In this document: piece by piece, positions 1 through 64,000 of the stretch
Numbering within the stretch: the stretch's first letter is position 1
How the letters are laid out: the number at the start of each line of letters is the position of its first letter
Source of the DNA: Celeribacter sp. PS-C1
GTDB taxonomy: Bacteria > Pseudomonadota > Alphaproteobacteria > Rhodobacterales > Rhodobacteraceae
Length of the DNA stretch: 64,000 nucleotides
NCBI RefSeq assembly: GCF_019429625.1
Contig: NZ_JAHXRW010000016.1
Coordinates: forward strand, 1-64,000
Reading direction: 5' to 3'
The notes under the pieces: generated by a model
Told to the model about the DNA's origin: nothing
Databases searched by the model: none
Seen by the model: only the letters and a program-made list of their open reading frames with translations
Position numbers and translations under genes: made by a program

Positions 1-215
1 GCGACGAAATCCGGCGAGAGCTCAATGAGATCAAGCCCGGTTTTGGAGATGGCGCGATGCTCAGGGATACCAGCGAGGACTTTGGGATGTCGGATAGGAT
101 GGCGCAACTCTCGCATCTGATCGAAATCTTTAAAGCGTTTCGGCGCGCGTTGCGGGAAGCCCGGGATCATGTGCTCGCGTCGCGGACGGCCGAGCAACTG
201 CTCGAAGAGCGGTAG
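1..215 (+). CDS. C-terminal part of an unrecognised protein (cut by the window edge)
   Basis: A reading frame is open from the first bases to a TAG at 213-215, giving about 70 residues that end in a charged, helical-looking tail (ARDHVLASRTAEQLLEER). No family is recognised. A strong hairpin lies 25 bp after the stop, as expected at the end of a real gene. The 5' end is outside the window, so the start and full length are unknown. Confidence 0.5.
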   Translation, partial: DEIRRELNEIKPGFGDGAMLRDTSEDFGMSDRMAQLSHLIEIFKAFRRALREARDHVLASRTAEQLLEER

Positions 216-240
216 GATAGAGGTCCCAAACGAAACTATT

Positions 241-266
241 CGATCCCCGGGAACGCTCGGGGATCG
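241..266 (+). terminator. Hairpin terminator after the partial gene
   Basis: A 9-bp perfect stem (CGATCCCCG at 241-249 with CGGGGATCG at 258-266) and an 8-nt loop, followed by a weak T-rich stretch. It is placed just after the stop at 215. Confidence 0.6.
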
Positions 267-381
267 TGTTATTAAAAAGCGATATCCAAGCAGAGCAATA
301 CATCACTCAAAGCCATAAAAAATATGGATTCAAACCCTATAAAAAATTTCTTCCGCGAAAACCTATTTGAGCCATTTCCTC

Positions 382-408
382 AAAACCGTCGCCATGGGGG
401 GCGGTTTT
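382..408 (+). promoter_or_regulatory. Leader hairpin upstream of the first PrtN-like gene
   Basis: AAAACCG at 382-388 can pair with CGGTTTT at 402-408, with further interior pairing through the GCC/GGC bases and a T-rich 3' edge. It lies about 50 bp before the start at 459 and could act as an attenuator or be the end of an upstream transcript. Its role is inferred from position only. Confidence 0.3.
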
Positions 409-458
409 CGCAAGCCAGGCAGCCAAACCGAAAAGGCTGTCAATCAAGAGGAAATCAA

Positions 459-719
459 ATGAACACGGCGATCATGATGATGGCAATGTATAACGCCAAA
501 GCAATTATCGACACTGAAACCGTCGCGCGCGATTGGTTCAAACTTTCTGTCGGGAAGTTCCACGAAAAAATCCGAGCTGGGGAAATTCGGCTTCCACTGG
601 TTCTCATGGAGGAAGAAAGTCAGAAATGCGCCAAGGGTGTCCACCTAATCGATTTGGCAGACTACGTTGATGCCAGACGCGCTGCCGCCGAAAAAGAACT
701 GACGCTGATGGCAGGGTGA
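459..719 (+). CDS. PrtN-like transcriptional activator (first of a tandem pair)
   Basis: 86 residues. Start at 459 is chosen because GAGGAAATCAA just upstream is a good ribosome binding site; a longer frame from 324 lacks one. The pattern of a hydrophobic N-terminus, then VARDWFKLSVGKFHEKIRAGEIRLP, then a C-terminal HLIDLADYVDARRAAAEK helix resembles the pyocin activator PrtN family, small DNA-binding proteins that switch on bacteriocin or phage-like genes in Pseudomonas. The family call rests on recognition of this pattern. Here no pyocin genes are visible; the nearest neighbour is a second member 7 bp downstream. The target genes, if any, may lie left of the window. Confidence 0.6.
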   Translation: MNTAIMMMAMYNAKAIIDTETVARDWFKLSVGKFHEKIRAGEIRLPLVLMEEESQKCAKGVHLIDLADYVDARRAAAEKELTLMAG

Positions 720-726
720 AGTCTAC

Positions 727-996
727 ATGACAACTTTGATGCTGCTTTTAGCCCGCCATGATGGGCGCGAGGAAATCCCGTTCTCCCAAATGGCGCGAGA
801 GTACTTTGGGCAGGAACCAGAAGCTCTTGAACGAAAAATCAAACGGGGGGCGATTCAAATCGGCCTACCACCTGAAGGTCTGAAATATCTACGGTCAAGT
901 AACGTGCCCTTAACCCTCTTGGCCAGGTACATCCAAGACCGGCGTTCAGCAGCGATGATCAAGATGGATGACTACGCAACGGACGTCTCATCATAA
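727..996 (+). CDS. PrtN-like transcriptional activator (second of a tandem pair)
   Basis: 89 residues, starting 7 bp after the first PrtN-like gene with a GGTGAAG ribosome site overlapping the previous stop. It shares the family layout: an N-terminal hydrophobic stretch (TTLMLLLARH), MAREYFGQEPEALERKIKRGAI, and an LARYIQDRRSAAM tail. The two proteins are diverged, so this is either an old duplication or a pair working together. They are probably co-transcribed. The function as an activator is inferred from family resemblance. Confidence 0.55.
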   Translation: MTTLMLLLARHDGREEIPFSQMAREYFGQEPEALERKIKRGAIQIGLPPEGLKYLRSSNVPLTLLARYIQDRRSAAMIKMDDYATDVSS

Positions 997-1060
997 ACGG
1001 CACCTGACCAACTTTGACTGTGAGGACGCGACATCTCCTCAACCGACAGAGGGCACAGAC

Positions 1061-1078
1061 GGGGGCACCGATGCCCCC
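1061..1078. terminator. Perfect GC hairpin between convergent small genes
   Basis: GGGGGCA at 1061-1067 pairs perfectly with TGCCCCC at 1072-1078 across a 4-nt loop. It lies between the end of the second PrtN-like gene (plus strand) and the end of the 34-residue gene (minus strand). There is no long T-run on either side, so termination strength is uncertain. Confidence 0.5.
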
Positions 1079-1091
1079 GCCCCTTTCAATA

Positions 1092-1196
1092 CTACTTGCC
1101 TTTACCGCCACCGGCAGGGCCATTTGACCGTCCACCGCCAGATGGATTTCCTGTCGTGCTCGGCCATCCGCCACCGTTTCCTTGACCTTTGCTCAT
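1092..1196 (-). CDS. 34-residue Gly-rich peptide, starts MSKGQGNGGGWPS
   Basis: A short gene reading MSKGQGNGGGWPSTTG, then NPSGGGRSNGPAGGGKGK. It is rich in Gly, Ser, Asn and Pro with one Trp and basic residues, and has no membrane segment or cysteine. GGAGAC is positioned 6 bp before the ATG as a ribosome binding site. It lies 117 bp downstream of the large FGE-like gene on the same strand and before a GC hairpin, so it may be the last gene of that transcript. Small Gly-rich peptides with a WPSTTG-like core occur in proteobacterial accessory DNA as far as I recall, with no known function. Disordered at best guess. Confidence 0.5.
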   Translation of the reverse strand: MSKGQGNGGGWPSTTGNPSGGGRSNGPAGGGKGK

Positions 1197-1313
1197 TGTC
1201 TCGTCTCCATGTTTGAGTTGTTCTAAATAATCGGTTGTGAATTGTTCAGATTTTGGAAGTGATTGGGCGTCGGAATGCTCTGTGCCAGAACAATTCCCGC
1301 CGCGCTCATTCGT

Positions 1314-3110
1314 TCATTCAAGCTCATAAACAAGCCTGAACCCGATACGCCAAGACTTGTATGCACCAGTTGAGTCCGGTGCCATCCGATCCCGCGTTGC
1401 AGACACCCTGTTTTCCCACCGTGGAGCGGAGCGATCACCGTCTTCCCCAAACGTCGCCGAGTAAGCCTCGAGATGAAGAGGAACCACATTCATAGACCCA
1501 AGGTGTTTGGTGTTGATCGCAGCCCCTTTGGGCAGCAACCATTCCCCAATATCAATGGATCTTAAGAATTTGACGTTATCTTTGGTTTCACACCAGGGTA
1601 AATCTGGATCGGGACACTTGTATGTGGTCCCGAACCAACCGTGCATGGGACTGGTTTCCCCTCTTACAACGACCCGTTGATCCGCTGAGTAAATATCGGC
1701 CATCTGCTCTGTATATAGATTCGACTGAAATTCTTCGGTGATCGCAAGCCACTCGTCCTCCGTAGGAAGTCGCACGGGTAAATTTCTTTTTTTGCTCATC
1801 GTGGCAGCGAAAGCAGAGGCATCATACCAAGTAACTGACGCAGGAGCCGTCCCAATGTCATCCTCCTGATTACATTGCTGCCAATCTTCCTGGTCGGGAG
1901 CTTTAGGGCGATACTCTGCATACAAATCGTTTTCTTGGATCATGAAATCGCGGAACCGAGAAATTGAAATCAAATCTGAGACCGCCAGAAACTTGTCGCC
2001 AACGCGGACCCTCTTAAAGCCATCGACCAATGCCGCCTTCTTAGATGGCGCCTTGTAGCGACCATTCTTCAGCAGATAGGCACGCAGGATTTCGTCTTTC
2101 CCCGGATAGTTTCTTGCTTGCCCACCCTGAGCGTAGAACGCAATCTCCGCTTCGTGCATATCCCATTCCCGCCAGCCATCGTATTCGAAGTAACACCAGC
2201 GCTGGAAATGATAATGATCATCCGACTTTGGAACATCGGCGTTTTTCAAAAAGGGCAGATGAACGTTGTGATCAAACCTTCCCTTCCGCAGGCGTGGGAA
2301 AACAAAATCATAACCTCCGTTCTGATCGCGCAGAAACACCAAACGCTCGTTGAACGGAATGATATCGACCCATCCTTTGTCGATCTTGGAAATGAGCCGA
2401 GAGAGAATGCGCCCCGCGCCCAGGGTTGCCTTTTGCTCCGATAAGATTTCCCCCGACGTCATCGAACTTGGGAAATAAAGCTGCGAAACAAATTCGCGTG
2501 TTTCCTGCTCACCTGCGAAGGTCAGAAGTTGATCACCCAGCAAGTTTTCAAGTTCTATACACCCGTGAAACGAGAGGCTATCTTCCTCATTATGAATGAC
2601 CCATTGCGCGGGAGGATCACGCCGAGCAAGATCCACCTCAAAATCGTGACCAAGAGCTTGGTGACTGAAAAGATTCACGACAGTGAAACCCGGCAAATGC
2701 AGAGCCTCTGTCAGCAGGTCGTACCAATCGACCCCTACCCCGGTAAAAACACGCAATGGCCTCTCACGCTCCGAATGAAAGAGCCGGTCTGAAATCCGTT
2801 GCAAATCTATTCGAATAGGACGGTCAAAAATTTCAGGGTTGTAAAGGCCAGGTTGCTGCAGACCATTTCTTGCCATGAAATCTTCAACTTCACTCTCATA
2901 ACCTTTTTTGTAACCCGCAAACCCACCTTGGAAGCCAAGTTCTTTGCAGATGAAATTGAGGGCTGTTGTGTGTTTGATGTCTTCCCGGTCGCGCACCAAA
3001 CGGCGGGCGGACCCGCGCAGATAGTCGGGTTTGACATCCGTCAGTTCTGCAATATGGAATTCTTTATACGGAAGGTATTTTACAACACATTTACTTGATG
3101 ATTTAGTCAT
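1314..3110 (-). CDS. Large protein with C-terminal FGE-sulfatase-like (SUMF1) fold lacking catalytic cysteines
   Basis: 598 residues from the ATG at 3110, chosen because GGAGAAGC lies just upstream; a frame open 33 codons further has no such site. The last ~225 residues match the formylglycine-generating-enzyme/SUMF1 fold: ISISRFRDFM, then the hallmark VTWYDASAFAATMSKKRNLPVRLPTEDEW spread over two blocks, and the terminal WRIGFRLV. Active FGEs carry a Cys pair shortly before the terminal GFR; here that stretch (SATRDRMAPDSTG) has none, so sulfatase activation is unlikely and a binding role is more plausible. The N-terminal ~370 residues are not recognised and show no membrane segments. No reverse transcriptase is nearby, so diversity-generating-retroelement status is unsupported. 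Codon use and GC are lower than in the bet genes. Confidence 0.6.
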   Translation of the reverse strand: MTKSSSKCVVKYLPYKEFHIAELTDVKPDYLRGSARRLVRDREDIKHTTALNFICKELGFQGGFAGYKKGYESEVEDFMARNGLQQPGLYNPEIFDRPIRIDLQRISDRLFHSERERPLRVFTGVGVDWYDLLTEALHLPGFTVVNLFSHQALGHDFEVDLARRDPPAQWVIHNEEDSLSFHGCIELENLLGDQLLTFAGEQETREFVSQLYFPSSMTSGEILSEQKATLGAGRILSRLISKIDKGWVDIIPFNERLVFLRDQNGGYDFVFPRLRKGRFDHNVHLPFLKNADVPKSDDHYHFQRWCYFEYDGWREWDMHEAEIAFYAQGGQARNYPGKDEILRAYLLKNGRYKAPSKKAALVDGFKRVRVGDKFLAVSDLISISRFRDFMIQENDLYAEYRPKAPDQEDWQQCNQEDDIGTAPASVTWYDASAFAATMSKKRNLPVRLPTEDEWLAITEEFQSNLYTEQMADIYSADQRVVVRGETSPMHGWFGTTYKCPDPDLPWCETKDNVKFLRSIDIGEWLLPKGAAINTKHLGSMNVVPLHLEAYSATFGEDGDRSAPRWENRVSATRDRMAPDSTGAYKSWRIGFRLVYELE

Positions 3111-3210
3111 CTTTTGCTTCTCCACTGTTCGGTGGAATAGCAGAACAATGTAGGCACAGCTGACGCTGTCGATCTCTTTGTCACCTACACCGAACTTCGT
3201 AAATGCCACT

Positions 3211-3636
3211 GGCCGATCAAGCCGTGACTCAGCAAGTAGGATGATCCAGCGGCTTTGTCAACCTATGCGAGCAGATCAAATTTGTGGTAACTCAACCCAG
3301 CATTTGCACCTGAAACGTATTCGCTATTTGGTACAACGCAGATCAATCAAAGAGAATGAAACGATACAGATCAATCAAAGAGAATGAAACGATACAGTGC
3401 TAAAATCGGTGCTACAGAAACACACAACGCGTCCAAAGCCCAATGAAACAAAGGCTTTCAAGAAGTACCCTTCCCATCCATCATCGGGGCGACGGACAGG
3501 CGGGCGGCCTGCTCTAAATTCAGGGGCAAACGGCTCATTTCGGGGCTTTCAGACAGATCTCGGGTGCAGCCGGTCGGATAACATTGCGCCCCTCAGATGC
3601 CAAGTCTCTTTGCTTTCACCCCTCGGGGGGAGCCAC
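3211..3636. other. Intergenic region without a convincing gene
   Basis: About 430 bp between the accessory region and the flavin reductase gene. Short frames exist here but none has a good ribosome site. The only clear structure is a 28-bp tandem duplication at 3339-3394. This is probably the boundary between accessory and core DNA. Confidence 0.5.
3339..3394. repeat. Two perfect tandem copies of a 28-bp unit
   Basis: Units at 3339-3366 and 3367-3394 are identical; each begins CAGATCAATCAAAGAG and ends GAAACGATA. Only two copies exist and there is no spacer, so this is a local duplication and not a CRISPR array. Confidence 0.85.
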
Positions 3637-4167
3637 TCAGCTTTCTAGGGCGTGGAATTTGCGCGCGTAATAGACGGAGGCACGCGGGTGTTCGGCCCTC
3701 GTCACGTTCACCACTTCGCAGAACAGCACCGCATGTGTGCCGATCTCCTGGCGGGCCGTGACTTGGCAATCAAAACTGACCGAAGCACCTTTGAGGCACG
3801 GTGCGCCGGTGACGCCCGCGCTCCAATCTTCCTCGACAAAACGATCTTCCACCGGGAGTTTGCCGCCGAAATCCATCGCAAGCGCATCCAGATCGGGACC
3901 AACCGTGTTCACACAGATAGCCGTGTTCTCGAGAAAGGAATGCGCCACGGAGCTGTTCAAATTCACGCAGACCAAAAGCGTCGGCGGCGTGTCGGTCACG
4001 GAACACACAGCCGTCGCGGTGAACCCCGCCCGGCCCGCAGGCCCGTCGGTGGTCACGATGTTCACCGCCCCCGCCAGATGCGCCATGCCATCGCGAAACG
4101 CCTCGCGCGAGACATGCGGAAGCGACGCCGAGGCCTGATCCGAATTTGAACTCTTCACGTCCGCCAT
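3637..4167 (-). CDS. Flavin reductase family protein (RutF/HpaC-like)
   Basis: 176 residues. The start at 4167 (MADVKSSN) is preceded by GAGGAG; the longer upstream frame is not. The stretch GAVNIVTTDGPAGRAGFTAT, followed by SVTDTPPTLLVCVN and the later GAPCLKGA, is the standard flavin-binding split-barrel of short-chain flavin reductases, which supply reduced FMN or FAD to a partner monooxygenase using NAD(P)H. The C-terminal YYARKFHALES also fits. No partner monooxygenase is in the window, so the substrate pathway is unknown. It stands alone, about 90 bp beyond the end of betA on the same strand. Confidence 0.8.
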   Translation of the reverse strand: MADVKSSNSDQASASLPHVSREAFRDGMAHLAGAVNIVTTDGPAGRAGFTATAVCSVTDTPPTLLVCVNLNSSVAHSFLENTAICVNTVGPDLDALAMDFGGKLPVEDRFVEEDWSAGVTGAPCLKGASVSFDCQVTARQEIGTHAVLFCEVVNVTRAEHPRASVYYARKFHALES

Positions 4168-4337
4168 GAAAGCGCAACTCCTCTTCTTGCCTGCGCAGAC
4201 ATATATGGCATCACCGGGGCGCGACCAGTGCGAAACGCAGCGCAAACAGGCTCAACCAGCATCCCGGCCGAGTGTCAAGCAGCCCCCGAATGACCGAACG
4301 CAGTCACGAAGAGTCATATCACAGTTTTCACGACGTT

Positions 4338-5987
4338 CTAACGCTGAGCGCTCTCCCATCTCGGGCTGATCCAGGCTTCGGCGTTCGAGGCCGGCAAAGG
4401 CGTTTTGCCCAGAATGTGATCCGAGGCTTTTTCGCCCGACATGATCGACGGCGCGTTGAGGTTGCCGTTGGTGATCTGCGGAAAGATCGAACTGTCGGCG
4501 AGGCGTAGCCCTTCGACCCCAATTACGCGGTTTTCCGGGTCCACGACGGCCATCGGATCATCCGCGCGCCCCATACGACAGGTGCCGCAGGGATGATAGG
4601 CGCTTTCCACATGCTCTTTGATGAACCCGTTCAGCTCTTCGTCGCTTTGGACCCCGGCTCCCGGTTGGATTTCGTGTTTTACGTAGGGCTTGAATGCGTC
4701 CTGTGCAAAGATTTCGCGCGTGAGACGGATACAGGTCCGGAAGTCCTCCCAATCCTTCTCCTGCGACATGTAGTTGAACAGAATTTTCGGCGCCTCACGC
4801 GGGTCTTTCGAGCGTAGCGTCACCTCGCCGCGCGAGGGTGAGCGCATCGGGCCGACATGGGCTTGGAACCCGTGGCCTTCGGCCGCGGCCTGCCCGTCAT
4901 ATCGCACCGCAATGGGCAGGAAATGATATTGAATATCAGGGTATTCGACACCGGCCTTTGAGCGGATAAAAGCGGCACTCTCGAACTGGTTCGACGCGCC
5001 GAGACCCTGTTTCGTAAACAGCCATTGCGCGCCGATGAGAGCTTTGGAAATCAGGTTCCAATGCTTATAGAGCGTGATCGGCTGAGAGGCCGCCATTTGC
5101 AGGTAAAGCTCAAGGTGATCTTGCAGGTTCTTGCCCACGCCACGGCGGTCGGCTTTGACCTCGATCCCCAATGCGGCCAGCTCGTCCGCCGGGCCAACAC
5201 CCGACTGCAAAAGGATTTTCGGCGAGTTGATCGAGCCCGCCGAGAGCACCACTTCGCGTCGGGCCTTGATCACCCGACCATCGACCAGACGCACGCCGGT
5301 GGCACGGCCCTCTTCGATCTCGATGCGGTCCACAAGCCCGTGCACCAGATCGCAATTCTCGCGTTTCAACGCCGGTTTCAGATAGGCATTGGCGGCGGAC
5401 CAACGGCGGCCTTTCCAGACCGTCTGCTCCATCGGGCCAAAGCCCTCTTGTTTCTCGCCGTTATAGTCGCCGGTGACCTCATAGCCCGCCTGCGCGCCCG
5501 CATCGACAAAGGCCTGAAACAGCGGGTTGTCACGGGGACCACGCGTCACATGCAAAGGCCCGTCGGTCCCACGCCAGCTCGGATCGCCGCCATGACCACC
5601 GTCATGCCAGGTCTCCATGCGTTTGTAATAGGGCAGCACATCTTTATAGGCCCAGCCATCCGCGCCCATCTCCGCCCATGTATCGAAATCGCGCGCGTGG
5701 CCGCGCACATAGACCATGCCGTTGATCGAGGACGAGCCGCCGATCACCTTGCCGCGCGGCGTGGCGAGGCGGCGCCCGTCCAGATACGGCTCGGGTTCGG
5801 ATTGATACCCCCAATCGTAGCGCTTCATGTTCATCGGATAGGACAGCGCGGCAGGCATCTGAATGAGAGGCCCCGCATCCGTGCCGCCGTGTTCGATGAC
5901 CAGAACCGAGGCGCCGCTTTCGGCCAGACGATAGGTCATGGCCGAGCCTGCGCTGCCCGCGCCGATGATGACAAAATCTGCTTCCAT
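4338..5987 (-). CDS. betA: Choline dehydrogenase (GMC oxidoreductase)
   Basis: 549 residues, the usual BetA length. FAD is bound by the N-terminal [19 protein letters not shown]. The GMC signatures [18 protein letters not shown] and [15 protein letters not shown] are present, and the active-site region near the C-terminus ([10 protein letters not shown]) is intact. The enzyme oxidises choline to betaine aldehyde, and often the aldehyde onward, at the inner membrane. It starts 12 bp after the betB stop and is the last gene of the betI-betC-betB-betA run, so regulation by BetI and choline is expected. Confidence 0.93.
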
Positions 5988-5999
5988 AACGTGTTCCTC

Positions 6000-7463
6000 T
6001 CAGAAGGCGGCTTCGACCGGAGAGAGGCCGACATAGACGGATTTAACTTCGGAATAATGCTCAATGGCGGCATGCGCGTTTTCGCGCCCGACGCCGGAGG
6101 CTTTGACACCGCCAAAGGGCATCTCGATGGGCGTCAGGTTGTAAGCGTTGATCCAGCAGGTGCCCGCCTCGAACCCTTTGACCACCCGATGCGCGCGGGT
6201 CAGGTCCGAGGTGAACACACCTGCGGCAAGCCCGAATTCGGTGTCATTGGCACGCGCCATGACTTCCTCTTCGGTCTCGAACGGCAGAACGGACATCACC
6301 GGGCCGAAAATCTCTTCGCGCGCGATGGCCATGTCGTCGGTGACGTCGGAGAAGACGGTGGGTTCGATGTACAAACCACCCATCTCATGGGCCTTGCCAC
6401 CGGTGATCAGGGTCGCGCCCTCCTCAATCCCCTTCTCGATATAGCGAAGCGTGATGTCGAGCTGGCCTTGCGACACCATCGGGCCGAAATTCGTCGTCTC
6501 ATCCATCGGGTCGCCGATCACCGCGCGCTCGGTACGGGTTTTGAGCCGCGCGAGGAAATGCGGCAGGATGCCCTTTTGCACAAAGACCCGCGTACCGTTG
6601 GAGCAAATCTGGCCGGAGGAGTAGAAATTGCCATTGATCGCGGCAGAAATCGCGTCCTCGATGCTTGCGTCGTCGAAGATGATCAGGGGGGATTTGCCGC
6701 CCAATTCCATTGTGACATGCTTCATGCCCGCCGCCGCCGCCGCGTAGACCTTGCGGCCCGTCGGCACGGAACCGGTGAGCGAGACTTTCGCGACACGTTT
6801 GTCCTCGACCAGCGCGGCGCCCACGTCTCCGTAGCCCTGAACCACGTTGAACACGCCGTCCGGCAGACCCGCTTCGGAGAGGATTTCCGCCAGTTTCAAC
6901 GCTCCCAAAGGCGTCGTCTCAGAGGGTTTGAACACCATCGTGTTGCCACAGGCCAGCGCAGGCGCGGCCTTCCAACAGGCGATCTGGGTCGGGTAGTTCC
7001 ATGCGCCAAGGCCTACGCAGACCCCCAGAGGCTCGCGGATCGTATAGGCGAAATCCGCGCCCAACTGGATATGTTCGCCGGTCAGCCCCGCCGCGATCGA
7101 CCCGAAATATTCGAGGCAATCGGCGCCGGAGGCGGCGTCGGCAATCAGCGTTTCCTGCAAAGGCTTGCCGGTGTCATAGGTCTCCATGACGGACAGCTCA
7201 TGATTGCGGGTGCGGATGATCTCGGCGGCGCGGCGCAGGATGCGGCCACGTTCCGAGCCGGTCATCGCGGCCCAACCGGCACGCGCGGCATCGGCGGCAG
7301 CGAGAGCTTGATCCACGATGCTGGGCGTCGCGGAATGAAGTTCCGCGATCACCTCACCCGTCGCCGGATAGGTGGAATTGAGCGCTGCGCCGTCACTGTC
7401 TTCGACGTAACGGCCATTGATGAAATGGCTGGCTTTGGGTTGTTGGATGGGGGAGGTTGTCAT
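6000..7463 (-). CDS. betB: Betaine aldehyde dehydrogenase
   Basis: 487 residues, typical of BetB. The start at 7463 (MTTSPIQQ) has AAGGA 8 bp upstream; longer in-frame starts would overlap betC. It shows the aldehyde dehydrogenase features: the cofactor stretch [11 protein letters not shown], the catalytic glutamate in [10 protein letters not shown], and the catalytic cysteine in [13 protein letters not shown]. It converts betaine aldehyde to glycine betaine with NAD(P)+. It lies 23 bp after betC and 12 bp before betA, consistent with one transcript. Confidence 0.93.
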
Positions 7464-7486
7464 CACTTCAGTCCTTTTAGCCAAAG

Positions 7487-9001
7487 TCATTCGCCACGCG
7501 GGAAGCGCGCGATGTCTTCGACGACATTCAAATCCATGTGGTTGCGCATGTAGCGCTCGGAGGCTTTTTGCAGCGGCTGGTAATCCCATGGGAAATAGTC
7601 GCCGTTGCGGAGCGCCTCATAGACGATCCAGCGGCGCGCCTGGCTTTCGCGAACCTGCGCATCGAAGAGGTCCAGATCCCAACGCGCGTCCGCCATGGCT
7701 CTGAGCCGCGTCAAAGTGTCGGCATGGGCCGGATCAGAGGCCAGATCACTCAACTCATGCGGGTCGTTTTCCACATTGAACAATTGCTCGGGATCGAGCG
7801 CGCAGCGGGTGTATTTATAGGCCCCATCCCGCAAAGCGACGAGCGGCGCATAAGACGCCTCTGCCGCATATTCCATGGCGACAGGGGCCGCGCGCATCTC
7901 GCCCTTGGCCAGTGGAATGAGGCTTTCGCCATCGGTCCAAGGCATGACATCCGCCATCGACACGCCTGCGATGTCGCAAAGTGTCGGCGTGACGTCGATG
8001 GTCGACACCGGTGTCTCGATCAGGCCCGGCGCGAGATCGGGAGAGGCGATCATCAAAGGCACCCGCGCAGAACCTTCATAGAAGTTCATTTTGAACCACA
8101 GCCCCCGTTCACCCAGCATATCGCCATGGTCGGAGACAAAGAGGATCACCGCGTCTTGGCGCGTGGCCTCCAGCGTGTCGAGGATGCCGCCGATCTTGTC
8201 ATCAAGATAGGAGATATTGGCAAAATACGCCCGGCGCGATTTGCGGATGTCCTCTTCCGTGATGTCGAAATTGCGCCAATCGTTGGCGTCGAAAATCCGC
8301 TTGGCGTGGGGATCATGATCTTCGTAGGCCATCGCCGGAACCTCCGGCGAGAGGTGCTCGCAATCCTCGTAGAGGCCCCAGTATTTCTGCCGCGCCACAT
8401 AGGGATCATGCGGATGGGTGAAGCTCACCGTCAGGCACCAAGGACGGTCATCCTTGCCACGCGACAAATCCTGAAGTTTGCGGGTGGCGTGATAGGCGAC
8501 CTCGTCGTCATATTCCATCTGGTTGGTAATCTCGGCCACGCCCGCGCCGGTCACCGAGCCCATGTTGTGATACCACCAGTCGATGCGCTCGCCCGGTTTG
8601 CGGTAATCCGGGGTCCAGCCGAAATCGGCGGGATAGATGTCGGTGGTCAGGCGTTCTTCGAACCCGTGCAACTGATCGGGGCCGACGAAATGCATCTTGC
8701 CCGACAGGCAGGTCTGATAGCCCGCGCGGCGCAGGTGATGCGCGTAGGTCGGGATGTCGGAGGCGAATTCGGCGGCATTGTCATACACACGCGTGCGCGA
8801 GGGCAATTGCCCGGACATGAAACTCGCCCGCCCCGGCGCGCACAGGGGAGAGCCGGTGTAGCTGTTGGCAAAGCGCGTCGAGCGCGCGGCAAGGCGTTTG
8901 AGATTGGGGGCATGGAGCCAGTCGGCCGGACCATCGGGAAACAGCGTGCCGTTCAACTGGTCGACCATGAGGATGAGGATATTGGGGGATTGTGCAGTCA
9001 T
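7487..9001 (-). CDS. betC: Choline-sulfatase
   Basis: 504 residues, as for rhizobial and roseobacter BetC. The alkaline-phosphatase-fold sulfatase core is clear: metal-binding NILILMVDQ at the N-terminus, and the C-x-P-x-R motif [11 protein letters not shown] with Cys54, the residue converted to formylglycine in active sulfatases. [14 protein letters not shown] is the second metal-binding stretch. The enzyme hydrolyses choline-O-sulfate to choline and sulfate, feeding BetA and BetB. It is 12 bp after betI. A maturation enzyme is needed; the FGE-like gene at 1314-3110 lacks the cysteines to do this, so it must be supplied elsewhere. Confidence 0.93.
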
Positions 9002-9013
9002 GTGAGTCTCCCG

Positions 9014-9601
9014 TCAGATGCCCTGCTCTTTCGGCAGGTGCAGGTTGAGATAATCGAGCACGATGGCTTCCGGATGCTCCGGGCGGTCGCGTTCGTCGCA
9101 AAGCACGAAACGAATGTAGGCGCCGTCGATCAGCGCCGCGATTCCCTCGGCCACCATCGGAGCCTCAGAGGGAATCACCTGCCGCAATTCGGCCAGGAGA
9201 TTCGACCGTAACCGGCGATGATAGACCCGCAAGAGGCGCGAAACTTCGCCTGATCTTTGGGCATAAACATAAAAATTAAGCCAGGCACCGACCGTGTCCG
9301 GTTGCATGTTCATGTCGGAAAAACTGCTGCGAATGATCGTCTCAATGCGTTCTTTGGGATCAGTTTTGCCTTTGAGATTTTGCCGGATCTCTTCGCCGTA
9401 TTTCGTCAGGATATGACGCATTGCGGCAATGAACATATTGGTTTTGCTACCAAAATAGTGGTGCGCCAAAGCGCTCGACATCCCCGCCCGCTTGGCGATC
9501 TGGCTTACAGTCACCTCCATAGAGCCGGTCTGTCCGATCTCCGCGATCACCGCCTCGATCAGGGCCGTCGTGCGGATCGGTTCCATTCCTACTTTTGGCA
9601 T
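9014..9601 (-). CDS. betI: TetR-family repressor BetI
   Basis: 195 residues. The N-terminal MPKVGMEPIRTTALIEAV closely matches BetI, followed by a TetR helix-turn-helix (VSQIAKRAGMSSALAHHYFGSKTNMFIAAM). A GTG three bases upstream is a possible alternative start; the ATG at 9601 matches BetI N-termini. BetI represses choline-to-betaine genes and is released by choline. It heads the betICBA run and is divergent from choX, with an inverted repeat between the two that fits a shared operator. Confidence 0.92.
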   Translation of the reverse strand: MPKVGMEPIRTTALIEAVIAEIGQTGSMEVTVSQIAKRAGMSSALAHHYFGSKTNMFIAAMRHILTKYGEEIRQNLKGKTDPKERIETIIRSSFSDMNMQPDTVGAWLNFYVYAQRSGEVSRLLRVYHRRLRSNLLAELRQVIPSEAPMVAEGIAALIDGAYIRFVLCDERDRPEHPEAIVLDYLNLHLPKEQGI

Positions 9602-9638
9602 CACTCTCTCTTTCTGTTGTCAAACCAGACTCAACACG

Positions 9639-9662
9639 TTTTGATTAACTCATCAATCAAAA
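9639..9662. promoter_or_regulatory. Candidate BetI operator overlapping a choX promoter
   Basis: TTTTGATT at 9639-9646 is repeated inverted as AATCAAAA at 9655-9662 with an 8-bp spacer, a dyad of the size TetR proteins bind. On the plus strand TTGTCA at 9617-9622 and TTTGAT at 9640-9645, 17 bp apart, resemble a promoter for choX, and the dyad covers its -10 region. It lies between divergent betI and choX. Binding is inferred. Confidence 0.55.
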
Positions 9663-9682
9663 TAAAACAGGGACCACCTCAG

Positions 9683-10612
9683 ATGCTCAGAACAACCGCT
9701 CTCGCGACCATTCTTGCAGCCACCCAATTCAGCGCACTTGCGGCCTATGCCGAAACACCCTGCGACGCCGTGTCCTTCTCCGATGTGGGCTGGACCGACA
9801 TCACCACCACCACCTCCATCGCCAAACAGATCCTCGAACCTCTGGGCTATGACGTGGATGTCTCCGTGCTCTCCGTACCGGTGACCTTCGCGTCGCTCTC
9901 TGGCGGCGACACCGACATTTTCCTCGGCAACTGGATGCCGGCACAGGCCGGCGCCGTGCAGCCCTACCTCGACGACGGCACCATCGTGATTGCGCACGAA
10001 AACCTGCAAGGCACCGTCTACACCCTCGCCGTCCCGGCCTATACCTATGAGAAAGGCCTGAAAGATTTCGCCGACATCGCCAAATTCGCCGATGAACTGG
10101 ACGAGACCATCTACGGCATCGAGCCGGGCAACGAAGGCAACGACTACCTGATCGGTCTGACCGAGGCGAACACCCACGGTCTGGGCGAGTTCGACGTCAA
10201 GGAAAGCTCCGAGCAAGGCATGCTGAGCCAGGTGCGCCGTGCGTATGACAAAGGTGAAGACGTGGTCTTCCTCGGCTGGGCACCGCATCCGATGAACGTC
10301 AACTTCGATCTGAAATACCTCACCGGCGGCGAAGAGTTCTTTGGCGGCGTGGGCGTCGTGAATACGCTGACCCGCGCGGGTTTCTCCGAAGAATGCCCCA
10401 ATGTCGGCAAGCTTCTGACCAACCTCGACTTCACCGTCTCCATGGAAAGCGAGATCATGGGCGCGATCCTCAATGACGGCGAAGATGCCGATGACGCGGT
10501 CAAAGCCTATGTCGCAGCCCACCCCGAGATTCTCGATCCGTGGCTCGAAGGCGTGACCACCACGGCGGGCGAGCCGGGTCTTCCGGCTGTGAAAGCGGCG
10601 TTCGGTCTCTGA
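9683..10612 (+). CDS. choX: Choline ABC transporter substrate-binding protein
   Basis: 309 residues with a signal peptide ending near AAYA-ETPCD. The start at 9683 follows AGGGA. The mature part has the glycine-betaine/choline-binding OpuAC layout: DVGWTDITTTTSIAKQILEPLGYDV, the ligand-pocket stretch FLGNWMPAQ, IEPGNEGNDYL and VFLGWAPHPMN. The aromatic residues in these stretches form the cage that holds the quaternary ammonium in ChoX. It captures choline in the periplasm for ChoW/ChoV. The gene is divergent from betI and is followed by a hairpin before choW, which probably sets a higher level for the binding protein. Confidence 0.9.
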   Translation: MLRTTALATILAATQFSALAAYAETPCDAVSFSDVGWTDITTTTSIAKQILEPLGYDVDVSVLSVPVTFASLSGGDTDIFLGNWMPAQAGAVQPYLDDGTIVIAHENLQGTVYTLAVPAYTYEKGLKDFADIAKFADELDETIYGIEPGNEGNDYLIGLTEANTHGLGEFDVKESSEQGMLSQVRRAYDKGEDVVFLGWAPHPMNVNFDLKYLTGGEEFFGGVGVVNTLTRAGFSEECPNVGKLLTNLDFTVSMESEIMGAILNDGEDADDAVKAYVAAHPEILDPWLEGVTTTAGEPGLPAVKAAFGL

Positions 10613-10620
10613 TCAAACAC

Positions 10621-10650
10621 GGCCCGGGGGCGCACACCCTCGGGCCTTTC
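10621..10650 (+). terminator. Attenuating hairpin between choX and choW
   Basis: GGCCCGGGGG at 10621-10630 pairs with CCCTCGGGCC at 10637-10646 (one G-T pair), followed by TTTCGTTTT. It lies between two genes of one transport operon, so partial termination is the likely role. Confidence 0.65.
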
Positions 10651-10694
10651 GTTTTGAGACCTACCGCCAAGACTCCCAGAAGATCGGAAACGCA

Positions 10695-11528
10695 ATGAGC
10701 TGGATCACAGATTATAAAATCCCGGTCGGAGAGGTCGCCGCCGACTTTTTCGACTGGATGCAACACCACGGAGGCTGGTTCTTCGACGCGCTCTCCGCCG
10801 CGCTCGAATGGATGATCGATGCCGTTCTGTGGGTGCTGCAAACCCCGCCGCCGCTGGTGGTCATCGCCGTCTTTGTGGCAGGCACATGGGCGCTGCAACG
10901 CAATTGGAAAGCCTGCTTGCTCGTGGCTCTCGGGTTTCTGTTCATCCTCAACCAAGACTATTGGGAAGAAGCGACCGAAAGCCTCACGCTCGTTGTCGCC
11001 TCCTGTGTCGTCTGTATGGCGCTTGGCGTGCCCATTGGCATCTATGCCGCGCGACGCCCCGGATTTTACCGCGTGCTGCGACCGATCCTTGATCTGATGC
11101 AAACGCTGCCGACCTTCGTGTATCTGATCCCCGCGATCGTGTTTTTCGGCATCGGCATGGTCCCGGGCCTTTTGGCCACTGTGGTCTTTGTGCTGCCCGC
11201 GCCGATCCGTCTGACGCATCTCGGCATCAGCTCCACCCCGCCCGCTTTGCTCGAAGCCGTTCAAGCCTTTGGCGGCACCTCGCGGCAGTTGCTGTGGAAG
11301 GTCGAACTGCCCTTCGCCCTGCCGCAGATCATGGCTGGCCTCAACCAGACCATCATGCTGTCGCTCTCCATGGTCGTGGTTGCCGCCCTCGTGGGTGCCG
11401 ATGGTCTCGGCGTGCCGGTGGTGCGCGCACTCAATCAGGTGAACACCGCTTTGGGCTTTGAAAGTGGCTTTGTCATCGTCGTGCTGGCCATCATGCTGGA
11501 CCGTGTCTTGAGGATTGAACGCAAATGA
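10695..11528 (+). CDS. choW: Choline ABC transporter permease
   Basis: 277 residues with several membrane segments. It shows the binding-protein-dependent permease fold (VVASCVVCMALGVPIGIYAARR, LDLMQTLPTFVYLIPAIVFFG) and an EAA-like loop, AVQAFGGTSRQLLWKVELPFALPQ, that contacts the ATPase. The overall layout matches ProW/ChoW. It forms the inner-membrane channel for choline. It overlaps choV by 4 bp (ATGA), suggesting coupled translation. Confidence 0.9.
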   Translation: MSWITDYKIPVGEVAADFFDWMQHHGGWFFDALSAALEWMIDAVLWVLQTPPPLVVIAVFVAGTWALQRNWKACLLVALGFLFILNQDYWEEATESLTLVVASCVVCMALGVPIGIYAARRPGFYRVLRPILDLMQTLPTFVYLIPAIVFFGIGMVPGLLATVVFVLPAPIRLTHLGISSTPPALLEAVQAFGGTSRQLLWKVELPFALPQIMAGLNQTIMLSLSMVVVAALVGADGLGVPVVRALNQVNTALGFESGFVIVVLAIMLDRVLRIERK

Positions 11529-12547
11529 CCGCTGTGATTTTTGACAATGTTTCCATCGTCTTTGGAAACAAACCTGAGACCGCCCTGCCCCTTATGGACC
11601 AAGGCAAGGAACGCTCTGAGGTGCAGGAGGCCACCAGCCAGGTGCTCGGCGTGCACAACTGTTCACTTGAAGTGCAAGAGGGTGAAATCCTCGTCCTGAT
11701 GGGCCTGTCCGGCTCGGGAAAATCAACACTTCTGCGCGCGGTCAACGGGCTAAACCCCGTGGTGCGCGGCGAGGTGAAGATTAGCGACGGCAACGGCATG
11801 GCCAGCGTGACACATGCCGACGCCAAAGGCCTGCGTGCTCTACGTCAGAGCCGGGTCGCGATGGTGTTCCAGCAATTCGGCCTCCTGCCCTGGCGCACCG
11901 TGCGTGAGAATGTCGGACTTGGCCTTGAGCTCGCTCATGTCCCGCCAGACGTCCGCGCGAAAAAGGTCGACGCCCAACTCAGCCTCGTGAACCTGACCGA
12001 CTGGGCCGAGAACAAGGTCTCGGAACTTTCGGGCGGTATGCAGCAACGTGTGGGCCTCGCCCGCGCCTTTGCCGCCGATGCGCCGATCTTGTTGATGGAC
12101 GAGCCGTTCTCCGCGCTTGATCCCTTGATCCGCAACCACTTGCAGGACGAATTGCTCGAACTGCAACGCAAGCTCAAACGCACGATCATTTTCGTGAGCC
12201 ACGACCTTGATGAGGCGTTCAAACTGGGCGACCGGATCGCGATCATGAAGGGCGGGCGCATCGTGCAATGCGGCACACCCAAGGACATCTTCGAGAACCC
12301 CGCCGACGATTACGTCGAGGAATTCGTCAACCATATGAACCCCTTGGGCGTCCTGACGGCGGGCGATGTGATGGAAGAGGCCAAGGGCGACCATGTCGAA
12401 ACCGTGGAAGCCTCCGTGCCGGTGATCCATCTCATGGCCCGTCTGGCGGAGATGGACACACCTCTGGGCGTGATGCAGGACGGGGCGCTGATCGGTCAGG
12501 CCTCGCGCGCCTCTTTGCTCAAGGAATTGGCGAAAAAATCGAACTAA
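11525..12547 (+). CDS. choV: Choline ABC transporter ATP-binding protein
   Basis: 340 residues. Walker A is GLSGSGKSTLLRA, the Q-loop follows in MVFQQFGLLPW, the signature is LSGGMQQRVGLARAFA, and Walker B is ILLMDEPFSALDP, with the switch histidine in FVSHDLDEA. The ~70 residues after the ATPase domain are degenerate CBS-like, as in ProV/ChoV. It powers choline uptake with ChoW. It ends before a strong hairpin. Confidence 0.92.
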   Translation: MTAVIFDNVSIVFGNKPETALPLMDQGKERSEVQEATSQVLGVHNCSLEVQEGEILVLMGLSGSGKSTLLRAVNGLNPVVRGEVKISDGNGMASVTHADAKGLRALRQSRVAMVFQQFGLLPWRTVRENVGLGLELAHVPPDVRAKKVDAQLSLVNLTDWAENKVSELSGGMQQRVGLARAFAADAPILLMDEPFSALDPLIRNHLQDELLELQRKLKRTIIFVSHDLDEAFKLGDRIAIMKGGRIVQCGTPKDIFENPADDYVEEFVNHMNPLGVLTAGDVMEEAKGDHVETVEASVPVIHLMARLAEMDTPLGVMQDGALIGQASRASLLKELAKKSN

Positions 12548-12553
12548 AACCAC

Positions 12554-12584
12554 GCCCCTCGCGGGGATCAAAACCGCGAGGGGC
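12554..12584 (+). terminator. Strong hairpin after choV
   Basis: A perfect 11-bp stem (GCCCCTCGCGG at 12554-12564 with CCGCGAGGGGC at 12574-12584) and a 9-nt loop, 6 bp after the choV stop. The T-run is weak, so termination may be partly factor-dependent. The following ~270 bp contain no gene and should hold the promoter of the next operon. Confidence 0.7.
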
Positions 12585-12859
12585 CTCTACCCGCCTGTGC
12601 GGCACCGCATGCAGCAAACAATTTTGCTACGTTTCAAAGAAATTTTTTGCATCTTTCGGAAAGGATCCTCGAAATTTTCTTTGGACAGCGGCGCCAAAAC
12701 ACGCAAGTATGATCAAAAATCAACCAACCTCGAATGGGTGGCTCAATTCTAAAGGGAGTGCGGTAGACATTCTCGCAAGGGCTGCTTTTCTAAAAGAACA
12801 ACGGGGACGGCCCAGACGTCGAAAAGATGCAGAGGCCAAAAAACAGGGACGTAAACACT

Positions 12860-13957
12860 GTGCTTGATCAAGGCTCAGACGCCTTTGTCGTGTTCGACAA
12901 GGTGCAAAAAAGTTATGACGGACAGACGCTTGTCGTCAAAGACCTCAACCTCTCAATTGGCAAGGGCGAATTTCTGACCATGCTCGGGCCGTCTGGCTCT
13001 GGCAAGACCACCTGCCTGATGATGCTCGCGGGCTTCGAGACCGCCACCCATGGCGATATTCTGCTCGACGGTCAGGGCATCAACAACATCCCGCCGCACA
13101 AACGCGGCATCGGCATGGTGTTCCAGAACTACGCGCTTTTCCCGCATATGACGGTGGCCGAAAACCTCGCCTTCCCTCTCGAAGTGCGCAAACTCGGCAA
13201 ATCCGACCGCGAGGCCAAGGTCAAACGCGCGCTCGACATGGTGCAGATGGGCGATTTCGCCAACCGCCGTCCGGCACAATTGTCCGGCGGTCAGCAGCAG
13301 CGGATCGCGTTGGCCCGCGCGCTGGTGTTCGAACCGGAACTCGTTTTGATGGACGAACCTCTGGGCGCGCTCGACAAACAGCTGCGCGAACACATGCAGT
13401 TCGAGATCACCCGTCTGGCGCATGAGTTGGGCATCACCACGGTCTACGTCACCCACGACCAGACCGAGGCGCTGACCATGTCCGACCGCGTCGCCGTCTT
13501 TAACGACGGACGCATCCAGCAACTCGATCCGCCTGACACGCTTTATGAAGAGCCGAAGAACAGCTTCGTCGCGCAATTCATCGGCGAAAACAATTCCTTG
13601 GAAGGCACGGTGAAAGAGCTGAACAACGACACTGCCGTGGTTCAACTCGACGATGGCGGGTTGATCGACTGTAAACCTGTGAACGTCAACAAAGTCGGCG
13701 ACCGCACCAAGGTCTCGATCCGCCCCGAGCGCGTTGAATACCGGTCGGAACGCTTTCAAGAGGGCGCGCATCTGCTCAAGGCCGAGGTTCTGGAGTTCAT
13801 CTACATGGGCGATGTGTTCCGCACCCGTCTGCGTGTCGCAGGGCGCGACGATTTCATCATGAAATGCCGCAACGCCCCTGACCAGATCCGGTTGAAACCC
13901 GGTGAAACGGTCAACATCGGCTGGATGCCCGAAGATTGCCGCGCGCTGGACGCCTGA
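12860..13957 (+). CDS. Polyamine-type ABC transporter ATP-binding protein (PotA-like)
   Basis: 365 residues from a GTG at 12860, preferred because AGGGAC lies 9 bp upstream; an ATG at 12827 would add 11 basic residues. The ATPase features are Walker A GPSGSGKTTCLMM, signature LSGGQQQRIALARAL, Walker B LVLMDEPLGALD and switch HDQTEAL. The C-terminal ~120 residues form the TOBE domain seen in PotA-type ATPases. It is followed by a binding protein and two permeases in the order typical of spermidine/putrescine importers. The substrate is not determined; location next to choline genes does not prove a related substrate. Confidence 0.85.
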   Translation: MLDQGSDAFVVFDKVQKSYDGQTLVVKDLNLSIGKGEFLTMLGPSGSGKTTCLMMLAGFETATHGDILLDGQGINNIPPHKRGIGMVFQNYALFPHMTVAENLAFPLEVRKLGKSDREAKVKRALDMVQMGDFANRRPAQLSGGQQQRIALARALVFEPELVLMDEPLGALDKQLREHMQFEITRLAHELGITTVYVTHDQTEALTMSDRVAVFNDGRIQQLDPPDTLYEEPKNSFVAQFIGENNSLEGTVKELNNDTAVVQLDDGGLIDCKPVNVNKVGDRTKVSIRPERVEYRSERFQEGAHLLKAEVLEFIYMGDVFRTRLRVAGRDDFIMKCRNAPDQIRLKPGETVNIGWMPEDCRALDA

Positions 13958-13976
13958 GCGTAGCGCGTCGGCCAAT

Positions 13977-13999
13977 TTACCCGTCAAAACGGCGGGTAA
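13977..13999 (+). promoter_or_regulatory. Hairpin between ATPase and binding-protein genes
   Basis: TTACCCG at 13977-13983 pairs with CGGGTAA at 13993-13999. It sits in the 86-bp gap before the binding-protein gene and may stabilise or attenuate the transcript. Confidence 0.35.
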
Positions 14000-14043
14000 C
14001 ATAACCATAAAAACACCAACTAAAGACCAACTTGGAGAGTTAC

Positions 14044-15141
14044 ATGAAACTGACGACCCTTGCCGCCGCCTTGTCCGCGACTGCACTCACCCTGCCCGCC
14101 TTTGCCGCGGATATGACCATCGTGTCCTGGGGCGGCGCCTATCAGTCCAGCCAGCAAAAGGCCTACACCGAGCCCTATGCCGAGATGAACCCCGACTTCA
14201 ACGCGATCTGGGACGAAAGCTCCGGCGAGGCCGTGGCAAAACTGCGCGCTATGGACGAAGCGGGCAATGTGACCTGGGATCTGGTCGACGTCGAAGGCCC
14301 GGACGCCGTGCGTCTCTGTGACGAAGGCCTCGCGCTCGAGGTTGATGTCGACGAAATTCTGGCGCCGGGCGATGACGGCTCCGCCCCCTCCGACGACTTC
14401 GGTCCGTCTTTGATCAGCGAATGCTTCATCCCGCAGATCGTGTTCTCCACCACCTTCGGCTATCGCACCGACGTCGAAGCATGGGGCGACAGCAAACCCG
14501 AGGACCTCTGTGCGGTCTTCGATCTGGAGACCTTCCCCGGCAAACGCGCTCTGCAAAAGAGCCCCAAGAAGAACCTCGAATGGGCGCTCCTGTGTGACGG
14601 CGTCGAACAAGATGCGCTCTATGACGTGCTGGACGAGGACGGCGGCGTGGAACGTGCGCTGGCCAAACTCGACACCATCAAGGACGAGGTTGTCTGGTGG
14701 TCCGCAGGCGCCGAAACCCCGCAGCTTCTGGCGGACGGCGAAGTTGTGATCGGTTCCACTTACAATGGCCGCCTTTTCTCCGTGATCGAAGAACAGGACC
14801 AGCCGGTCGCGATGCTCTGGGACTACCAAGTGTTTGACTTTGACGGTTGGGTGATCCCGGCGAACCTTCCGGCAGAGCGTGAAGCCGCTGTGATGGAATT
14901 CGTGAAATACGCCACCGACACGCAACGTCTGGCGGATCAGGCGAAATACATCTCCTACGGTCCGGCCCGTGCGTCTTCGCAGCCGCTCGTTGGCCAACAC
15001 GCCGAACTGGGTATCGAGATGGCGCCGCATATGCCGACCAATCCGGAGAACGCACAGCGCTTCCTCGTGAATAACCTCGACTGGTGGGCCGACAACCAGG
15101 ACGACGCCGAAGCCAAGTTCCAAGCCTGGCTTGCGCAATAA
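14044..15141 (+). CDS. Polyamine-type periplasmic substrate-binding protein
   Basis: 365 residues with a signal peptide (MKLTTLAAALSATALTLPAFA-AD). The start at 14044 has GGAGAG 5 bp upstream. The mature N-terminus MTIVSWGGAYQSSQQKAY is typical of the PotD/PotF-like group of solute-binding proteins (SBP_bac_8), and PANLPAEREAAVMEFVKYAT is typical of its C-terminal lobe. It delivers its ligand to the two permeases encoded next. Hairpins flank the gene on both sides, which often goes with higher expression of the binding protein. The ligand is unknown. Confidence 0.85.
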   Translation: MKLTTLAAALSATALTLPAFAADMTIVSWGGAYQSSQQKAYTEPYAEMNPDFNAIWDESSGEAVAKLRAMDEAGNVTWDLVDVEGPDAVRLCDEGLALEVDVDEILAPGDDGSAPSDDFGPSLISECFIPQIVFSTTFGYRTDVEAWGDSKPEDLCAVFDLETFPGKRALQKSPKKNLEWALLCDGVEQDALYDVLDEDGGVERALAKLDTIKDEVVWWSAGAETPQLLADGEVVIGSTYNGRLFSVIEEQDQPVAMLWDYQVFDFDGWVIPANLPAEREAAVMEFVKYATDTQRLADQAKYISYGPARASSQPLVGQHAELGIEMAPHMPTNPENAQRFLVNNLDWWADNQDDAEAKFQAWLAQ

Positions 15142-15142
15142 G

Positions 15143-15165
15143 TGTTTAAGCTAAACGCTTAAACA
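15143..15165 (+). promoter_or_regulatory. Hairpin after the binding-protein gene
   Basis: TGTTTAAGC at 15143-15151 pairs perfectly with GCTTAAACA at 15157-15165 over a 5-nt loop, directly after the stop codon. The stem is AT-rich. It may protect the upstream message or reduce read-through to the permeases. Confidence 0.5.
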
Positions 15166-15234
15166 TGAAATGAAAAAGCAAAGGGGCGCCCTGTCCCTTT
15201 GCTCCTGACACGCCTCAGACACGATGGACGGATC

Positions 15235-16521
15235 ATGAGCGACACGACCACAGAAGACAGCACCCAAAACGGCCCGGTTCTCGCCGCCGATGGCACGCCC
15301 TTACGCCGCAGTCTCGCACGCGCGCTCCGCCGCCAGAAACTGCGGGCTTTGATGCTGATCGCGCCGCTTCTGATCTTTATCATGGTCACCTTCATTTTGC
15401 CCGTGGCAGATATGCTCTACCGCTCAGTCGAGAATGGCATCGTTTCTGAGACCCTGCCGCGCACGGTGGTCGCACTTGCGGACTGGGACGCCAGTGGCGA
15501 TACCCCACCCGATGAGGCAGTCTTCGCCGCGCTGGCCGCCGATATGCAAATCGCCGCCGAGGAAAAGACTCACACCAAACTCGGGTCGCGCCTCAATTAC
15601 GAAAATCCGGGCATGTCGTCCCTGTTCCGTAAATCCGGCCGCCAAGTGCGGCGTTGGGATCTGGAAACCGACGCGCCGTTCATGGAGAAATTCCTCGACA
15701 TCGACGAGGACTGGAGCGACATTGACGTCTGGCGCACGATCCAGACCTATTCGCCCTCGACGACCTCCGGCTATTATCTGGCCGCAGTGGACATGCAGTT
15801 GGGCGCCGATGGCCCCGAGATGCGGCCGGAAAACGAACGCATCTACCTCAAACTCTTTGGTCGCACTCTGATGATGTCTTTGGCCATCACCTTGAGCTGT
15901 ATCGCCTTGGGTTATCCGGTCGCCTGGCTTTTGGCGAACCTACCGATGCGAACGTCCAACCTCTTGATGATCCTTGTCCTCTTGCCCTTCTGGACCTCAC
16001 TTTTAGTCCGAACATCGGCGTGGAAAATCCTGCTGCAACAACAGGGTGTGATCAACGACATCCTTGTCTGGATCGGCCTTGTGTCAGATGACGCGCGGCT
16101 TGTGATGATCAACAACCAATTGGGCACGATCATCGCCATGACGCACATCCTTTTGCCCTTCATGATCCTGCCGATGTATTCCGTGATGCAGTCGATCAAC
16201 CCGAGTTACCTGCGCGCCGCCAAAAGCCTCGGCGCCACAGATTGGACGGCGTTCTGGCGGGTCTATTTCCCGCAGACCGTGCCGGGCATTGGCGCAGGAT
16301 CGATCCTCGTGTTCATTCTTGCCATCGGCTATTACATCACGCCCGCCCTCGTCGGCGGCACCACGGGGACATTCATCTCGAACCGCATCGCCTTTCACAT
16401 TTCGACCTCGCTCAACTGGGGCTTGGCGGCCGCGCTTGGCGGCATCCTTCTCGCGGTCGTTCTCGTGTTCTACTGGGCCTATGACAAATTTGTCGGCATC
16501 GACAACGTGAAGCTGGGGTAA
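15235..16521 (+). CDS. ABC transporter permease with long periplasmic insertion
   Basis: 428 residues from the ATG at 15235. The first membrane segment (LMLIAPLLIFIMVTFILPVA) is followed by ~160 residues of hydrophilic, acidic sequence before the second segment (LMMSLAITLSCIALGYPVAWLL). PotB-type permeases have a much shorter loop here, so this is an inserted periplasmic domain. The rest is a standard PotB-like core with the coupling loop AAKSLGATDWTAFWRVYFP. It pairs with the next permease, 5 bp downstream. The insert may add a contact with the binding protein; that is inference. Confidence 0.85.
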   Translation: MSDTTTEDSTQNGPVLAADGTPLRRSLARALRRQKLRALMLIAPLLIFIMVTFILPVADMLYRSVENGIVSETLPRTVVALADWDASGDTPPDEAVFAALAADMQIAAEEKTHTKLGSRLNYENPGMSSLFRKSGRQVRRWDLETDAPFMEKFLDIDEDWSDIDVWRTIQTYSPSTTSGYYLAAVDMQLGADGPEMRPENERIYLKLFGRTLMMSLAITLSCIALGYPVAWLLANLPMRTSNLLMILVLLPFWTSLLVRTSAWKILLQQQGVINDILVWIGLVSDDARLVMINNQLGTIIAMTHILLPFMILPMYSVMQSINPSYLRAAKSLGATDWTAFWRVYFPQTVPGIGAGSILVFILAIGYYITPALVGGTTGTFISNRIAFHISTSLNWGLAAALGGILLAVVLVFYWAYDKFVGIDNVKLG

Positions 16522-16526
16522 TTGCC

Positions 16527-17378
16527 ATGAGTTTGCCATCCTACGCCACCACCGGTCAGCGCATCTGGTACTACAGTTTCCGTGTGCTTTGCGGTCTGAT
16601 CTTTTTCTTCCTGATCGCGCCGATCGTCGTTGTCATCCCGCTCAGCTTCAATGCACAGGATTTCTTCACCTTCACGCCGGAGATGTTGCGCCTTGATCCC
16701 GAGGGCTATTCGCTCAAGCACTACCGCGATTTCTTCGGCAACAGCGATTGGCAGCTGGCGCTTTGGAACTCGCTGAAGATCGCGCCTCTGGCAACGATCC
16801 TCTCCGTGAGCCTCGGCACCCTCGCCGCCATCGGCCTTAGCCAGCCGCATGTGCCGTTTCGTCGGGCGATCATGGCGCTTTTGATCTCTCCGATGATTGT
16901 GCCCCTGATCATCTCCGCCGCCGGCATGTATTTCTTTTTCAGCCGGATCGGCTTGCAAGGCACTTATACCGGCGTCGTTCTGGCCCATGCGGCCCTCGGC
17001 ATCCCCTTCGTGATCATCACGGTAACCGCGACGCTCGTGGGCTTTGACAATTCGCTCACCCGCGCCGCCGCCAATATGGGCGCCGACCCGGTGACCACGT
17101 TTTTCCGGGTGCAGATGCCGCTGATCCTGCCGGGGGTGATCTCCGGCGCGCTCTTTGCCTTTATCACCTCATTCGATGAGGTGATCGTCATCTTGTTCGT
17201 CGGCTCGGCCAGTCAAAAGACCCTGCCGTGGCAGATGTTCATCGGCTTGCGCGAACAAATCAGCCCGACGATCTTGGCTGTGGCGACCATCCTCGTGGTG
17301 ATCTCCATCGCCCTTCTGACGACCGTCGAACTGTTGCGCCGCCGCTCCGAGCGCCTGCGTGGGATTACGGGGCGCTGA
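16527..17378 (+). CDS. ABC transporter permease (PotC-like)
   Basis: 283 residues. An N-terminal membrane segment (FFFLIAPIVVVIPLSFNA) is followed by a five-segment core and the coupling loop AAANMGADPVTTFFRVQMPLILPG, the usual form of PotC-type permeases. It begins 5 bp after the first permease gene, and the two form the heterodimeric channel of this importer. Its 3' end overlaps the convergent carboxymuconolactone-decarboxylase-like gene by 14 bp. Confidence 0.88.
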   Translation: MSLPSYATTGQRIWYYSFRVLCGLIFFFLIAPIVVVIPLSFNAQDFFTFTPEMLRLDPEGYSLKHYRDFFGNSDWQLALWNSLKIAPLATILSVSLGTLAAIGLSQPHVPFRRAIMALLISPMIVPLIISAAGMYFFFSRIGLQGTYTGVVLAHAALGIPFVIITVTATLVGFDNSLTRAAANMGADPVTTFFRVQMPLILPGVISGALFAFITSFDEVIVILFVGSASQKTLPWQMFIGLREQISPTILAVATILVVISIALLTTVELLRRRSERLRGITGR

Positions 17379-17781
17379 AAGCCGCGTCCTGCCGTGCGGC
17401 AAAGACCTCCTTGGCGGCGAACAAGCCGTTGAGCGCGGCAGGAAAACCGGCATAGACCGCCATTTGCATCAGGATCTCGGTGATCTCCTCTCGACTAAGG
17501 CCGACGTTGAGGCCGGCCTCCAGATGCACCTTGAGCTGCGGTTGCGCCGTGCCCATAGCCGTCAGCGCGGCAATTGTCGCGATTTCGCGATCCCGCAGTG
17601 ACAGTCCGGGGCGCGAGTAGATGTCGCCAAAGGGAAACTCGAAAAGATAGGTGGCAAAATCTGGGGCAATATCGGCCAGCGCATCGATGACATGTTGCCC
17701 CGCTTGGCCGTCGATCTCCTCAAGTGCGCGCTTGCCGCGCTCCAAACGAGTCGTCGTGGTCATTCTGTCGTGGTTCGTCAT
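17365..17781 (-). CDS. Carboxymuconolactone decarboxylase (CMD/AhpD-like) family protein
   Basis: 138 residues. The start at 17781 has AAGGACG upstream. The stretch FGDIYSRPGLSLRDREIATIAALTAMG is the hallmark of the CMD family, followed by HLEAGLNVGLSREEITEILMQMAVYAGFPAALN. The CxxC pair of AhpD peroxidase-type members is absent, so a decarboxylase-like or unknown role is more likely than alkylhydroperoxidase. Its first 62 bp overlap the end of the upstream merR-like gene in another frame, so the two are transcribed together and MerR control is likely. Confidence 0.8.
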   Translation of the reverse strand: MTNHDRMTTTTRLERGKRALEEIDGQAGQHVIDALADIAPDFATYLFEFPFGDIYSRPGLSLRDREIATIAALTAMGTAQPQLKVHLEAGLNVGLSREEITEILMQMAVYAGFPAALNGLFAAKEVFAARQDAAFSAP

Positions 17782-18145
17782 GGGAATGCGTCCTTTGTTC
17801 CGCTTCGACATATGTGTCGATTTTGGTGTCGAGGACGAGAAGACAGGACTGAAGATCGGCCAGATGGGCGCGCACCTCTTCACGATGCTCTTCCAGCATG
17901 CGCCGACGCTCCGGCCCGGTGTGATCACCCGCCGCGCGCAACTCCGCATAGCGCAACATGTCACGGATCGGCATGCCGGTCGTTTTCAAACGGTCGAGAA
18001 AGGCGATCCAGACGAGAATGCTCTCGTCATAATCCCGCCGTCCGCCCGCATCGCGATCCGCATAAGGCAGCAGCCCGATGCGTTCGTAATAGCGAATGGT
18101 ATGGGCCGAAAGCCCCGAGCGTTTGGCAAGTTCACCGATCTTCAT
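17720..18145 (-). CDS. MerR-family transcriptional regulator
   Basis: 141 residues. The N-terminus MKIGELAKRSGLSAHTIRYYERIGLLP is a textbook MerR helix-turn-helix, followed by the second wing and a coiled dimerisation helix (HREEVRAHLADLQSCLLVLDTKIDTY). No paired cysteines for metal sensing are seen, so a small-molecule or redox ligand is likelier. The C-terminal ~20 codons overlap the following gene. A promoter with the 19-bp spacer typical of MerR control lies upstream and points at this gene. Confidence 0.88.
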   Translation of the reverse strand: MKIGELAKRSGLSAHTIRYYERIGLLPYADRDAGGRRDYDESILVWIAFLDRLKTTGMPIRDMLRYAELRAAGDHTGPERRRMLEEHREEVRAHLADLQSCLLVLDTKIDTYVEAEQRTHSHDEPRQNDHDDSFGARQART

Positions 18146-18174
18146 AGCCCTGCTTTCTCATCAAGACGCAGACA

Positions 18175-18205
18175 AGCCTAGAGGTTCGAGCGCGCTCTAA
18201 GTCAA
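18175..18205 (-). promoter_or_regulatory. MerR-type promoter with 19-bp spacer
   Basis: On the minus strand TTGACT (18205-18200) and TAGGCT (18180-18175) are separated by 19 bp, the overlong spacing that MerR activators correct by twisting DNA. The spacer contains the self-complementary GAGCGCGCTC. It lies 30 bp before the merR-like start. Confidence 0.6.
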
Positions 18206-18333
18206 GCATGTTTCTCACATCTTTTTCCGGCCTTTGAGCCGCGCCCGTCACGCAAACCGGCCTGTGCATCTTCGGAACTGGCCCTTGGCGCATAGGCCGG
18301 ATATGTCCAGACAAGCACCCATAAGGCCCCCAG

Positions 18334-19029
18334 ATGACTGACAGCCCCACTTTTTCAATCACACTTTTGACCGGCCCCGTCGCCGCTTTGGGAAGCAGCG
18401 GCAAAGACAGTGCGATTGCCAAATACCCGGTGGACTGCCCTGTCGCGCTCCTCCCCCAAGGCTTTGAGAGTGACGCGCAGGCCGACCGGCGGGTGCATGG
18501 CGGCCTTGAGAAAGCCGTGCATCATTATCCTTATGAGCACTACACGACGTGGCGCACGGAACTTGGCCCCCGCCCCGCGCTGACCGAACCCGGAGGTTTT
18601 GGCGAGAATATCTCCACCACCGGGCTGACCGAACACGACGTGGCCGTGGGCGACATCTTTCGAATTGGCACCGCGCTTGTGCAGGTCTCACAGGGCCGAC
18701 AGCCCTGTTGGAAACTCAACCATCGGTTCGAAACGCCGGATATGTCGCGCCGGGTGCAGCAAAGCGGACGCAGCGGCTGGTATTACCGCGTGTTGGAACC
18801 CGGCATCGTGGCACCGGAGGACCAGTTGACATGTCTCGACCGGGTGGCACCGGAATGGACCCTTCACCGGCTCTGGCATGCGCTTTATGTCGACAAAATG
18901 AACCTCGACAAACTCAAAGGCATCGCAGCGCTTGAGGTGTTGGCCGAGGGTTGGCGCAAATACGCGGTGCGGCGGCTAGAGAGCCGTCGTGTCGAAGACT
19001 GGAGCAAAAGATTGGACGGCACAGAATGA
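18334..19029 (+). CDS. MOSC domain protein (YiiM-like)
   Basis: 231 residues. The MOSC core is seen in DRRVHGGLEKAVHHYPYEHY, PGGFGENISTTGLTEHDVAVGDIFRIG and VSQGRQPCWKLNHRF, where the conserved cysteine would hold the molybdenum cofactor. The C-terminal ~60 residues match the small helical domain of YiiM-type proteins, which reduce N-hydroxylated compounds with Moco. It overlaps pdxY by 4 bp (ATGA), so the two are one transcript. Substrate unknown. Confidence 0.85.
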   Translation: MTDSPTFSITLLTGPVAALGSSGKDSAIAKYPVDCPVALLPQGFESDAQADRRVHGGLEKAVHHYPYEHYTTWRTELGPRPALTEPGGFGENISTTGLTEHDVAVGDIFRIGTALVQVSQGRQPCWKLNHRFETPDMSRRVQQSGRSGWYYRVLEPGIVAPEDQLTCLDRVAPEWTLHRLWHALYVDKMNLDKLKGIAALEVLAEGWRKYAVRRLESRRVEDWSKRLDGTE

Positions 19030-19877
19030 CCCAGCCCCCCTTCGTGATCTCAATCCAAAGCCAGGTGGTCTTTGGCCATGTCGGCAATTCGGCGGCGCTG
19101 TTCCCGATGCAGGCGGCGGGGCTTGAAGTGGCGGCGATCCCGACCGTGGTGTTCTCCAACACACCCGATTACGAGACGCTGCGGGGCCGTGCGCTGCCGC
19201 CCGAATTCTTTTCCGACCTCTTACAAGGCGCACGCGAACGCGGCCTTCCTGAGCGTGCGGATTTCATCCTGACAGGCTATATCGGCTCGCTTGATGTTGC
19301 GGAAATGGTGGCGGATTTCGTCGCCGAGGCCAAGGCCGTGAACCCTGCCCTGCGCTATCTCTGCGACCCAGTGATGGGGGATGCAGGTCCCGGTCTCTAT
19401 GTGCCTGAGGCGATTGCGGATGTGATGCGCGACCGGCTTTTGCCCATGGCCGACATTGCCACACCGAACCCCTTTGAGTTGGGATGGCTCACGGGTCGCG
19501 AAATTGCGACGCTCAACGACCTTGAGGCCGCGAAACGCGATCTGAAAATTTCCGAGACCGCGCATCTGATCGCCACCGGCTGCGCACTCGACACCACGCC
19601 CGAGGGCCAGATCGAAAGTGTCATTCTTGGGCCGAATGAGGGCATCAGCCGCCATCCGACCGAACACCTGCCGATCGCCCTGCCCGGCACCGGCGATCTG
19701 TTCGCCGGGTTGATCCTTGCGGGGCTGGGACGCGGTTTGGCTTTGCCGCAAGCTGTGGAAACCGCGCAGACCCTCACATCGCGCGCGCTTGCCCATGCAA
19801 AGGTGCTGGGCGCAGGCGAAGTCGTTCTGAGCGAACCAGAATTTCGCCGCACGCTTTTGAGCCTCGGATCAGACTAA
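19026..19877 (+). CDS. pdxY: Pyridoxal kinase
   Basis: 283 residues from the ATG that overlaps the previous stop. It is a ribokinase-fold kinase: FVISIQSQVVFGHVGNSAA at the N-terminus, the DPVMGDAG signature, TPNPFELGWLTG, and the anion-hole/catalytic GTGDLFAGLILAGL. It phosphorylates pyridoxal to PLP in the vitamin B6 salvage pathway. PdxY and PdxK are hard to separate by eye; length and N-terminus favour PdxY. The gene ends 44 bp before the left attachment repeat of the integrative element. Confidence 0.87.
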   Translation: MTQPPFVISIQSQVVFGHVGNSAALFPMQAAGLEVAAIPTVVFSNTPDYETLRGRALPPEFFSDLLQGARERGLPERADFILTGYIGSLDVAEMVADFVAEAKAVNPALRYLCDPVMGDAGPGLYVPEAIADVMRDRLLPMADIATPNPFELGWLTGREIATLNDLEAAKRDLKISETAHLIATGCALDTTPEGQIESVILGPNEGISRHPTEHLPIALPGTGDLFAGLILAGLGRGLALPQAVETAQTLTSRALAHAKVLGAGEVVLSEPEFRRTLLSLGSD

Positions 19878-19921
19878 CCGACGGGCTGCCGCGCGAAAAA
19901 CATCAGTCAAAACAAGAGAAA

Positions 19922-19937
19922 TGGCGCACCCAAGAGG
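19922..19937. repeat. attL core (16-bp direct repeat)
   Basis: TGGCGCACCCAAGAGG matches 34159-34174 exactly and corresponds to the CCA end, acceptor stem and start of the T stem of tRNA-Arg. It marks the junction left behind on the side without the complete tRNA. Confidence 0.85.
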
Positions 19938-19950
19938 GGCATTCTCTCGC

Positions 19951-20042
19951 TAGCGACCGATAGCAACCGGGGATAACTTTTAGCATCAATTCAACAGCTT
20001 AGAATGAATAAGGCGGAAAACCTTTAGCAGCCATTAGCAACC
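19951..20042 (+). repeat. Paired TAGCRRCC arm-type repeats beside attL
   Basis: Four related octamers occur as two pairs: TAGCGACC at 19951 with TAGCAACC at 19961, and TAGCAGCC at 20025 with TAGCAACC at 20035. Each pair is spaced exactly 10 bp, one helical turn. This is what cooperative binding by integrase or an excisionase would need. Binding is inferred. Confidence 0.5.
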
Positions 20043-20069
20043 CGCCCCAGCCTAGCGCACAATCTTTTT

Positions 20070-20129
20070 GGGGTAGAAAATGGGTAGCACCTTGCTTTCA
20101 GGAAGTTCGATTACATAAAAAGGGGTAGA
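20070..20129 (+). repeat. GGGGTAGA arm-type repeats, left side
   Basis: GGGGTAGA at 20070 is followed 11 bp on by TGGGTAGC at 20081, and GGGGTAGA recurs at 20122. The same arrangement (GGGGTAGA then GGGGTAAG, 11 bp apart) lies at 34099-34117 near the other end, so these are candidate integrase arm sites. Confidence 0.55.
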
Positions 20130-20150
20130 AGCACAGAACGGAGCTCCCAT

Positions 20151-21452
20151 ATGGCCAAGCCGAAACTTTCAACTGTTAAGGAACTAGACGCCCTGACCCA
20201 CACGGGGGCCAATGACAAGCCCGAGCGATATGGCGTTGAGGGCATTCCGGGTCTTTACATGCAGATCACCCCGAAAGGGAGCAAGAGCTGGCTTTTGCGA
20301 GTGTCAGTGAATGGCAAGAGCCGCGAGCTAGGTCTTGGCGGCTATCCTGAAAACGGCCTCAAGGACGCTAAAAACAAGGCCAAGGAACAGCGCGCCAAAG
20401 CGCAGCTTGGCATTGACGCTAAGGCTGAAAAGGAAGAGACCCGAGCCAAGAACGCTGCCGCAGCACGCGAGGTCGAGGCCAAGTCCTACACCTTCGAAAA
20501 GGCGCTGGACGATTACGTTGATATTAAGCGCGCCACATTCAAAACATATAAGGCTCAGATGCAGTGGGAGTCGCCAGTGCGCCGGTACGCCCTGCCAGTG
20601 GTTGGCAAAATGCTGGTGGACGAAATCACCGTGCAAGACGTGCTTAAGATCATTCAGCCGCTTTGGGACACCAAGAACGAAACCGCCGGTCGGGTACGTT
20701 CGCGCATGGAGTTGATTATCGCGTCGGCAACTGTGAGGGGATATCGCAAGGGAGACAACCCGGCCCGATGGGTCGGCAACTTGGCAGCGGTCCTGCCCCC
20801 GGCCAAGGCAGTTCATAAGGTTCGCAATATGCCTGCAATCCCATTTGCGCGGGCGGCTGAATGGTTTGCTGAGCTTCACCAGTGCGCGGGCATGGGCGCT
20901 CGTGCCTTGGAGTTCCTTGCCCTAACCACCGTGCGCTCCGGCAACGTGCGCGGGGCCGTTTGGGACGAGATAGACCTTGAAGCGGGCATTTGGGAAATAC
21001 CGGCGGAGCGCATGAAAATGCGTCAAGCACACGCGGTTCCACTCGCCACGGCTGCCCTCGACCTCCTGAAAGCCCTGCCCCGCATGCAAGGCAATCCACT
21101 TGTGTTCCCGGCCCCGCGCGGCGGTGAGCTTTCCGACATGACCCTGAGCGCCACCATGCGCCGAATGCACGCCGCCAAGCTGGAACAAGACGGTATCGGC
21201 TGGATTGACGAAACGAGCAAGGCCCCGGCAGTGCCGCACGGCCTGCGCAGTACGTTCCGCGATTGGGCTGGCGATATGACCGAATACCCGCGCGAGCTAG
21301 CCGAAATGGTCTTGGCGCACACTGTCGGTGGGGTTGAGGGCGCATACCGACGAGGACAGGCTATAGAGCGCCGACGCCCCATCATGGAGGCATGGGCCGC
21401 GCACCTTACCGGCGCAGAACAGGAAAGCGGAAAGGTGGTGCGCTTTGGTTAA
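20151..21452 (+). CDS. int: P4-type tyrosine recombinase (integrase)
   Basis: 433 residues. The N-terminal ~90 residues are the arm-binding domain (DUF4102-like: IPGLYMQITPKGSKSWLLRV, LGLGGYP), a core-binding SAM-like domain follows, and the C-terminal catalytic domain has Arg in LALTTVRSGNVRG, HxxR in HGLRSTFRDW, the later His in VLAHTVGG, and Tyr in GAYRRGQ. It catalyses recombination between element and chromosomal att sites. It reads inward from attL, 213 bp away, as usual for tRNA-targeting elements. GGAGCTCCCAT before the ATG serves as ribosome site. Confidence 0.93.
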   Translation: MAKPKLSTVKELDALTHTGANDKPERYGVEGIPGLYMQITPKGSKSWLLRVSVNGKSRELGLGGYPENGLKDAKNKAKEQRAKAQLGIDAKAEKEETRAKNAAAAREVEAKSYTFEKALDDYVDIKRATFKTYKAQMQWESPVRRYALPVVGKMLVDEITVQDVLKIIQPLWDTKNETAGRVRSRMELIIASATVRGYRKGDNPARWVGNLAAVLPPAKAVHKVRNMPAIPFARAAEWFAELHQCAGMGARALEFLALTTVRSGNVRGAVWDEIDLEAGIWEIPAERMKMRQAHAVPLATAALDLLKALPRMQGNPLVFPAPRGGELSDMTLSATMRRMHAAKLEQDGIGWIDETSKAPAVPHGLRSTFRDWAGDMTEYPRELAEMVLAHTVGGVEGAYRRGQAIERRRPIMEAWAAHLTGAEQESGKVVRFG

Positions 21453-21453
21453 G

Positions 21454-21915
21454 ATGAACTTCGACGCGACCAAGCCTTTCAGTTGGAAAGACACCTATCC
21501 GACGCCGGAAGAATATGCACAGGCCGCGTGGGAGCGCGAATATACATGCGACACTCTGGATGAATTGATCGAACACGCCTACGATTTCCTTGCTGCATAC
21601 GAAGAACTACATAAGTTTGCTGTCATGAACAGAGACGTCCTGTCAAATGAGGTCAAGGTAGCCATATTCGACGCGCTTATGGTTCCTAAAAAGCCACACA
21701 AGAGCAGTGCCGTGACGGATTTCAAGAAAGGGGTTCTTCGTTCTATCGCTATAGTCCTGCATCGCGACTATGGTCTGCCCTATACGCGGAACAGCGAGAA
21801 CGACACGCACATAAAGAGCGCGGCATCCGTGATGGCAGGCCTTAAGATCGAGAACGGCGAAAAGTCAATAAACAAGAAGCTCGCCGGGCTACCTACCCGC
21901 AAAAAAGAGAGCTGA
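21454..21915 (+). CDS. Hypothetical protein directly after the integrase
   Basis: 153 residues from the ATG at 21454, just after the int stop; a TTG at 21445 inside int is an alternative. It is soluble and mixed in composition, with an acidic, aromatic N-terminal part (FSWKDTYPTPEEYAQAAWERE) and a basic tail (KLAGLPTRKKES). No family is recognised. The tight coupling to int suggests a role in integration or excision control, but that is inference. Confidence 0.6.
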   Translation: MNFDATKPFSWKDTYPTPEEYAQAAWEREYTCDTLDELIEHAYDFLAAYEELHKFAVMNRDVLSNEVKVAIFDALMVPKKPHKSSAVTDFKKGVLRSIAIVLHRDYGLPYTRNSENDTHIKSAASVMAGLKIENGEKSINKKLAGLPTRKKES

Positions 21916-21983
21916 TTTTTGCGTGCAATTTTCTAGCGCGACCAAGCTAATTTGGGTGCAACCTAAAGCAATAGGAGCACCCG

Positions 21984-22160
21984 ATGACCTATCTCGACGT
22001 GAAACAAGTCGCCGCCCGTTATGGCGTTCACAGACAAACGATCTGGCGCTGGCGCAGCGGCTTGCCCGACTTCCCGCAGCCTGTGGCCTTTGGTCCGCAA
22101 ACCGTGCGCTGGTCGAAGCAGAGCCTTGACGACTGGGACGCCTCACGCCTTTTGGCGTGA
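21984..22160 (+). CDS. AlpA-like helix-turn-helix regulator
   Basis: 58 residues with AGGAGC 6 bp before the ATG. The whole protein is a short MerR-like winged helix: MTYLDVKQVAARYGVHRQTIWRWR, then LPDFPQPVAFGPQTVRWSK and a final SLDDWDASR helix. This is the AlpA/Cox-like excisionase and activator family found in P4-type satellites and PICIs, where it switches the element from silent to excised or replicating. Position after int fits. Confidence 0.8.
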   Translation: MTYLDVKQVAARYGVHRQTIWRWRSGLPDFPQPVAFGPQTVRWSKQSLDDWDASRLLA

Positions 22161-22281
22161 TGGCGCCTGCCCCCGGCGCAAGTCTTTGTTGAAATTCAAA
22201 TTTTTTAATATTGATTCAATAGAAATACCCCCATTTGCCCCATTGCGAGCGTTTCTCTCCTGCCATATTTAATATTTATTA

Positions 22282-22298
22282 GGTCAGCAATGCTGACC
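22282..22298. promoter_or_regulatory. Perfect 17-bp palindrome before the RHH gene
   Basis: GGTCAGCA at 22282-22289 and TGCTGACC at 22291-22298 are perfect inverted halves around one base. It lies 19 bp before the start of the RHH gene and after an AT-rich stretch, a good place for an operator bound by the RHH protein, the AlpA-like protein or a helper-phage factor. Confidence 0.55.
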
Positions 22299-22317
22299 CA
22301 AACTACAGGATAGCCAG

Positions 22318-22479
22318 ATGGAAGAAGTCAAGAACTTGATTACGCCGGTGCCAGAGAGTGTGCACCGCGCTATCAAACAGGAAGCCGCCGAACGCGGCAT
22401 CACAATGACCGAAGTTGTGCGCGAACTTATTCAGCCGCTTATCGCGCGCCGAATGCTTCAAGTGGAGAACCACGCATGA
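22318..22479 (+). CDS. Small ribbon-helix-helix protein
   Basis: 53 residues: a short N-terminal strand (EEVKNLITPVP), then ESVHRAIKQEAAERGIT and MTEVVRELIQPLIARRM, the strand-helix-helix pattern of Arc/CopG repressors. It probably dimerises and binds the palindrome just upstream, controlling the replication genes that follow. It overlaps the next gene by 4 bp (ATGA). Confidence 0.65.
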   Translation: MEEVKNLITPVPESVHRAIKQEAAERGITMTEVVRELIQPLIARRMLQVENHA

Positions 22480-22799
22480 ACAGAAAGCAACGCAGAGCTA
22501 AGATCAAGCGCGGCAAACCGACCAAACGTCAACAACGCCTCTACGACGCGGCGATGGAGCTTTTCCGGGCATCCGGGTGCCTCCGGTGTGGCGCGCAAGA
22601 CGAAAGCAAAGGTGCCGCTATGCTGGCCGGAACCTTCCAGATAGTTTGCAATGATTGCGTGAAAGACGCAGACAGCATCATAGCCACCATTACGCCGGTT
22701 ATTGAAAGCCCCTACCCGCCCCAAATTGAAGGTCTCACTGCCTACGAAGTTACTGGCAAACCTAAACGTGCCGAATTTGTGAAGGTGAGCGACCAATGA
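22476..22799 (+). CDS. Small zinc-ribbon-like protein
   Basis: 107 residues. A very basic N-terminus (MNRKQRRAKIKRGKPTKRQQR) precedes two Cys pairs, CLRCGA at about residue 37 and VCNDCV at about residue 61, that could bind zinc. It overlaps both neighbours by 4 bp, so it is translated with the RHH gene and the next gene. A nucleic-acid-binding role in replication or regulation is likely; no specific family is recognised. Confidence 0.6.
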   Translation: MNRKQRRAKIKRGKPTKRQQRLYDAAMELFRASGCLRCGAQDESKGAAMLAGTFQIVCNDCVKDADSIIATITPVIESPYPPQIEGLTAYEVTGKPKRAEFVKVSDQ

Positions 22800-23668
22800 C
22801 AAAGAAAAATGACGATCTCGTGCAATACCTTAAGAGCGACAGCGCCGAACTGACCTTCCAGCGCATGTTGAGCGGGTATGTGATTGCATTCGCGCGCGAA
22901 GGGGCCACCGTGGAGGACTTCAAGGGCCACGCCTTCGCTAAGGGCTTCGCGGCCATACTGCGCCGGGGCATTGAAATGCAAACCATGTCTGACAAGAAGT
23001 ATCAGGCGGAGTTGAACAAGCTCAACACCGAGCACACGATTGACGACGTGTTGGCGACGGAGGGCATTGAATACCCGAAGCCGTGGAAGGTAAAGAACCC
23101 GACGCCCGCCAAGATCGCCAAGGTGACAAAGAACGCAATCGCGAACGGGCCGAACCGCATCCCGCCGCGTGAGTTGCCGCCTACGGCACAGCAACGCTTT
23201 GAACGCATGTCGATTGGCAATGTCACAGCGCTTAAAACTGGCCATAGCGCGCCGCAAAGCCCGCCGCCGGGGCAAGGCCAGGCAAAAGCGCTCAGTGCGC
23301 CCCCTGCCCCCGCCGCAACGCCGCCTAGCCCGCCCCAAATTGGTAGGCCACCCAGCCGCACCGCGCAGTTTACCGTGATGGCGCAATCGCGCAGCGATAA
23401 CGAGCAACAATACTGGAACGTAACCCTTCGCGACGACATGGACCGCAAGGTCTTGCTTCGCTTCGCCCTCAACGCCGCGCCTGAGACGCAAGCGCAATGG
23501 GGCAAGCTCATGATGCACTTTGTGCAGCGCCTTGGCATGACGGGCCACGAGACCGACCCGAACGCGATCCTTAGGCGCACTATTGATATTCCAGTCGGGC
23601 GTCTCAACGGCAAGCGGTCGAACACATTCGCTGGGCTGGCATCTGTGGGGGCGGTGCTGGAAGCATGA
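22796..23668 (+). CDS. Hypothetical protein with Pro-rich linker
   Basis: 290 residues in three parts: an N-terminal ~125-residue helical, charged region; a linker of ~45 residues rich in Pro, Ala and Gln (SPPPGQGQAKALSAPPAPA); and a C-terminal ~100-residue part with TAQFTVMAQSRSDNEQQYWN and an RRTIDIPVGRLNG-like stretch. No family is recognised. Overlap with the zinc-ribbon gene and proximity to the primase suggest a replication accessory role. Confidence 0.6.
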   Translation: MTKKNDDLVQYLKSDSAELTFQRMLSGYVIAFAREGATVEDFKGHAFAKGFAAILRRGIEMQTMSDKKYQAELNKLNTEHTIDDVLATEGIEYPKPWKVKNPTPAKIAKVTKNAIANGPNRIPPRELPPTAQQRFERMSIGNVTALKTGHSAPQSPPPGQGQAKALSAPPAPAATPPSPPQIGRPPSRTAQFTVMAQSRSDNEQQYWNVTLRDDMDRKVLLRFALNAAPETQAQWGKLMMHFVQRLGMTGHETDPNAILRRTIDIPVGRLNGKRSNTFAGLASVGAVLEA

Positions 23669-23828
23669 TGATCTACATCGGCTCGAGATATGGCGTGGCG
23701 TTTGGTCAAAGCCGAGCTTGAGGGCGACACCCTGCTACCCGCGAAAAACTAACCCGAAATTTGCGCGCAACTCTTCTGAACTCCGGCGGTAGTCATGGAC
23801 TATCGAAACCACCAAAGGAGTAAACGGA

Positions 23829-24029
23829 ATGCACTATTTTTATGCGATGGCGGACGACCAAATGGTTTTGCACGTCTACCAACAAAAGAACGACGAGAAA
23901 CTCACCAGAGAGCTGGCGCTGGCGCGCTTGAGAGGCGGGATTTATGGCACGACCACGCGCCCGGACCAAATCCGCTTATATGATAAAAAGTATGCGCACT
24001 TTGAAACCATTGAGTTGATCTCTGAATAA
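23829..24029 (+). CDS. Small hypothetical protein
   Basis: 66 residues with an excellent ribosome site (AAAGGAG, 8 bp before ATG) and a strong terminator right after the stop, so it is very likely expressed. The sequence is aromatic and charged (MHYFYAMADDQMVLHVYQQ), with no cysteine or membrane segment. No family recognised. The 160 bp before it contain only tiny frames. Confidence 0.6.
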   Translation: MHYFYAMADDQMVLHVYQQKNDEKLTRELALARLRGGIYGTTTRPDQIRLYDKKYAHFETIELISE

Positions 24030-24031
24030 TC

Positions 24032-24067
24032 AGTATGGCCCCTATCAACAGGGGCCATACTTCTTTG
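24032..24067 (+). terminator. Strong intrinsic terminator
   Basis: A perfect 12-bp stem (AGTATGGCCCCT at 24032-24043 with AGGGGCCATACT at 24050-24061), a 6-nt loop and a TCTTTG tail, 2 bp after the small gene. It ends the early operon before the primase gene. Confidence 0.8.
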
Positions 24068-24192
24068 TAAGTTACTGATTTTTATTATAAATACCGCCTA
24101 AACCATTAAAATACCCATTGCGTTTACCCTATTAGCGCCTTATTAATGGGGGGCCTTTTCTGGCCCTTGCTTCGGTGGCCCGGCTACGTCAG

Positions 24193-24210
24193 CCTTTCCT
24201 TCGGGAAAGG
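24193..24210 (+). promoter_or_regulatory. TTCG-tetraloop hairpin in the primase leader
   Basis: CCTTTCC at 24193-24199 and GGAAAGG at 24204-24210 enclose TTCG, a very stable RNA hairpin, about 125 bp before the primase start. The surrounding 24068-24333 stretch holds no gene. Possible leader structure; no function is shown. Confidence 0.45.
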
Positions 24211-24333
24211 AGCTGGGTTCACCACCGCAAAGCCGGTCGGCCTGTGCGTATTGCAACCTCTGCGCATCAATTTGTAGAGCAGCGAACTGACGTTCGCTTT
24301 TGTTGAAGCACGGGTTACGAAAGGAAATACCCC

Positions 24334-26799
24334 ATGCAAATTCAAGACAATGCGACGCCTTTGGGCGATAGCGCAACTGTGCCGTTTGACCCGCTGATCG
24401 GGTTCTATGGTGAAGGTCGTGGCTTTTCTCTTACCCGGAAAGGCGAAGGCGAATACGCCCCGATAACATGGCGGCAACTGACCCACATGATGCGCAGCAC
24501 GTCACGAGCGCCTGCCCCCTCGGTTGCCGAGATAGACGCCAAGGTAAAGAACCTACTTTCTGTAGCTAAAGACGCGAAAGAAGGCTCCAAAGCCGCTGAG
24601 TTCGCCACATTGTCAGAAGACGAGCAAAGAGCTATCGCCTGCGATGAATGTCACGCTGACATTAAAGGTCGGCAACCGTGGGTTATCTACAGCGACTATC
24701 GCGAATGGGACGCCCGCACTTCCGCCGCACAGGAAGATAAAGGTGTAGCGCTGGCCGTTGGCATCGACGCCGACGATGTGAAGGTTGAGGCTGTGAAGAG
24801 TGCCTTAGCGCAGGTCCTGCCCGGCGTTCGGTACGCCTTAGTGACTTCTTACAACCATCTTCGCGGCGCTAAAGGCCCGCGCGTTCGCGTGGTGGTGCCA
24901 ATGACCAAGGGCTTCCATCCAAGATCGTACCCATACTTCGCACAGGCGATCTACGAGGAAATGGCGAAGCACGGCGTTGTCTGTGACGCCACCAGCGGCA
25001 AGGTCACTCAAATTCAATACTTCGGCCAAATCCATTGTGAAGGCACCCCGGAGTTCTACGAGAACGACGGTGCGGCGCTGGACGTCTTGGAGTTCCCTCA
25101 TCTGATGGAGCGCACAGAAGCGCTCTTCTGGGAAGATCATGCAAACGCGGGTAAGACGTCAGAGCGCCAACAGCAAGGCGCGCTTTACGAGTTCAACCGT
25201 CATGTCCACACCGAGCAGCTTTTGCAGATGTTTCATTACGAGCTGCAAAGCAACGACAAATGGAAATACCCGAACCAGTCCAACGCGGGCACCTTGGTCG
25301 TCCACGACGACGGCGGCTGGGACAGCCTTAGCGGAACAATGCTTGACGAGGTTGGCGGCCTTAAGGGCGCTTGGACCAAAGACAACCGGGTTGGCGGAGA
25401 CGCCGCTACACTGTTCGTCAAACACGCCCTTGTTGATCATTGCGGCATGGACCCCACGGCTGCCTTCAACACCGTGGTTCAGATCGGTCATGCGATGTCT
25501 CTTGGCTACCAGCTAAATATGTTCGATCCGGTGTCGCAGGCAAAGGCATTTAGCCCCGACGACCTGACACCACCGACCGGCCCGTGCTCGCCTCAGAGCT
25601 ATCGCGCTTGGTTTACAGCGCATGGCGCATGGCTGTGGCAGAACCTTCGCGTCATTGGGGACCAGCCAGCCCCCGCAGCACTGGACCTTTCCGCTGATAC
25701 CCCATCGCTTTTTGAATTCAGCTTTGCAACAGGAGACGAAATGACCGAACAAGTATTCTACCACATCGACCCGTGGCTTCCGCGTAATTCGGTCGTCGCC
25801 TTCTATGGCCGAGGCGAAACGGGCAAATCGACGTTGGTAAGCACGATCTGCGCAAGCGTTTCGGATAAGGTTTCAACGCTTTGGGTTAGCAGCGAGGAAA
25901 ACAAAAACCAGATCGCCGTGCGCTACACAAAATCCGGGGGCCATACGAACACCCTTGTGCCCTTGTCCGCTGCACCGAAGTTGAACGGAACGGATAAGGT
26001 CGCAATTTTCGACTGCTACGAGCATCTGGAAAAGACGATTTGCGACGTTAAGGCCGCGTGCCACCAGAGCCGCCCCCTTGGTGTTGTCGTGCTCGATGCC
26101 ATTGGTGCACTGGTCACTTGGAAGAAAGGTGAAAATGCCAATGACGACGGAGCGGTAAAGCGCCTTATAGCGCATCTGAGCACTCTGGCAGAACGGCATG
26201 AAGTCACCATTGTAATGATTGGTCACTTCAACAAGCGGGCGCAGTTGGAACAGTATGTCTCTGACGCCGTAACTGGGTCAGCCGCTTGGACAAACTCGCT
26301 GCGGCGTGCGTTTGCCTGCGTAAAGGACGAAACGAGCGAAGACGGTTTCAGCAACTTTGTCCTGTCCGTTAAAGGCAACCAAGGTTCCCCGCTGGCCTGC
26401 GCGTATAAGACGATCCCGGTGCACACCATCCATTCACGAGCAACCGTGGTGAGCGGATCCGCCGATGAGGTCTTGTGCAAAACAGAATTCACAACTGAAA
26501 TTCAATGGGGCACAAAAGCTGTCAGGGATATGGTGTACGAAGGCGAAGAGCACGAGACCACCGCGAAGAAAAAGGCGAAGAGCAAAGACCAGCTTTCCGC
26601 CATGGCAGACGCGTTCAAAGACGCCGTGCTGCAGATCGGTCGGCCTTGTTCAAGGGCCGATGTAGAAGGCTACATTAAGCAACAACGCGGCCTTAAGATT
26701 TATCCCTACCATTACAGCAAAGGGCTGGACGAGTTGATACAGGAGCGCGCCGTGAAAATTGAAGCATTGCCGCACAACAAATTCCAATACTCTTGCTGA
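24334..26799 (+). CDS. Primase-helicase replication protein
   Basis: 821 residues; AAAGGAAA precedes the ATG. The N-terminal ~250 residues resemble a primase-polymerase-like region (WVIYSDYREWD, then YALVTSYNHLRGAKGPRVRVVVPM). From about residue 470 there is a RecA/RepA-type helicase: Walker A FYGRGETGKSTLV near 490-500, Walker B GVVVLDAIGAL near 585, and a sensor stretch VTIVMIGHFNKRA. The last ~90 residues are basic and winged-helix-like (RADVEGYIKQQRGLKIYPYHY). Such fusions start and drive replication of satellites and plasmids. It is followed by a terminator and an AT-rich candidate origin, so the element probably replicates itself after excision. Confidence 0.8.
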   Translation: MQIQDNATPLGDSATVPFDPLIGFYGEGRGFSLTRKGEGEYAPITWRQLTHMMRSTSRAPAPSVAEIDAKVKNLLSVAKDAKEGSKAAEFATLSEDEQRAIACDECHADIKGRQPWVIYSDYREWDARTSAAQEDKGVALAVGIDADDVKVEAVKSALAQVLPGVRYALVTSYNHLRGAKGPRVRVVVPMTKGFHPRSYPYFAQAIYEEMAKHGVVCDATSGKVTQIQYFGQIHCEGTPEFYENDGAALDVLEFPHLMERTEALFWEDHANAGKTSERQQQGALYEFNRHVHTEQLLQMFHYELQSNDKWKYPNQSNAGTLVVHDDGGWDSLSGTMLDEVGGLKGAWTKDNRVGGDAATLFVKHALVDHCGMDPTAAFNTVVQIGHAMSLGYQLNMFDPVSQAKAFSPDDLTPPTGPCSPQSYRAWFTAHGAWLWQNLRVIGDQPAPAALDLSADTPSLFEFSFATGDEMTEQVFYHIDPWLPRNSVVAFYGRGETGKSTLVSTICASVSDKVSTLWVSSEENKNQIAVRYTKSGGHTNTLVPLSAAPKLNGTDKVAIFDCYEHLEKTICDVKAACHQSRPLGVVVLDAIGALVTWKKGENANDDGAVKRLIAHLSTLAERHEVTIVMIGHFNKRAQLEQYVSDAVTGSAAWTNSLRRAFACVKDETSEDGFSNFVLSVKGNQGSPLACAYKTIPVHTIHSRATVVSGSADEVLCKTEFTTEIQWGTKAVRDMVYEGEEHETTAKKKAKSKDQLSAMADAFKDAVLQIGRPCSRADVEGYIKQQRGLKIYPYHYSKGLDELIQERAVKIEALPHNKFQYSC

Positions 26800-26825
26800 T
26801 ACTGATTATCGGCAAGCCATTCATA

Positions 26826-26857
26826 GGCTCGCATTCGTGCGGGCCTTTTTGTTTTTG
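26826..26857 (+). terminator. Intrinsic terminator after the primase gene
   Basis: GGCTCGCA at 26826-26833 pairs with TGCGGGCC at 26838-26845 (one G-T pair) around a TTCG loop, followed by TTTTTGTTTTTG. A textbook terminator 27 bp after the stop. Confidence 0.85.
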
Positions 26858-26867
26858 TGCGGCGCGC

Positions 26868-26998
26868 AGCTATATAGGGCCACTCCCCTATTATATGGCC
26901 CATATTTCTATATATCTAATATTTCTAATATTATGGCCTATGACAGCTATATAGAAATATAGCTATATAGCCCAAATAGGAGGGGGTACTCTATATAG
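26868..26998. other. Candidate replication origin with four CTATATAG palindromes
   Basis: The self-complementary octamer CTATATAG occurs at 26870, 26947, 26963 and 26991 within an AT-rich 130-bp stretch. Two copies form a larger inverted repeat (AGCTATAT and ATATAGCT around AGAA at 26945-26964). The stretch lies directly after the primase-helicase gene and its terminator. Repeats in AT-rich DNA beside the initiator gene are typical of P4-type origins. No experiment supports it here. Confidence 0.55.
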
Positions 26999-27382
26999 CG
27001 TGGCTTGCAACAACAACCGACAGCGGCCGATTGATGTTTGAAAAATGGACAGATGCAGCAACCCACCTATAAAAACCTTAACGAGCCGCCCCCACGGCTG
27101 CCAGAGCATCCAACAAACAGCCAATAACGACTTGACAGGATATTCCCAGCTCCTCACCACCTGCCCCCGATCAGACGTCCGCCAAATCCCAGCTGAATTG
27201 TGCAGCGCCGCCACAGGTCCGCTTTGAGCCCTTAGTGCCGTATGTCAGAACGTTTTGATTCCTTGTCCTGTGCATCTAAATGGCAGGAAGGTAGCTTTTC
27301 GCCGCCCCTTCATCAAAGTCTGCGCTACGGGTATTGCGGTGATCCGTTGCAAACAGTCTGTATGTCCAGAAACGTAAACTCG
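26999..27382. other. Non-coding stretch between origin and cargo genes
   Basis: About 380 bp with only short frames lacking ribosome sites. It lies downstream of the minus-strand cargo block and may hold part of the origin, its single-strand initiation site, or a regulatory RNA, but no clear structure is visible. Confidence 0.4.
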
Positions 27383-27958
27383 CTAATGGTCCATGAGCTT
27401 TTTTAGAAATTGGGCGGTAAACATCTCTGGCTTGGCCTTCATGACGTAATGAAGCGGCCTTCTAAGAACGTATTGCTTATCGCGCTGCGGGTCATAATGG
27501 TGACATTCGAATAGTAAATCTGTATCGAGATCATCAAGGCTTTGGCCCTCAAACAGAGTACCCTCAAAGCTGATCTCAAGGTGTTCACCACCGTTTAGGA
27601 CATGCTTTGGCCTGTATTCTGCGCGCTGCGAGGACATAAAAACCCAGTCATCTTCCGGGCTTGATCTTCCGTGTCTTTCGTCGAATTCCACGCGGGATGA
27701 TGTAACCACGAGGCGTCGAAGCACCACAGGATAGGTTCGGCGGTTCCATAACTCTAACTCGACAAATATCGCACAACCCAAACGGTCTTCGACGTTCTTC
27801 GACTTTAAACCGTGAGTTACATCCAGCAGGATCGGGGGCCAGCCAAAATTATTTCGATACGAGTGGCGAAGGGAGATGACAGCAACGGTGATACCGGTTG
27901 CAGTCAAGGTCACGTATGCAATGAATTGCATGATGTCTAATAAATCGGCGTTAATCAT
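27383..27958 (-). CDS. Hypothetical membrane-anchored protein (cargo)
   Basis: 191 residues from the ATG at 27958, which follows AGGAAGACG. One N-terminal membrane segment (IMQFIAYVTLTATGITVAVISL) is followed by a cytoplasmic or periplasmic domain of ~160 residues rich in beta-strand-like stretches (CAIFVELELWNRRTYPVVLRRLVVTSSRVEF). It is opposite in direction to the element's main genes, like cargo. No family recognised. Membrane-anchored small proteins at this place in satellites are often helper-phage interference or exclusion genes; that is inference. Confidence 0.6.
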   Translation of the reverse strand: MINADLLDIMQFIAYVTLTATGITVAVISLRHSYRNNFGWPPILLDVTHGLKSKNVEDRLGCAIFVELELWNRRTYPVVLRRLVVTSSRVEFDERHGRSSPEDDWVFMSSQRAEYRPKHVLNGGEHLEISFEGTLFEGQSLDDLDTDLLFECHHYDPQRDKQYVLRRPLHYVMKAKPEMFTAQFLKKLMDH

Positions 27959-28506
27959 TCGTCTTCCTGATAACATTAAATAACAGGCTTACACTCGACT
28001 AGTTGAGCTGTCGACTGGACCTCGGAGCAACCGCCTGTAGGAATTTAATCCGAGGTCGGCCCTGCGCCGGTCGTCTATTCCCTTATGCGGAATCGCCCGA
28101 ACTTTGCAAAGCTCGCTTCCCTGCACATTGCCGACGCTCGAACCGCTGCAGACTGCGGATGCAGCGAAATGCGGCTCCGTCCGCGCAAATGCCGTGCAGC
28201 CCATTTCCGCCCTCCCAGCCCTTCAAAGCGCCAAAGGCATGAATTTGGACGGCCTAGACGGCGCTTCGCGCAATCAAATAGCCTCCCCGCCGGTGCAGCC
28301 CGCGCGCCCGGCCCTCCACCCACGGCTGCCAATTATAAGCCCAACAAAGCAGCCGCTCAGACTTGATTGCAAACGCGAATTTCCCCGATCCGATCAGATA
28401 CCCCATTCAATACCCCCTCTCGGAGAGCATAATCCATGACATTAATACAGCTTGTTTGACTTGGGGTAGCTGTCTCATCCACAAGGTTGCGGCGGAAATT
28501 CTGGCC
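27959..28506. other. Region without a convincing gene
   Basis: About 550 bp. Several overlapping short frames exist on both strands, but all are Ala/Pro/Arg-rich with no ribosome site and look like chance frames in GC-rich DNA. It may contain the promoter for the 27958 gene and the leftover of an older insertion. Confidence 0.4.
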
Positions 28507-28779
28507 TCATTCCTGGTCCGCCAGAAGATCAATCCAGTTTACACCTAGCGCATCGGCAATCTTTTCTACTGTTCTAAGTGTTGGAGAATGGTCCCCTTTA
28601 AGCAACATACTAATATACCCACGCGAACTTCCAATATCTAACGATAGCTGGGTGGGGTAAATTCCGTTCTTATCTAGCATCTTGGAGAGATTTTTTTTGA
28701 ACACTGACGTCAGCGGGTCATTCTTCACAACGAATATCCAGTAACATTTTTTGTATGCCCGAGAGGCCAAATACGGCAT
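28507..28779 (-). CDS. XRE/Cro-type helix-turn-helix protein
   Basis: Up to 90 residues; a GTG at about residue 18 (VKNDPLTSVF) is an alternative start that would give a normal-length HTH protein of ~73 residues. The stretch LSKMLDKNGIYPTQLSLDIGSSRGYISMLLKGDHSPTLRTVEKIADALGV is a clear XRE helix-turn-helix in short segments. It likely acts as a repressor of this block or of the element. It stands alone on the minus strand. Confidence 0.75.
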   Translation of the reverse strand: MPYLASRAYKKCYWIFVVKNDPLTSVFKKNLSKMLDKNGIYPTQLSLDIGSSRGYISMLLKGDHSPTLRTVEKIADALGVNWIDLLADQE

Positions 28780-28842
28780 TCGCCTATTTGCCTGCCTTTT
28801 ACTAGACGCTTTTTAAGTTTCGAATCCAGATCCCACGGCAAC

Positions 28843-28869
28843 AAAAAGGTCCACAAAAGAGTGGACCTT
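28843..28869 (-). terminator. Intrinsic terminator of the 28892-29221 gene
   Basis: AAGGTCCAC at 28846-28854 pairs perfectly with GTGGACCTT at 28861-28869 across a 6-nt loop; reading on the minus strand it is followed by TTTTTGTTG. It sits 23 bp after the stop of the minus-strand gene. Confidence 0.85.
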
Positions 28870-28891
28870 CTCACATCAGATTTTGAAAAGC

Positions 28892-29221
28892 TCAGTAACC
28901 GTTTTTGAGGATGTCACTCACTCGCATACTTTCCTCATTTCGGGCATAACACTCACGCTTAATCAAATCTCCGAATTCACGGTATGATCCCCTGAATTCA
29001 CGCGCAAAATCCTCATAAACGGGGATGTAGTCTTTCGTCACCATATCCACTGGAATAGATAAATCATCCGCCTTAACCCAGTAAGCGACAGCGGCTGCGA
29101 TGCGCGCCTGCTCCTCGCATTGTTCAATAACCTGCTCAGATAAGGTTACTTCTTTAGGCACATCATTTGCGACGAGGATCCCGTTAATGACCGAAAACAA
29201 ACCTACAAGAACCAGTTCCAT
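28892..29221 (-). CDS. Small hypothetical secreted or membrane-associated protein
   Basis: 109 residues from the ATG at 29221. A hydrophobic N-terminus (MELVLVGLFSVINGILVAND) may be a signal peptide or anchor; the rest is acidic and helical with two cysteines (VIEQCEEQARI, LIKRECYARN). No family recognised. The GGGGGTA ribosome site lies inside a hairpin (29224-29253), so translation may be controlled. It has its own terminator, making it a self-contained cargo unit. Confidence 0.55.
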   Translation of the reverse strand: MELVLVGLFSVINGILVANDVPKEVTLSEQVIEQCEEQARIAAAVAYWVKADDLSIPVDMVTKDYIPVYEDFAREFRGSYREFGDLIKRECYARNEESMRVSDILKNGY

Positions 29222-29223
29222 AA

Positions 29224-29253
29224 AAATACCCCCATCGGTTGACGGGGGTATTT
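29224..29253 (-). promoter_or_regulatory. 5'-leader hairpin covering the ribosome site
   Basis: AAATACCCCC at 29224-29233 pairs perfectly with GGGGGTATTT at 29244-29253. On the minus strand the 3' arm contains the GGGGGTA ribosome site and ends 2 bp before the ATG at 29221. It could shut off translation or act as a terminator for transcripts from upstream. Confidence 0.55.
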
Positions 29254-29508
29254 GAAGCATAGCCTGATCCAGAAGGGAAGAGGCTTATTGCTCTTGTCGA
29301 AGTTGGGGCAAAATAACTTCCTAGATGGACTCAGGGAGCGATTTGACCACACCCGAAATAACATTAATTTCACATCACAACACAATGTAAACATTAATTA
29401 AATTTCAAAAAATTTCATTTGCGATAGCCCTAAGAGGCCCTATTATGGGCCTAGGTGCTTACGGCACACCGAGCCGCTGCAAACCCAAAAAGAACAAAAG
29501 GTGAACTA

Positions 29509-29964
29509 ATGGCACAAGACAGACTGATCACTGCACTGGTCTCGCCGGAACTGCATCAGGATTTTGCATCCCTCGCCAAGTCCAAAGGCATGAGCGCGTC
29601 CGAGCTTGCGCGCGGCTATCTGCTCAAGGGCATGACGCTGGAAGCTGAGAAAGCCGGATTTCCGGCCATGGCGGAGATCGGCGACGAAAGCTCCATGCGG
29701 GAATATCTGCAACTGCGCTTCGGCCTCGCCCCCACGGTTGCCAATGAACTCGTCACCTTCGCAAAGCATCTGCTCGCCACGACGCCCCCAGCGGAGGTGG
29801 TTATGCAAACCGCGCTCTTTCTGAGCGATGCACGGGGCGAAGCGCCGCTCTATTCCAGCATTGACGAAATGCGCGGCTCCCTACTCGCTTGCGGGCTGAG
29901 CAACGAGCAAGTGCGCGTTTTGGTGAACGGCGCGAAATTCATGGCGGAGGTCGAACATGCCTGA
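29509..29964 (+). CDS. RHH-like N-terminal protein, first gene of the packaging block
   Basis: 151 residues from the ATG at 29509 (AAAAGGTGA upstream). The N-terminus (RLITALVSPELHQDFASLAKSKGMSASELARGYLLKGM) follows a ribbon-helix-helix pattern; the remaining ~110 residues are helical and not recognised. It opens a tight run of co-directional genes through the prohead protease, so it may regulate or take part in packaging. The next start lies inside its last codons (8-bp overlap). Confidence 0.6.
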   Translation: MAQDRLITALVSPELHQDFASLAKSKGMSASELARGYLLKGMTLEAEKAGFPAMAEIGDESSMREYLQLRFGLAPTVANELVTFAKHLLATTPPAEVVMQTALFLSDARGEAPLYSSIDEMRGSLLACGLSNEQVRVLVNGAKFMAEVEHA

Positions 29965-30070
29965 TCCCGAAGCCACACGCGCCCAATTGCAAGATTTGCA
30001 GTCGTCCAAGCTTGAACGGGCCAAGGCAGCACTCCGCCGCGAAATCCAACGTAAGGAACAAAGCAAATGA
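29957..30070 (+). CDS. Tiny helical protein (37 residues)
   Basis: Starts 8 bp before the end of the previous gene and ends in an ATGA overlap with the next. The sequence is almost entirely a charged helix (RAQLQDLQSSKLERAKAALR). Such short coiled-coil proteins occur in phage head and packaging modules. Called because of the overlap chain on both sides; function unknown. Confidence 0.5.
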   Translation: MPDPEATRAQLQDLQSSKLERAKAALRREIQRKEQSK

Positions 30071-30198
30071 GCTTGAAAGACAAGATCACGAAAGAGGTCG
30101 CCGCGCTTGAGGCCAAGGGCAAGGACGCATCGGCATACGAAAAGATGCAGCTCGACAATCTCAAGCTCAAGCTGGCTGCCATGGACCAGAAAGGCTAA
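30067..30198 (+). CDS. Tiny helical protein (43 residues)
   Basis: Starts in the ATGA overlap and ends 4 bp before the protease gene. A charged, Lys-rich helix (MSLKDKITKEVAALEAKGKD). It could act as a coiled-coil partner or scaffold-like peptide. Gene reality is inferred from the overlap chain and position. Confidence 0.5.
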   Translation: MSLKDKITKEVAALEAKGKDASAYEKMQLDNLKLKLAAMDQKG

Positions 30199-30202
30199 CG
30201 CC

Positions 30203-30745
30203 ATGTTCATCGAAGGATACGCCAGCCACATTTCAATCGACAGCGCCCGCGACATGGTGTTGCCGAGCGCCTTCGCTGACAGCATTGCCAAATACGGGAT
30301 CAGCGGCCCGAAGGGTATCAAGCTCCTTGCATACCACGACACCCGGATGCCCATTGGCGCGATCACCAAACTGGAAATGCGCAACAGCGGCCTTTGGATG
30401 GAGGCTGAGCTTGATGAAGGCATCAGCTACGCCAAAGACCTCGCCGCTGCGATCCGCGCAAACGGCGGGCTGTCCTATTCTATCGGCTATCGGCTGGTGG
30501 ACGTTGATTTTATCGACAACGCCCCCGAGCCGTATTTCAAGATCAACAAGCTGGACCTGCGCGAAATCAGTGTCGTGACCATTCCCTGCAACAGCGAATG
30601 CGTCATGGCCTACTCTGACAGCCGCGAGGCCAAAATGTTGAGCGACATTCGCGCCATGAAAGCCGCCTTCGCACCGACCGGCGGCATGGCGCAATCAATG
30701 GCCGAATTCAAACAAGCAATCAAGGAACTGAAGAATGGACGTTGA
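30203..30745 (+). CDS. HK97-type prohead protease (peptidase S78)
   Basis: 180 residues. It shows the S78 layout: MFIEGYASHI at the start, a DMVLPSAF stretch, catalytic His45 in LLAYHDTRMPIG, the serine in GGLSYSIGYRL (Ser91 or Ser93), and the late LREISVVTIPCN block. In HK97-like phages this enzyme cleaves the scaffold and delta domain of the major capsid protein during maturation. Here no capsid gene follows; instead a 151-residue unknown gene overlaps its end by 11 bp. It may process helper-phage capsid or have been adapted to disturb it. Confidence 0.82.
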   Translation: MFIEGYASHISIDSARDMVLPSAFADSIAKYGISGPKGIKLLAYHDTRMPIGAITKLEMRNSGLWMEAELDEGISYAKDLAAAIRANGGLSYSIGYRLVDVDFIDNAPEPYFKINKLDLREISVVTIPCNSECVMAYSDSREAKMLSDIRAMKAAFAPTGGMAQSMAEFKQAIKELKNGR

Positions 30746-31190
30746 AGTTTTGCAGGCCCGACTTTCGCGGCAAACTGGCGACGAGCGCCAGAACATGCTC
30801 ATTGCCACCCGCGTTTCGCCCAAACGCCTTTCCGACTGGCTGGCCTTGCCTAATGCGCACCCGCTGGAACCCGAAGAGGTGGACGAGCTTTTGGGATGGG
30901 TGCATGGCGAGTTCGGCATGGACAGCCGCACGCAAGGCTGGATCAGGATCAAGCGCGCCGATGTGGCAACCGTGAAGATGCAGCGCTTCGCAGCGCCGAA
31001 AATCGAGGCCAAGACCTACACGGCAGGCCAAGGCACCACTGGTGCCAAGGTAATCAAAGAGGCGAGCGCCCCAGTTGGCAATCAGAACGTGCCGGAAGCT
31101 GAACGCGCCAAGGCGAACCGCAAACCGGACGTGCCTGCGAAGAACGAGAAAGAGACGCAACCGTTGTTCGGGCTTGGGTGGCGCAAATGA
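30735..31190 (+). CDS. Hypothetical protein in the place of a capsid gene
   Basis: 151 residues. It has an N-terminal helical domain of ~90 residues (RVSPKRLSDWLALPNAHPLEPEEVDELLGW, in pieces) and a long hydrophilic, Lys/Pro-rich tail ending PLFGLGWRK. It is far too small and the wrong composition for a major capsid protein. It is translationally coupled to the prohead protease, so it is a candidate partner, substrate or capsid-remodelling factor. No family recognised. Confidence 0.6.
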   Translation: MDVEVLQARLSRQTGDERQNMLIATRVSPKRLSDWLALPNAHPLEPEEVDELLGWVHGEFGMDSRTQGWIRIKRADVATVKMQRFAAPKIEAKTYTAGQGTTGAKVIKEASAPVGNQNVPEAERAKANRKPDVPAKNEKETQPLFGLGWRK

Positions 31191-31273
31191 GCGTGCACGA
31201 CGTCCCGCCGTGCACACAGAACCCGCCGGAGGAGCTTCCAACCAAGCCACCGCGTCAGACCGGCGCTGATTAG
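31187..31273 (+). CDS. Possible 28-residue Pro-rich peptide
   Basis: Starts in an ATGA overlap with the previous gene and ends at TAG 31271-31273. Reads MSVHDVPPCTQNPPEELP and so on, with seven or more prolines. Overlap with the neighbour is the only support. Confidence 0.35.
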   Translation: MSVHDVPPCTQNPPEELPTKPPRQTGAD

Positions 31274-31371
31274 CCGGGGTAAATGCAGGGGTGGCGCGAT
31301 CATGGCCAGATGTAGCGCAATGCAAACAAACCTTTATGGCCCCCGCAATGGGCGCTTAGGAGAAAACGCCA

Positions 31372-32112
31372 ATGGCGCAAGGTAAGACCAACCGCGTGAA
31401 CAGCCCCCTTCTGGACAAGTATCTGGACTACTGCCCCGATCCCGAAGCCATTTGGGAAATTCCCGTAGGCTTTGACGATACACCCACCTCGTCGCTGCGC
31501 GAGAACGGAAGCGGCAACCCTGCCCGCTTCGACAGCCCCATGGAGCTTTGGGAGGCATGTCGCGCCTATCTGCGCTGGTGCGTCGGCAACCCGCGCCATG
31601 AAGCCAAATTCTTCCACCATGACGGTGTCGGCAAGACGCACAAAGTCAACCTCGCACGGGTGCCAACGCTTACTGGCCTGTGTTCGTTCCTTGGCGTGTC
31701 GCAAATGACGCTCAACGCATGGTCGAACCCAGACGCCAAGAACGCGGTTGAGCGCTTCCACCCGGTGATGGAGCATTTCCGCAATATCATCTTTGACGAG
31801 AAGTATTCGGGCGCAGCCGTTGGCACGTACAACGCCGGATTTATGGCCCGCGACCTCGGCCTCATGGAGAACTTCAACGTCTCCGGCCTGCCCGAGACCA
31901 ACGTCACCAACAACGTGACCGTTGCCGACCCGTTCCCGCAGGAAGACCGTGCCGTGTGCGTCCACCCCGACGACCCCGACCCTTTCAACCCAGACGGCCC
32001 GCGCTTCACCATGCGCCAGATTGCCATGGGCATTCCGTTCTTCGCTCCGAACAAAGAACAGTACGCCGCGACCAAACTGCCACCACCGCCCAAAGAGGAG
32101 ACAGACGAATGA
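31372..32112 (+). CDS. TerS-like DNA-packaging protein (small terminase)
   Basis: 246 residues; AGGAGA lies 9 bp before the ATG. The central part resembles P22 gp3-type DNA-packaging proteins: WEACRAYLRWCVGNPRHEAKF, then a helix-turn-helix-like LCSFLGVSQMTLNAWSN, and YNAGFMARDLGLMENFNVSG near the end. Small terminases choose which DNA is packaged; satellites such as SaPIs and PICIs carry their own to redirect a helper's large terminase to satellite DNA. No large terminase is present here, which fits that use. The acidic C-terminal tail may contact the helper's large subunit (inference). Confidence 0.7.
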   Translation: MAQGKTNRVNSPLLDKYLDYCPDPEAIWEIPVGFDDTPTSSLRENGSGNPARFDSPMELWEACRAYLRWCVGNPRHEAKFFHHDGVGKTHKVNLARVPTLTGLCSFLGVSQMTLNAWSNPDAKNAVERFHPVMEHFRNIIFDEKYSGAAVGTYNAGFMARDLGLMENFNVSGLPETNVTNNVTVADPFPQEDRAVCVHPDDPDPFNPDGPRFTMRQIAMGIPFFAPNKEQYAATKLPPPPKEETDE

Positions 32113-32279
32113 CAAAACCCGATTACAACAAACCGCCCTATTCAGTTGAAGACGCCGAGACCGGCAAGATGATCCCGACACCTCAGAACCCGCATTACTC
32201 TGCATGGAAGGCCAAACAGGACATGAAGCGACAGACCACGGTCAACGGCACAGCGAAGTCAATGCCGCGCGCCGGATAG
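32109..32279 (+). CDS. Small hypothetical protein coupled to TerS
   Basis: 56 residues, ATGA overlap with the TerS-like gene. A hydrophilic sequence with several prolines and lysines (MTKPDYNKPPYSVEDAET). No family recognised. Its coupling suggests it works with TerS. Confidence 0.55.
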   Translation: MTKPDYNKPPYSVEDAETGKMIPTPQNPHYSAWKAKQDMKRQTTVNGTAKSMPRAG

Positions 32280-32500
32280 AACCGCCTACCCTGAGTAGAC
32301 TTTCAGTTCATAGCTGACTTTCAAGCCTCGCGCAGAGGACGACCAGTCTTAGCTCATAGCTGCGCTCCCTTCCAAGTGCAGCAACTTGGCCACGCGAAGA
32401 CCGAGTATGAAAAGGTCAGTCGCGAAGATATTTCGTCAAGATCGAAGCGCCGAACATTGGCACTCAATCAAGAAAGCTTTCTACTAGTTGATATTATGGG
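32280..32500. other. Intergenic region upstream of the KAP gene
   Basis: About 220 bp of lower GC with no gene. It separates the packaging block from the KAP gene and presumably holds its own promoter, so the KAP gene is likely an independent cargo unit. Confidence 0.4.
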
Positions 32501-33940
32501 GTGTTCGAGCCTTCGACTTCGTGGTTTGTAAATAGTATCGAACCGTTATTCGGCACAAGCGCCAAGATGAGGGAGAAAATGAAAGGCTCAATTGATGAAG
32601 ACGACGTTTGGTGCGACGATCGACTCGGGTATTCAAAAATTGGCGCCGCATTTACCAACATCGTGAAGTCAATTTCGGATAGTAAAGTGATTTCCATCGA
32701 GGCGCCCTTTGGTCATGGAAAGACCTTCTTTCGAGAGAGGTGGACCAAGGAGTTGGAAGCATCCGGTGAGAGGGTCATTGCAATTGACGCTCAGCAGTCG
32801 GACCATTCGGGCGACCCCTTAATAACTTTCATGGGCGCACTTCTTTCGGAGAAGTCGAGGGAGGGAGAGCCGCTTTCCGCCAAGCTGAAAAACAAGGCTT
32901 TGCAGCTCGGCGGGCTATTGGGGCGATCAACGCTCCGTGTTCTTCTTCGAAATGGTGCAGAAGAGCTCATCGAAGCTGGCGCGGATTGGGTTAAGGATAA
33001 ATCCCCAGATATTCAGCAGATCGACGAAAGCGTCGATGAATTAAAGGAAGGACTTTCCAAGGCCGCAGGACACATGATTGCCACCCATCTGGCGGCGGAA
33101 CACGCAAGAATTCACGAACTCCCAGAGCAAATTGACTCCATCAGAGACACATTAACCGACGGATACGAAAACAATAGGATAATCATTATCATCGACGAGC
33201 TAGATCGTTGCCGCCCTGAATATGCGATATTGTTGCTCGAGTCCCTAAAGCTCGTATTCGGCAGGCAAGGGTTTGTATTTTGTTTGATGGTTAATCACAG
33301 TTATTTGGAAAGTATCGCGCATCATCGGCTCGGCACTGGAAATCAGGGCGAGCTTTACTTGGAGAAATTCATCGACTTGCGACTTCGATTGAAGCCTAAA
33401 GCGGGTATGTCGGCACTTCTAGCTGAGGAAGCATTCAAAGACCTTAGCGTTAGCATTCCCTATGGCGACGTTGCGACGTTTGGTCCAAAGCCAATGCTGG
33501 AGCTTCTCGTTAGAATCGTTGAAAACGAGGGGCCATCAATTCGCCAAATTAAGCGCGCATACGAAAGAATGGATTTGCTAACGAGAATGTATAGGGAGCA
33601 TCCTATTGACCTCCCTCTTTTAATGGTCATGACATTTGAAGACGCTTTGGCAAGAGAAGGGATCATTGAAAAGTATCTACCCCGCGGGGAGCTTTCGCCT
33701 GAAAGCATATCAAGATTCGCGGATGAATACGATGAAGCCTCAAGGATGGACGCTTCCCGATTGTTCATGCTGGACGAGTATTTTGACGAAACTTTTGGTG
33801 AGTTGGTCGGATTGGCCCCACATCGCTACGGCTACAACGAAGACCTTCCCGCGCCAATTCAACAAATTAAAGACCTTGCGCCTCGTTATATTTCGGCGCA
33901 TCGACGAATGTTGGATGGTGTCATGGAAATTCAAGTCTGA
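32501..33940 (+). CDS. KAP-family P-loop NTPase (cargo, possible phage defence)
   Basis: 479 residues from a GTG at 32501 with a weak ribosome site; an ATG at 32579 behind GAGGGAG is an alternative that keeps the NTPase intact. Walker A lies at residues 68-75 (APFGHGKT) and the KAP signature IIIIIDELDRCRP at 227-239. Between them is a long helical insertion with only weakly hydrophobic stretches, so unlike many KAP proteins it may be soluble or peripheral. KAP NTPases occur in several bacterial conflict settings. It sits alone next to attR, the usual cargo place in satellites. Function in defence is inferred. GC and codon use are lower than in its neighbours. Confidence 0.8.
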   Translation: MFEPSTSWFVNSIEPLFGTSAKMREKMKGSIDEDDVWCDDRLGYSKIGAAFTNIVKSISDSKVISIEAPFGHGKTFFRERWTKELEASGERVIAIDAQQSDHSGDPLITFMGALLSEKSREGEPLSAKLKNKALQLGGLLGRSTLRVLLRNGAEELIEAGADWVKDKSPDIQQIDESVDELKEGLSKAAGHMIATHLAAEHARIHELPEQIDSIRDTLTDGYENNRIIIIIDELDRCRPEYAILLLESLKLVFGRQGFVFCLMVNHSYLESIAHHRLGTGNQGELYLEKFIDLRLRLKPKAGMSALLAEEAFKDLSVSIPYGDVATFGPKPMLELLVRIVENEGPSIRQIKRAYERMDLLTRMYREHPIDLPLLMVMTFEDALAREGIIEKYLPRGELSPESISRFADEYDEASRMDASRLFMLDEYFDETFGELVGLAPHRYGYNEDLPAPIQQIKDLAPRYISAHRRMLDGVMEIQV

Positions 33941-34098
33941 AATCTGAAAACATAGCCAAATGCCAGAAGCACCGGCTTCCTTCCGCAGCCCTCAATCGAA
34001 ATAAAGATCATTGGACTTATTTAGCGCCGAATGAAAATTCGGAGACAGTCTTTGTGTGTGGCTCGCTAACACGGCTGCCCCTAGCCGAAAAAGCATAT

Positions 34099-34117
34099 GG
34101 GGTAGATATGGGGTAAG
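34099..34117 (+). repeat. GGGGTAGA arm-type repeats, right side
   Basis: GGGGTAGA at 34099 followed 11 bp on by GGGGTAAG at 34110, about 42 bp from attR. Same spacing as the 20070/20081 pair on the left, as expected for shared integrase sites. The stretch from 33941 also contains a small hairpin (CCGAAT and ATTCGG near 34027-34042) and no gene. Confidence 0.55.
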
Positions 34118-34158
34118 CTCCCAAAAATCCTTAAATTCCCAATGGTTTCAAATGTGTT

Positions 34159-34174
34159 TGGCGCACCCAAGAGG
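34159..34174. repeat. attR core inside tRNA-Arg
   Basis: The same 16 bp as 19922-19937, covering the CCA end, acceptor strand and first T-stem bases of the complete tRNA-Arg gene. Confidence 0.85.
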
Positions 34175-34235
34175 ATTCGAACCTCTGGCCTCTGCCTTCG
34201 GAGGGCAGCGCTCTATCCAGCTGAGCTATGGGTGC
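34159..34235 (-). tRNA. tRNA-Arg (anticodon CCG)
   Basis: 77 nt with encoded CCA. The 7-bp acceptor stem is GCACCCA with TGGGTGC, the D arm is GCTC...GAGC, the anticodon loop is CTCCGAA with CCG at its centre, and the T arm is AGAGG-TTCGAAT-CCTCT. It reads CGG arginine codons. It is the integration target of the adjacent element, which lies on its 3' side and restores the gene's end. Confidence 0.95.
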
Positions 34236-34327
34236 GCGGGCTGACCGCGTCAGTGGGGTTTCTATAGGGGATGAAAAACGGGCGCGCAATCGGTTTTCCG
34301 CGCCCGTCTCAGGATTTGCACAGGCGC

Positions 34328-35545
34328 TTAGCCAAAGAATTCCCGGCAAAGCTCCAACGCCTCGACCAGACGGTCGACTTCCTCGGTGGTATTATACATG
34401 GCAAACGAAGCGCGGCAGGTTGCGGTGACGCCGAGATGCTGCATCAACGGCATGGCGCAATGGCTACCCGCGCGCACCGCGACGCCTTTTTTGTCCAAAA
34501 CGGTCGAAATGTCGTGCGGATGCGCCCCTTCCATGGTGAAGGAGAAAATCGCCCCCTTGCCCGGCGCCGTGCCCTGCACATTGAGCCAGTTCAGGTTTTG
34601 CAGCTTCTCGGACGCGTAAGCGGCCAATTTGGCCTCATAGGCGGCGACGTTCTCCATCCCGATCTGCATCAGGTAATCGAGCGCCACACCCATGCCGATG
34701 GTCTGGACGATGCCCGGTGTGCCGGCCTCGAATTTCAGCGGCGGTTTGGCATAGGTCACGGCATCTTTCGTCACCGTGTCGATCATGTCGCCACCGCCCA
34801 TAAAAGGCCGCATCTCGGCCTGACGTTCGGCCCGGATATAGATCGCGCCGGACCCTGAAGGACCGTAAAGTTTGTGGCCGGTGATAGGATAGAAATCGCA
34901 ACCGATGTCCTGCACATCGACGGGTCCGTGCACCGCGCCTTGCGAGCCATCGATGAGAGTCGCGATGCCCTTCTCGCGGGCGGCGTGGCAGATGGTTTTC
35001 ACATCGACCCGCGTGCCGGTGACGTTGGACATTTGCGTCACAGCGACAAGTTTGGTCTTCGGTCCCATGGCGTCGATCACTGCCTGCGGATCAAGCGATC
35101 CGTCGGCCGCGCAATCGACCCATTTCAGAACGACGCCCTGACGTTCGCGCAGAAAATTCCACGGCACGATGTTGGCGTGATGTTCCAAGACGGAGAGTAC
35201 GATCTCGTCGCCGGGCTGCAAGTTCTCCATCGCCCAGGAATAGGCGACAAGGTTGATCCCCTCGGTGGTGCCGGAGGTAAAGACAATCTCGTCCTCATGA
35301 CCGGCGTTCAGGAACTTTGCCACCACCTGACGCACGTTCTCATACTTGTCGGTCGCAAGGTTAGAGAGATAGTGCAAGCCACGGTGAACATTGGCATATT
35401 CCTCAGAATAAGCCTTGGTGATCGCGTCAATCACCACCTGCGGCTTCTGCGCCGAGGCACCGCTGTCGAGATAGGTCAGAGGCTGACCGTTGACCTGCCG
35501 TGACAGGATCGGAAAATCGGCACGAATGGCGTTGACGTCAAACAT
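34328..35545 (-). CDS. sufS: Cysteine desulfurase SufS
   Basis: 405 residues from the ATG at 35545. PLP binds Lys225 in TGHKLYGPSG; the active-site Cys363 lies in RAGSHCAMP, the group II (SufS-type) form. HHANIVPW and GTTEGINLVAYSWA are further family blocks. It removes sulfur from cysteine for Fe-S cluster assembly on SufBCD, normally through SufE. No sufE is seen in the window. It is the last gene of the suf run and begins 2 bp after the Yip1-like gene. Confidence 0.92.
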   Translation of the reverse strand: MFDVNAIRADFPILSRQVNGQPLTYLDSGASAQKPQVVIDAITKAYSEEYANVHRGLHYLSNLATDKYENVRQVVAKFLNAGHEDEIVFTSGTTEGINLVAYSWAMENLQPGDEIVLSVLEHHANIVPWNFLRERQGVVLKWVDCAADGSLDPQAVIDAMGPKTKLVAVTQMSNVTGTRVDVKTICHAAREKGIATLIDGSQGAVHGPVDVQDIGCDFYPITGHKLYGPSGSGAIYIRAERQAEMRPFMGGGDMIDTVTKDAVTYAKPPLKFEAGTPGIVQTIGMGVALDYLMQIGMENVAAYEAKLAAYASEKLQNLNWLNVQGTAPGKGAIFSFTMEGAHPHDISTVLDKKGVAVRAGSHCAMPLMQHLGVTATCRASFAMYNTTEEVDRLVEALELCREFFG

Positions 35546-35546
35546 C

Positions 35547-36041
35547 TCAGCTCTCTTTCTCAACTTTTCGGGCGACTTCAGACAGCATCGCGCCCCAGAA
35601 ATAGATCAAGGCGGCAAGCGCCAAAACGCCCACCGCAGTTGTGGCTGCACCGGGGCCCACAAAGCCTGCGGTCAGACCCCAGAGGAGCCACAGAGGCGCG
35701 GCACACAAAAGCCCCCAAAACAGCGCCATACGAGTTTCAAACCCCGTCGCAGGAGATTTTGAAAGACGCAGGACAAAGGCCACGAGGCCTGCCAGCACGT
35801 AAAAGACCAAAGGCATGATAAAAAGCCAGCTTAGCAAAGTGGCCCCCATCAGCATTTGCACCTCTTGGCCGGTCTCGAAGGCCACGCGCGACAGACGCGG
35901 CCACTGCGCGACAAAAATGAGCCCACAGGCCAGCATCAGGGTGACAAGAGCGCTGCCCTCATTCTCCCCGCCCGCCAGCCTGTGACGGAGCACCGCGCGC
36001 GGCGCGCGGTAGCTCTTTGCGATATCGGTGACGACGCCCAT
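35547..36041 (-). CDS. Yip1-family membrane protein
   Basis: 164 residues with four or five membrane segments (VTLMLACGLIFVAQW, MLMGATLLSWLFIMPLVFYVLAGLVAFVL, FWGLLCAAPLWLLWGLTAG, VGVLALAALIYFWGAML, in part). The layout fits the bacterial Yip1 domain family, whose function is unknown. It lies between sufD and sufS with short gaps, so it is co-transcribed with the Fe-S genes. Confidence 0.75.
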   Translation of the reverse strand: MGVVTDIAKSYRAPRAVLRHRLAGGENEGSALVTLMLACGLIFVAQWPRLSRVAFETGQEVQMLMGATLLSWLFIMPLVFYVLAGLVAFVLRLSKSPATGFETRMALFWGLLCAAPLWLLWGLTAGFVGPGAATTAVGVLALAALIYFWGAMLSEVARKVEKES

Positions 36042-36054
36042 GGATCGCTCAGGC

Positions 36055-37353
36055 TCAGCCCACGCGGCGGCGGGTCAGCCAGCCTTCGAGACGATGCAGG
36101 ATGTCTTCGGCGATGGCCTCGTCTTCGATCTCCTCAATGGCTTCGGCGAGGAAGGCCAGCGTCAAAAGATCGGTCGCCTCCGCCGTCGGCACGCCGCGCG
36201 AGCGCAGGTAGAACAGAGCCTCCTCGTCGATTGCCCCCACGGTCGAGCCATGCGAACAGGCGACGTCATCGGCGTAGATCTCAAGCTCCGGCTTGGCGAG
36301 GAACTGGCTGTCGCCATCGAGCAAAAGACCTTGGCTGATCTGATAGCCGTCGGTCTTTTGCGCACCCGCTTTCACCAGAATCTTACCCTGGAACACACCT
36401 TTCGCACCGTTGCGCAGCACTTTCTTGAACACCTGACGGCTTTCGCAGCGCTCTGCATCATGGGTGATGAACACCGTGTCGTCGTGGTGGAAATCGCCAT
36501 CGCCCAGAGCCGCGCCGGCGACATGCGCCATAGAGTCGTCGCCTTGGATGTCGAGCACCACTTCGTTGCGGGTCAAAACGCCATTGGCGGTCATGGTGAA
36601 GCTCTTGAACAAAGCCTCTTGCCCGATGGTCGCGAACACATGCGTGACCGCACGACGTTCGTGATCACGGCCCTGCGCACGGACATGGTGGAACGCTGCC
36701 TTGTCTGAGACTTCGACCTCCATCACCTTGTTGAACCGTGCCGCCGCCGGACCGTTTTCCAGAACCGTCAGATCAGCCCCATCTTCAACGCGGATCACAT
36801 GGTGCAGAATCGCGTCAGAGGTCTCGTCGCGGTGCAGATAGACCAAAGAGACCGGCTTCGCGACTTTGCCCGTGGCACGGATCACCACGCCATCGGTGGC
36901 GAATGCGGTGTTGAGCGTCGCAAACGGGCGCTCGACGGGCTCCTGCGCCTTTTTCTCCTGCACGCCATAAGCGTCCTTCACCCAATGGATGTCGGCGGAG
37001 AGCGCATCAGACAAACGCATGATCTCAAGGTTTTCGCCCTCAAGCGCGTCAGAGGCCTCGGCATCGAAAACACCATCGACGAAGACCAGCTTGATCCGGT
37101 CGATGCCGGAAAACACCGGCGCCTCATCGGCGTGGAACACCACTGCGGGTTTGGCCGCGTCAGCATTCAAAGTGTCCGGACGGGTCCAGCGCCAATATTC
37201 GTCACGCCCCTGCGGCAAACCCATGGCGAGCAAGCGGCTCAAAGCGTCCTGACGCAGCGCCTCTGCCCAAGCCGCGCCTGCAGGCAGGGTCATGCCTTCA
37301 AGGCGGACGCTGGTGGCGTCCAATTTACGTTGTTTCAACTCTGCGCGGTTCAT
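36055..37353 (-). CDS. sufD: Fe-S cluster assembly protein SufD
   Basis: 432 residues. The C-terminal half has the SufB/SufD beta-helix core (QIS-QGLLLDGDSQFLAKPELEIYADDVACSHGSTVGAIDEEALFYLRSRG, in pieces), with the cluster-site histidine in ACSHGST. SufD joins SufB and SufC in the scaffold complex. The start shares its first base with the sufC stop. Confidence 0.92.
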   Translation of the reverse strand: MNRAELKQRKLDATSVRLEGMTLPAGAAWAEALRQDALSRLLAMGLPQGRDEYWRWTRPDTLNADAAKPAVVFHADEAPVFSGIDRIKLVFVDGVFDAEASDALEGENLEIMRLSDALSADIHWVKDAYGVQEKKAQEPVERPFATLNTAFATDGVVIRATGKVAKPVSLVYLHRDETSDAILHHVIRVEDGADLTVLENGPAAARFNKVMEVEVSDKAAFHHVRAQGRDHERRAVTHVFATIGQEALFKSFTMTANGVLTRNEVVLDIQGDDSMAHVAGAALGDGDFHHDDTVFITHDAERCESRQVFKKVLRNGAKGVFQGKILVKAGAQKTDGYQISQGLLLDGDSQFLAKPELEIYADDVACSHGSTVGAIDEEALFYLRSRGVPTAEATDLLTLAFLAEAIEEIEDEAIAEDILHRLEGWLTRRRVG

Positions 37354-38114
37354 CAGGCGCCCTCCACCTCGGCCAGAAGATCGGCATAGCCGTTGTTCTC
37401 GACCTCAAGCGCCAGCTCGGGGCCACCGGTCTTGATGATCCGGCCGTTGGACATGATGTGCACGACATCGGGTTTGATGTGGTCCAGAAGACGCTGGTAG
37501 TGGGTGATCACGATGAAGGAACGCTTGCCGTCGCGCAGCGCGTTCACGCCTTCGGACACCAGTTTCATCGCATCCACGTCGAGGCCGGAGTCGGTTTCAT
37601 CGAGGATACAGAGCTTCGGCTCCAGCATCGCCATCTGAAGAATTTCATTGCGCTTTTTCTCACCGCCGGAGAAGCCGACATTGACCGGACGCTTCAGCAT
37701 TTCGGCGTCGATTTTGAGCGATTTCGCCTTGGCGCGGATCTCTTTCAGGAAATCAGTGGCCGACAGTTCCTCCTGCCCACGCGCTTTGCGTTGCGCATTC
37801 ACGGCGGTGCGCAGGAAGGTCATGTTGCCAACGCCCGGAATTTCAACCGGGTATTGGAATGCCAAAAACAAACCAGCTGCGGCGCGCTCTTCCGGCTCCA
37901 GTTCGAGGATGTTTTCACCGTCGAGCAACACTTCACCCTCGGTCACCTCATAGCCGTCACGGCCAGAGAGCACGTAGGAAGTGGTAGACTTGCCGGAGCC
38001 GTTCGGGCCCATGATGGCATGCACTTCGCCCTCGCCGACTTTCAGGTCGACGCCTTTGAGGATTTGCTTATCCTCTTCTTCAAGTTTGACGTGGAGGTTT
38101 TTGATTTCCAACAT
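37353..38114 (-). CDS. sufC: Fe-S assembly ATPase SufC
   Basis: 253 residues. Walker A is GPNGSGKSTTSYVL, the signature is the SufC form FSGGEKKRNEI, and Walker B is LCILDETDSGLD. It is a soluble ABC ATPase that drives the SufBCD scaffold. A hairpin covers its ribosome site (see 38123-38138). It follows six unrelated genes that separate it from sufB. Confidence 0.94.
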   Translation of the reverse strand: MLEIKNLHVKLEEEDKQILKGVDLKVGEGEVHAIMGPNGSGKSTTSYVLSGRDGYEVTEGEVLLDGENILELEPEERAAAGLFLAFQYPVEIPGVGNMTFLRTAVNAQRKARGQEELSATDFLKEIRAKAKSLKIDAEMLKRPVNVGFSGGEKKRNEILQMAMLEPKLCILDETDSGLDVDAMKLVSEGVNALRDGKRSFIVITHYQRLLDHIKPDVVHIMSNGRIIKTGGPELALEVENNGYADLLAEVEGA

Positions 38115-38122
38115 ATTATTGT

Positions 38123-38138
38123 CCTTTCACGAGAAAGG
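38123..38138 (-). promoter_or_regulatory. Hairpin over the sufC ribosome site
   Basis: CCTTTC at 38123-38128 pairs with GAAAGG at 38133-38138. On the minus strand its 3' arm holds the AAAGGA ribosome site 9 bp before the sufC ATG. It may tune SufC translation; inferred from pairing only. A second small stem (GGCGCG and CGCGCC) lies at 38200-38215. Confidence 0.4.
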
Positions 38139-38240
38139 GCCCGCGCGGGAGAACCCGGCAGGCGCCTGTGTGTTTTTCATGTGCGTGTGTGGAGGTTGAG
38201 GCGCGAGATCGCGCCATATCAGAACGGGTGCTTGATGCGA

Positions 38241-38507
38241 TCAGACGCCCGAAAAATGCAAAAAGATCAGCAGGCCGGAGCCCAGTGCAATCAATTTCAG
38301 AAGGCCGGATTTGAGCCCCATGGCCAAGAGCGTGCGTTTGAGCAAGCGCTCTTCTTGCACGACACCATGGTGTTTGACGCCCGAGACACGTTTGCCCTTC
38401 GGTGTATCCACGTCCTGAAGGCCCGTGTAGACGGTCGCGAATGTATTGGGCGCTCCGGCCTCGATACGTTTGATCCTGTCGGCGAACTGAGCGTGCTGAT
38501 GCTGCAT
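38241..38507 (-). CDS. Small membrane-anchored hypothetical protein
   Basis: 88 residues. A soluble, basic N-terminal ~60 residues (DRIKRIEAGAPNTFATVYTG) and one C-terminal membrane segment (LLKLIALGSGLLIFLHFSG). No family recognised. It sits between sufC and the other inserted genes of the suf run, on the same strand. Confidence 0.65.
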   Translation of the reverse strand: MQHQHAQFADRIKRIEAGAPNTFATVYTGLQDVDTPKGKRVSGVKHHGVVQEERLLKRTLLAMGLKSGLLKLIALGSGLLIFLHFSGV

Positions 38508-38630
38508 CTTCTCTCTGCCCCTTTCCTCTATCTTCCGCCTCAGAATGGCCGGAGATTTGGGAAAGATTTGGGCGGGTTACGGGCATTCTTGCGCCCGATA
38601 CAGATGACGCGGCGTCAGACGCGCGCAGGG

Positions 38631-39188
38631 TCAGATGTGATAGCTGTGGCCTCGGAAGTAGAGTGTGCCCGGCTCGGTCGTGTCCGTCACATGTTGCACC
38701 CATTGCTGGGAGAAGAGTTTCGAGAACAGGTCGGGCATTTCGTGCACCACATTGTGCATCGTCACGAAGGCCAGCAAAATCCCCGCGAATTGCGTTCCCA
38801 TGCGTTTGACCGCCGAAAGAGACACCATTTCGCGCAGAATGAAGGCCACGAAGATCGCGATGACGACGTCGAGCGCCAGATCGGCATCCGCAGAGCCCAA
38901 GGCTTGTGCCCCGGAGATTTGAAAGCGCAACACCCGTGCGATCACTGCCGCCAACCCGCCCATGGCGAAGGCCAGCACATAGGACAGGATCAGCGAGAGC
39001 CTCAGGTGCGGATCGCCTGTATAGGCGCGCCCATGCACGCCCTCTGCCTGATGCCGCTCGATGATTTCTGTAAGACGTTGATTGCGGCCATGGGTGCGCG
39101 TTTGCGCGGGGCCCATCCCCTCGAGGCGTGTTTTCGGCGCCTGTGAAACACGACCAATGCGGCTGAGAAAGTCCTGATGCTGATCCAT
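38631..39188 (-). CDS. Hypothetical membrane protein
   Basis: 185 residues from the ATG at 39188 (AAAGGGACC upstream). A basic N-terminal region of ~65 residues is followed by hydrophobic segments (LILSYVLAFAMGGLAAVIARVL, ALDVVIAIFVAFILREMVSL, FAGILLAFVTMHNVVH). No family recognised. It resembles no Fe-S protein and is probably only co-transcribed. Confidence 0.65.
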   Translation of the reverse strand: MDQHQDFLSRIGRVSQAPKTRLEGMGPAQTRTHGRNQRLTEIIERHQAEGVHGRAYTGDPHLRLSLILSYVLAFAMGGLAAVIARVLRFQISGAQALGSADADLALDVVIAIFVAFILREMVSLSAVKRMGTQFAGILLAFVTMHNVVHEMPDLFSKLFSQQWVQHVTDTTEPGTLYFRGHSYHI

Positions 39189-39317
39189 CACGGTCCCTTT
39201 TACCTTCGCTATGCCCCACATTAACCATGGTTATCACGGAATCGTGGCAAAATTCAGGCAGAGCCAAAGCGCGAGAGGGATCGAGACAAGGGAAAGCAGC
39301 TTGGAAATCGGCCATGG

Positions 39318-39941
39318 TCATGCTTTCACCTGAAAGGCCTTGAGCAGGCTATAAAGCGCGCTGGACGGCAGCGTCGAGATCGGCGTGAGGTCGAATTGCG
39401 CCATCCGGCCGTGGAAGGCAGTCGGCGTGGCAAACTCGGTGATGATGCCATATTTGTCTTCGCGCCCGACATAATCATCGACCAGCACACGCGTCGGGCG
39501 CGTGATCGACACCATCGTCGCAAAGAAACAGCCAGCCCGAAACCGCCCGTCGATCAGAACCAGATCGGGGGCTTTCAGCTCGTCCCGTTGCCAGACGCCA
39601 AAGCAGTAATCCGGGTATTTGAACCACTTGCCATTGCCTTTGGGCCAAGACCATTCCTTGGTCTCGCCAATCTCGGCATGAAGTAGATTCAGTTCGGCTT
39701 TCGGCGGATAGGCCGCGAAATGGGTCTCCATCGCCTTGTGCCAGGACTTATCCCCCTCGATCGAATAGATCGTCTTGCCCGCCTGTGCGGCACCATAAGC
39801 CGTCGATCCGCCGGAGCCATATTCGACGATCACCTGAGCCGCATCATACTGCGCGCACACAAAATCCCTGACCTCCCCGGGGAAGGTCAGTTCCGGCCCG
39901 CCAGGGCCGAACACGGGGATATGTGCGCTTTGCAGGGTCAT
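39318..39941 (-). CDS. Putative class I methyltransferase-like protein
   Basis: 207 residues. VIVEYGSGGSTAYGAAQAG looks like the SAM-binding motif I, IYSIEGDKSWHKAM like motif II, and PDLVLIDGRFRAGCFFATM like the acidic motif before the active site. No specific family or substrate recognised. It lies within the inserted block of the suf run. Confidence 0.6.
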   Translation of the reverse strand: MTLQSAHIPVFGPGGPELTFPGEVRDFVCAQYDAAQVIVEYGSGGSTAYGAAQAGKTIYSIEGDKSWHKAMETHFAAYPPKAELNLLHAEIGETKEWSWPKGNGKWFKYPDYCFGVWQRDELKAPDLVLIDGRFRAGCFFATMVSITRPTRVLVDDYVGREDKYGIITEFATPTAFHGRMAQFDLTPISTLPSSALYSLLKAFQVKA

Positions 39942-39953
39942 ATGTGGATCATG

Positions 39954-40166
39954 TCAGCCGGAGAAGGTCACAAGTTTGATCACCGCCGACAGCACAAGCG
40001 CGGCGATAGACGCCAGAAACGCCGTGGCCGCGACGGAATTCATGAACAACCCCTCGCGCTTGCCCGCTTTCACGCGGACGAGAAGCCCAATGAAGACGCC
40101 GATGAAAACGCCAAGGCCAATGCCCGCGGAACTCGCGAGAAACATAGGGAAAAGGTCGAAGCGCAT
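39954..40166 (-). CDS. Small membrane protein
   Basis: 70 residues with two membrane segments (FLASSAGIGLGVFIGVFIGLLV and TAFLASIAALVLSAVIKLV) and a basic loop between. No family recognised. It is 3 bp after the YbjQ-like gene, suggesting they are translated together. Confidence 0.6.
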   Translation of the reverse strand: MRFDLFPMFLASSAGIGLGVFIGVFIGLLVRVKAGKREGLFMNSVAATAFLASIAALVLSAVIKLVTFSG

Positions 40167-40169
40167 GGG

Positions 40170-40481
40170 TTACTCCACTGTAACGGCTGTGCCAGAGGCG
40201 GAGACCATAAGCATCTGTCCGATCACCTCATAATCGAGATCGACACCGACGACCGCATTGGCCCCCATGACCGCCGCGCGTTCCTGCATCTCGCGAATGG
40301 CGGTCTCTCGTCCCTCGCCCAGCTTTTGCTCATAGGCGCCCGAACGCCCGCCGATGATGTCGGTTACCTGCGCAAAGAGATCGCGCACGATATTGGCGCC
40401 CATGATGGCCTCGCCGGTGACGATGCCATGATACGCTGTGATCTTGCGCCCTTCGATGGAGGGGGTCGTGGTGGTGATCAT
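40170..40481 (-). CDS. YbjQ family protein (UPF0145)
   Basis: 103 residues: [60 protein letters not shown] in blocks, the standard YbjQ sequence. The family forms pentamers and has been linked to metal or heavy-metal stress, but its role is not settled. It lies between two small membrane protein genes inside the suf run. Confidence 0.88.
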
Positions 40482-40483
40482 AT

Positions 40484-40789
40484 TCAGTCCTCTGTTCTGT
40501 TGTGACGCGCCGTGTTGAGACAGGCCACAAGACGCAACATCAGCAGGCTCCAGATCATGAAGAGTGCCGCGCAGAGCAAAACCTCCCAGGTTTCCGCCCG
40601 CAAACCGCTGAGCCAGCCCCGTTCGACCAGCTCTGCGACGATCTCGTCATGGAGCATCGTCAGCCCGAAAACGCCCACCATCAGCAGGACGAGAACGGAC
40701 ACTTCGCGCCCCTCACCCGCCGCACGTGCCCCATGCCCCGGATAAATCCGGCGCGCCTTGGCCACACTTTTGGAAACGGATTGGATCAT
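40484..40789 (-). CDS. Hypothetical membrane protein
   Basis: 101 residues from the ATG at 40789. Two membrane segments ([15 protein letters not shown] and [21 protein letters not shown]) and a basic N-terminus. No family recognised. It is the first gene after sufB and is 2 bp before the YbjQ-like gene. Confidence 0.6.
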
Positions 40790-40832
40790 TGGTCTTCTCT
40801 CCCGCTGTTCTAGGTGAATGCGACTGCACCGG

Positions 40833-42374
40833 TTAGCCCACGGACCCCTCAAGCGAAATCGCCACCAACTGTTGCGCTTCCATGGCGAATTCCATCGGAA
40901 GGGCTTGCAGCACCTCCTTGGCAAAGCCGTTGACGATCAGCGCCACGGCTTCCTCTTCGTCCATGCCCCGCTGGCGGCAGTAGAACATTTGTTCGTCGTC
41001 CACCTTAGACGTGGTGGCCTCATGTTCCACGCGCGACGAGTTGTTCTTGACCTCGATGTAAGGCACGGTATGCGCCCCGCATTTGTCGCCGATCAGCAAG
41101 CTGTCGCACTGCGTGTAGTTGCGCGAATTCTTCGCCTTCGGGTGCATGGAGACCTGACCGCGATAGGTGTTCTGTGCCACGCCCGCCGAGATGCCTTTGG
41201 AGACGATCCGTGACTTGGTGTTTTTGCCCAAGTGGATCATCTTCGTGCCGGTGTCGGCCTGTTGATGGTTGTTGGTGATGGCGATGGAGTAGAATTCGCC
41301 CTGGCTGTCGTCGCCGCGCAGGATGCAGGACGGATATTTCCACGTCACCGACGAGCCGGTTTCGACCTGCGTCCACATCACTTTCGCCCGGTCGCCCCGG
41401 CAATCCGCACGTTTGGTCACAAAGTTGTAGATGCCGCCCTTGCCCTCTTCGTCGCCGGGGAACCAGTTTTGCACCGTGGAGTATTTCACCTCGGCGTCTT
41501 CCTCGATGATGATCTCGACGACCGCAGCGTGAAGCTGTGCGGTGTCGCGTTGCGGAGCCGTACAGCCTTCGAGATAGGACACATAAGAGCCCTTGTCCGC
41601 GATGATCAGCGTACGTTCGAACTGGCCGGTGTTTTCCGCGTTGATGCGGAAATAGGTCGACAGTTCCATCGGACAGCGCGTGTTCGGCGGGATGTAGACA
41701 AAGGACCCATCGGAGAACACAGCGGAGTTCAGAGTCGCATAGTAGTTGTCCGAGATCGGTACCACAGAGGCGAGATATTTCTTCACCAGTTCCGGGTGGT
41801 CTTTGATGGCTTCCGAGATGGAACAGAAGATAACGCCTGCCTTCTCGAGTTCTTTCTTGAAGGTCGTGCCGACGGACACAGAGTCAAACACCGCATCGAC
41901 CGCCACTTTGCGCTCGGAATTGTTGCCGTCTGCAGGCACGTCTTCGGCGCCTTCGACACCTGCAAGGATCATCTGTTCTTTCAAAGAGATGCCCAGTTTC
42001 TCGTAGGTCGCCAGAAGTTTCGGATCGACCTCGTCCAGGGATTTCGGCTTTTTCTCCATCGATTTCGGACGCGCGTAGTAATACTGGTCCTGAAAATCGA
42101 TCTCGGGATACTCGACCATCGCCCAATCCGGCTCCTCGAGCGTCACCCAGCGGCGATAGGCCTCAAGACGCCATTCGGTCATCCACTCCGGCTCTTCGTT
42201 CTTGGCGGAAATCAGGCGCACGATGTCCTCGGAGAGGCCCTTCGGCGCATACTCCATCTCGATTTCCGTGTCCCAGCCGTATTTATACTTGCCGGCCAGC
42301 GCCTGAACAGCAGCGACGGTTTCTTCCTCGACGCCCTCTTTGACCTGATCCTTCAATTGTACGTCATCCGCCAT
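40833..42374 (-). CDS. sufB: Fe-S cluster assembly protein SufB
   Basis: 513 residues, slightly longer than E. coli SufB, as in other alphaproteobacteria. Core blocks are present: [42 protein letters not shown], and the cluster-site region [22 protein letters not shown]. It scaffolds nascent Fe-S clusters with SufC and SufD. It follows the cysteine desulfurase gene by 76 bp. Confidence 0.94.
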
Positions 42375-42450
42375 GGGATCACTCCTTACCGTATCTCTGG
42401 AGGCTTGCGCCTCATGTGCTATCCGGGGCCTCTGGCCCTCTCGTTTATCT

Positions 42451-43500
42451 TTACGCCGCGCGTTTGCGCCAGCGCCCGTAGGCGGCCAGCCAAGCTGTGG
42501 CGAACCGCTCCAAATCGTCTTTCGTCACCTCGGGGCTGATCGACACCCGAAGCGCGCTTGCCGCCTCTTCTTCGGTGTATCCCATCGCGGTCAACACCTT
42601 GGACGCCTTGACCTTTCCCGACGAACAGGCCGAGCCTGCGGAGACCGCAAAGCCCGCCAGATCCATCTGCATCACCTGCGTCTCGCCCTTCCAACCGGGC
42701 GTGATCAGGCTCATCGTATTGGGCAGACGGGCCGCGCCTTTCCCCACAAAAATAGGGGCTTCGATCTCATTCGCAATCAGCGCCTCAAGGTGATCACGCT
42801 TTTCCGCGACCTCCTCCCAAACGCCATTCGCCAGCGCCTTGCTTGCGGCTTCTGCCGCCGCGCCAAAGCCTGCGATGCCGATCAGGTTCTCGGTGCCGCT
42901 ACGGCGCCCCATTTCCTGACCGCCGCCTTTGATCCCGGCCTCGACATCCAAGCCCTGCTTCAACACCAAAGCGCCCACGCCCTTCGGCCCGCCGAGCTTA
43001 TGCGCCGACACCAGCGCCATATCGCAGCCCAGCCAGTTGAAGGCCAGCGGCATCTTGCCAAACCCCTGCGTTGCGTCACACACCGCCAAGCCTTCGGGAA
43101 GTTTCTGGATGACCCCCGTCTCGGAATTTGCCACCTGAAGCGCGCTCTCATGTGGCGCCGTCACGGTCACGCTCCCCTCACGATCCACGGGTAAATCGGC
43201 CTCACACCATGAAGATACCGCCTCATGTTCGACCTCGGCACAGTGTATCCCACGCCCGCTCAAAGCCAAAGCCGCCGCTTCCGTCGCGCCCGAAGTAAAG
43301 ACGATGTCCGCGCCCTGCGCCCCGAAGGCCTCGGCCACCTGACTGCGCGCGCGCTCCATCAATGCCTTGGCCGCACGCCCCTCACCATGCACCGACGACG
43401 GATTGCCGACCACATCCATGGCCGCCATCATCGCGTCGCGCGCCGCCTGACACAAAGGCGCGGTGGCGTTCCAGTCGAGATATGTGCGGGTCTTGGTCAC
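42451..43500 (-). CDS. Cysteine desulfurase (IscS/NifS-like)
   Basis: 349 residues. PLP lysine lies in [12 protein letters not shown] and the active-site cysteine in [14 protein letters not shown], the group I (IscS/NifS) loop, unlike the SufS loop at 34328-35545. So the operon encodes two desulfurases of different type, a common alphaproteobacterial arrangement. It is shorter than E. coli IscS by about 50 residues. It lies between iscR and sufB. Confidence 0.88.
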
Positions 43501-43537
43501 GGGTTTCCTTTGCTGGTCAAATACTCAAAAGAGCGCT

Positions 43538-43999
43538 TCACTCTTCATCCACAACGGCAAACAGCGTCGGCACCGCGGGACAGGGCCGCAGTTCGTTTTT
43601 CACCACATCCGACAGACGCGTCTGGTGAAGGAAGACATAGACATGCGCGGACAGACCTTCCCAGAGACGGTTGGTCATCGACTGCGCCCGAGAGCCAGAC
43701 ACACCACCAGACGCACCCGCGCCCGTGTGCATCGCCGAGACGGTTTCATCCACTGCACCCAAAATGTCCGAGACGCGAATCTCGGACGCCGGTCGCGCCA
43801 GTTTGTAGCCGCCGCCCGGCCCCCGCACGGAGGTCACAAGCTCAGCACGGCGCAGTTTGACGAAAAGCTGTTCGAGGTAGGGAAGCGAGATATCCTGACG
43901 CTTGGCAATTTCCGCCAGCGACAACAGGCTATCGTCCTTTTGCAGCGCCAGATCGGCCAGCGCCACCATGGCATAACGCCCTTTCGTGGACAGTTTCAT
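43538..43999 (-). CDS. iscR: Rrf2-family regulator IscR (single-cysteine form)
   Basis: 153 residues from MKLSTKGRYAMVALADLAL at 43999. The winged helix and the signature SVRGPGGGYKLARPASEI are typical. In E. coli IscR three cysteines near residues 92-104 hold the cluster; the matching stretch here (AMHTGAGASGGVSGSRAQSM) has none, and the only cysteine is in RPCP near the end. This matches the atypical IscR described in Rhodobacter sphaeroides, which still acts as an iron-dependent suf regulator. It heads the suf run, 202 bp downstream of an Irr box. Confidence 0.9.
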   Translation of the reverse strand: MKLSTKGRYAMVALADLALQKDDSLLSLAEIAKRQDISLPYLEQLFVKLRRAELVTSVRGPGGGYKLARPASEIRVSDILGAVDETVSAMHTGAGASGGVSGSRAQSMTNRLWEGLSAHVYVFLHQTRLSDVVKNELRPCPAVPTLFAVVDEE

Positions 44000-44373
44000 C
44001 CGCTTTCCCCTTCGTTTTGAGCCCCGCTTTTCGGCCAGATGCCCTCTCTTCGACCGCGTTTTCACCGCGCCATCGGCCCTTAGAACCCGGCTTTCAGCGA
44101 TTCCTATGCACGGCCACGCGAAAAGCCGCGCAAAAACATTGACGTGCGCGCGTGAGGGCCTTACCTCCATACCACCCGCGTGCGCCTTGCTTTCGGTCAA
44201 TTTAGAATGCTTCTAAATAGCCTGAGCAATTTCGTCAACTATAAAGCGCCCGCGCCACAGACACGAGAGCAAAACCGCCACATCGGCTTTGCCGCAAAAG
44301 AGCGCCACGGCCTGAAGACACCTCTCAGGACACACCTTCAAGGCCGCAGCGACATGAGGAGACAGGGACGACT
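44000..44373. other. Divergent promoter region of iscR-suf and the hydrolase gene
   Basis: 374 bp without a gene. It contains the Irr-type box at 44201-44217. On the minus strand a TTGACC hexamer (44200-44195) directly follows the box and could be a -35 element for iscR. On the plus strand TATAAA at 44239 could serve the hydrolase gene. The long leader before iscR is otherwise featureless. Confidence 0.55.
44201..44217. promoter_or_regulatory. Irr box (iron control element)
   Basis: TTTAGAATGCTTCTAAA is a perfect 7-3-7 inverted repeat and matches the iron control element recognised by the heme-responsive regulator Irr in alphaproteobacteria. It lies upstream of iscR-suf and abuts a -35-like hexamer, so suf expression is probably raised when iron is short. 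Binding is inferred from the match. Confidence 0.8.
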
Positions 44374-45027
44374 ATGCCCGAAGTGATTTTTCCCGGCCCA
44401 GAAGGCCGGCTAGAAGGCCGCTACCACCCGCAACCGCAAAAAGACGCCCCCATCGCCATCATTCTTCATCCGCATCCGCAATTTGGCGGCACGATGAACA
44501 ACCGCGTGGTCTACAACCTGCATTACGCCTTCCACAACATGGGCTTCACCGTGCTGCGGTTCAATTTCCGCGGCGTGGGCCGGTCTCAGGGCGAGTATGA
44601 CCAAGGTGTAGGCGAACTGTCCGATGCGGCCTCCGCGCTTGATTACCTGCAATCGATGAACCCCAATGCGAAACATTGCTGGGTCGCGGGATTCTCCTTT
44701 GGCGCCTGGATTGGCATGCAGCTTTTGATGCGTCGCCCGGAGATCACCGGTTTTATCTCGGTCGCCCCGCCCGCCAACATGTATGACTTCTCGTTCCTGG
44801 CGCCCTGCCCGTCCTCCGGTCTGATCATCAACGGCACCGCCGACCGTGTGGCGCCGCCGAAGGACACGCAATCCTTGGTGAATAAGCTTCACGAGCAAAA
44901 AGGCATCACCATCACCCACGAGGAAATCGAGGGCGCGGGCCACTTCTTTGAAGACCCGCATATGGAACAGATGATCGGCTCCGTGGACGAATATGTCCGC
45001 CGTCGCCTGACCGAAAACACCCGCTAA
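44374..45027 (+). CDS. Alpha/beta hydrolase
   Basis: 217 residues. Oxyanion region HPHPQFGGTMNN, nucleophile elbow GFSFGAWIG with the serine, and a C-terminal GAGHFFEDPHMEQM with the histidine. The short form with HPHP near the N-terminus is a widespread bacterial subfamily of unknown substrate. It is followed at 14 bp by a small gene and then the HD-domain gene, forming a plus-strand run divergent from suf. Confidence 0.85.
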   Translation: MPEVIFPGPEGRLEGRYHPQPQKDAPIAIILHPHPQFGGTMNNRVVYNLHYAFHNMGFTVLRFNFRGVGRSQGEYDQGVGELSDAASALDYLQSMNPNAKHCWVAGFSFGAWIGMQLLMRRPEITGFISVAPPANMYDFSFLAPCPSSGLIINGTADRVAPPKDTQSLVNKLHEQKGITITHEEIEGAGHFFEDPHMEQMIGSVDEYVRRRLTENTR

Positions 45028-45040
45028 GGAGCACATCGCA

Positions 45041-45310
45041 ATGGGGATCATGGAGGACATCGCCGACGATCTGGCGAAAGAGACCATCGCGGCGCTCGAC
45101 ATCGTCGGCACCGACGAATTGATCCAGGACGTGGCGCGCGTGATCGGCGCCTCGTCCATCACCACGCAAGAAGCCTTTCTCACCGCCGCGCGCGTTCGCC
45201 TCTCTGAGGCCCGCGCGCGCGCCTACCTGAAAAAACGCATTGCCGAGGCCAAAGCTGGCCTCGAAGCCTCCGCCCCGCCTCCGGGCGCAGAGGACGACAT
45301 CGAATATTAG
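45041..45310 (+). CDS. Small acidic helical hypothetical protein
   Basis: 89 residues, mostly helical, with an AEAKAGLEASAPPPGAEDD tail. AAGGAG lies upstream of the ATG. No family recognised. Gaps of 14 and 8 bp to its neighbours suggest co-transcription with the hydrolase and the HD protein. Confidence 0.7.
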   Translation: MGIMEDIADDLAKETIAALDIVGTDELIQDVARVIGASSITTQEAFLTAARVRLSEARARAYLKKRIAEAKAGLEASAPPPGAEDDIEY

Positions 45311-45318
45311 GATCTGAC

Positions 45319-46497
45319 TTGCCCAAAGACTGCGCCTCCCCCCGCCTCGACGCCCAATACGCTTTCCTGATGGAGGCCGACCGGCTCAAGACGGTAGAGC
45401 GCGCCAATCAGGTCATGGACCGCTCCCGGTTCGAAAACTCTGCCGAACACAGCTGGCACGCCTGCCTCTTGGCTTTTCTCATGGCGCCGCTGGCCTCAGA
45501 GGCGGTCGACCTGAGCCGCGTGATCCAGATGCTGATGCTCCATGACATTGTCGAGGTCGACGCGGGCGATCACCCGATCCACATCCTCTACGACACCGAC
45601 GACATCGCCACGCGCGAGTCCGCCGCCGCCGACCGCATCTATGGGCTTTTGCCCGAGGATCTGGCGACGACTTTCCGCGCCATCTGGACCGAATTCGAAG
45701 CGATGGAAACCGAGACCGCGCGTTTCGCAAAATCCATCGACTACCTCGCGCCCGCGCTGCAAAGCATTGGCGCCAAAGTGCAATTGGAGGAAGAACGCGA
45801 GATCGTCGCAGGCAACCTGCGCCGGGGTCGTGCGGTGAAAACCAAAGACATCCTTCCGAAGCTTTTCGCCTTCACCGAAGCCGCCTTTGAGGGCGAGGCC
45901 GCCGACCCCGTTCTCGCGCAACGCTTCGCCTTTTGGTGCGAGGCGGATCGTCTGAAAACCGTCTATCGCGCCACCCCCATCGCCGATGGGTCGCGCAAGG
46001 AAAACACCGGTGAGCACAGCTGGCACATCATGCTCTACGCGCTCACGCTCGCGGATCATGCGGGCGATGGCGTGGACGTCGATCTGGCGATCAAAATGCT
46101 TTTGCTGCACGACATCGTTGAGGTTGATGCGGGCGACACGCCGATCCACGGCGCCGTGACCCCTGAAGCTCTGAAAGCGCAGGAAGAGGCCGAACTCCGC
46201 GCCGCAGATCGGCTCTTTGGTCTCCTGCCCGCCGATCAGGCCATGGAATTCCGCGCCATCTGGGACGAATTCGAGGCCGCTGAAACACCGACCGCGATCT
46301 ATGCCAAATCCATCGACCGCTGCCAACCGGTGCTGCACAACCTCGCCGATGACGGTGGCTCCTGGCGCACCTATGACGTGAAACTGCACCAACTCGACGC
46401 CCGCGTCGGCGTCAAAATCGCCCGTGGCTGCCCGAAACTCTGGCCCTATATCCGCGCCAAATGCGAACCGTGGTTCGTCGCGCGGGACGCCTTGTAA
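45319..46497 (+). CDS. Fused duplicate HD-domain hydrolase (YfbR/HDDC2-like)
   Basis: 392 residues from a TTG at 45319 (AGGA upstream). Two complete copies of the same ~190-residue HD domain follow each other. Each has FLMEADRLKTVERAN or FWCEADRLKTVYRAT, an AEHSWHA or GEHSWHI metal-binding block, and MLHDIVEVDAGDHPIH or LLHDIVEVDAGDTPIH. Single-domain relatives are metal-dependent 5'-deoxynucleotidases. Both copies keep the H...HD residues, so both may be active. The relatives are dimers; fusion would make a built-in dimer. Confidence 0.88.
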   Translation: MPKDCASPRLDAQYAFLMEADRLKTVERANQVMDRSRFENSAEHSWHACLLAFLMAPLASEAVDLSRVIQMLMLHDIVEVDAGDHPIHILYDTDDIATRESAAADRIYGLLPEDLATTFRAIWTEFEAMETETARFAKSIDYLAPALQSIGAKVQLEEEREIVAGNLRRGRAVKTKDILPKLFAFTEAAFEGEAADPVLAQRFAFWCEADRLKTVYRATPIADGSRKENTGEHSWHIMLYALTLADHAGDGVDVDLAIKMLLLHDIVEVDAGDTPIHGAVTPEALKAQEEAELRAADRLFGLLPADQAMEFRAIWDEFEAAETPTAIYAKSIDRCQPVLHNLADDGGSWRTYDVKLHQLDARVGVKIARGCPKLWPYIRAKCEPWFVARDAL

Positions 46498-46500
46498 TGT

Positions 46501-46563
46501 GAGTATTTAAAACCAAGAAGAAGACAAGACACACGGCCAATCTTCTTCTTGGTCAAAATACTC
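46501..46563. terminator. Large bidirectional hairpin between convergent genes
   Basis: Outer arms GAGTATTT (46501-46508) and AAATACTC (46556-46563) and inner arms CCAAGAAGAAGA (46513-46524) and TCTTCTTCTTGG (46541-46552) pair perfectly. It lies directly between the HD-domain gene and the convergent M32 carboxypeptidase gene. A half copy of the right arm (GGTCAAATACTC) is seen near 43514, so it is a repeated genomic element. Confidence 0.75.
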
Positions 46564-48043
46564 AGAATCCGTAGATTCCGGCGAATTTCTCTTCGAGATA
46601 ATCCAAAAGCGGCGCTTCGGTGGGTTCAAAGCCACAGGCATGGACGATGGTATCACGCGGCTCGCGCAGGCCGCCGAATTGTTGCAGGCTCTCGGCCAGC
46701 CAGCGGGTCGCCTTGGATGTGTCGCCCTTAGCCATCTGTGCATCGAGATCGGAAATCTCTGCCCGGAGCGCCTTATGCAGACAGCCCGCGTAGACATTGC
46801 CCAAGGAATAGGTCGGGAAATAGCCAAAGAGCCCGACGGGCCAGTGCACATCCTGCAAACAGCCGTTCGACACCTTGTCGACCTTAACCCCGAAATCCGC
46901 CTCAAAGCGCGTGTCCCAAGCCTCCGGCAGATCGTCGATCTCCAGCGCGCCACCGATGATCTGACGCTCCAGATCAAAGCGCAACAGCACATGCAGGTTA
47001 TATTGCACCTCGTCGCTTTCCGTACGGATATAGCCCGGCGTGACGCGGTTGACGGCGGCGTAAAAGCCTTCGGCGCTATCGACACCGATGTCTCCGAAGG
47101 TGTCGCGCATCTGGCCATAGAGATATTCGGTGAAGGCGCGCGAGCGGCCCAGTTGGTTTTCAAAGATGCGCGACTGGCTTTCATGCACACCCATCGACAC
47201 GCCCTCGCCCAGAGGGGTCAAAAGGTAATCGCGGGAGATGTTTTGTTCGTAGCAGGCATGCCCGGTCTCGTGGATCGTCGAATAGATCGAGTTGAGCGGG
47301 TCTTCCGGGTTGGTGCGCGTGGTGATGCGCACATCGAGGCCAGACCCCGACGAGAATGGATGCACCGCCTTATCGACCCGGCCATGGGCGAAATCATAGC
47401 CGAAAGCGGCGGCCAAGCCTTCGGTCAGGGCCATTTGTTTGGCCTCATCGAAGGTGCCAGAGAGGCCCTTCGGCTGATCCGCCCCCATGATTTTATCACG
47501 CAGCGCCACCAGACGCGGGCGCAGCGCGCCGAACATGGCGTCCAATTCTGCGCCCGTCGAGCCGGGTTCGTAATCCTGATGCAGCGCGTCCCAGAGATCG
47601 AAATCCGTGCCCTCTTTCAAAGCCGCCGCCTCTTCGCGGCGCAGGCGGACCACCTCTTTGCAGGTCGGCGCAAAATGGGCGAAATCATCACGCGCCCGCG
47701 CCTCGGCCCATGTGCCCTGCGCGACCGAGGTCACCCGCGCGATCTCGGCGGCCAATTTGGCAGGCACCTTGGTGTTGCGCTCGAAAGAACGGCGGATGTG
47801 GCGCAGCTTCGCCAGCCCCACCTCGCCTAACACAGAAGCATCAATCGCCTCCAGCCAAGCGCCGATTTGCGGATCGGTGCGCCGAGCGTGCAGCACGCCT
47901 TCCAAAGCCGCCATTTCTTCGCCGCGTTGCTCAGCAGCCCCGCGTGGCATCATGGTTTCCTGATCCCAGCTCAGCCGACCCATGATCGCGCCAAGCGCCT
48001 CGGTCTCACGGGTGTAGCTCATCAACTCATCATAGGCAGACAT
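46562..48043 (-). CDS. Metallocarboxypeptidase Taq (M32 family)
   Basis: 493 residues, the family length. The zinc motif HETGH lies near residues 258-262 in IYSTIHETGHACYEQN, and DVRITTRTNPEDP and GVHESQSRIFENQLGRS are family blocks. It removes C-terminal residues from peptides in the cytoplasm. It is 1 bp downstream of the heme A synthase gene on the same strand. Confidence 0.92.
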   Translation of the reverse strand: MSAYDELMSYTRETEALGAIMGRLSWDQETMMPRGAAEQRGEEMAALEGVLHARRTDPQIGAWLEAIDASVLGEVGLAKLRHIRRSFERNTKVPAKLAAEIARVTSVAQGTWAEARARDDFAHFAPTCKEVVRLRREEAAALKEGTDFDLWDALHQDYEPGSTGAELDAMFGALRPRLVALRDKIMGADQPKGLSGTFDEAKQMALTEGLAAAFGYDFAHGRVDKAVHPFSSGSGLDVRITTRTNPEDPLNSIYSTIHETGHACYEQNISRDYLLTPLGEGVSMGVHESQSRIFENQLGRSRAFTEYLYGQMRDTFGDIGVDSAEGFYAAVNRVTPGYIRTESDEVQYNLHVLLRFDLERQIIGGALEIDDLPEAWDTRFEADFGVKVDKVSNGCLQDVHWPVGLFGYFPTYSLGNVYAGCLHKALRAEISDLDAQMAKGDTSKATRWLAESLQQFGGLREPRDTIVHACGFEPTEAPLLDYLEEKFAGIYGF

Positions 48044-49201
48044 TCAAAGGCCCTCCCGGACCGATTGGGGTTTCGGAAATTGGCTGAGGAAGCGCGCGCG
48101 GGAGATCGCCACAAACAGCGCCACGGCGCCGACTTGGTGCGCAAGACCCAACGCCAAAGGTGCGCCATGCAGCACCGTGACGATGCCCAGAACGACTTGC
48201 AGGAACAGGACAGCGCCCATCATGTTAAAGGCGGCCACGGTGGTTTTATTCGCGGATTTGCGGCCCTTGAGCCAAGTCACGACACCGAAAGCAAACAACA
48301 GGTAGCCCGCGACGCGGTGAATGAATTGCACGGTTGACGGGTTCTCAAAGAAATTGCGCCACAGAGGCTCGATGTAGAACGGATCGGGCGGCAAGACCTG
48401 CCCGCCCATCAGCGGCCAATCGGTATATCCGCGGCCTGCGTCGATGCCCGCGACCAAAGCGCCCAAGAGGATTTGCAGGAAGGCGAAATGCAGCATGCCG
48501 GTGGACATGCCGAAAAGTTTCGCATCCTTGGCGCGCCGCGCCTGCATCAGCTCAGCCTCAGTTCGGCCCAAGAGGAAAACATACCAAGCGATGAAGCCCA
48601 GAATAACAAAGGCCAACCCCAGATGCGTCGCCAGACGATAAGAGGCCACATCGAGCATCTCGCCCGTCAGCCCAGAGGACACCATCCACCAGCCAATCGC
48701 GCCCTGAAGCCCCCCCAAAGCGCCGATGAAAATCAGGCGTTTGTGCCAGCCGGTCGGGACCTTTTTGGCGACCGCGAAGCCCACATAACCGAGCGCCCAG
48801 ACGAGGCCAATGACGCGGCCCAACTGACGATGGCCCCATTCCCACCAGTAGATCGATTTGAACTCCGACAGGCTCATGCCTTCGTTCTGCAGCGTATATT
48901 CCGGAATTTGTTGATATTTCTCAAACTCCGCCTGCCATGAGGCCTCATCCATCGGCGGCACAGCGCCCGTCACCGGTTTCCACTCGGTGATCGACAACCC
49001 GCTGTCAGTAAGACGCGTCAGACCGCCCACGGCGATCATCATCATCACCAGCGCGAATATCACCATAAGCCACGCCCGGATGCCCTTGCGCGCGCCCCGG
49101 TTGCCCTTTTCGATCAGCCCGCCTTTGGGTTTGGACTCCGTTGCGGTTTTGGGCTTTTGATCTGTGCCCACCTCTTCGAAAATGCTTCGTTTTTGTGCCA
49201 T
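48044..49201 (-). CDS. ctaA: Heme A synthase (Cox15/CtaA)
   Basis: 385 residues from the ATG at 49201. Eight membrane segments are expected and visible; the first is followed by VGGLTRLTDSGLSITEWKPVTG, the hallmark of alphaproteobacterial Cox15-type enzymes. The heme-binding histidines lie in WWEWGHRQLGR, ATHLGLAF, FIHRVAGYLL and LAHQVGAVALF. It converts heme O to heme A for cytochrome aa3 oxidase in the inner membrane. Confidence 0.93.
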   Translation of the reverse strand: MAQKRSIFEEVGTDQKPKTATESKPKGGLIEKGNRGARKGIRAWLMVIFALVMMMIAVGGLTRLTDSGLSITEWKPVTGAVPPMDEASWQAEFEKYQQIPEYTLQNEGMSLSEFKSIYWWEWGHRQLGRVIGLVWALGYVGFAVAKKVPTGWHKRLIFIGALGGLQGAIGWWMVSSGLTGEMLDVASYRLATHLGLAFVILGFIAWYVFLLGRTEAELMQARRAKDAKLFGMSTGMLHFAFLQILLGALVAGIDAGRGYTDWPLMGGQVLPPDPFYIEPLWRNFFENPSTVQFIHRVAGYLLFAFGVVTWLKGRKSANKTTVAAFNMMGAVLFLQVVLGIVTVLHGAPLALGLAHQVGAVALFVAISRARFLSQFPKPQSVREGL

Positions 49202-49389
49202 TTGGGCCTCGTAGGGTCTCGTCTCATTGCTTGCGGAGACCCTAGGTTCGTCACAGGCGAAGGGCAAGCGTTTCGGGCTGAATTTCACAGGCCGCGACTT
49301 GGCAAGTTTGCGCCGAGGGGCAAAGTTTTCTGGAACCCAGCTCGGCGCCTTAAGCGTTTCTCCCTAGAACAGACGAAAGGAGACGTCTC

Positions 49390-49803
49390 ATGACTGCTCA
49401 ACGCAACATTCTCGCCGCCACCCTGATGGGCGCCGCGCTCATCGCCGCCCCGATGCTCGCCCCCACCGCCGCCTCCGCGCAAACGCAGGCCGTGGCGCAT
49501 GCGGATTACAGGGTCAAACCCGGCGTGACGCTCAACGCGCGCTCTGGTCCCGGCACTGGCTATCGCGCCGTGACCGCCTATGCGCCCGGCACGCCGCTCA
49601 CAGCTCTGGGTCACAGCGGCGGTTGGGTGAAGGTGTCCGCCCATGGTGCCGCGCCGCTTTGGGTTTCGGGCAGCTACCTTGATCCGGTCACCCAGTCAGC
49701 ACCTCAGCCCGAAGGGCTTTTGGTGGTGCCGCAGGCGAAACCCGACCCGAGCAAACCCGCCTTTGAGGGGCAATACCCGCTCGTGGTGCGCCCTCAGTCG
49801 TAA
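49390..49803 (+). CDS. Secreted bacterial SH3-domain protein
   Basis: 137 residues. A signal peptide (MTAQRNILAATLMGAALIAAP... ending ASA-QTQ) precedes a single SH3 domain with LNARSGPGTGYRAV, TPLTALGHSGGWVKVSA and LWVSGSYLDP. The remaining ~40 residues are Pro-rich. Such proteins act in the periplasm and probably bind peptidoglycan. AAAGGAGA lies upstream of the ATG. Confidence 0.83.
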   Translation: MTAQRNILAATLMGAALIAAPMLAPTAASAQTQAVAHADYRVKPGVTLNARSGPGTGYRAVTAYAPGTPLTALGHSGGWVKVSAHGAAPLWVSGSYLDPVTQSAPQPEGLLVVPQAKPDPSKPAFEGQYPLVVRPQS

Positions 49804-49825
49804 TCCCCGACTTAATAAACACAAA

Positions 49826-49851
49826 AGAGCGCGGGGGCACCCTCGCGCTCT
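49826..49851. terminator. Bidirectional terminator
   Basis: AGAGCGCG at 49826-49833 pairs with CGCGCTCT at 49844-49851; TTTC follows on the plus strand and TTTTG on the minus strand. It lies between the convergent SH3 and methyltransferase genes. Confidence 0.75.
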
Positions 49852-49879
49852 CTTTCTGACTACGTTGGAATTGAACCGC

Positions 49880-50629
49880 TTAGCTGCGGTCTTTCCAACG
49901 CTTCATCTGACGCATCACCCCATGCAGCATCTGCACATCGGCCCGCGTCAAAGGCATGCGCGACCAGAGATTGCGCAGGTTGAGCTTCATGTTCTCGGCC
50001 TTGTGCTCGGGGAAAAAGAACCCGGCCTCTTCCATCACCTCTTCGTAGTGATCGCCGAGTTTCTCGACCTCAACGTGACCGGCCCACTCCGTCTTGGCCA
50101 TTTCCATGACCTCGGGCGGAACTTCCGTGGTCTGACGGCCCCATTCGTAGGACATGAGCAACACCGCCTGCGCCAGATTGAGCGAGGCGAACGCCGGGTT
50201 CACCGGCACGGTCACGATGGCATTGGCCTCGACCACATCCTCATTCTCAAGCCCCGCACGTTCCGGACCGAACATCACGCCGACCTTCTTGCCCTCCGCG
50301 ACCAATGCGCGGGCATGTTCCATCGCTCGTTCGGGTGTCATGATCGGCTTGGTGATGCCGCGCATCCGGGCGGTCGTGGCAAAGACGTAATCGCAATCCG
50401 CCACCGCCTCGCGCACCGTACCGAAAAGCCCCGCCTCATCCAGCAGCCGCCCGGCGCCGGAGGCCATCGCCACCGCTTTCTGGTTCGGCCAGCCGTCTCG
50501 TGGTGCCACGACGCGCATCCGGTCCAACCCGAAATTCCACATCGCACGTGCCGCGCCCCCGATGTTCTCGCCCATCTGCGGGCGCACAAGGATCATGGCT
50601 GGGGTGATGACATCTGGCTTTTCGGACAT
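49880..50629 (-). CDS. TrmJ-like tRNA/rRNA methyltransferase (SpoU/SPOUT family)
   Basis: 249 residues from the ATG at 50629. The N-terminal VRPQMGENIGGAARAMWNFGLDRMRVVAPR is the TrmJ/LasT signature, followed by VGVMFGPERAGLENEDV and VPVNPAFASLNLAQAVLL, which form the knotted SAM site. The C-terminal ~80 residues are the TrmJ-type extension. It probably makes 2'-O-methyl nucleotides at tRNA position 32. Specific target is inferred from family. Confidence 0.88.
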   Translation of the reverse strand: MSEKPDVITPAMILVRPQMGENIGGAARAMWNFGLDRMRVVAPRDGWPNQKAVAMASGAGRLLDEAGLFGTVREAVADCDYVFATTARMRGITKPIMTPERAMEHARALVAEGKKVGVMFGPERAGLENEDVVEANAIVTVPVNPAFASLNLAQAVLLMSYEWGRQTTEVPPEVMEMAKTEWAGHVEVEKLGDHYEEVMEEAGFFFPEHKAENMKLNLRNLWSRMPLTRADVQMLHGVMRQMKRWKDRS

Positions 50630-50747
50630 GGCGGCGTTTCCTTTCGGCTTTGCCTGCCGATTATCGACATTTCTCCCCGCGAGCAAGGCTTTGACCCGCC
50701 CGTGAAAGGCGCTATAGGAGGCGAAAGCCGATTTGAGGAAATGAAAC

Positions 50748-51374
50748 ATGTCCGAGCCGCAATCCGAACTGCCGCAGATCTACCTGCTGACGCCGACAGC
50801 TTTTGAGCCGGAAGACTTCGCGCCGAAACTGGCCGCGGTTCTGGATGCGCATGAGGTGGCCTGTGTGCGCCTCGCTTTGGCCTCCAAAGACGAATATGTG
50901 CTGGGCAAGGCTGCGGACGCCTGTCGCGAAGTGTGCCACGCCCGCGACGTGGCCATCGTGATCGAGAGCCATGTGGCCCTGGCCGAACGTCACGGCCTCG
51001 ATGGCGTGCACCTCACCGATGGCTCACGCTCGATCCGCAAGGTGCGCAAGACTTTGGGCGATGACGCCATCGTCGGCGCCTTCTGCGGTGCCTCGAAACA
51101 TGACGGCATGACCGCGGGTGAGTCCGGCGCGGATTATGTGGCCTTTGGCCCTGTGGGCGACACCGATCTGGGCGACGGCACCAAAGCACCGCGCGATCTC
51201 TTCGAATGGTGGTCGATGATGATCGAAGTGCCGGTCGTCGCCGAAGGCGCGCTGTCCGTCGAGATCGTCAAAGAACTGACCCCCGTGACCGATTTCTTTG
51301 CCGTGGGCGATGAAATTTGGGGCACTGAGGACCCTGTGGCGGCGCTGAGCGAGTTGATCGCGGCGATGGGATGA
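50748..51374 (+). CDS. Thiamine phosphate synthase-like protein (ThiE/TenI fold)
   Basis: 208 residues. IYLLTPTAFEPEDFAPKLAAVLD and LAERHGLDGVHLTDGSRSIR and GADYVAFGPV fit the TIM-barrel of thiamine phosphate synthases. The pyrophosphate-binding residues of true ThiE are partly replaced and no other thi gene is near, so it may be a TenI-like or divergent paralog. Divergent from the methyltransferase gene; overlaps the next gene by 4 bp. Confidence 0.75.
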   Translation: MSEPQSELPQIYLLTPTAFEPEDFAPKLAAVLDAHEVACVRLALASKDEYVLGKAADACREVCHARDVAIVIESHVALAERHGLDGVHLTDGSRSIRKVRKTLGDDAIVGAFCGASKHDGMTAGESGADYVAFGPVGDTDLGDGTKAPRDLFEWWSMMIEVPVVAEGALSVEIVKELTPVTDFFAVGDEIWGTEDPVAALSELIAAMG

Positions 51375-51595
51375 AGTTTCCATACGGAGAACTTGTCAGG
51401 CTCACTGACGCCGCGCCCGATCAATTCCGTGCGATAGGCATCCTCGGCTCTATCTGTGGCGCAGACAAGATTGCGAACCAAGAGCGCTCTCAGCATTGGA
51501 ATGCACCAGTCGGTAGTTGGGTCTATCTTATGGAAGTGCCAAGTGGCGAGGCGATTGAAGTGCCTGAAATGTATCTGGAAATGGCAGAAGATTGA
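51371..51595 (+). CDS. Small hypothetical protein
   Basis: 74 residues, ATGA overlap with the ThiE-like gene. FPYGELVRLTDAAPDQFRAIGILGSICG and SWVYLMEVPSGEAIEVPEMYLE suggest a small SH3- or KOW-like barrel. No family recognised with confidence. It ends 12 bp before the convergent olsA gene. Confidence 0.65.
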   Translation: MKFPYGELVRLTDAAPDQFRAIGILGSICGADKIANQERSQHWNAPVGSWVYLMEVPSGEAIEVPEMYLEMAED

Positions 51596-51607
51596 CGGCT
51601 TTCAGCC

Positions 51608-52465
51608 TTAAACATCCACATACCCCGCCGGTATCTCCGGCAAGCCCGACCGCACCGCAGCCTCACATCTCGCGGCCATCTCCTTGCGATCTTTGACGTC
51701 TTTCACCGCAATGGGATCGTGGAAAATCACTTCGACACGGCCTTGTGGATTGGCTTTCAAAACCTGCACCAGAGACGGACCGAATTCCATCTCGCCCCAC
51801 CAGCCATAGAACCGCGCATCTTGTCCCTCGGGCGCGATGTAGCGCGCGGTGACGGGTTGAATCCAGACCTCTTCACGCAGCTCCGGCGTAAAGAAAGCCG
51901 CGAAAAGCGTTGGTTTGAAAGGAAAAACCCGAAGGCTGTCTGACGACGTACCCTCTGGGAAGAACAGGAGTTTATGCCCGAGGTGCAGCCGCTCTTCGAA
52001 CACGCGTTTCTGCTCGGCGGCCTCTTTGCGGTCACGGTTGATAAAAACCGTGCCCGTCGCCTTGGCCATCGTGCCAATGCCGGGCCAATTCGCGACCTCG
52101 GCTTTCGAGACAAAGAAAATCCGCTGAACGGCGTTTAGGACGAAGATATCGAGCCAGGTCGAATGGTTCGCCACGACTGCACCGTGGTGGCGCATCGGCT
52201 GGCCTTTCACACTGAGCTTGATGCCCATCAGGCGCAGCGCCGTGCGCGAGACGAAACGCGGGTAGATTGATGACCACGGACGCCGCAAGCCGTAGAACAG
52301 CCGCTCCACCGCGCGCGTCGCGAACATCAGCACCATACAGATCACGATCAGCAAGATGATCGGCAGGCCACGGCGGATCATGCGCCAGGTGCCACCTTTG
52401 AATGCTGCGGGCTCGGACGGCGGAATGCGGCTTTCCCAGAGAGGTCCATTCGGCGCACGGCTCAT
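51608..52465 (-). CDS. olsA: 1-acyl-glycerol-3-phosphate/lyso-ornithine lipid acyltransferase
   Basis: 285 residues. An N-terminal membrane segment (LPIILLIVICMVLMFATR) precedes the PlsC motifs NHSTWLD (HX4D) and FFPEGTSSD. Its start overlaps the end of the OlsB-like gene by 4 bp, which supports OlsA, the O-acyltransferase that finishes ornithine lipid. As in other bacteria it may also work on glycerol phosphates. Confidence 0.85.
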   Translation of the reverse strand: MSRAPNGPLWESRIPPSEPAAFKGGTWRMIRRGLPIILLIVICMVLMFATRAVERLFYGLRRPWSSIYPRFVSRTALRLMGIKLSVKGQPMRHHGAVVANHSTWLDIFVLNAVQRIFFVSKAEVANWPGIGTMAKATGTVFINRDRKEAAEQKRVFEERLHLGHKLLFFPEGTSSDSLRVFPFKPTLFAAFFTPELREEVWIQPVTARYIAPEGQDARFYGWWGEMEFGPSLVQVLKANPQGRVEVIFHDPIAVKDVKDRKEMAARCEAAVRSGLPEIPAGYVDV

Positions 52466-53238
52466 GTGAGACCCTTGGCATACATTGTGCGTTGGCGATC
52501 GGAGATTTGGTCGACATCGAGGATCAGCAGCACATCCACCGTATTGAACGCCCGATCCACGAACGCCCCCTCGCCCACAGTGCCGCCAAGTCTCAGATAG
52601 GCCTTGATCAGTGGCGGGATCGCCAGCATGGCGCGTTTGCGGTCAATCTGATCTTCGGGGATCAAATCCATGCTCTGGAAATGCGCCTCTTGTGCCCGCG
52701 CGCGCAGGGCCTCAGGCGCAAGGTGACGGTGATGCAGCAAAGACAAAGCCTCCGCATGTTGCGCCACATCCGCGCCGAAAAACGACGCAGTGCCAAAGAG
52801 TACATCATAGCCCTCTTCGATCACATATTTCGCCAGCCCCGCCCACATCTGAAAGAGCGCCACGCCGCCGCGATATTCGCGCGCCACGCAGGACCGGCCC
52901 AACTCCAGGAGTCGTTTTCCAGAGGTTTTCAGAGCCGTCAGATCATATTCACCTTCGGAATAGAAATGGCCAAGCTCGGCGGCCTTTTCTCCGGTCAGAA
53001 GCCGGTAGACGCCGACACAATGCTCCAGAGGGTCGGCAGAGCGCGTCGGGTCCATCAACATGAGATGCTGGTAATCCGGATCGAAGCGGTCGGCCTCAAG
53101 CTGGGCCACATGATCCACCATCTCGCCATCCGAGCCCAGCTCCTCGACGAACACCCGATAGCGGAGCCGTTGTGCTGCGCGTATGTCCTCGGGGGTCTCT
53201 GCGAATTTCAACTGGAACGGCTGCGCCTCTGCGCTCAT
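52462..53238 (-). CDS. olsB: L-ornithine N-acyltransferase
   Basis: 258 residues. AAQRLRYRVFVEELG near the N-terminus, HLMLMDPTRSADPLEHCVGVYRLL in parts, and LELGRSCVAREYRGGVALFQMWAGLAKY are the GNAT-like blocks of OlsB. It joins a 3-hydroxyacyl group from acyl-ACP to ornithine, making lyso-ornithine lipid for OlsA. The 190 bp upstream hold no gene and should contain the promoter. Confidence 0.9.
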   Translation of the reverse strand: MSAEAQPFQLKFAETPEDIRAAQRLRYRVFVEELGSDGEMVDHVAQLEADRFDPDYQHLMLMDPTRSADPLEHCVGVYRLLTGEKAAELGHFYSEGEYDLTALKTSGKRLLELGRSCVAREYRGGVALFQMWAGLAKYVIEEGYDVLFGTASFFGADVAQHAEALSLLHHRHLAPEALRARAQEAHFQSMDLIPEDQIDRKRAMLAIPPLIKAYLRLGGTVGEGAFVDRAFNTVDVLLILDVDQISDRQRTMYAKGLT

Positions 53239-53427
53239 GGCGATCTCTTTTGCTTTGGCCTGTCGGAGTGCAGGTGGGCGGGTTTTAAGATTTTGTTGAT
53301 TTCAATGCAACAGAATGGCGGCGATCCTTGACGGAAAACTCCCGCTAAGGTTGATTTAGAGAGATATTCGCGCGACCATAGAGGGAAATTCGCGCGCAAT
53401 CTGAGCGCTTTGGGTCCCCCCGAGAGC

Positions 53428-53622
53428 TCAGTCAAAAACAGGAAGGAGCGCAAGACGCCGACTGTCGATCACCACTTTGCCAGCATGCTGAAACATCACC
53501 GTCAGCTTGCCATTGATGTTCGACTGCACCTGCCCAAGCCCCCAATCGGGCTCCGACGGATGGCGCACCATCTGGCCGGGTTCCAGCATGGCGTTGAGAT
53601 CGTCCACATTGCGATTTTGCAT
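53428..53622 (-). CDS. DUF3553 small protein
   Basis: 64 residues from the ATG at 53622 (GAGGAAAAA upstream). GQMVRHPSEPDWGLGQVQSNINGKLTVMFQHAGKVVID, in blocks, is the DUF3553 core, a small beta-barrel like that found in some UvrD/PcrA-type proteins. Function is unknown; RNA polymerase or nucleic-acid contact is possible. Divergent from the ChpT-like gene with a 51-bp gap. Confidence 0.85.
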   Translation of the reverse strand: MQNRNVDDLNAMLEPGQMVRHPSEPDWGLGQVQSNINGKLTVMFQHAGKVVIDSRRLALLPVFD

Positions 53623-53673
53623 CGACTTTTTCCTCAAAATACCGGCCAGGACTGGCCACAAACGGAGACTTGA

Positions 53674-54309
53674 ATGACCTACGAGACGCCCACAGACACG
53701 CCAAAAGACACGAAACGAGACATGACCCGCGACATCGCCGCCCTGATCGGTTCCCGTATCTGTCACGACCTGATTAGCCCGGTGGGCGCGATCTCGAACG
53801 GTGTCGAATTGATGGCCATGTCGGGCGCGGGAACCGGCCCTGAGCTTAGCCTTATCTCCGAAAGCGTGGACAATGCCAATGCCCGGGTGAAATTCTTTCG
53901 CATTGCCTTTGGCATGGCATCACCCGGTCAAATGACCTCGCGAACGGAAATCTCCGGCATCTTGAAAGCGATCTCCACGCCGCGCCTCACCTATGTCTGG
54001 GACCCCGCAGAAGACCTGCCGCGCGAAGAGGTGAAACTCGCTTGCCTGATTCTCATGTGTCTGGAGACCGCCCTGCCCCGAGGCGGCGAAATCAAAGTAA
54101 CCTACTCGAACGGCCAATGGAAAATTCGTGCGTCGTCCGCGCGGCTTGAACCATCGCCCGACCTCTGGGCGCGGCTCGGCAGCGTCACCAGCACAGAGGG
54201 GCTGAAACCCTCTCAGGTGCAATTCATCCTCGCCCCTTTGCAAGCGGCCGCACTGAGCCGCCGCATCACACAAGGTTCTGGAGATGGGGTGATCTCTTTG
54301 ATGGCATGA
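53674..54309 (+). CDS. chpT: Histidine phosphotransferase ChpT-like
   Basis: 211 residues. The N-terminal IAALIGSRICHDLISPVGAISNGVELM contains His31, the phospho-acceptor in the ChpT/HPt-like HisKA-type helix, and the C-terminal part is a degenerate ATPase-like domain lacking the nucleotide-binding boxes. In Caulobacter and roseobacters ChpT passes phosphate from CckA to CtrA, controlling motility, gene transfer agents and cell cycle. Ends just before a bidirectional terminator. Confidence 0.85.
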   Translation: MTYETPTDTPKDTKRDMTRDIAALIGSRICHDLISPVGAISNGVELMAMSGAGTGPELSLISESVDNANARVKFFRIAFGMASPGQMTSRTEISGILKAISTPRLTYVWDPAEDLPREEVKLACLILMCLETALPRGGEIKVTYSNGQWKIRASSARLEPSPDLWARLGSVTSTEGLKPSQVQFILAPLQAAALSRRITQGSGDGVISLMA

Positions 54310-54312
54310 AAA

Positions 54313-54337
54313 AAGGCGCGCTGGTTCAGCACGCCTT
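54313..54337. terminator. Bidirectional terminator between chpT-like and proA
   Basis: AAGGCG-C-GCTG (54313-54323) pairs with CAGC-A-CGCCTT (54327-54337) with one mismatch; on the minus strand it is followed by TTTTTT. It serves the end of proA and probably of the ChpT-like gene. Confidence 0.75.
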
Positions 54338-54364
54338 CCCTTCATTCCAGTATCGATACGCGGC

Positions 54365-55626
54365 TCAGGCCCGCACGGCCCCATCCGAGGTCACGAGGTA
54401 TTTGAAGCTCGTCAGTTGCTCCGCGCCCACCGGCCCACGCGCATGCATTTTGCCCGTGGCAATGCCGATTTCCGCGCCCATGCCGAACTCGCCTCCATCG
54501 GCGAATTGCGTCGAGCTATTGTGCATCAAAATCGCGCTGTCGATGCGGGAAAAGAATTTCTCCACGTTTTCCGGCGTCTCGGACAGAATGCATTCGGTGT
54601 GCGAAGAAGAATAGCGCTGGATATGCGCGATGGCCTCATCCGCATCCGCAACGACTTTCGCAGCGATGATGCTGTCGAGGTACTCACGCCCCCAATCCTC
54701 GTCTGTGGCGGGGGTCACCTGATCGACCAGCTTTTGCACCGCCGCATCGCCACGCACATCGACGCCCTTCTGGACCAGAGCGGCCACGAGATCACGTCCC
54801 AGAGTCTCGGCGATATCCTTGTGAATCAAAAGACATTCCGCCGCGCCACAAATCCCCGTACGACGGGTTTTGGCGTTCAGCACCACCTTCATCGCCTTCT
54901 CCGGGTCGGCAGAGGCATCAACAAAAACATGCACGATGCCCTCGAGATGGGCAAAAACCGGCACGCGCGCTTCTCGCTGCACGAGGCCCACAAGGCCCTT
55001 GCCGCCACGGGGCACGATGACGTCAATATAATCGGTCATAGTCAGCATTTCGCTCACCGCCGCCCGGTCACGGGTCGGCACGCGCTGGATCGCATCTTCG
55101 GGCAGACCGGCGGCTTTCAGCCCCTCGACCAAACACGCATGGATCGCGCCGGAGCTGTGGAAACTCTCGGAGCCGCCGCGCAGGATCACGGCATTGCCGG
55201 CCTTGAGGCAAAGCGCACCCGCGTCCGCCGTCACATTCGGGCGGCTCTCATAGATCACGCCGATCACCCCCAAAGGCGTACGCACGCGTTTGATGTGAAG
55301 CCCTGTCGGACGGTCCCACTCGGCGATCACATCACCCACCGGGTCTTTTTGTGCCGCGATGGCCTTGAGCCCGTCGATCATGCCCTGAATGCGGGACTCA
55401 TCGAGTTTGAGCCGGTCCATCATGGCATCCGTCAGGCCTTTGTCGCGGCCAAATTGCAAGTCTTTCTCGTTGGCGGCGATGATCTCCGCCCGGTTGGCCC
55501 AAAGCGCGTCGGCTGCTGCCAAAAGCGCCTGTTCCTTGGCCTCAGAAGTTGCCGTCGCCAACACCCGCGCTGCGGCTTTCGCGCGGCGGCCCAGGTCTTT
55601 CATCATGTCTTTCACATCACTATCGG

Positions 55627-55630
<4 letters not shown>
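54365..55630 (-). CDS. proA: Gamma-glutamyl phosphate reductase
   Basis: 421 residues. [21 protein letters not shown] and [18 protein letters not shown] are the NADPH and substrate regions, and the catalytic cysteine is in [15 protein letters not shown]. It reduces gamma-glutamyl phosphate to the semialdehyde in proline synthesis. It overlaps proB by 4 bp and forms one run with obgE and proB. Confidence 0.94.
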
Positions 55631-57860
<2,230 letters not shown>

Positions 57861-57866
57861 TTAAAC

Positions 57867-58376
57867 TCAATTGCCGTTTCGCGCCTCAAAGGCCTCGCGG
57901 GTCAGGATCATGTCGATCCGGTCGACCTTTTCGCCCCTTGCGACACTCAAACTGCGCGATCGTCCTGTCTCGGCAAACCCCATTTTGCGCAGCACATGGG
58001 AGGATCGCGCGTTCTCCGCGAAGTATCCGGCGCCGATCTGATCATGGCCTTGCCCGAACCACGCGGCAAGCACAGCATCGGCTGCTTCCGGCATCAGCCC
58101 CTGCCCCCAATGATCGCGGCCCAGCCAATAGCCGAACTCCGCCTCGCAGCCGATGGTGCCAACAATCCGACCCTGAAACTCAATGCCATAGACAAGAGCG
58201 CCAGCGGCCACCGAGCGGGTGAACCAGTTCGCATCATGCACGGAATAGGGAAAGGGCTCACGGGTCAGCCACTTGCTGACCTCGAAATCGTTCAGCGCCC
58301 GCACAACATCGGGGGCGTCCTCGGATCGAAGTGCGCGAAGCCTCAGGCGGTGTGTGGTCAGGATGGGGTGGAACAT
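57867..58376 (-). CDS. GNAT acetyltransferase (RimJ/RimL-like)
   Basis: 169 residues from the ATG at 58376 (a second ATG 15 bp upstream is possible). TTHRLRLRALRSEDAPDVVRAL at the start and YWLGRDHWGQGLMPEAADAVLAAWF with SSHVLRKMGFAETGRSR are the acetyl-CoA-binding GNAT blocks. N-terminal or protein acetylation is probable; target unknown. A second GNAT gene lies upstream. Confidence 0.8.
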   Translation of the reverse strand: MFHPILTTHRLRLRALRSEDAPDVVRALNDFEVSKWLTREPFPYSVHDANWFTRSVAAGALVYGIEFQGRIVGTIGCEAEFGYWLGRDHWGQGLMPEAADAVLAAWFGQGHDQIGAGYFAENARSSHVLRKMGFAETGRSRSLSVARGEKVDRIDMILTREAFEARNGN

Positions 58377-58415
58377 CGGGGTCTTCCTCAAGGGCGACCC
58401 CGCGGTCCGAGGTCT

Positions 58416-58997
58416 TTAAACTTTGCGCAGATAGGTCCAGGTTGGGACCTGCGCGCCGCGTGCGACCGAGTAGGTTTCCGCATCGCCGATATATTCGAAC
58501 CCTGCGGCGGTAACGACACGGGCCGAGGCCTGATTGTCCTGGAAAATCTCCGCGAACATGGTTTTGGAACCCAATGGGTTGGCCTCAACCATCGCCTTCA
58601 GCGCGGTGCGCGCGAGGCCCGTGCCCCAGAAACTTGGCGCAACCCAAAAGGCCACTTCGCATTGATCGCGATCCAGCGGCTTGAGAGACATGACGCCAAT
58701 CACTTCGGAGAGACCATGATCGGATCCGTCGAGAATCCAGACTTTTTCAGCGGCCTCAAGTTTCAACGCACGGGCCACAAAGGCCTCCGTCGCGCCGGGC
58801 GGCATCGGATGCGGCAGAGAGCGCGAATTGCGCGCCACGCGGATGTCGCTGGCGTACATATTCAACAGACCGGCATCCGAGAGACGCGGCGCACGCATGA
58901 CAAAGCGATCAGTTTCGATCACCGATTGCGTGACGGCGCCTTCCACAGTGCCCGGAACCGCAAGCGCGGCCCTGTCTTTCACGGTCTCCATTTTCAT
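58416..58997 (-). CDS. GNAT acetyltransferase (RimJ/RimL-like)
   Basis: 193 residues from the ATG at 58997, behind a strong GGAGGAAGAG. TDRFVMRAPRLSDAGLL, FWVAPSFWGTGLARTALKAMVE and ASARVVTAAGFEYIG are GNAT blocks. It is a diverged neighbour of the 57867-58376 gene, 39 bp apart, probably co-transcribed with it and obgE. Confidence 0.8.
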   Translation of the reverse strand: MKMETVKDRAALAVPGTVEGAVTQSVIETDRFVMRAPRLSDAGLLNMYASDIRVARNSRSLPHPMPPGATEAFVARALKLEAAEKVWILDGSDHGLSEVIGVMSLKPLDRDQCEVAFWVAPSFWGTGLARTALKAMVEANPLGSKTMFAEIFQDNQASARVVTAAGFEYIGDAETYSVARGAQVPTWTYLRKV

Positions 58998-59225
58998 CTC
59001 TCTTCCTCCAAAAGAGTTTTCGCGTCCCCTTCCTCCCTGAAGAGGGGCTTGTCCCGTCCGACAGTTCGAAAACGTCGTAGATGAAGACACACACTAGCGT
59101 TCCATTACGACAGTTCCGTTAAATTCGGTTGAACAAACCCATGCGCGAAAGCAAATTTGGCCTGAAATTTCAATTTTTTTCAAGGCCTTCTGATCTATAT
59201 TTAAGTCAGAAAGCGCAAATGAAAA

Positions 59226-59247
59226 GGGACCGGCTCTCGCCGATCCC
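59226..59247 (-). terminator. Terminator of the rplU-rpmA operon
   Basis: GGGACCGGC at 59226-59234 pairs with GCCGATCCC at 59239-59247 (one G-T pair, 4-nt loop), followed on the minus strand by TTTTC. It lies 38 bp after the rpmA stop. Confidence 0.75.
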
Positions 59248-59285
59248 CTAAATGTGATGTCCGGTTCATTGGACGACGGGTCGGC

Positions 59286-59555
59286 TTACTCAGCGGCCTC
59301 CGCCACCGGAAGCACGTCCACGAAGGTGCGCTTTTTGAGACCTTTGCGGAAGGTCACAACGCCATCGGTGGTTGCGAAGATCGTGTGATCCTTGCCAAGG
59401 CCAACGCCCTCACCCGGCCAGAACTTCGTGCCGCGCTGACGGACGATGATGTTGCCGGAAATGGCGGACTGGCCACCGTAGAGTTTGACGCCGAGGCGAC
59501 GACCTGCGGAGTCGCGACCGTTACGGGATGAGCCGCCTGCTTTTTTATGTGCCAT
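59286..59555 (-). CDS. rpmA: Ribosomal protein bL27
   Basis: 89 residues: [29 protein letters not shown] and [19 protein letters not shown] are unmistakable. A 50S protein near the peptidyl-transferase centre. It follows rplU by 22 bp. Confidence 0.97.
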
Positions 59556-59577
59556 GGTGTTCTCTCCTTAACGTAAC

Positions 59578-60168
59578 TTACTGAGCCAGATCTTTGGCTT
59601 GTGCGACCCACTCGGCTTTCACTTTGACGGCGTCGAAGGTGTCGACGTCGACAGCGGCAAGCTGAGCGTAGGTGGTGATGCCTGCTTCGGCCAGTTTCTT
59701 GGCAGCAGCCGGACCCACACCGGTGATGGCGGTCAGATCGTCTGCACCAGCAGCGGCCGGAGCCTCAGCTTTGGCAGCAGCTTTCTTCGGAGCAGCGGCA
59801 GCAGCCGGAGCAGCGGAAACGGAGCCCGCGCCGATGGCAGCTTTGACACCGGATTTGTCCGCACCGGACTCGAGAATGTCGGTGATGCGGAGCAGCGTGA
59901 GCTGCTGACGGTGACCTTTTTTGCGCTGCGAAGAGTGCTTACGACGACGCTTCACATAGTGGATGAGTTTCTCACCCTTGATCTGGTCGATGACTTCGGC
60001 TTGCACGCCGGCGCCAGCCACGAAGGGCGCGCCGATGGTGGAGCCAACCATCAGAATCTCGTTGAACTGGACTTTTTCGCCAGCATCAGCAGCAAGTTTT
60101 TCCACGCGAAGAACGTCGCCGCTCTGCACTTTGTATTGCTTACCGCCAGTTTTCAAAACCGCAAACAT
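59578..60168 (-). CDS. rplU: Ribosomal protein bL21 with long C-terminal extension
   Basis: 196 residues, about 90 more than E. coli L21. The first ~100 residues are normal L21 (MFAVLKTGGKQYKVQSGDVLRVEKL, KRRRKHSSQRKKGHRQ in part). Then an Ala/Lys-rich linker (AAPAAAAAPKKAAAKAEAPA) leads to a helix-hairpin-helix-like domain (LTAITGVGPAAAKKLAEAGI, TYAQLAAVD). Such extended L21 proteins are found in Rhodobacteraceae. The extra domain could bind RNA or DNA; no role is known to me. Confidence 0.93.
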   Translation of the reverse strand: MFAVLKTGGKQYKVQSGDVLRVEKLAADAGEKVQFNEILMVGSTIGAPFVAGAGVQAEVIDQIKGEKLIHYVKRRRKHSSQRKKGHRQQLTLLRITDILESGADKSGVKAAIGAGSVSAAPAAAAAPKKAAAKAEAPAAAGADDLTAITGVGPAAAKKLAEAGITTYAQLAAVDVDTFDAVKVKAEWVAQAKDLAQ

Positions 60169-60360
60169 GCAGTCTTCCTTTCGATATACCCGCGTTCTGT
60201 GGCCCCGAAATCATATCGTTTCGGCGTTGGGTGCCTCAAACAGCGCGCCCCTTTGGGGACGAGATTTTCATGTTAGGATGCGGCTTTGGCCCTGTTTTCT
60301 GAAAAACTTTCGGACAAAAACACATCACCCGGTCGCACCAAGGGTCCGCCGGGTGGCGCG

Positions 60361-60389
60361 TATATCGGGAATCGTGGCTTAAAAGTCAA
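60361..60389 (-). promoter_or_regulatory. Promoter of rplU-rpmA
   Basis: On the minus strand TTGACT (60389-60384) and GATATA (60366-60361) are 17 bp apart. The leader to rplU is about 190 nt and contains a hairpin (CACCCGG at 60326-60332 with CCGGGTG at 60349-60355), possibly for L21 autoregulation. Confidence 0.6.
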
Positions 60390-60429
60390 GCATATATTGG
60401 CGCTCCGCACGCCTGAGGATGTCACAGCC

Positions 60430-60447
60430 GGGGCAGCTCCCTGCCCC
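60430..60447 (-). terminator. Hairpin after the DUF2059 gene
   Basis: GGGGCAG at 60430-60436 and CTGCCCC at 60441-60447 form a 7-bp stem, 4-nt loop. It lies 15 bp beyond the minus-strand stop. No T-run, so strength is uncertain. Confidence 0.5.
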
Positions 60448-60461
60448 GCCCGCTCAGGGTG

Positions 60462-61355
60462 TCAGAGTTGTTCACCGTCGAAGTCTTGCATCAACTTCGC
60501 TGTCCCGGCGCCAAGCCCCCGCGACACATGCTCATAGACCGCATCGAAGGACGAGAAAAGCGCATGATTGAGCTTTTGCCCCGCTTCCGTGCGCCCGAAA
60601 TCGATATAGGCCTCGAATTCATCGTCCGTCAGCGTCTGATAGGCCATCGTCGAGAACCCGTAAACCCACTCCGATACATCCGCGCGCACCTCGGGCTCGG
60701 AGGCCCAGATCTCGTTGAGAATGTCGCTGTCGCCCATCCCCTGTTCACTTTCGAACCCGGCACTCCAGAGGCCCTGATAATAGGCGATGTCGCTGTTCAT
60801 TGCGCCAACGACATTCATTTCGACCAGATCGTTGACCTCAACATAGTCCTCGATCAACTGCGCGCGCTCCGTGTCAGGGTCGAGCTGGGCCCAGGCGTCA
60901 TTCGCGACCTCTTGCGCCGCTTCGTCGGACATGGCCTTACGCGTCTCAAGTTCGAGCCGCGCGATCTTTTGGCCCAGATCCGACTGATAAAAGGCGATCA
61001 TCGGCGTCAAATCAGCATCACCAAGCGCCTCCCCCATCTCTTCGTGGAACGCTTTCGCCATCACCTTTTCATCATAAAGACGCGTGAGCATTTTATCCCA
61101 CATCGGTTTCGGCACGCCGTAGCCTGCCTCGACGAAATCCTCGGACATCTCCGCGCCCTCATCACAGAGCACATCAACGACATCCTCAAACAGCATAGCG
61201 TGCATCAAGGTTGTGAGCTGCGCCTCATCAGGTGCCGCCTGCGCACCCACACCGGAAAGACAAAGCGCCGTCGACAAAAGTGCATATTTCACACCGTCGC
61301 GCGGCGCAAAGCCGGACAGGCAGGAAAACATCTTAGGAGAGGCAATAGCAGTCAT
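60462..61355 (-). CDS. Secreted DUF2059 family protein
   Basis: 297 residues from the ATG at 61355 (GGAAGGGA upstream). A hydrophobic stretch ending GAQA-APDEA is likely the signal peptide. Two similar helical regions follow; each has a DUF2059-like block, FYQSDLGQKIARLE and YIDFGRTEAGQKLNHALF. The family is periplasmic and of unknown role. The protein probably folds as a helical repeat. Confidence 0.78.
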   Translation of the reverse strand: MTAIASPKMFSCLSGFAPRDGVKYALLSTALCLSGVGAQAAPDEAQLTTLMHAMLFEDVVDVLCDEGAEMSEDFVEAGYGVPKPMWDKMLTRLYDEKVMAKAFHEEMGEALGDADLTPMIAFYQSDLGQKIARLELETRKAMSDEAAQEVANDAWAQLDPDTERAQLIEDYVEVNDLVEMNVVGAMNSDIAYYQGLWSAGFESEQGMGDSDILNEIWASEPEVRADVSEWVYGFSTMAYQTLTDDEFEAYIDFGRTEAGQKLNHALFSSFDAVYEHVSRGLGAGTAKLMQDFDGEQL

Positions 61356-61550
61356 TTCGGTCCCTTCCGATCGTAATGTCACCCAAACAGCTAAACAAAG
61401 AGTGAAGCGCAGAACAAGGCTGGACACGATTTTGTGCCCGACCGGCACGATTTTGCGAGCAGTTGAGCGTAAATATGCTGAAAAGAATGTCACGAAAGGG
61501 GTTGCACACCCCCGAATGCAAGGATAAATCACCCGCCACCAGACCCCCGC

Positions 61551-61640
61551 GGAGAGGTGCCGGAGTGGTCGAACGGGGCGGTCTCGAAAACCGTTGTCCC
61601 TTCACGGGGACCCAGGGTTCGAATCCCTGTCTCTCCGCCA
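61551..61640 (+). tRNA. tRNA-Ser (anticodon CGA)
   Basis: 90 nt with encoded CCA and the long variable arm of class II tRNAs. Acceptor stem GGAGAGG with TCTCTCC, anticodon loop CTCGAAA with CGA at its centre, T arm CAGGG-TTCGAAT-CCCTG. It reads UCG codons. The following DNA drops in GC and carries accessory-type genes, so its 3' end may be an integration site. Confidence 0.95.
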
Positions 61641-61837
61641 CAATGACAATCTAAAATATTGATTTTCAATATTAAATTGTTCAATTGTATTTACATATCC
61701 CCCATATGGCCCCCCCACATAGACGAAGACTGTCGCGGAATATGTCGGAAATAACAGCGCGACCAAACCGTTTCGCAGTCGTAACTTGTTCCTTCAGCGA
61801 ACACGCTGACTTTCCCTAAAAATCGCATATTACGTTG

Positions 61838-61856
61838 CCGCGCCCTGCAGGCGCGG
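61838..61856 (+). promoter_or_regulatory. Hairpin upstream of the HD hydrolase gene
   Basis: CCGCGCC at 61838-61844 and GGCGCGG at 61850-61856 form a perfect stem, 28 bp before the ATG at 61885. The rest of 61641-61884 contains no gene. Confidence 0.5.
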
Positions 61857-61884
61857 TCACATGTACTTTCAAAAGGAGCGGCAT

Positions 61885-62307
61885 ATGGACCTTGAACGCG
61901 CCATTGAAATTGCAGCCTCAGCCCACCGAGGGCAGTTTGATAAGGCGGGCCAGCCCTACATCTTGCACCCTTTGCGAGTGATGCTTGTCTGCGAAGGTGA
62001 GGTCGCACGCATCGTTGCTGTTCTGCATGATGTAATTGAAGACACCGACTGGACCCCGGATGCCTTGCGCGAAGAAGGCGCCAGCGCTGATGTTCTCGCC
62101 GCTTTGGATACCGTGACCAAGCGGAAGGGCGAAAGCTACTCCGAATTCATTGAGAGAGTGGCACAAAACCCCATTGGACGAGAAGTGAAAATCGCGGACC
62201 TGCGAGACAATATGGATCTGTCGCGGATTACCGAACCCTCCGAGGCTGATCTGGTGCGGATGGAGCGCTACCGTAGCGCGCTGGTGCGTCTGACCGATCA
62301 TTACTAA
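61885..62307 (+). CDS. SpoT/MESH1-like HD hydrolase (ppGpp or related)
   Basis: 140 residues from the ATG at 61885 behind AAGGAG. AIEIAASAHRGQFDKAGQPYILHPLRVM, VLHDVIEDTDWTPDAL, and KIADLRDNMDLSRI are the HD blocks of the small alarmone hydrolase/MESH1 group. There is no synthetase domain, so it should only hydrolyse (p)ppGpp or a related nucleotide such as NADPH. It lies in accessory DNA, where such enzymes can act as antitoxins to toxic alarmone synthetases, but no such partner is seen. Confidence 0.82.
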   Translation: MDLERAIEIAASAHRGQFDKAGQPYILHPLRVMLVCEGEVARIVAVLHDVIEDTDWTPDALREEGASADVLAALDTVTKRKGESYSEFIERVAQNPIGREVKIADLRDNMDLSRITEPSEADLVRMERYRSALVRLTDHY

Positions 62308-62398
62308 GATCAGTTGCTATGTAACGAGCACCTGACGGGACGATCTTGTCCCGTTAGAAGTCAGCTCTAGTTTAAAACTTCATTTCTAAGGCTTTTCT

Positions 62399-62653
62399 AT
62401 GCTTCCACCAAAAGGAATAGACTATTTCGCCCGAAAGGATGCACATATCTCAGTAGATGAGGTGTATGCCGTTTCCCATGATAGAAAGGCTGTAAAATGG
62501 AGTGTCGATCAGCGGCGCTGGGAGCCGATTTCACCTTCTTTGAGACTGGCGGAAATGGTTCTCAATGCTCCACGATTTATGCCGCTAGAAAGTGCAGAAT
62601 ACGATCGGATATTCCGATTCATTGATCCGCCGCGCAATTTCACTCTCGAATGA
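62399..62653 (+). CDS. Hypothetical protein
   Basis: 84 residues, soluble, with several aromatic residues (GIDYFARKDAHISVDEVY, KAVKWSVDQRRWEPISPSLRLAE). No clear ribosome site and no family recognised, so the call is moderate. It lies in low-GC accessory DNA. Confidence 0.45.
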   Translation: MLPPKGIDYFARKDAHISVDEVYAVSHDRKAVKWSVDQRRWEPISPSLRLAEMVLNAPRFMPLESAEYDRIFRFIDPPRNFTLE

Positions 62654-62695
62654 CGAATTCGCGAAAAATGGGAAGGATGGGTATTCCTCACGCTC

Positions 62696-63028
62696 ATGTT
62701 TTTGCCTGGTATTCCGCTTTGGTTCATCTGGGAAGAACCTGGAAGATGGTCAGGTCGTTACGGCGAATCCATTGCTGGTGTCGCTATCTTCTTGCAGGCT
62801 GCATCTCTGTATTTTCTCAGAGATCCGTTGATGCGGTGGATAATCCGACTATCCAAAAAGTTACACGCAGGTCGCAAGAAGCGATCGTCCGTCTGCATCA
62901 GTAACGACAACCCAGCTCTCGAATCCCTGCTGCAAAGTCTACGGGACATGCCCAAGGAGAGGGTTCGCGAATTGGCGACTTTGGGGGCTGAACTTGCACA
63001 ACTGGACCGGGAGCAGAATGTTCGGTAG
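62696..63028 (+). CDS. Hypothetical protein with N-terminal membrane segments
   Basis: 110 residues. Two hydrophobic stretches near the start (MFLPGIPLWFIWEEPG and ESIAGVAIFLQAASLYFL) and a charged, helical C-terminus (ALESLLQSLRDMPKERVREL). An overlapping frame at 62650-62904 is Arg- and His-rich and looks like a shadow. No family recognised. Confidence 0.45.
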   Translation: MFLPGIPLWFIWEEPGRWSGRYGESIAGVAIFLQAASLYFLRDPLMRWIIRLSKKLHAGRKKRSSVCISNDNPALESLLQSLRDMPKERVRELATLGAELAQLDREQNVR

Positions 63029-63031
63029 GCA

Positions 63032-63277
63032 TTGAAGAATATGAAGGACGGGAAAGCTGGAGACAATCATCCGGAGATGCGTTTCTTTCTGGTTGATAAC
63101 ATTTTCCCTGCGATAGAGCCGGAACCTGGAAGAATGCTTCTGTTGGGAAGTGACGGCACTTGGGGTGAGATAGTACCACGTGAAGTCTTGGCCGACGAAG
63201 GTTCACCGGAGGTTTCCGAAGAGACGTTCTTGCCCGTGGTCGCGGGGCTCACCTCCAACGACAATGGCACGGTATGA
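63032..63277 (+). CDS. Small acidic hypothetical protein
   Basis: 81 residues, 3 bp after the previous gene. FFLVDNIFPAIEPEPGRMLLLGSDGTWGEIVPREVLADE has a beta-rich look. No family recognised. Close spacing suggests co-transcription. Confidence 0.45.
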   Translation: MKNMKDGKAGDNHPEMRFFLVDNIFPAIEPEPGRMLLLGSDGTWGEIVPREVLADEGSPEVSEETFLPVVAGLTSNDNGTV

Positions 63278-63470
63278 TCCTAATGATTGACGATCCAGTC
63301 AGCCCTCGCTTGCGGCCCAATCAGGACCTTTATCCGTCTTGCAGCGAACCACCTCTTCTAGCCGGAAAGTGACCATTGATTTCGGACATGTCCAGCACTA
63401 TTTCCCATTCTCCGATGTTGATCCTCGCCAGTATGCGCCCCATACTCAATTCAAATATATGGAGGTTGCG

Positions 63471-63650
63471 ATGTCTGAAAGTGAGTGTATTTGTGGCTGT
63501 GGTGAGATTACACGCGGCGGCCGGTTCCGCCCTGGCCATGACCAGAAGCTTCGCAAAGCAATTGAGGATGCTGTCGGCGGATTAGAAAGCCTTCGCGCAA
63601 TCGCCGAAGCCCATGTGAAGCGCCCTATAACGACTAGCAAGCAAGAGTGA
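63471..63650 (+). CDS. Small Cys-rich protein (CICGCG motif)
   Basis: 59 residues with GGAGGTTGCG before the ATG. ECICGCGEITRGGRFRPGHDQKLRKAIEDAVGG resembles a family of small proteins with a C-x-C-x-C-G...GHD core that probably bind a metal. Read in pieces: CICGCG and RFRPGHD. Often found in accessory DNA; function unknown. Confidence 0.6.
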   Translation: MSESECICGCGEITRGGRFRPGHDQKLRKAIEDAVGGLESLRAIAEAHVKRPITTSKQE

Positions 63651-63760
63651 TGGCTGGCCCCTTGTGGAGCCACGCACATGAAGAGCAGCGAGCGGCAACA
63701 TAGCCCAAATGTAATTCTACTAAAGGCGTCATCTTAACCATCTAGATCGGAGTGCTACCT

Positions 63761-64000
63761 ATGGCGATTGATGAAAATGAATTGGTCAGACAGCTGGACG
63801 ATAGCATTACAACTTCCGCGCGGACAAGTTACGAACTTTTTGCACGGGCCAAATTTCCCACAACTCTTTCAGCTCAATTCGGCGGTCACGGCTATATTGA
63901 TCGAGAGCTACGCTTCCACCACAATGATCGCTGGTACTTCGCTGCCGTACTAAACAAATCTTGGGTACTTTGGTACTTTCGGCGTCCCGCGATTTCTGAC
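63761..64000 (+). CDS. Start of an unrecognised gene (cut by the window edge)
   Basis: CGGAG lies 8 bp before the ATG at 63761 and the frame is open through the last base: 80 codons with no stop. It begins MAIDENELVRQLDDSITT and includes an aromatic stretch (FHHNDRWYFAAVLNKSWVL). The remainder is outside the window. No family recognised. Confidence 0.55.
   Translation, partial: MAIDENELVRQLDDSITTSARTSYELFARAKFPTTLSAQFGGHGYIDRELRFHHNDRWYFAAVLNKSWVLWYFRRPAISD

What the first reader, a model, noticed from the sequence alone, without database searches (positions are those of the whole stretch)
19922..34174. Phage-satellite-like element with its own replication, prohead protease and TerS, but no capsid
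A 14.2-kb unit sits precisely between 16-bp att repeats at tRNA-Arg. It combines a P4-type integrase, AlpA-like regulator, primase-helicase, HK97-type prohead protease and TerS-like protein, with no capsid, portal, large terminase or tail gene. Known satellites carry either no head genes (P4, SaPI-type) or a nearly full head set (capsid-forming PICIs). Having only protease and TerS is an unusual middle case and may be an undescribed satellite type in Rhodobacteraceae.
Basis: partly seen in the sequence, partly recalled or inferred. Interest (0 to 1): 0.85.

Follow-up and report, generated by a model that had tools for sequence, protein, structure and literature searches.

The report
Capsid-less phage satellite with head protease
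A 14-kb mobile element in a bacterium of the family Rhodobacteraceae looks like a parasite of phages that carries its own DNA-packaging adaptor and its own capsid-maturing protease but no capsid, and related genes point to one lineage of lytic phages as the likely victim.

Summary
A 14,237-bp unit lies between exact 16-bp repeats of the tRNA-Arg(CCG) 3' end. It carries integrase, AlpA, primase-helicase, an HK97-type (S78) protease and a P22 gp3-type TerS; no capsid, portal, large terminase or tail gene was found. The same block (RHH-like gene, protease, a 151-aa protein called orf151, TerS) recurs in two other Rhodobacteraceae genera beside tRNA-Ser genes. Neither shows a capsid; one adds a TerL; one is cut by a contig end and has a broken protease. 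The three proteases form one clade (100/100) with those of the Milano/7-7-1/JY38 phage lineage. The one TerL falls (99/98) with the sub-lineage that also carries gp3-type TerS. In my searches orf151 and the TerS C-terminal tail occur only in the three elements. Best reading: a PICI-type satellite that replicates itself, redirects packaging with its own TerS and adds its own shortened maturation protease, preying on Milano-lineage lytic phages. Mobilisation is untested. Protease plus TerS without capsid was not seen in my searches.

The parts
19922..19937 (.). left att repeat, 16 bp, remnant copy
34159..34174 (.). right att repeat, 16 bp, inside the tRNA-Arg 3' end
34159..34235 (-). tRNA-Arg(ccg), intact target gene
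   Evidence: tRNA-Arg(ccg) found in 18 of 19 same-genus loci
20068..20131 (+). GGGGTAGA-type repeats near the left end, possible integrase arm sites
   Evidence: pattern chosen after seeing the sequence
34097..34116 (+). GGGGTA-type repeats near the right end, possible integrase arm sites
20151..21452 (+). tyrosine integrase (Arm-DNA-bind_3, Phage_int_M, Phage_integrase)
21454..21915 (+). unknown gene whose ATG starts one base after the integrase stop (a TTG start at 21445 would overlap it)
   Evidence: no family match; start context
21984..22160 (+). AlpA-like regulator/excisionase
   Evidence: Phage_AlpA 24.4 bits, cut-off 21
22318..22479 (+). small ribbon-helix-helix protein
   Evidence: below Pfam cut-off
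22476..22799 (+). small Cys-motif protein, weak ClpX zinc-finger match
   Evidence: below cut-off
22796..23668 (+). unknown 290-aa protein
   Evidence: no match
23829..24029 (+). unknown 66-aa protein
   Evidence: no match
24334..26799 (+). primase-helicase (AAA_25, phrog_239/256/9765)
   Evidence: distant match to helicases of Roseobacter phages CRP-811/821/822/823/831
26867..27001 (.). AT-rich direct and inverted repeats 3' of the primase gene, candidate replication origin
   Evidence: position as in PICIs (PMC6092414 passages)
27383..27976 (-). unknown 197-aa protein
   Evidence: no match
28507..28779 (-). Cro/CI-type HTH repressor-like protein
28892..29260 (-). unknown 122-aa protein
   Evidence: no match
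29509..29964 (+). RHH-like protein by its weak kinship to the G255 RHH gene; first gene of the conserved block
   Evidence: no family match itself; weak match to the G255 gene in the same position (E 0.008), which has weak RHH matches
30203..30745 (+). HK97-type prohead protease (S78), C-terminally shorter than phage homologs
30735..31190 (+). orf151, found only in the three elements; a confidently modelled domain of about 70 aa and a disordered tail
31372..32112 (+). TerS, P22 gp3 family, with a C-terminal HPD tail shared by the three elements
32501..33940 (+). KAP P-loop NTPase, candidate anti-phage cargo (PADLOC PDC-S20, 1.1e-48)

Best explanation
It is an integrative phage satellite of the PICI kind. 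Inferred cycle: infection by a helper of the Milano/7-7-1/JY38 lineage of lytic myophages activates AlpA and the integrase; the element excises from tRNA-Arg, replicates with its own primase-helicase, and its TerS marks element concatemers for the helper's TerL and portal. The satellite's own S78 protease core, lacking the C-terminal part of the phage enzyme, works on helper proheads, whose capsid protein carries a long N-terminal piece removed by the phage protease. It thereby favours heads that mature for the satellite, or alters head size or timing. orf151 is a satellite-only partner encoded between the two. The KAP NTPase is defence cargo. Shown: anatomy, recurrence of the block, kinship of the proteases (and of the TerL of one relative) to that phage lineage. 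Inferred: induction, helper identity, packaging, the roles of protease and orf151.
For: Clean att and integrase/AlpA/replication anatomy. Same block in G255 and G130, which lie beside other tRNAs and belong to other genera. Proteases: satellite plus phage rows form a clade at 100/100 apart from 7 outgroup rows. G255 TerL groups at 99/98 with L205, L206, L207 and L213; L205-L207 and the near relatives L209, L211, L215 carry gp3-type TerS. A His and a Ser are invariant in 6 of 6 aligned proteases (that they are the catalytic pair is recalled). Shorter C-terminus: 84 and 59 residues after the Ser motif against 117-155 in the 26 of 28 phage loci that could be measured. TerS HPD tail in 3 of 3 elements, in 0 of 74 other TerS frames, and not seen in 5 phage-lineage TerS. 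7-7-1 is called lytic and its MCP residues M1 to A164 are cleaved off by a prohead protease (PMC12796354 passages); Milano is predicted to package by headful (PMC6588377 passage).
Against: No excision, particle or helper data. Only two relatives, neither a clean full element: no integrase-like match and no copy of the tRNA 3' end was found for G255; G130 is cut by the contig end and its protease frame is broken. The TerS tree does not join the satellite TerS to the phage-lineage TerS and leaves them unresolved. The three satellite proteases lie on one side with only 68/72 support, and in an earlier tree G255 sat with the phages at 91/80. No pac site identified. The named phages of this lineage infect Agrobacterium and Synechococcus, none Rhodobacteraceae; 0 of 189 family genomes carry a JY38-type capsid gene, a search without a positive control.
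Confidence: 0.68

Rival explanations
1. A reduced capsid-forming PICI or decayed prophage that lost capsid, portal, connectors and HNH; protease and TerS are leftovers.
For: The order protease - TerS - (TerL) is what remains of the cfPICI order capsid-protease-portal-closure-connector-HNH-TerS-TerL annotated in EDL933 after internal loss. G255 still has TerL. G130's protease is broken.
Against: The protease, orf151, TerS, primase and integrase frames of the window are open and the att is exact. The same reduced block recurs in three genera with a protein (orf151) and a TerS tail not found in phages. Milano-lineage phages have the order TerL-portal-protease-MCP, so one deletion does not give this order. 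No JY38-type capsid in 189 family genomes (no positive control).
Confidence: 0.2
2. Satellite (this overlaps the best explanation), but the protease and orf151 serve interference: the protease cuts helper scaffold or capsid early and blocks the helper, while the element travels in whatever heads remain.
For: The shortened protease keeps the invariant His and Ser but lacks the C-terminal part present in all 26 measured phage loci. Satellites are known to redirect helper head assembly (PMC6893505 passages).
Against: No direct evidence; TerS beside it argues for a packaging use.
Confidence: 0.3
3. An ordinary integrative defence island (KAP cargo) that does not move by phage; its phage-like genes are hitchhikers.
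For: Copies of the tRNA-Arg 3' end elsewhere in same-genus genomes suggest that other islands use this site. No HK97-type capsid in the host genome.
Against: Recurrence of RHH-protease-orf151-TerS in three elements beside three different tRNAs with different replication genes.
Confidence: 0.08

Closest known systems
Gram-negative PICIs (e.g. PmCI172, EcCICFT073)
   Same: integrase, AlpA-type regulator, replication module, sometimes terS, about 12-15 kb (PMC6092414 passages)
   Different: an HK97 protease; no capsid homolog; orf151; induction and helper unknown
Capsid-forming PICIs (element in EDL933 at 1680329-1694760, taken to be EcCIEDL933; that link is recalled)
   Same: integrase - HTH - primase - head genes - TerS - TerL; protease before TerS (annotation)
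   Different: lacks capsid, portal, closure, connector, HNH and TerL; TerS is P22 gp3-type, not P27-type
PISP TG93 of Vibrio crassostreae (PMC13230959 passages)
   Same: partial head set including head maturation protease and small terminase
   Different: TG93 has capsid protein E, is a plasmid without a detected integrase, and has a MerR-like regulator
PICMI
   Same: int - small gene abutting int - alpA - prim; a virulent helper (PMC10803314 passages)
   Different: no terS or other known packaging-redirection gene in PICMI115; PICMIs sit at fis; primase DUF3987/DUF5906
Milano/7-7-1/JY38 phage lineage
   Same: protease clade; TerL of the G255 element; gp3-type TerS in 6 of 25 IMG/VR loci
   Different: phages (complete named records 65.6-69.4 kb) with portal and capsid; longer protease; no orf151 found; TerS without the HPD tail

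Membership tests
PICI (criteria of PMC6092414) | integrase, replication module and master regulator in conserved order | tested here: met
PICI | size typically 12-15 kb | tested here: met
   14,237 bp
[quoted passage not shown]
   no capsid, portal, tail or lysis family found, but a head-maturation protease is present
PICI | att site never occupied by prophages | not tested
   tRNA 3'-end copies suggest other islands at this site in the genus; their content was not typed
PICI | phage-dependent induction and specific packaging | not testable with these tools
   needs infection and particle DNA
cfPICI | own capsid, portal, connectors, HNH, TerS and TerL | tested here: not met
   only protease and TerS found
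P4-like | P4 capsid/helper genes (sid, psu, delta; recalled) | tested here: inconclusive
   no such family in the Pfam/PHROGs scans; not searched one by one
PICMI | int, alpA, DUF3987/DUF5906 primase, site at fis | tested here: not met
   primase is AAA_25-type, site is tRNA-Arg
HK97-type prohead protease (S78) | family profile above cut-off, conserved His and Ser | tested here: met
P22 gp3-type TerS | GP3_package profile above cut-off | tested here: met

The most novel reading that the evidence does not exclude
A previously undescribed satellite family of Rhodobacteraceae that pirates lytic Milano-lineage myophages by 'maturation piracy': it supplies its own truncated prohead protease, a satellite-only partner protein and its own TerS, so that helper-made proheads are matured and filled for the satellite without any satellite capsid or scaffold gene. 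Volume scaling from a T=9 head holding Milano's 68.5 kb gives about 13.2 kb for T=3 and 20.3 kb for T=4, so a small head for the 14.2-kb element is possible.
Probability: 0.3. Interest if true: 0.82.

Novelty: new variant of a known kind. Interest (0 to 1): 0.62.

Why it matters
Known satellites steer head assembly with scaffolds, decoy capsid proteins or a whole head set (passages). A satellite that carries the maturation protease but not its substrate would be another point of attack and would make the timing role of prohead proteases testable with a natural variant. It also names a concrete helper lineage to test for satellites of the Rhodobacteraceae, a family abundant in the sea (recalled); three full-text searches for satellites in this family or its class returned no paper.

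Tried and rejected
GTA origin of the protease: rejected. Trees separate the family and class proteases from the satellite plus Milano clade; I call those rows GTA/prophage-type from their hosts and ORF layout, not from a family scan. The host's own GTA looks collapsed.

One shared ancestry of all head genes with the helper lineage: only protease (all three) and TerL (G255) are supported; the TerS tree is unresolved with long branches.

Kin by replication gene: at E <= 1e-12 the primase rings only in its own genome of 295 family genomes; no match in plasmids, none confirmed in IMG/VR, and only distant Roseobacter phage helicases.

More satellites: orf151 profile 2 of 292 order genomes, own included; orf151 and satellite TerS in IMG/VR gave no further block; a genome-contig scan with TerS found nothing and one with the protease found only G130's record. 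Seven other protease loci in the class sample (8 of 385 genomes with own, E <= 1e-18) matched no other element protein, and their neighbours look, by ORF layout only, like ordinary head clusters.

Fold of orf151: block pLDDT 80-93 for residues 1-70, mean 67 overall, and no significant PDB or viral match; weak winged-helix hits are not used.

Empty site: no genome with the window's left flank joined directly to tRNA-Arg was found. Of 20 genus genomes, four besides the window's own have a 0.8-1.5 kb match to the left flank, at 36 kb or more from tRNA-Arg or on another contig, so a clean empty site is not shown. The element's proteins had no match at E <= 1e-4 in the 19 same-genus tRNA-Arg loci (two are short, 1.8 and 4.4 kb).

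Rows dropped before trees: none; one search kept 34 of 80 IMG/VR TerS loci (near copies left out) plus 11 others; one search used 21 of 30 TerL hits (near copies and stretches under 250 aa left out); one search left out 6 near copies (L208, L210, L213, L214, L215, L219).

Paper searches on protease-bearing or Rhodobacteraceae satellites. A protease-plus-TerS satellite without capsid was not seen in the listings or in the passages I read; no paper was read whole. The main satellite survey (PMC10085698) is not held.
Full report
WHAT IS THERE. The element runs from 19922 to the tRNA-Arg(ccg) 3' end at 34159. The 16-bp repeat is exact; within the window the next longest match to that tRNA stretch is 12 bp. 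Repeats of the GGGGTAGA type lie near both ends; the pattern was picked by eye, so its excess over shuffles (16 matches with up to 2 mismatches against a mean of 7.2) is only descriptive. The integrase is at the end away from the intact tRNA. Then follow a gene starting directly after it, AlpA, small proteins, a 290-aa unknown and the 821-aa primase-helicase. AT-rich repeats lie at 26867-27001, 3' of the primase gene, where PICIs keep their origin (PMC6092414, passages). A minus-strand group holds a Cro/CI-type repressor-like protein. The last block is RHH-like protein, protease, orf151, TerS and KAP NTPase. The called genes cover 76% of the element.

THE HEAD GENES. The protease matches Peptidase_S78 and the HK97 proheadase equivalog above cut-off. 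The TerS is P22 gp3-type. No capsid, portal, TerL or tail protein was found by family scans of the 16 called proteins or by six-frame comparison with Milano and JY38 capsid and portal and Milano TerL.

RELATIVES. In a sample of 394 genomes of the family, 312 match the protease at E <= 0.001; I take most to be gene-transfer-agent proteases but did not check them one by one. TerS rings in 7 of 394 at E <= 1e-5, own included. Against the window the protease is 47% (133 aa) and 51% (113 aa) identical and orf151 43% (76 aa) and 31% (148 aa); TerS is 28-36% between the three. Both relatives lie beside a tRNA-Ser. G255 continues with a TerL (Terminase_3) and has a different AAA_25 replication protein; no convincing integrase match and no copy of the tRNA 3' end was found near it. 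G130's contig begins about 1.1 kb before the protease, and its protease frame is broken; an RHH-like reading frame is visible by eye upstream. Thus 0 of 2 relatives show a capsid gene, one of them with little upstream sequence, and 1 of 2 has TerL. The last gene before the tRNA differs in each: KAP NTPase, TerL plus a 108-aa ORF, or a 250-aa unknown. The orf151 profile rings in 2 of 292 genomes of the order (window and G255). No match to the window's orf151 was found in 50,697 phage records, nor to its profile in 28 loci of the phage lineage below.

WHERE THE HEAD GENES COME FROM. Among the listed hits in the phage records (20 of 1,015, 12 of 1,494 and 12 of 386 records), the lowest E-values for the window protease, the G255 TerL and the G255 protease all belong to Agrobacterium phages Milano, OLIVR4 and 7-7-1, followed by Synechococcus phages JY38 and Yong-L2-223. 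A profile search of IMG/VR gave 47 protease loci. The best 25 (L205-L229; near copies and 7-7-1 itself among them) are this lineage: a capsid-gene match lies after the protease in 24 of 25 (L218 is cut) and a portal match before it in 24 of 25 (L228 is cut); the other 22 matched only the protease. Six of the 25 also carry a gp3-type TerS upstream; several others have little sequence upstream. In the protease tree, the 3 satellite and 22 phage rows form one clade at 100/100 against 7 outgroup rows, and the satellite rows lie on one side at 68/72. In an earlier tree of 43 rows the satellites fell with Milano, OLIVR4 and JY38 at 100/99, but there G255 sat with the phages at 91/80. The G255 TerL falls at 99/98 with L205, L206, L207 and L213: the first three carry the gp3-type TerS, and L213 has the same TerL match values as L211 and L215, which do. 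The branch lengths of the satellite rows are long in all these trees. The TerS tree neither supports nor excludes a link: the lineage's TerS form their own clade (100/97) and the satellite TerS are long, poorly placed branches. The satellite TerS share a C-terminal tail (HPD..D, then T..Q...G.P). The motif was found in 0 of 74 recognisable TerS frames among 80 IMG/VR loci, and is not in the 5 lineage TerS read by eye; two of these contain NPDE near the end.

SHORTENED PROTEASE. Counting residues from the GG.[SN].S.G motif to the stop, the window has 84 and G255 59; 26 of 28 phage loci could be measured and have 117-155 (some are near copies). G130, with its broken frame, is not counted. One His and one Ser position are invariant in all six aligned sequences; that these are the catalytic pair of S78 is recalled.

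HOW IT LIKELY WORKS. In 7-7-1 residues M1 to A164 of the capsid protein are cleaved off by a prohead protease, the head is T=9, and the phage is called lytic (PMC12796354, passages). Milano is predicted to package by headful (PMC6588377, passage). A satellite TerS that brings satellite DNA to the helper's TerL, as type 1 SaPIs do (PMC6893505, passages), plus a satellite version of the maturation protease fits these facts. Whether the protease helps satellite heads mature, changes their size, or harms the helper is open. Volume scaling gives 13.2 kb (T=3) and 20.3 kb (T=4) from 68.5 kb; the element is 14.2 kb. The KAP NTPase matches PADLOC PDC-S20 (1.1e-48) and is likely defence cargo.

NO RESIDENT HELPER SEEN. 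The host genome (40 contigs) has one S78 match, the element's own, no Phage_capsid match, and what looks like a GTA reduced to a terminase-megatron fusion. A capsid of another family was not sought. The JY38-type capsid is in 0 of 189 family genomes, as expected of a lytic lineage, though that search had no positive control.

COMPARISON. The annotated cfPICI of EDL933 runs integrase, HTH, primase (DUF927), capsid, protease, portal, closure, connector, HNH, TerS, TerL (annotation). The window element keeps that order minus capsid, portal, closure, connector, HNH and TerL. It meets the PICI anatomy and size criteria but not the cfPICI definition.

LIMITS. Three elements only, two imperfect; no pac site; no clean empty site; no functional data; the helper is predicted, and no Rhodobacteraceae phage of that lineage was identified.

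Noticed in passing
G000 contig C34, 327661-330177 (L199 662-3178, minus strand): The host's gene transfer agent seems to have collapsed, perhaps by one large internal deletion: a single 838-aa ORF joins a terminase large-subunit N-terminal domain (residues 76-182) to the C-terminal half of the GTA 'megatron' (NF048004 positions 640-1298, 782 bits, cut-off 800). No Phage_capsid match and no S78 match besides the element's own is left in the genome.
   Followed up: partly
tRNA-Arg(ccg) site across the genus; G540:C2:479421-479470, G585:C16:77049-77093: Exact 45-50 bp copies of the tRNA 3' end lie 3-7 kb from homologs of the window's left-flank genes, about 32 kb from tRNA-Arg on the same contig (G540) or on another contig (G585), which suggests an integration hotspot for other islands.
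   Followed up: partly
window 17965-19921: MOSC-domain and phosphomethylpyrimidine-kinase-family genes lie between synteny shared with G586 (up to about 17378) and the element; no same-genus tRNA-Arg locus has them nearby, and they may belong to an older island.
   Followed up: no
window 21454-21915: A gene of unknown function starts one base after the integrase stop, a placement like the 'iolg' gene of PICMI satellites (PMC10803314 passages).
   Followed up: no
window 61551-64000: GC falls to about 0.51-0.53 from 61 kb on, around tRNA-Ser(cga) at 61551-61640, which may be the edge of a second island.
   Followed up: no
L205-L229, e.g. L207 and L211 (contigs of 65.5 and 61.0 kb): Phages of the Milano/JY38 lineage turn up in 25 IMG/VR loci (near copies and phage 7-7-1 itself among them), although only 6 of 50,697 named phage records carry the JY38-type capsid.
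   Followed up: partly
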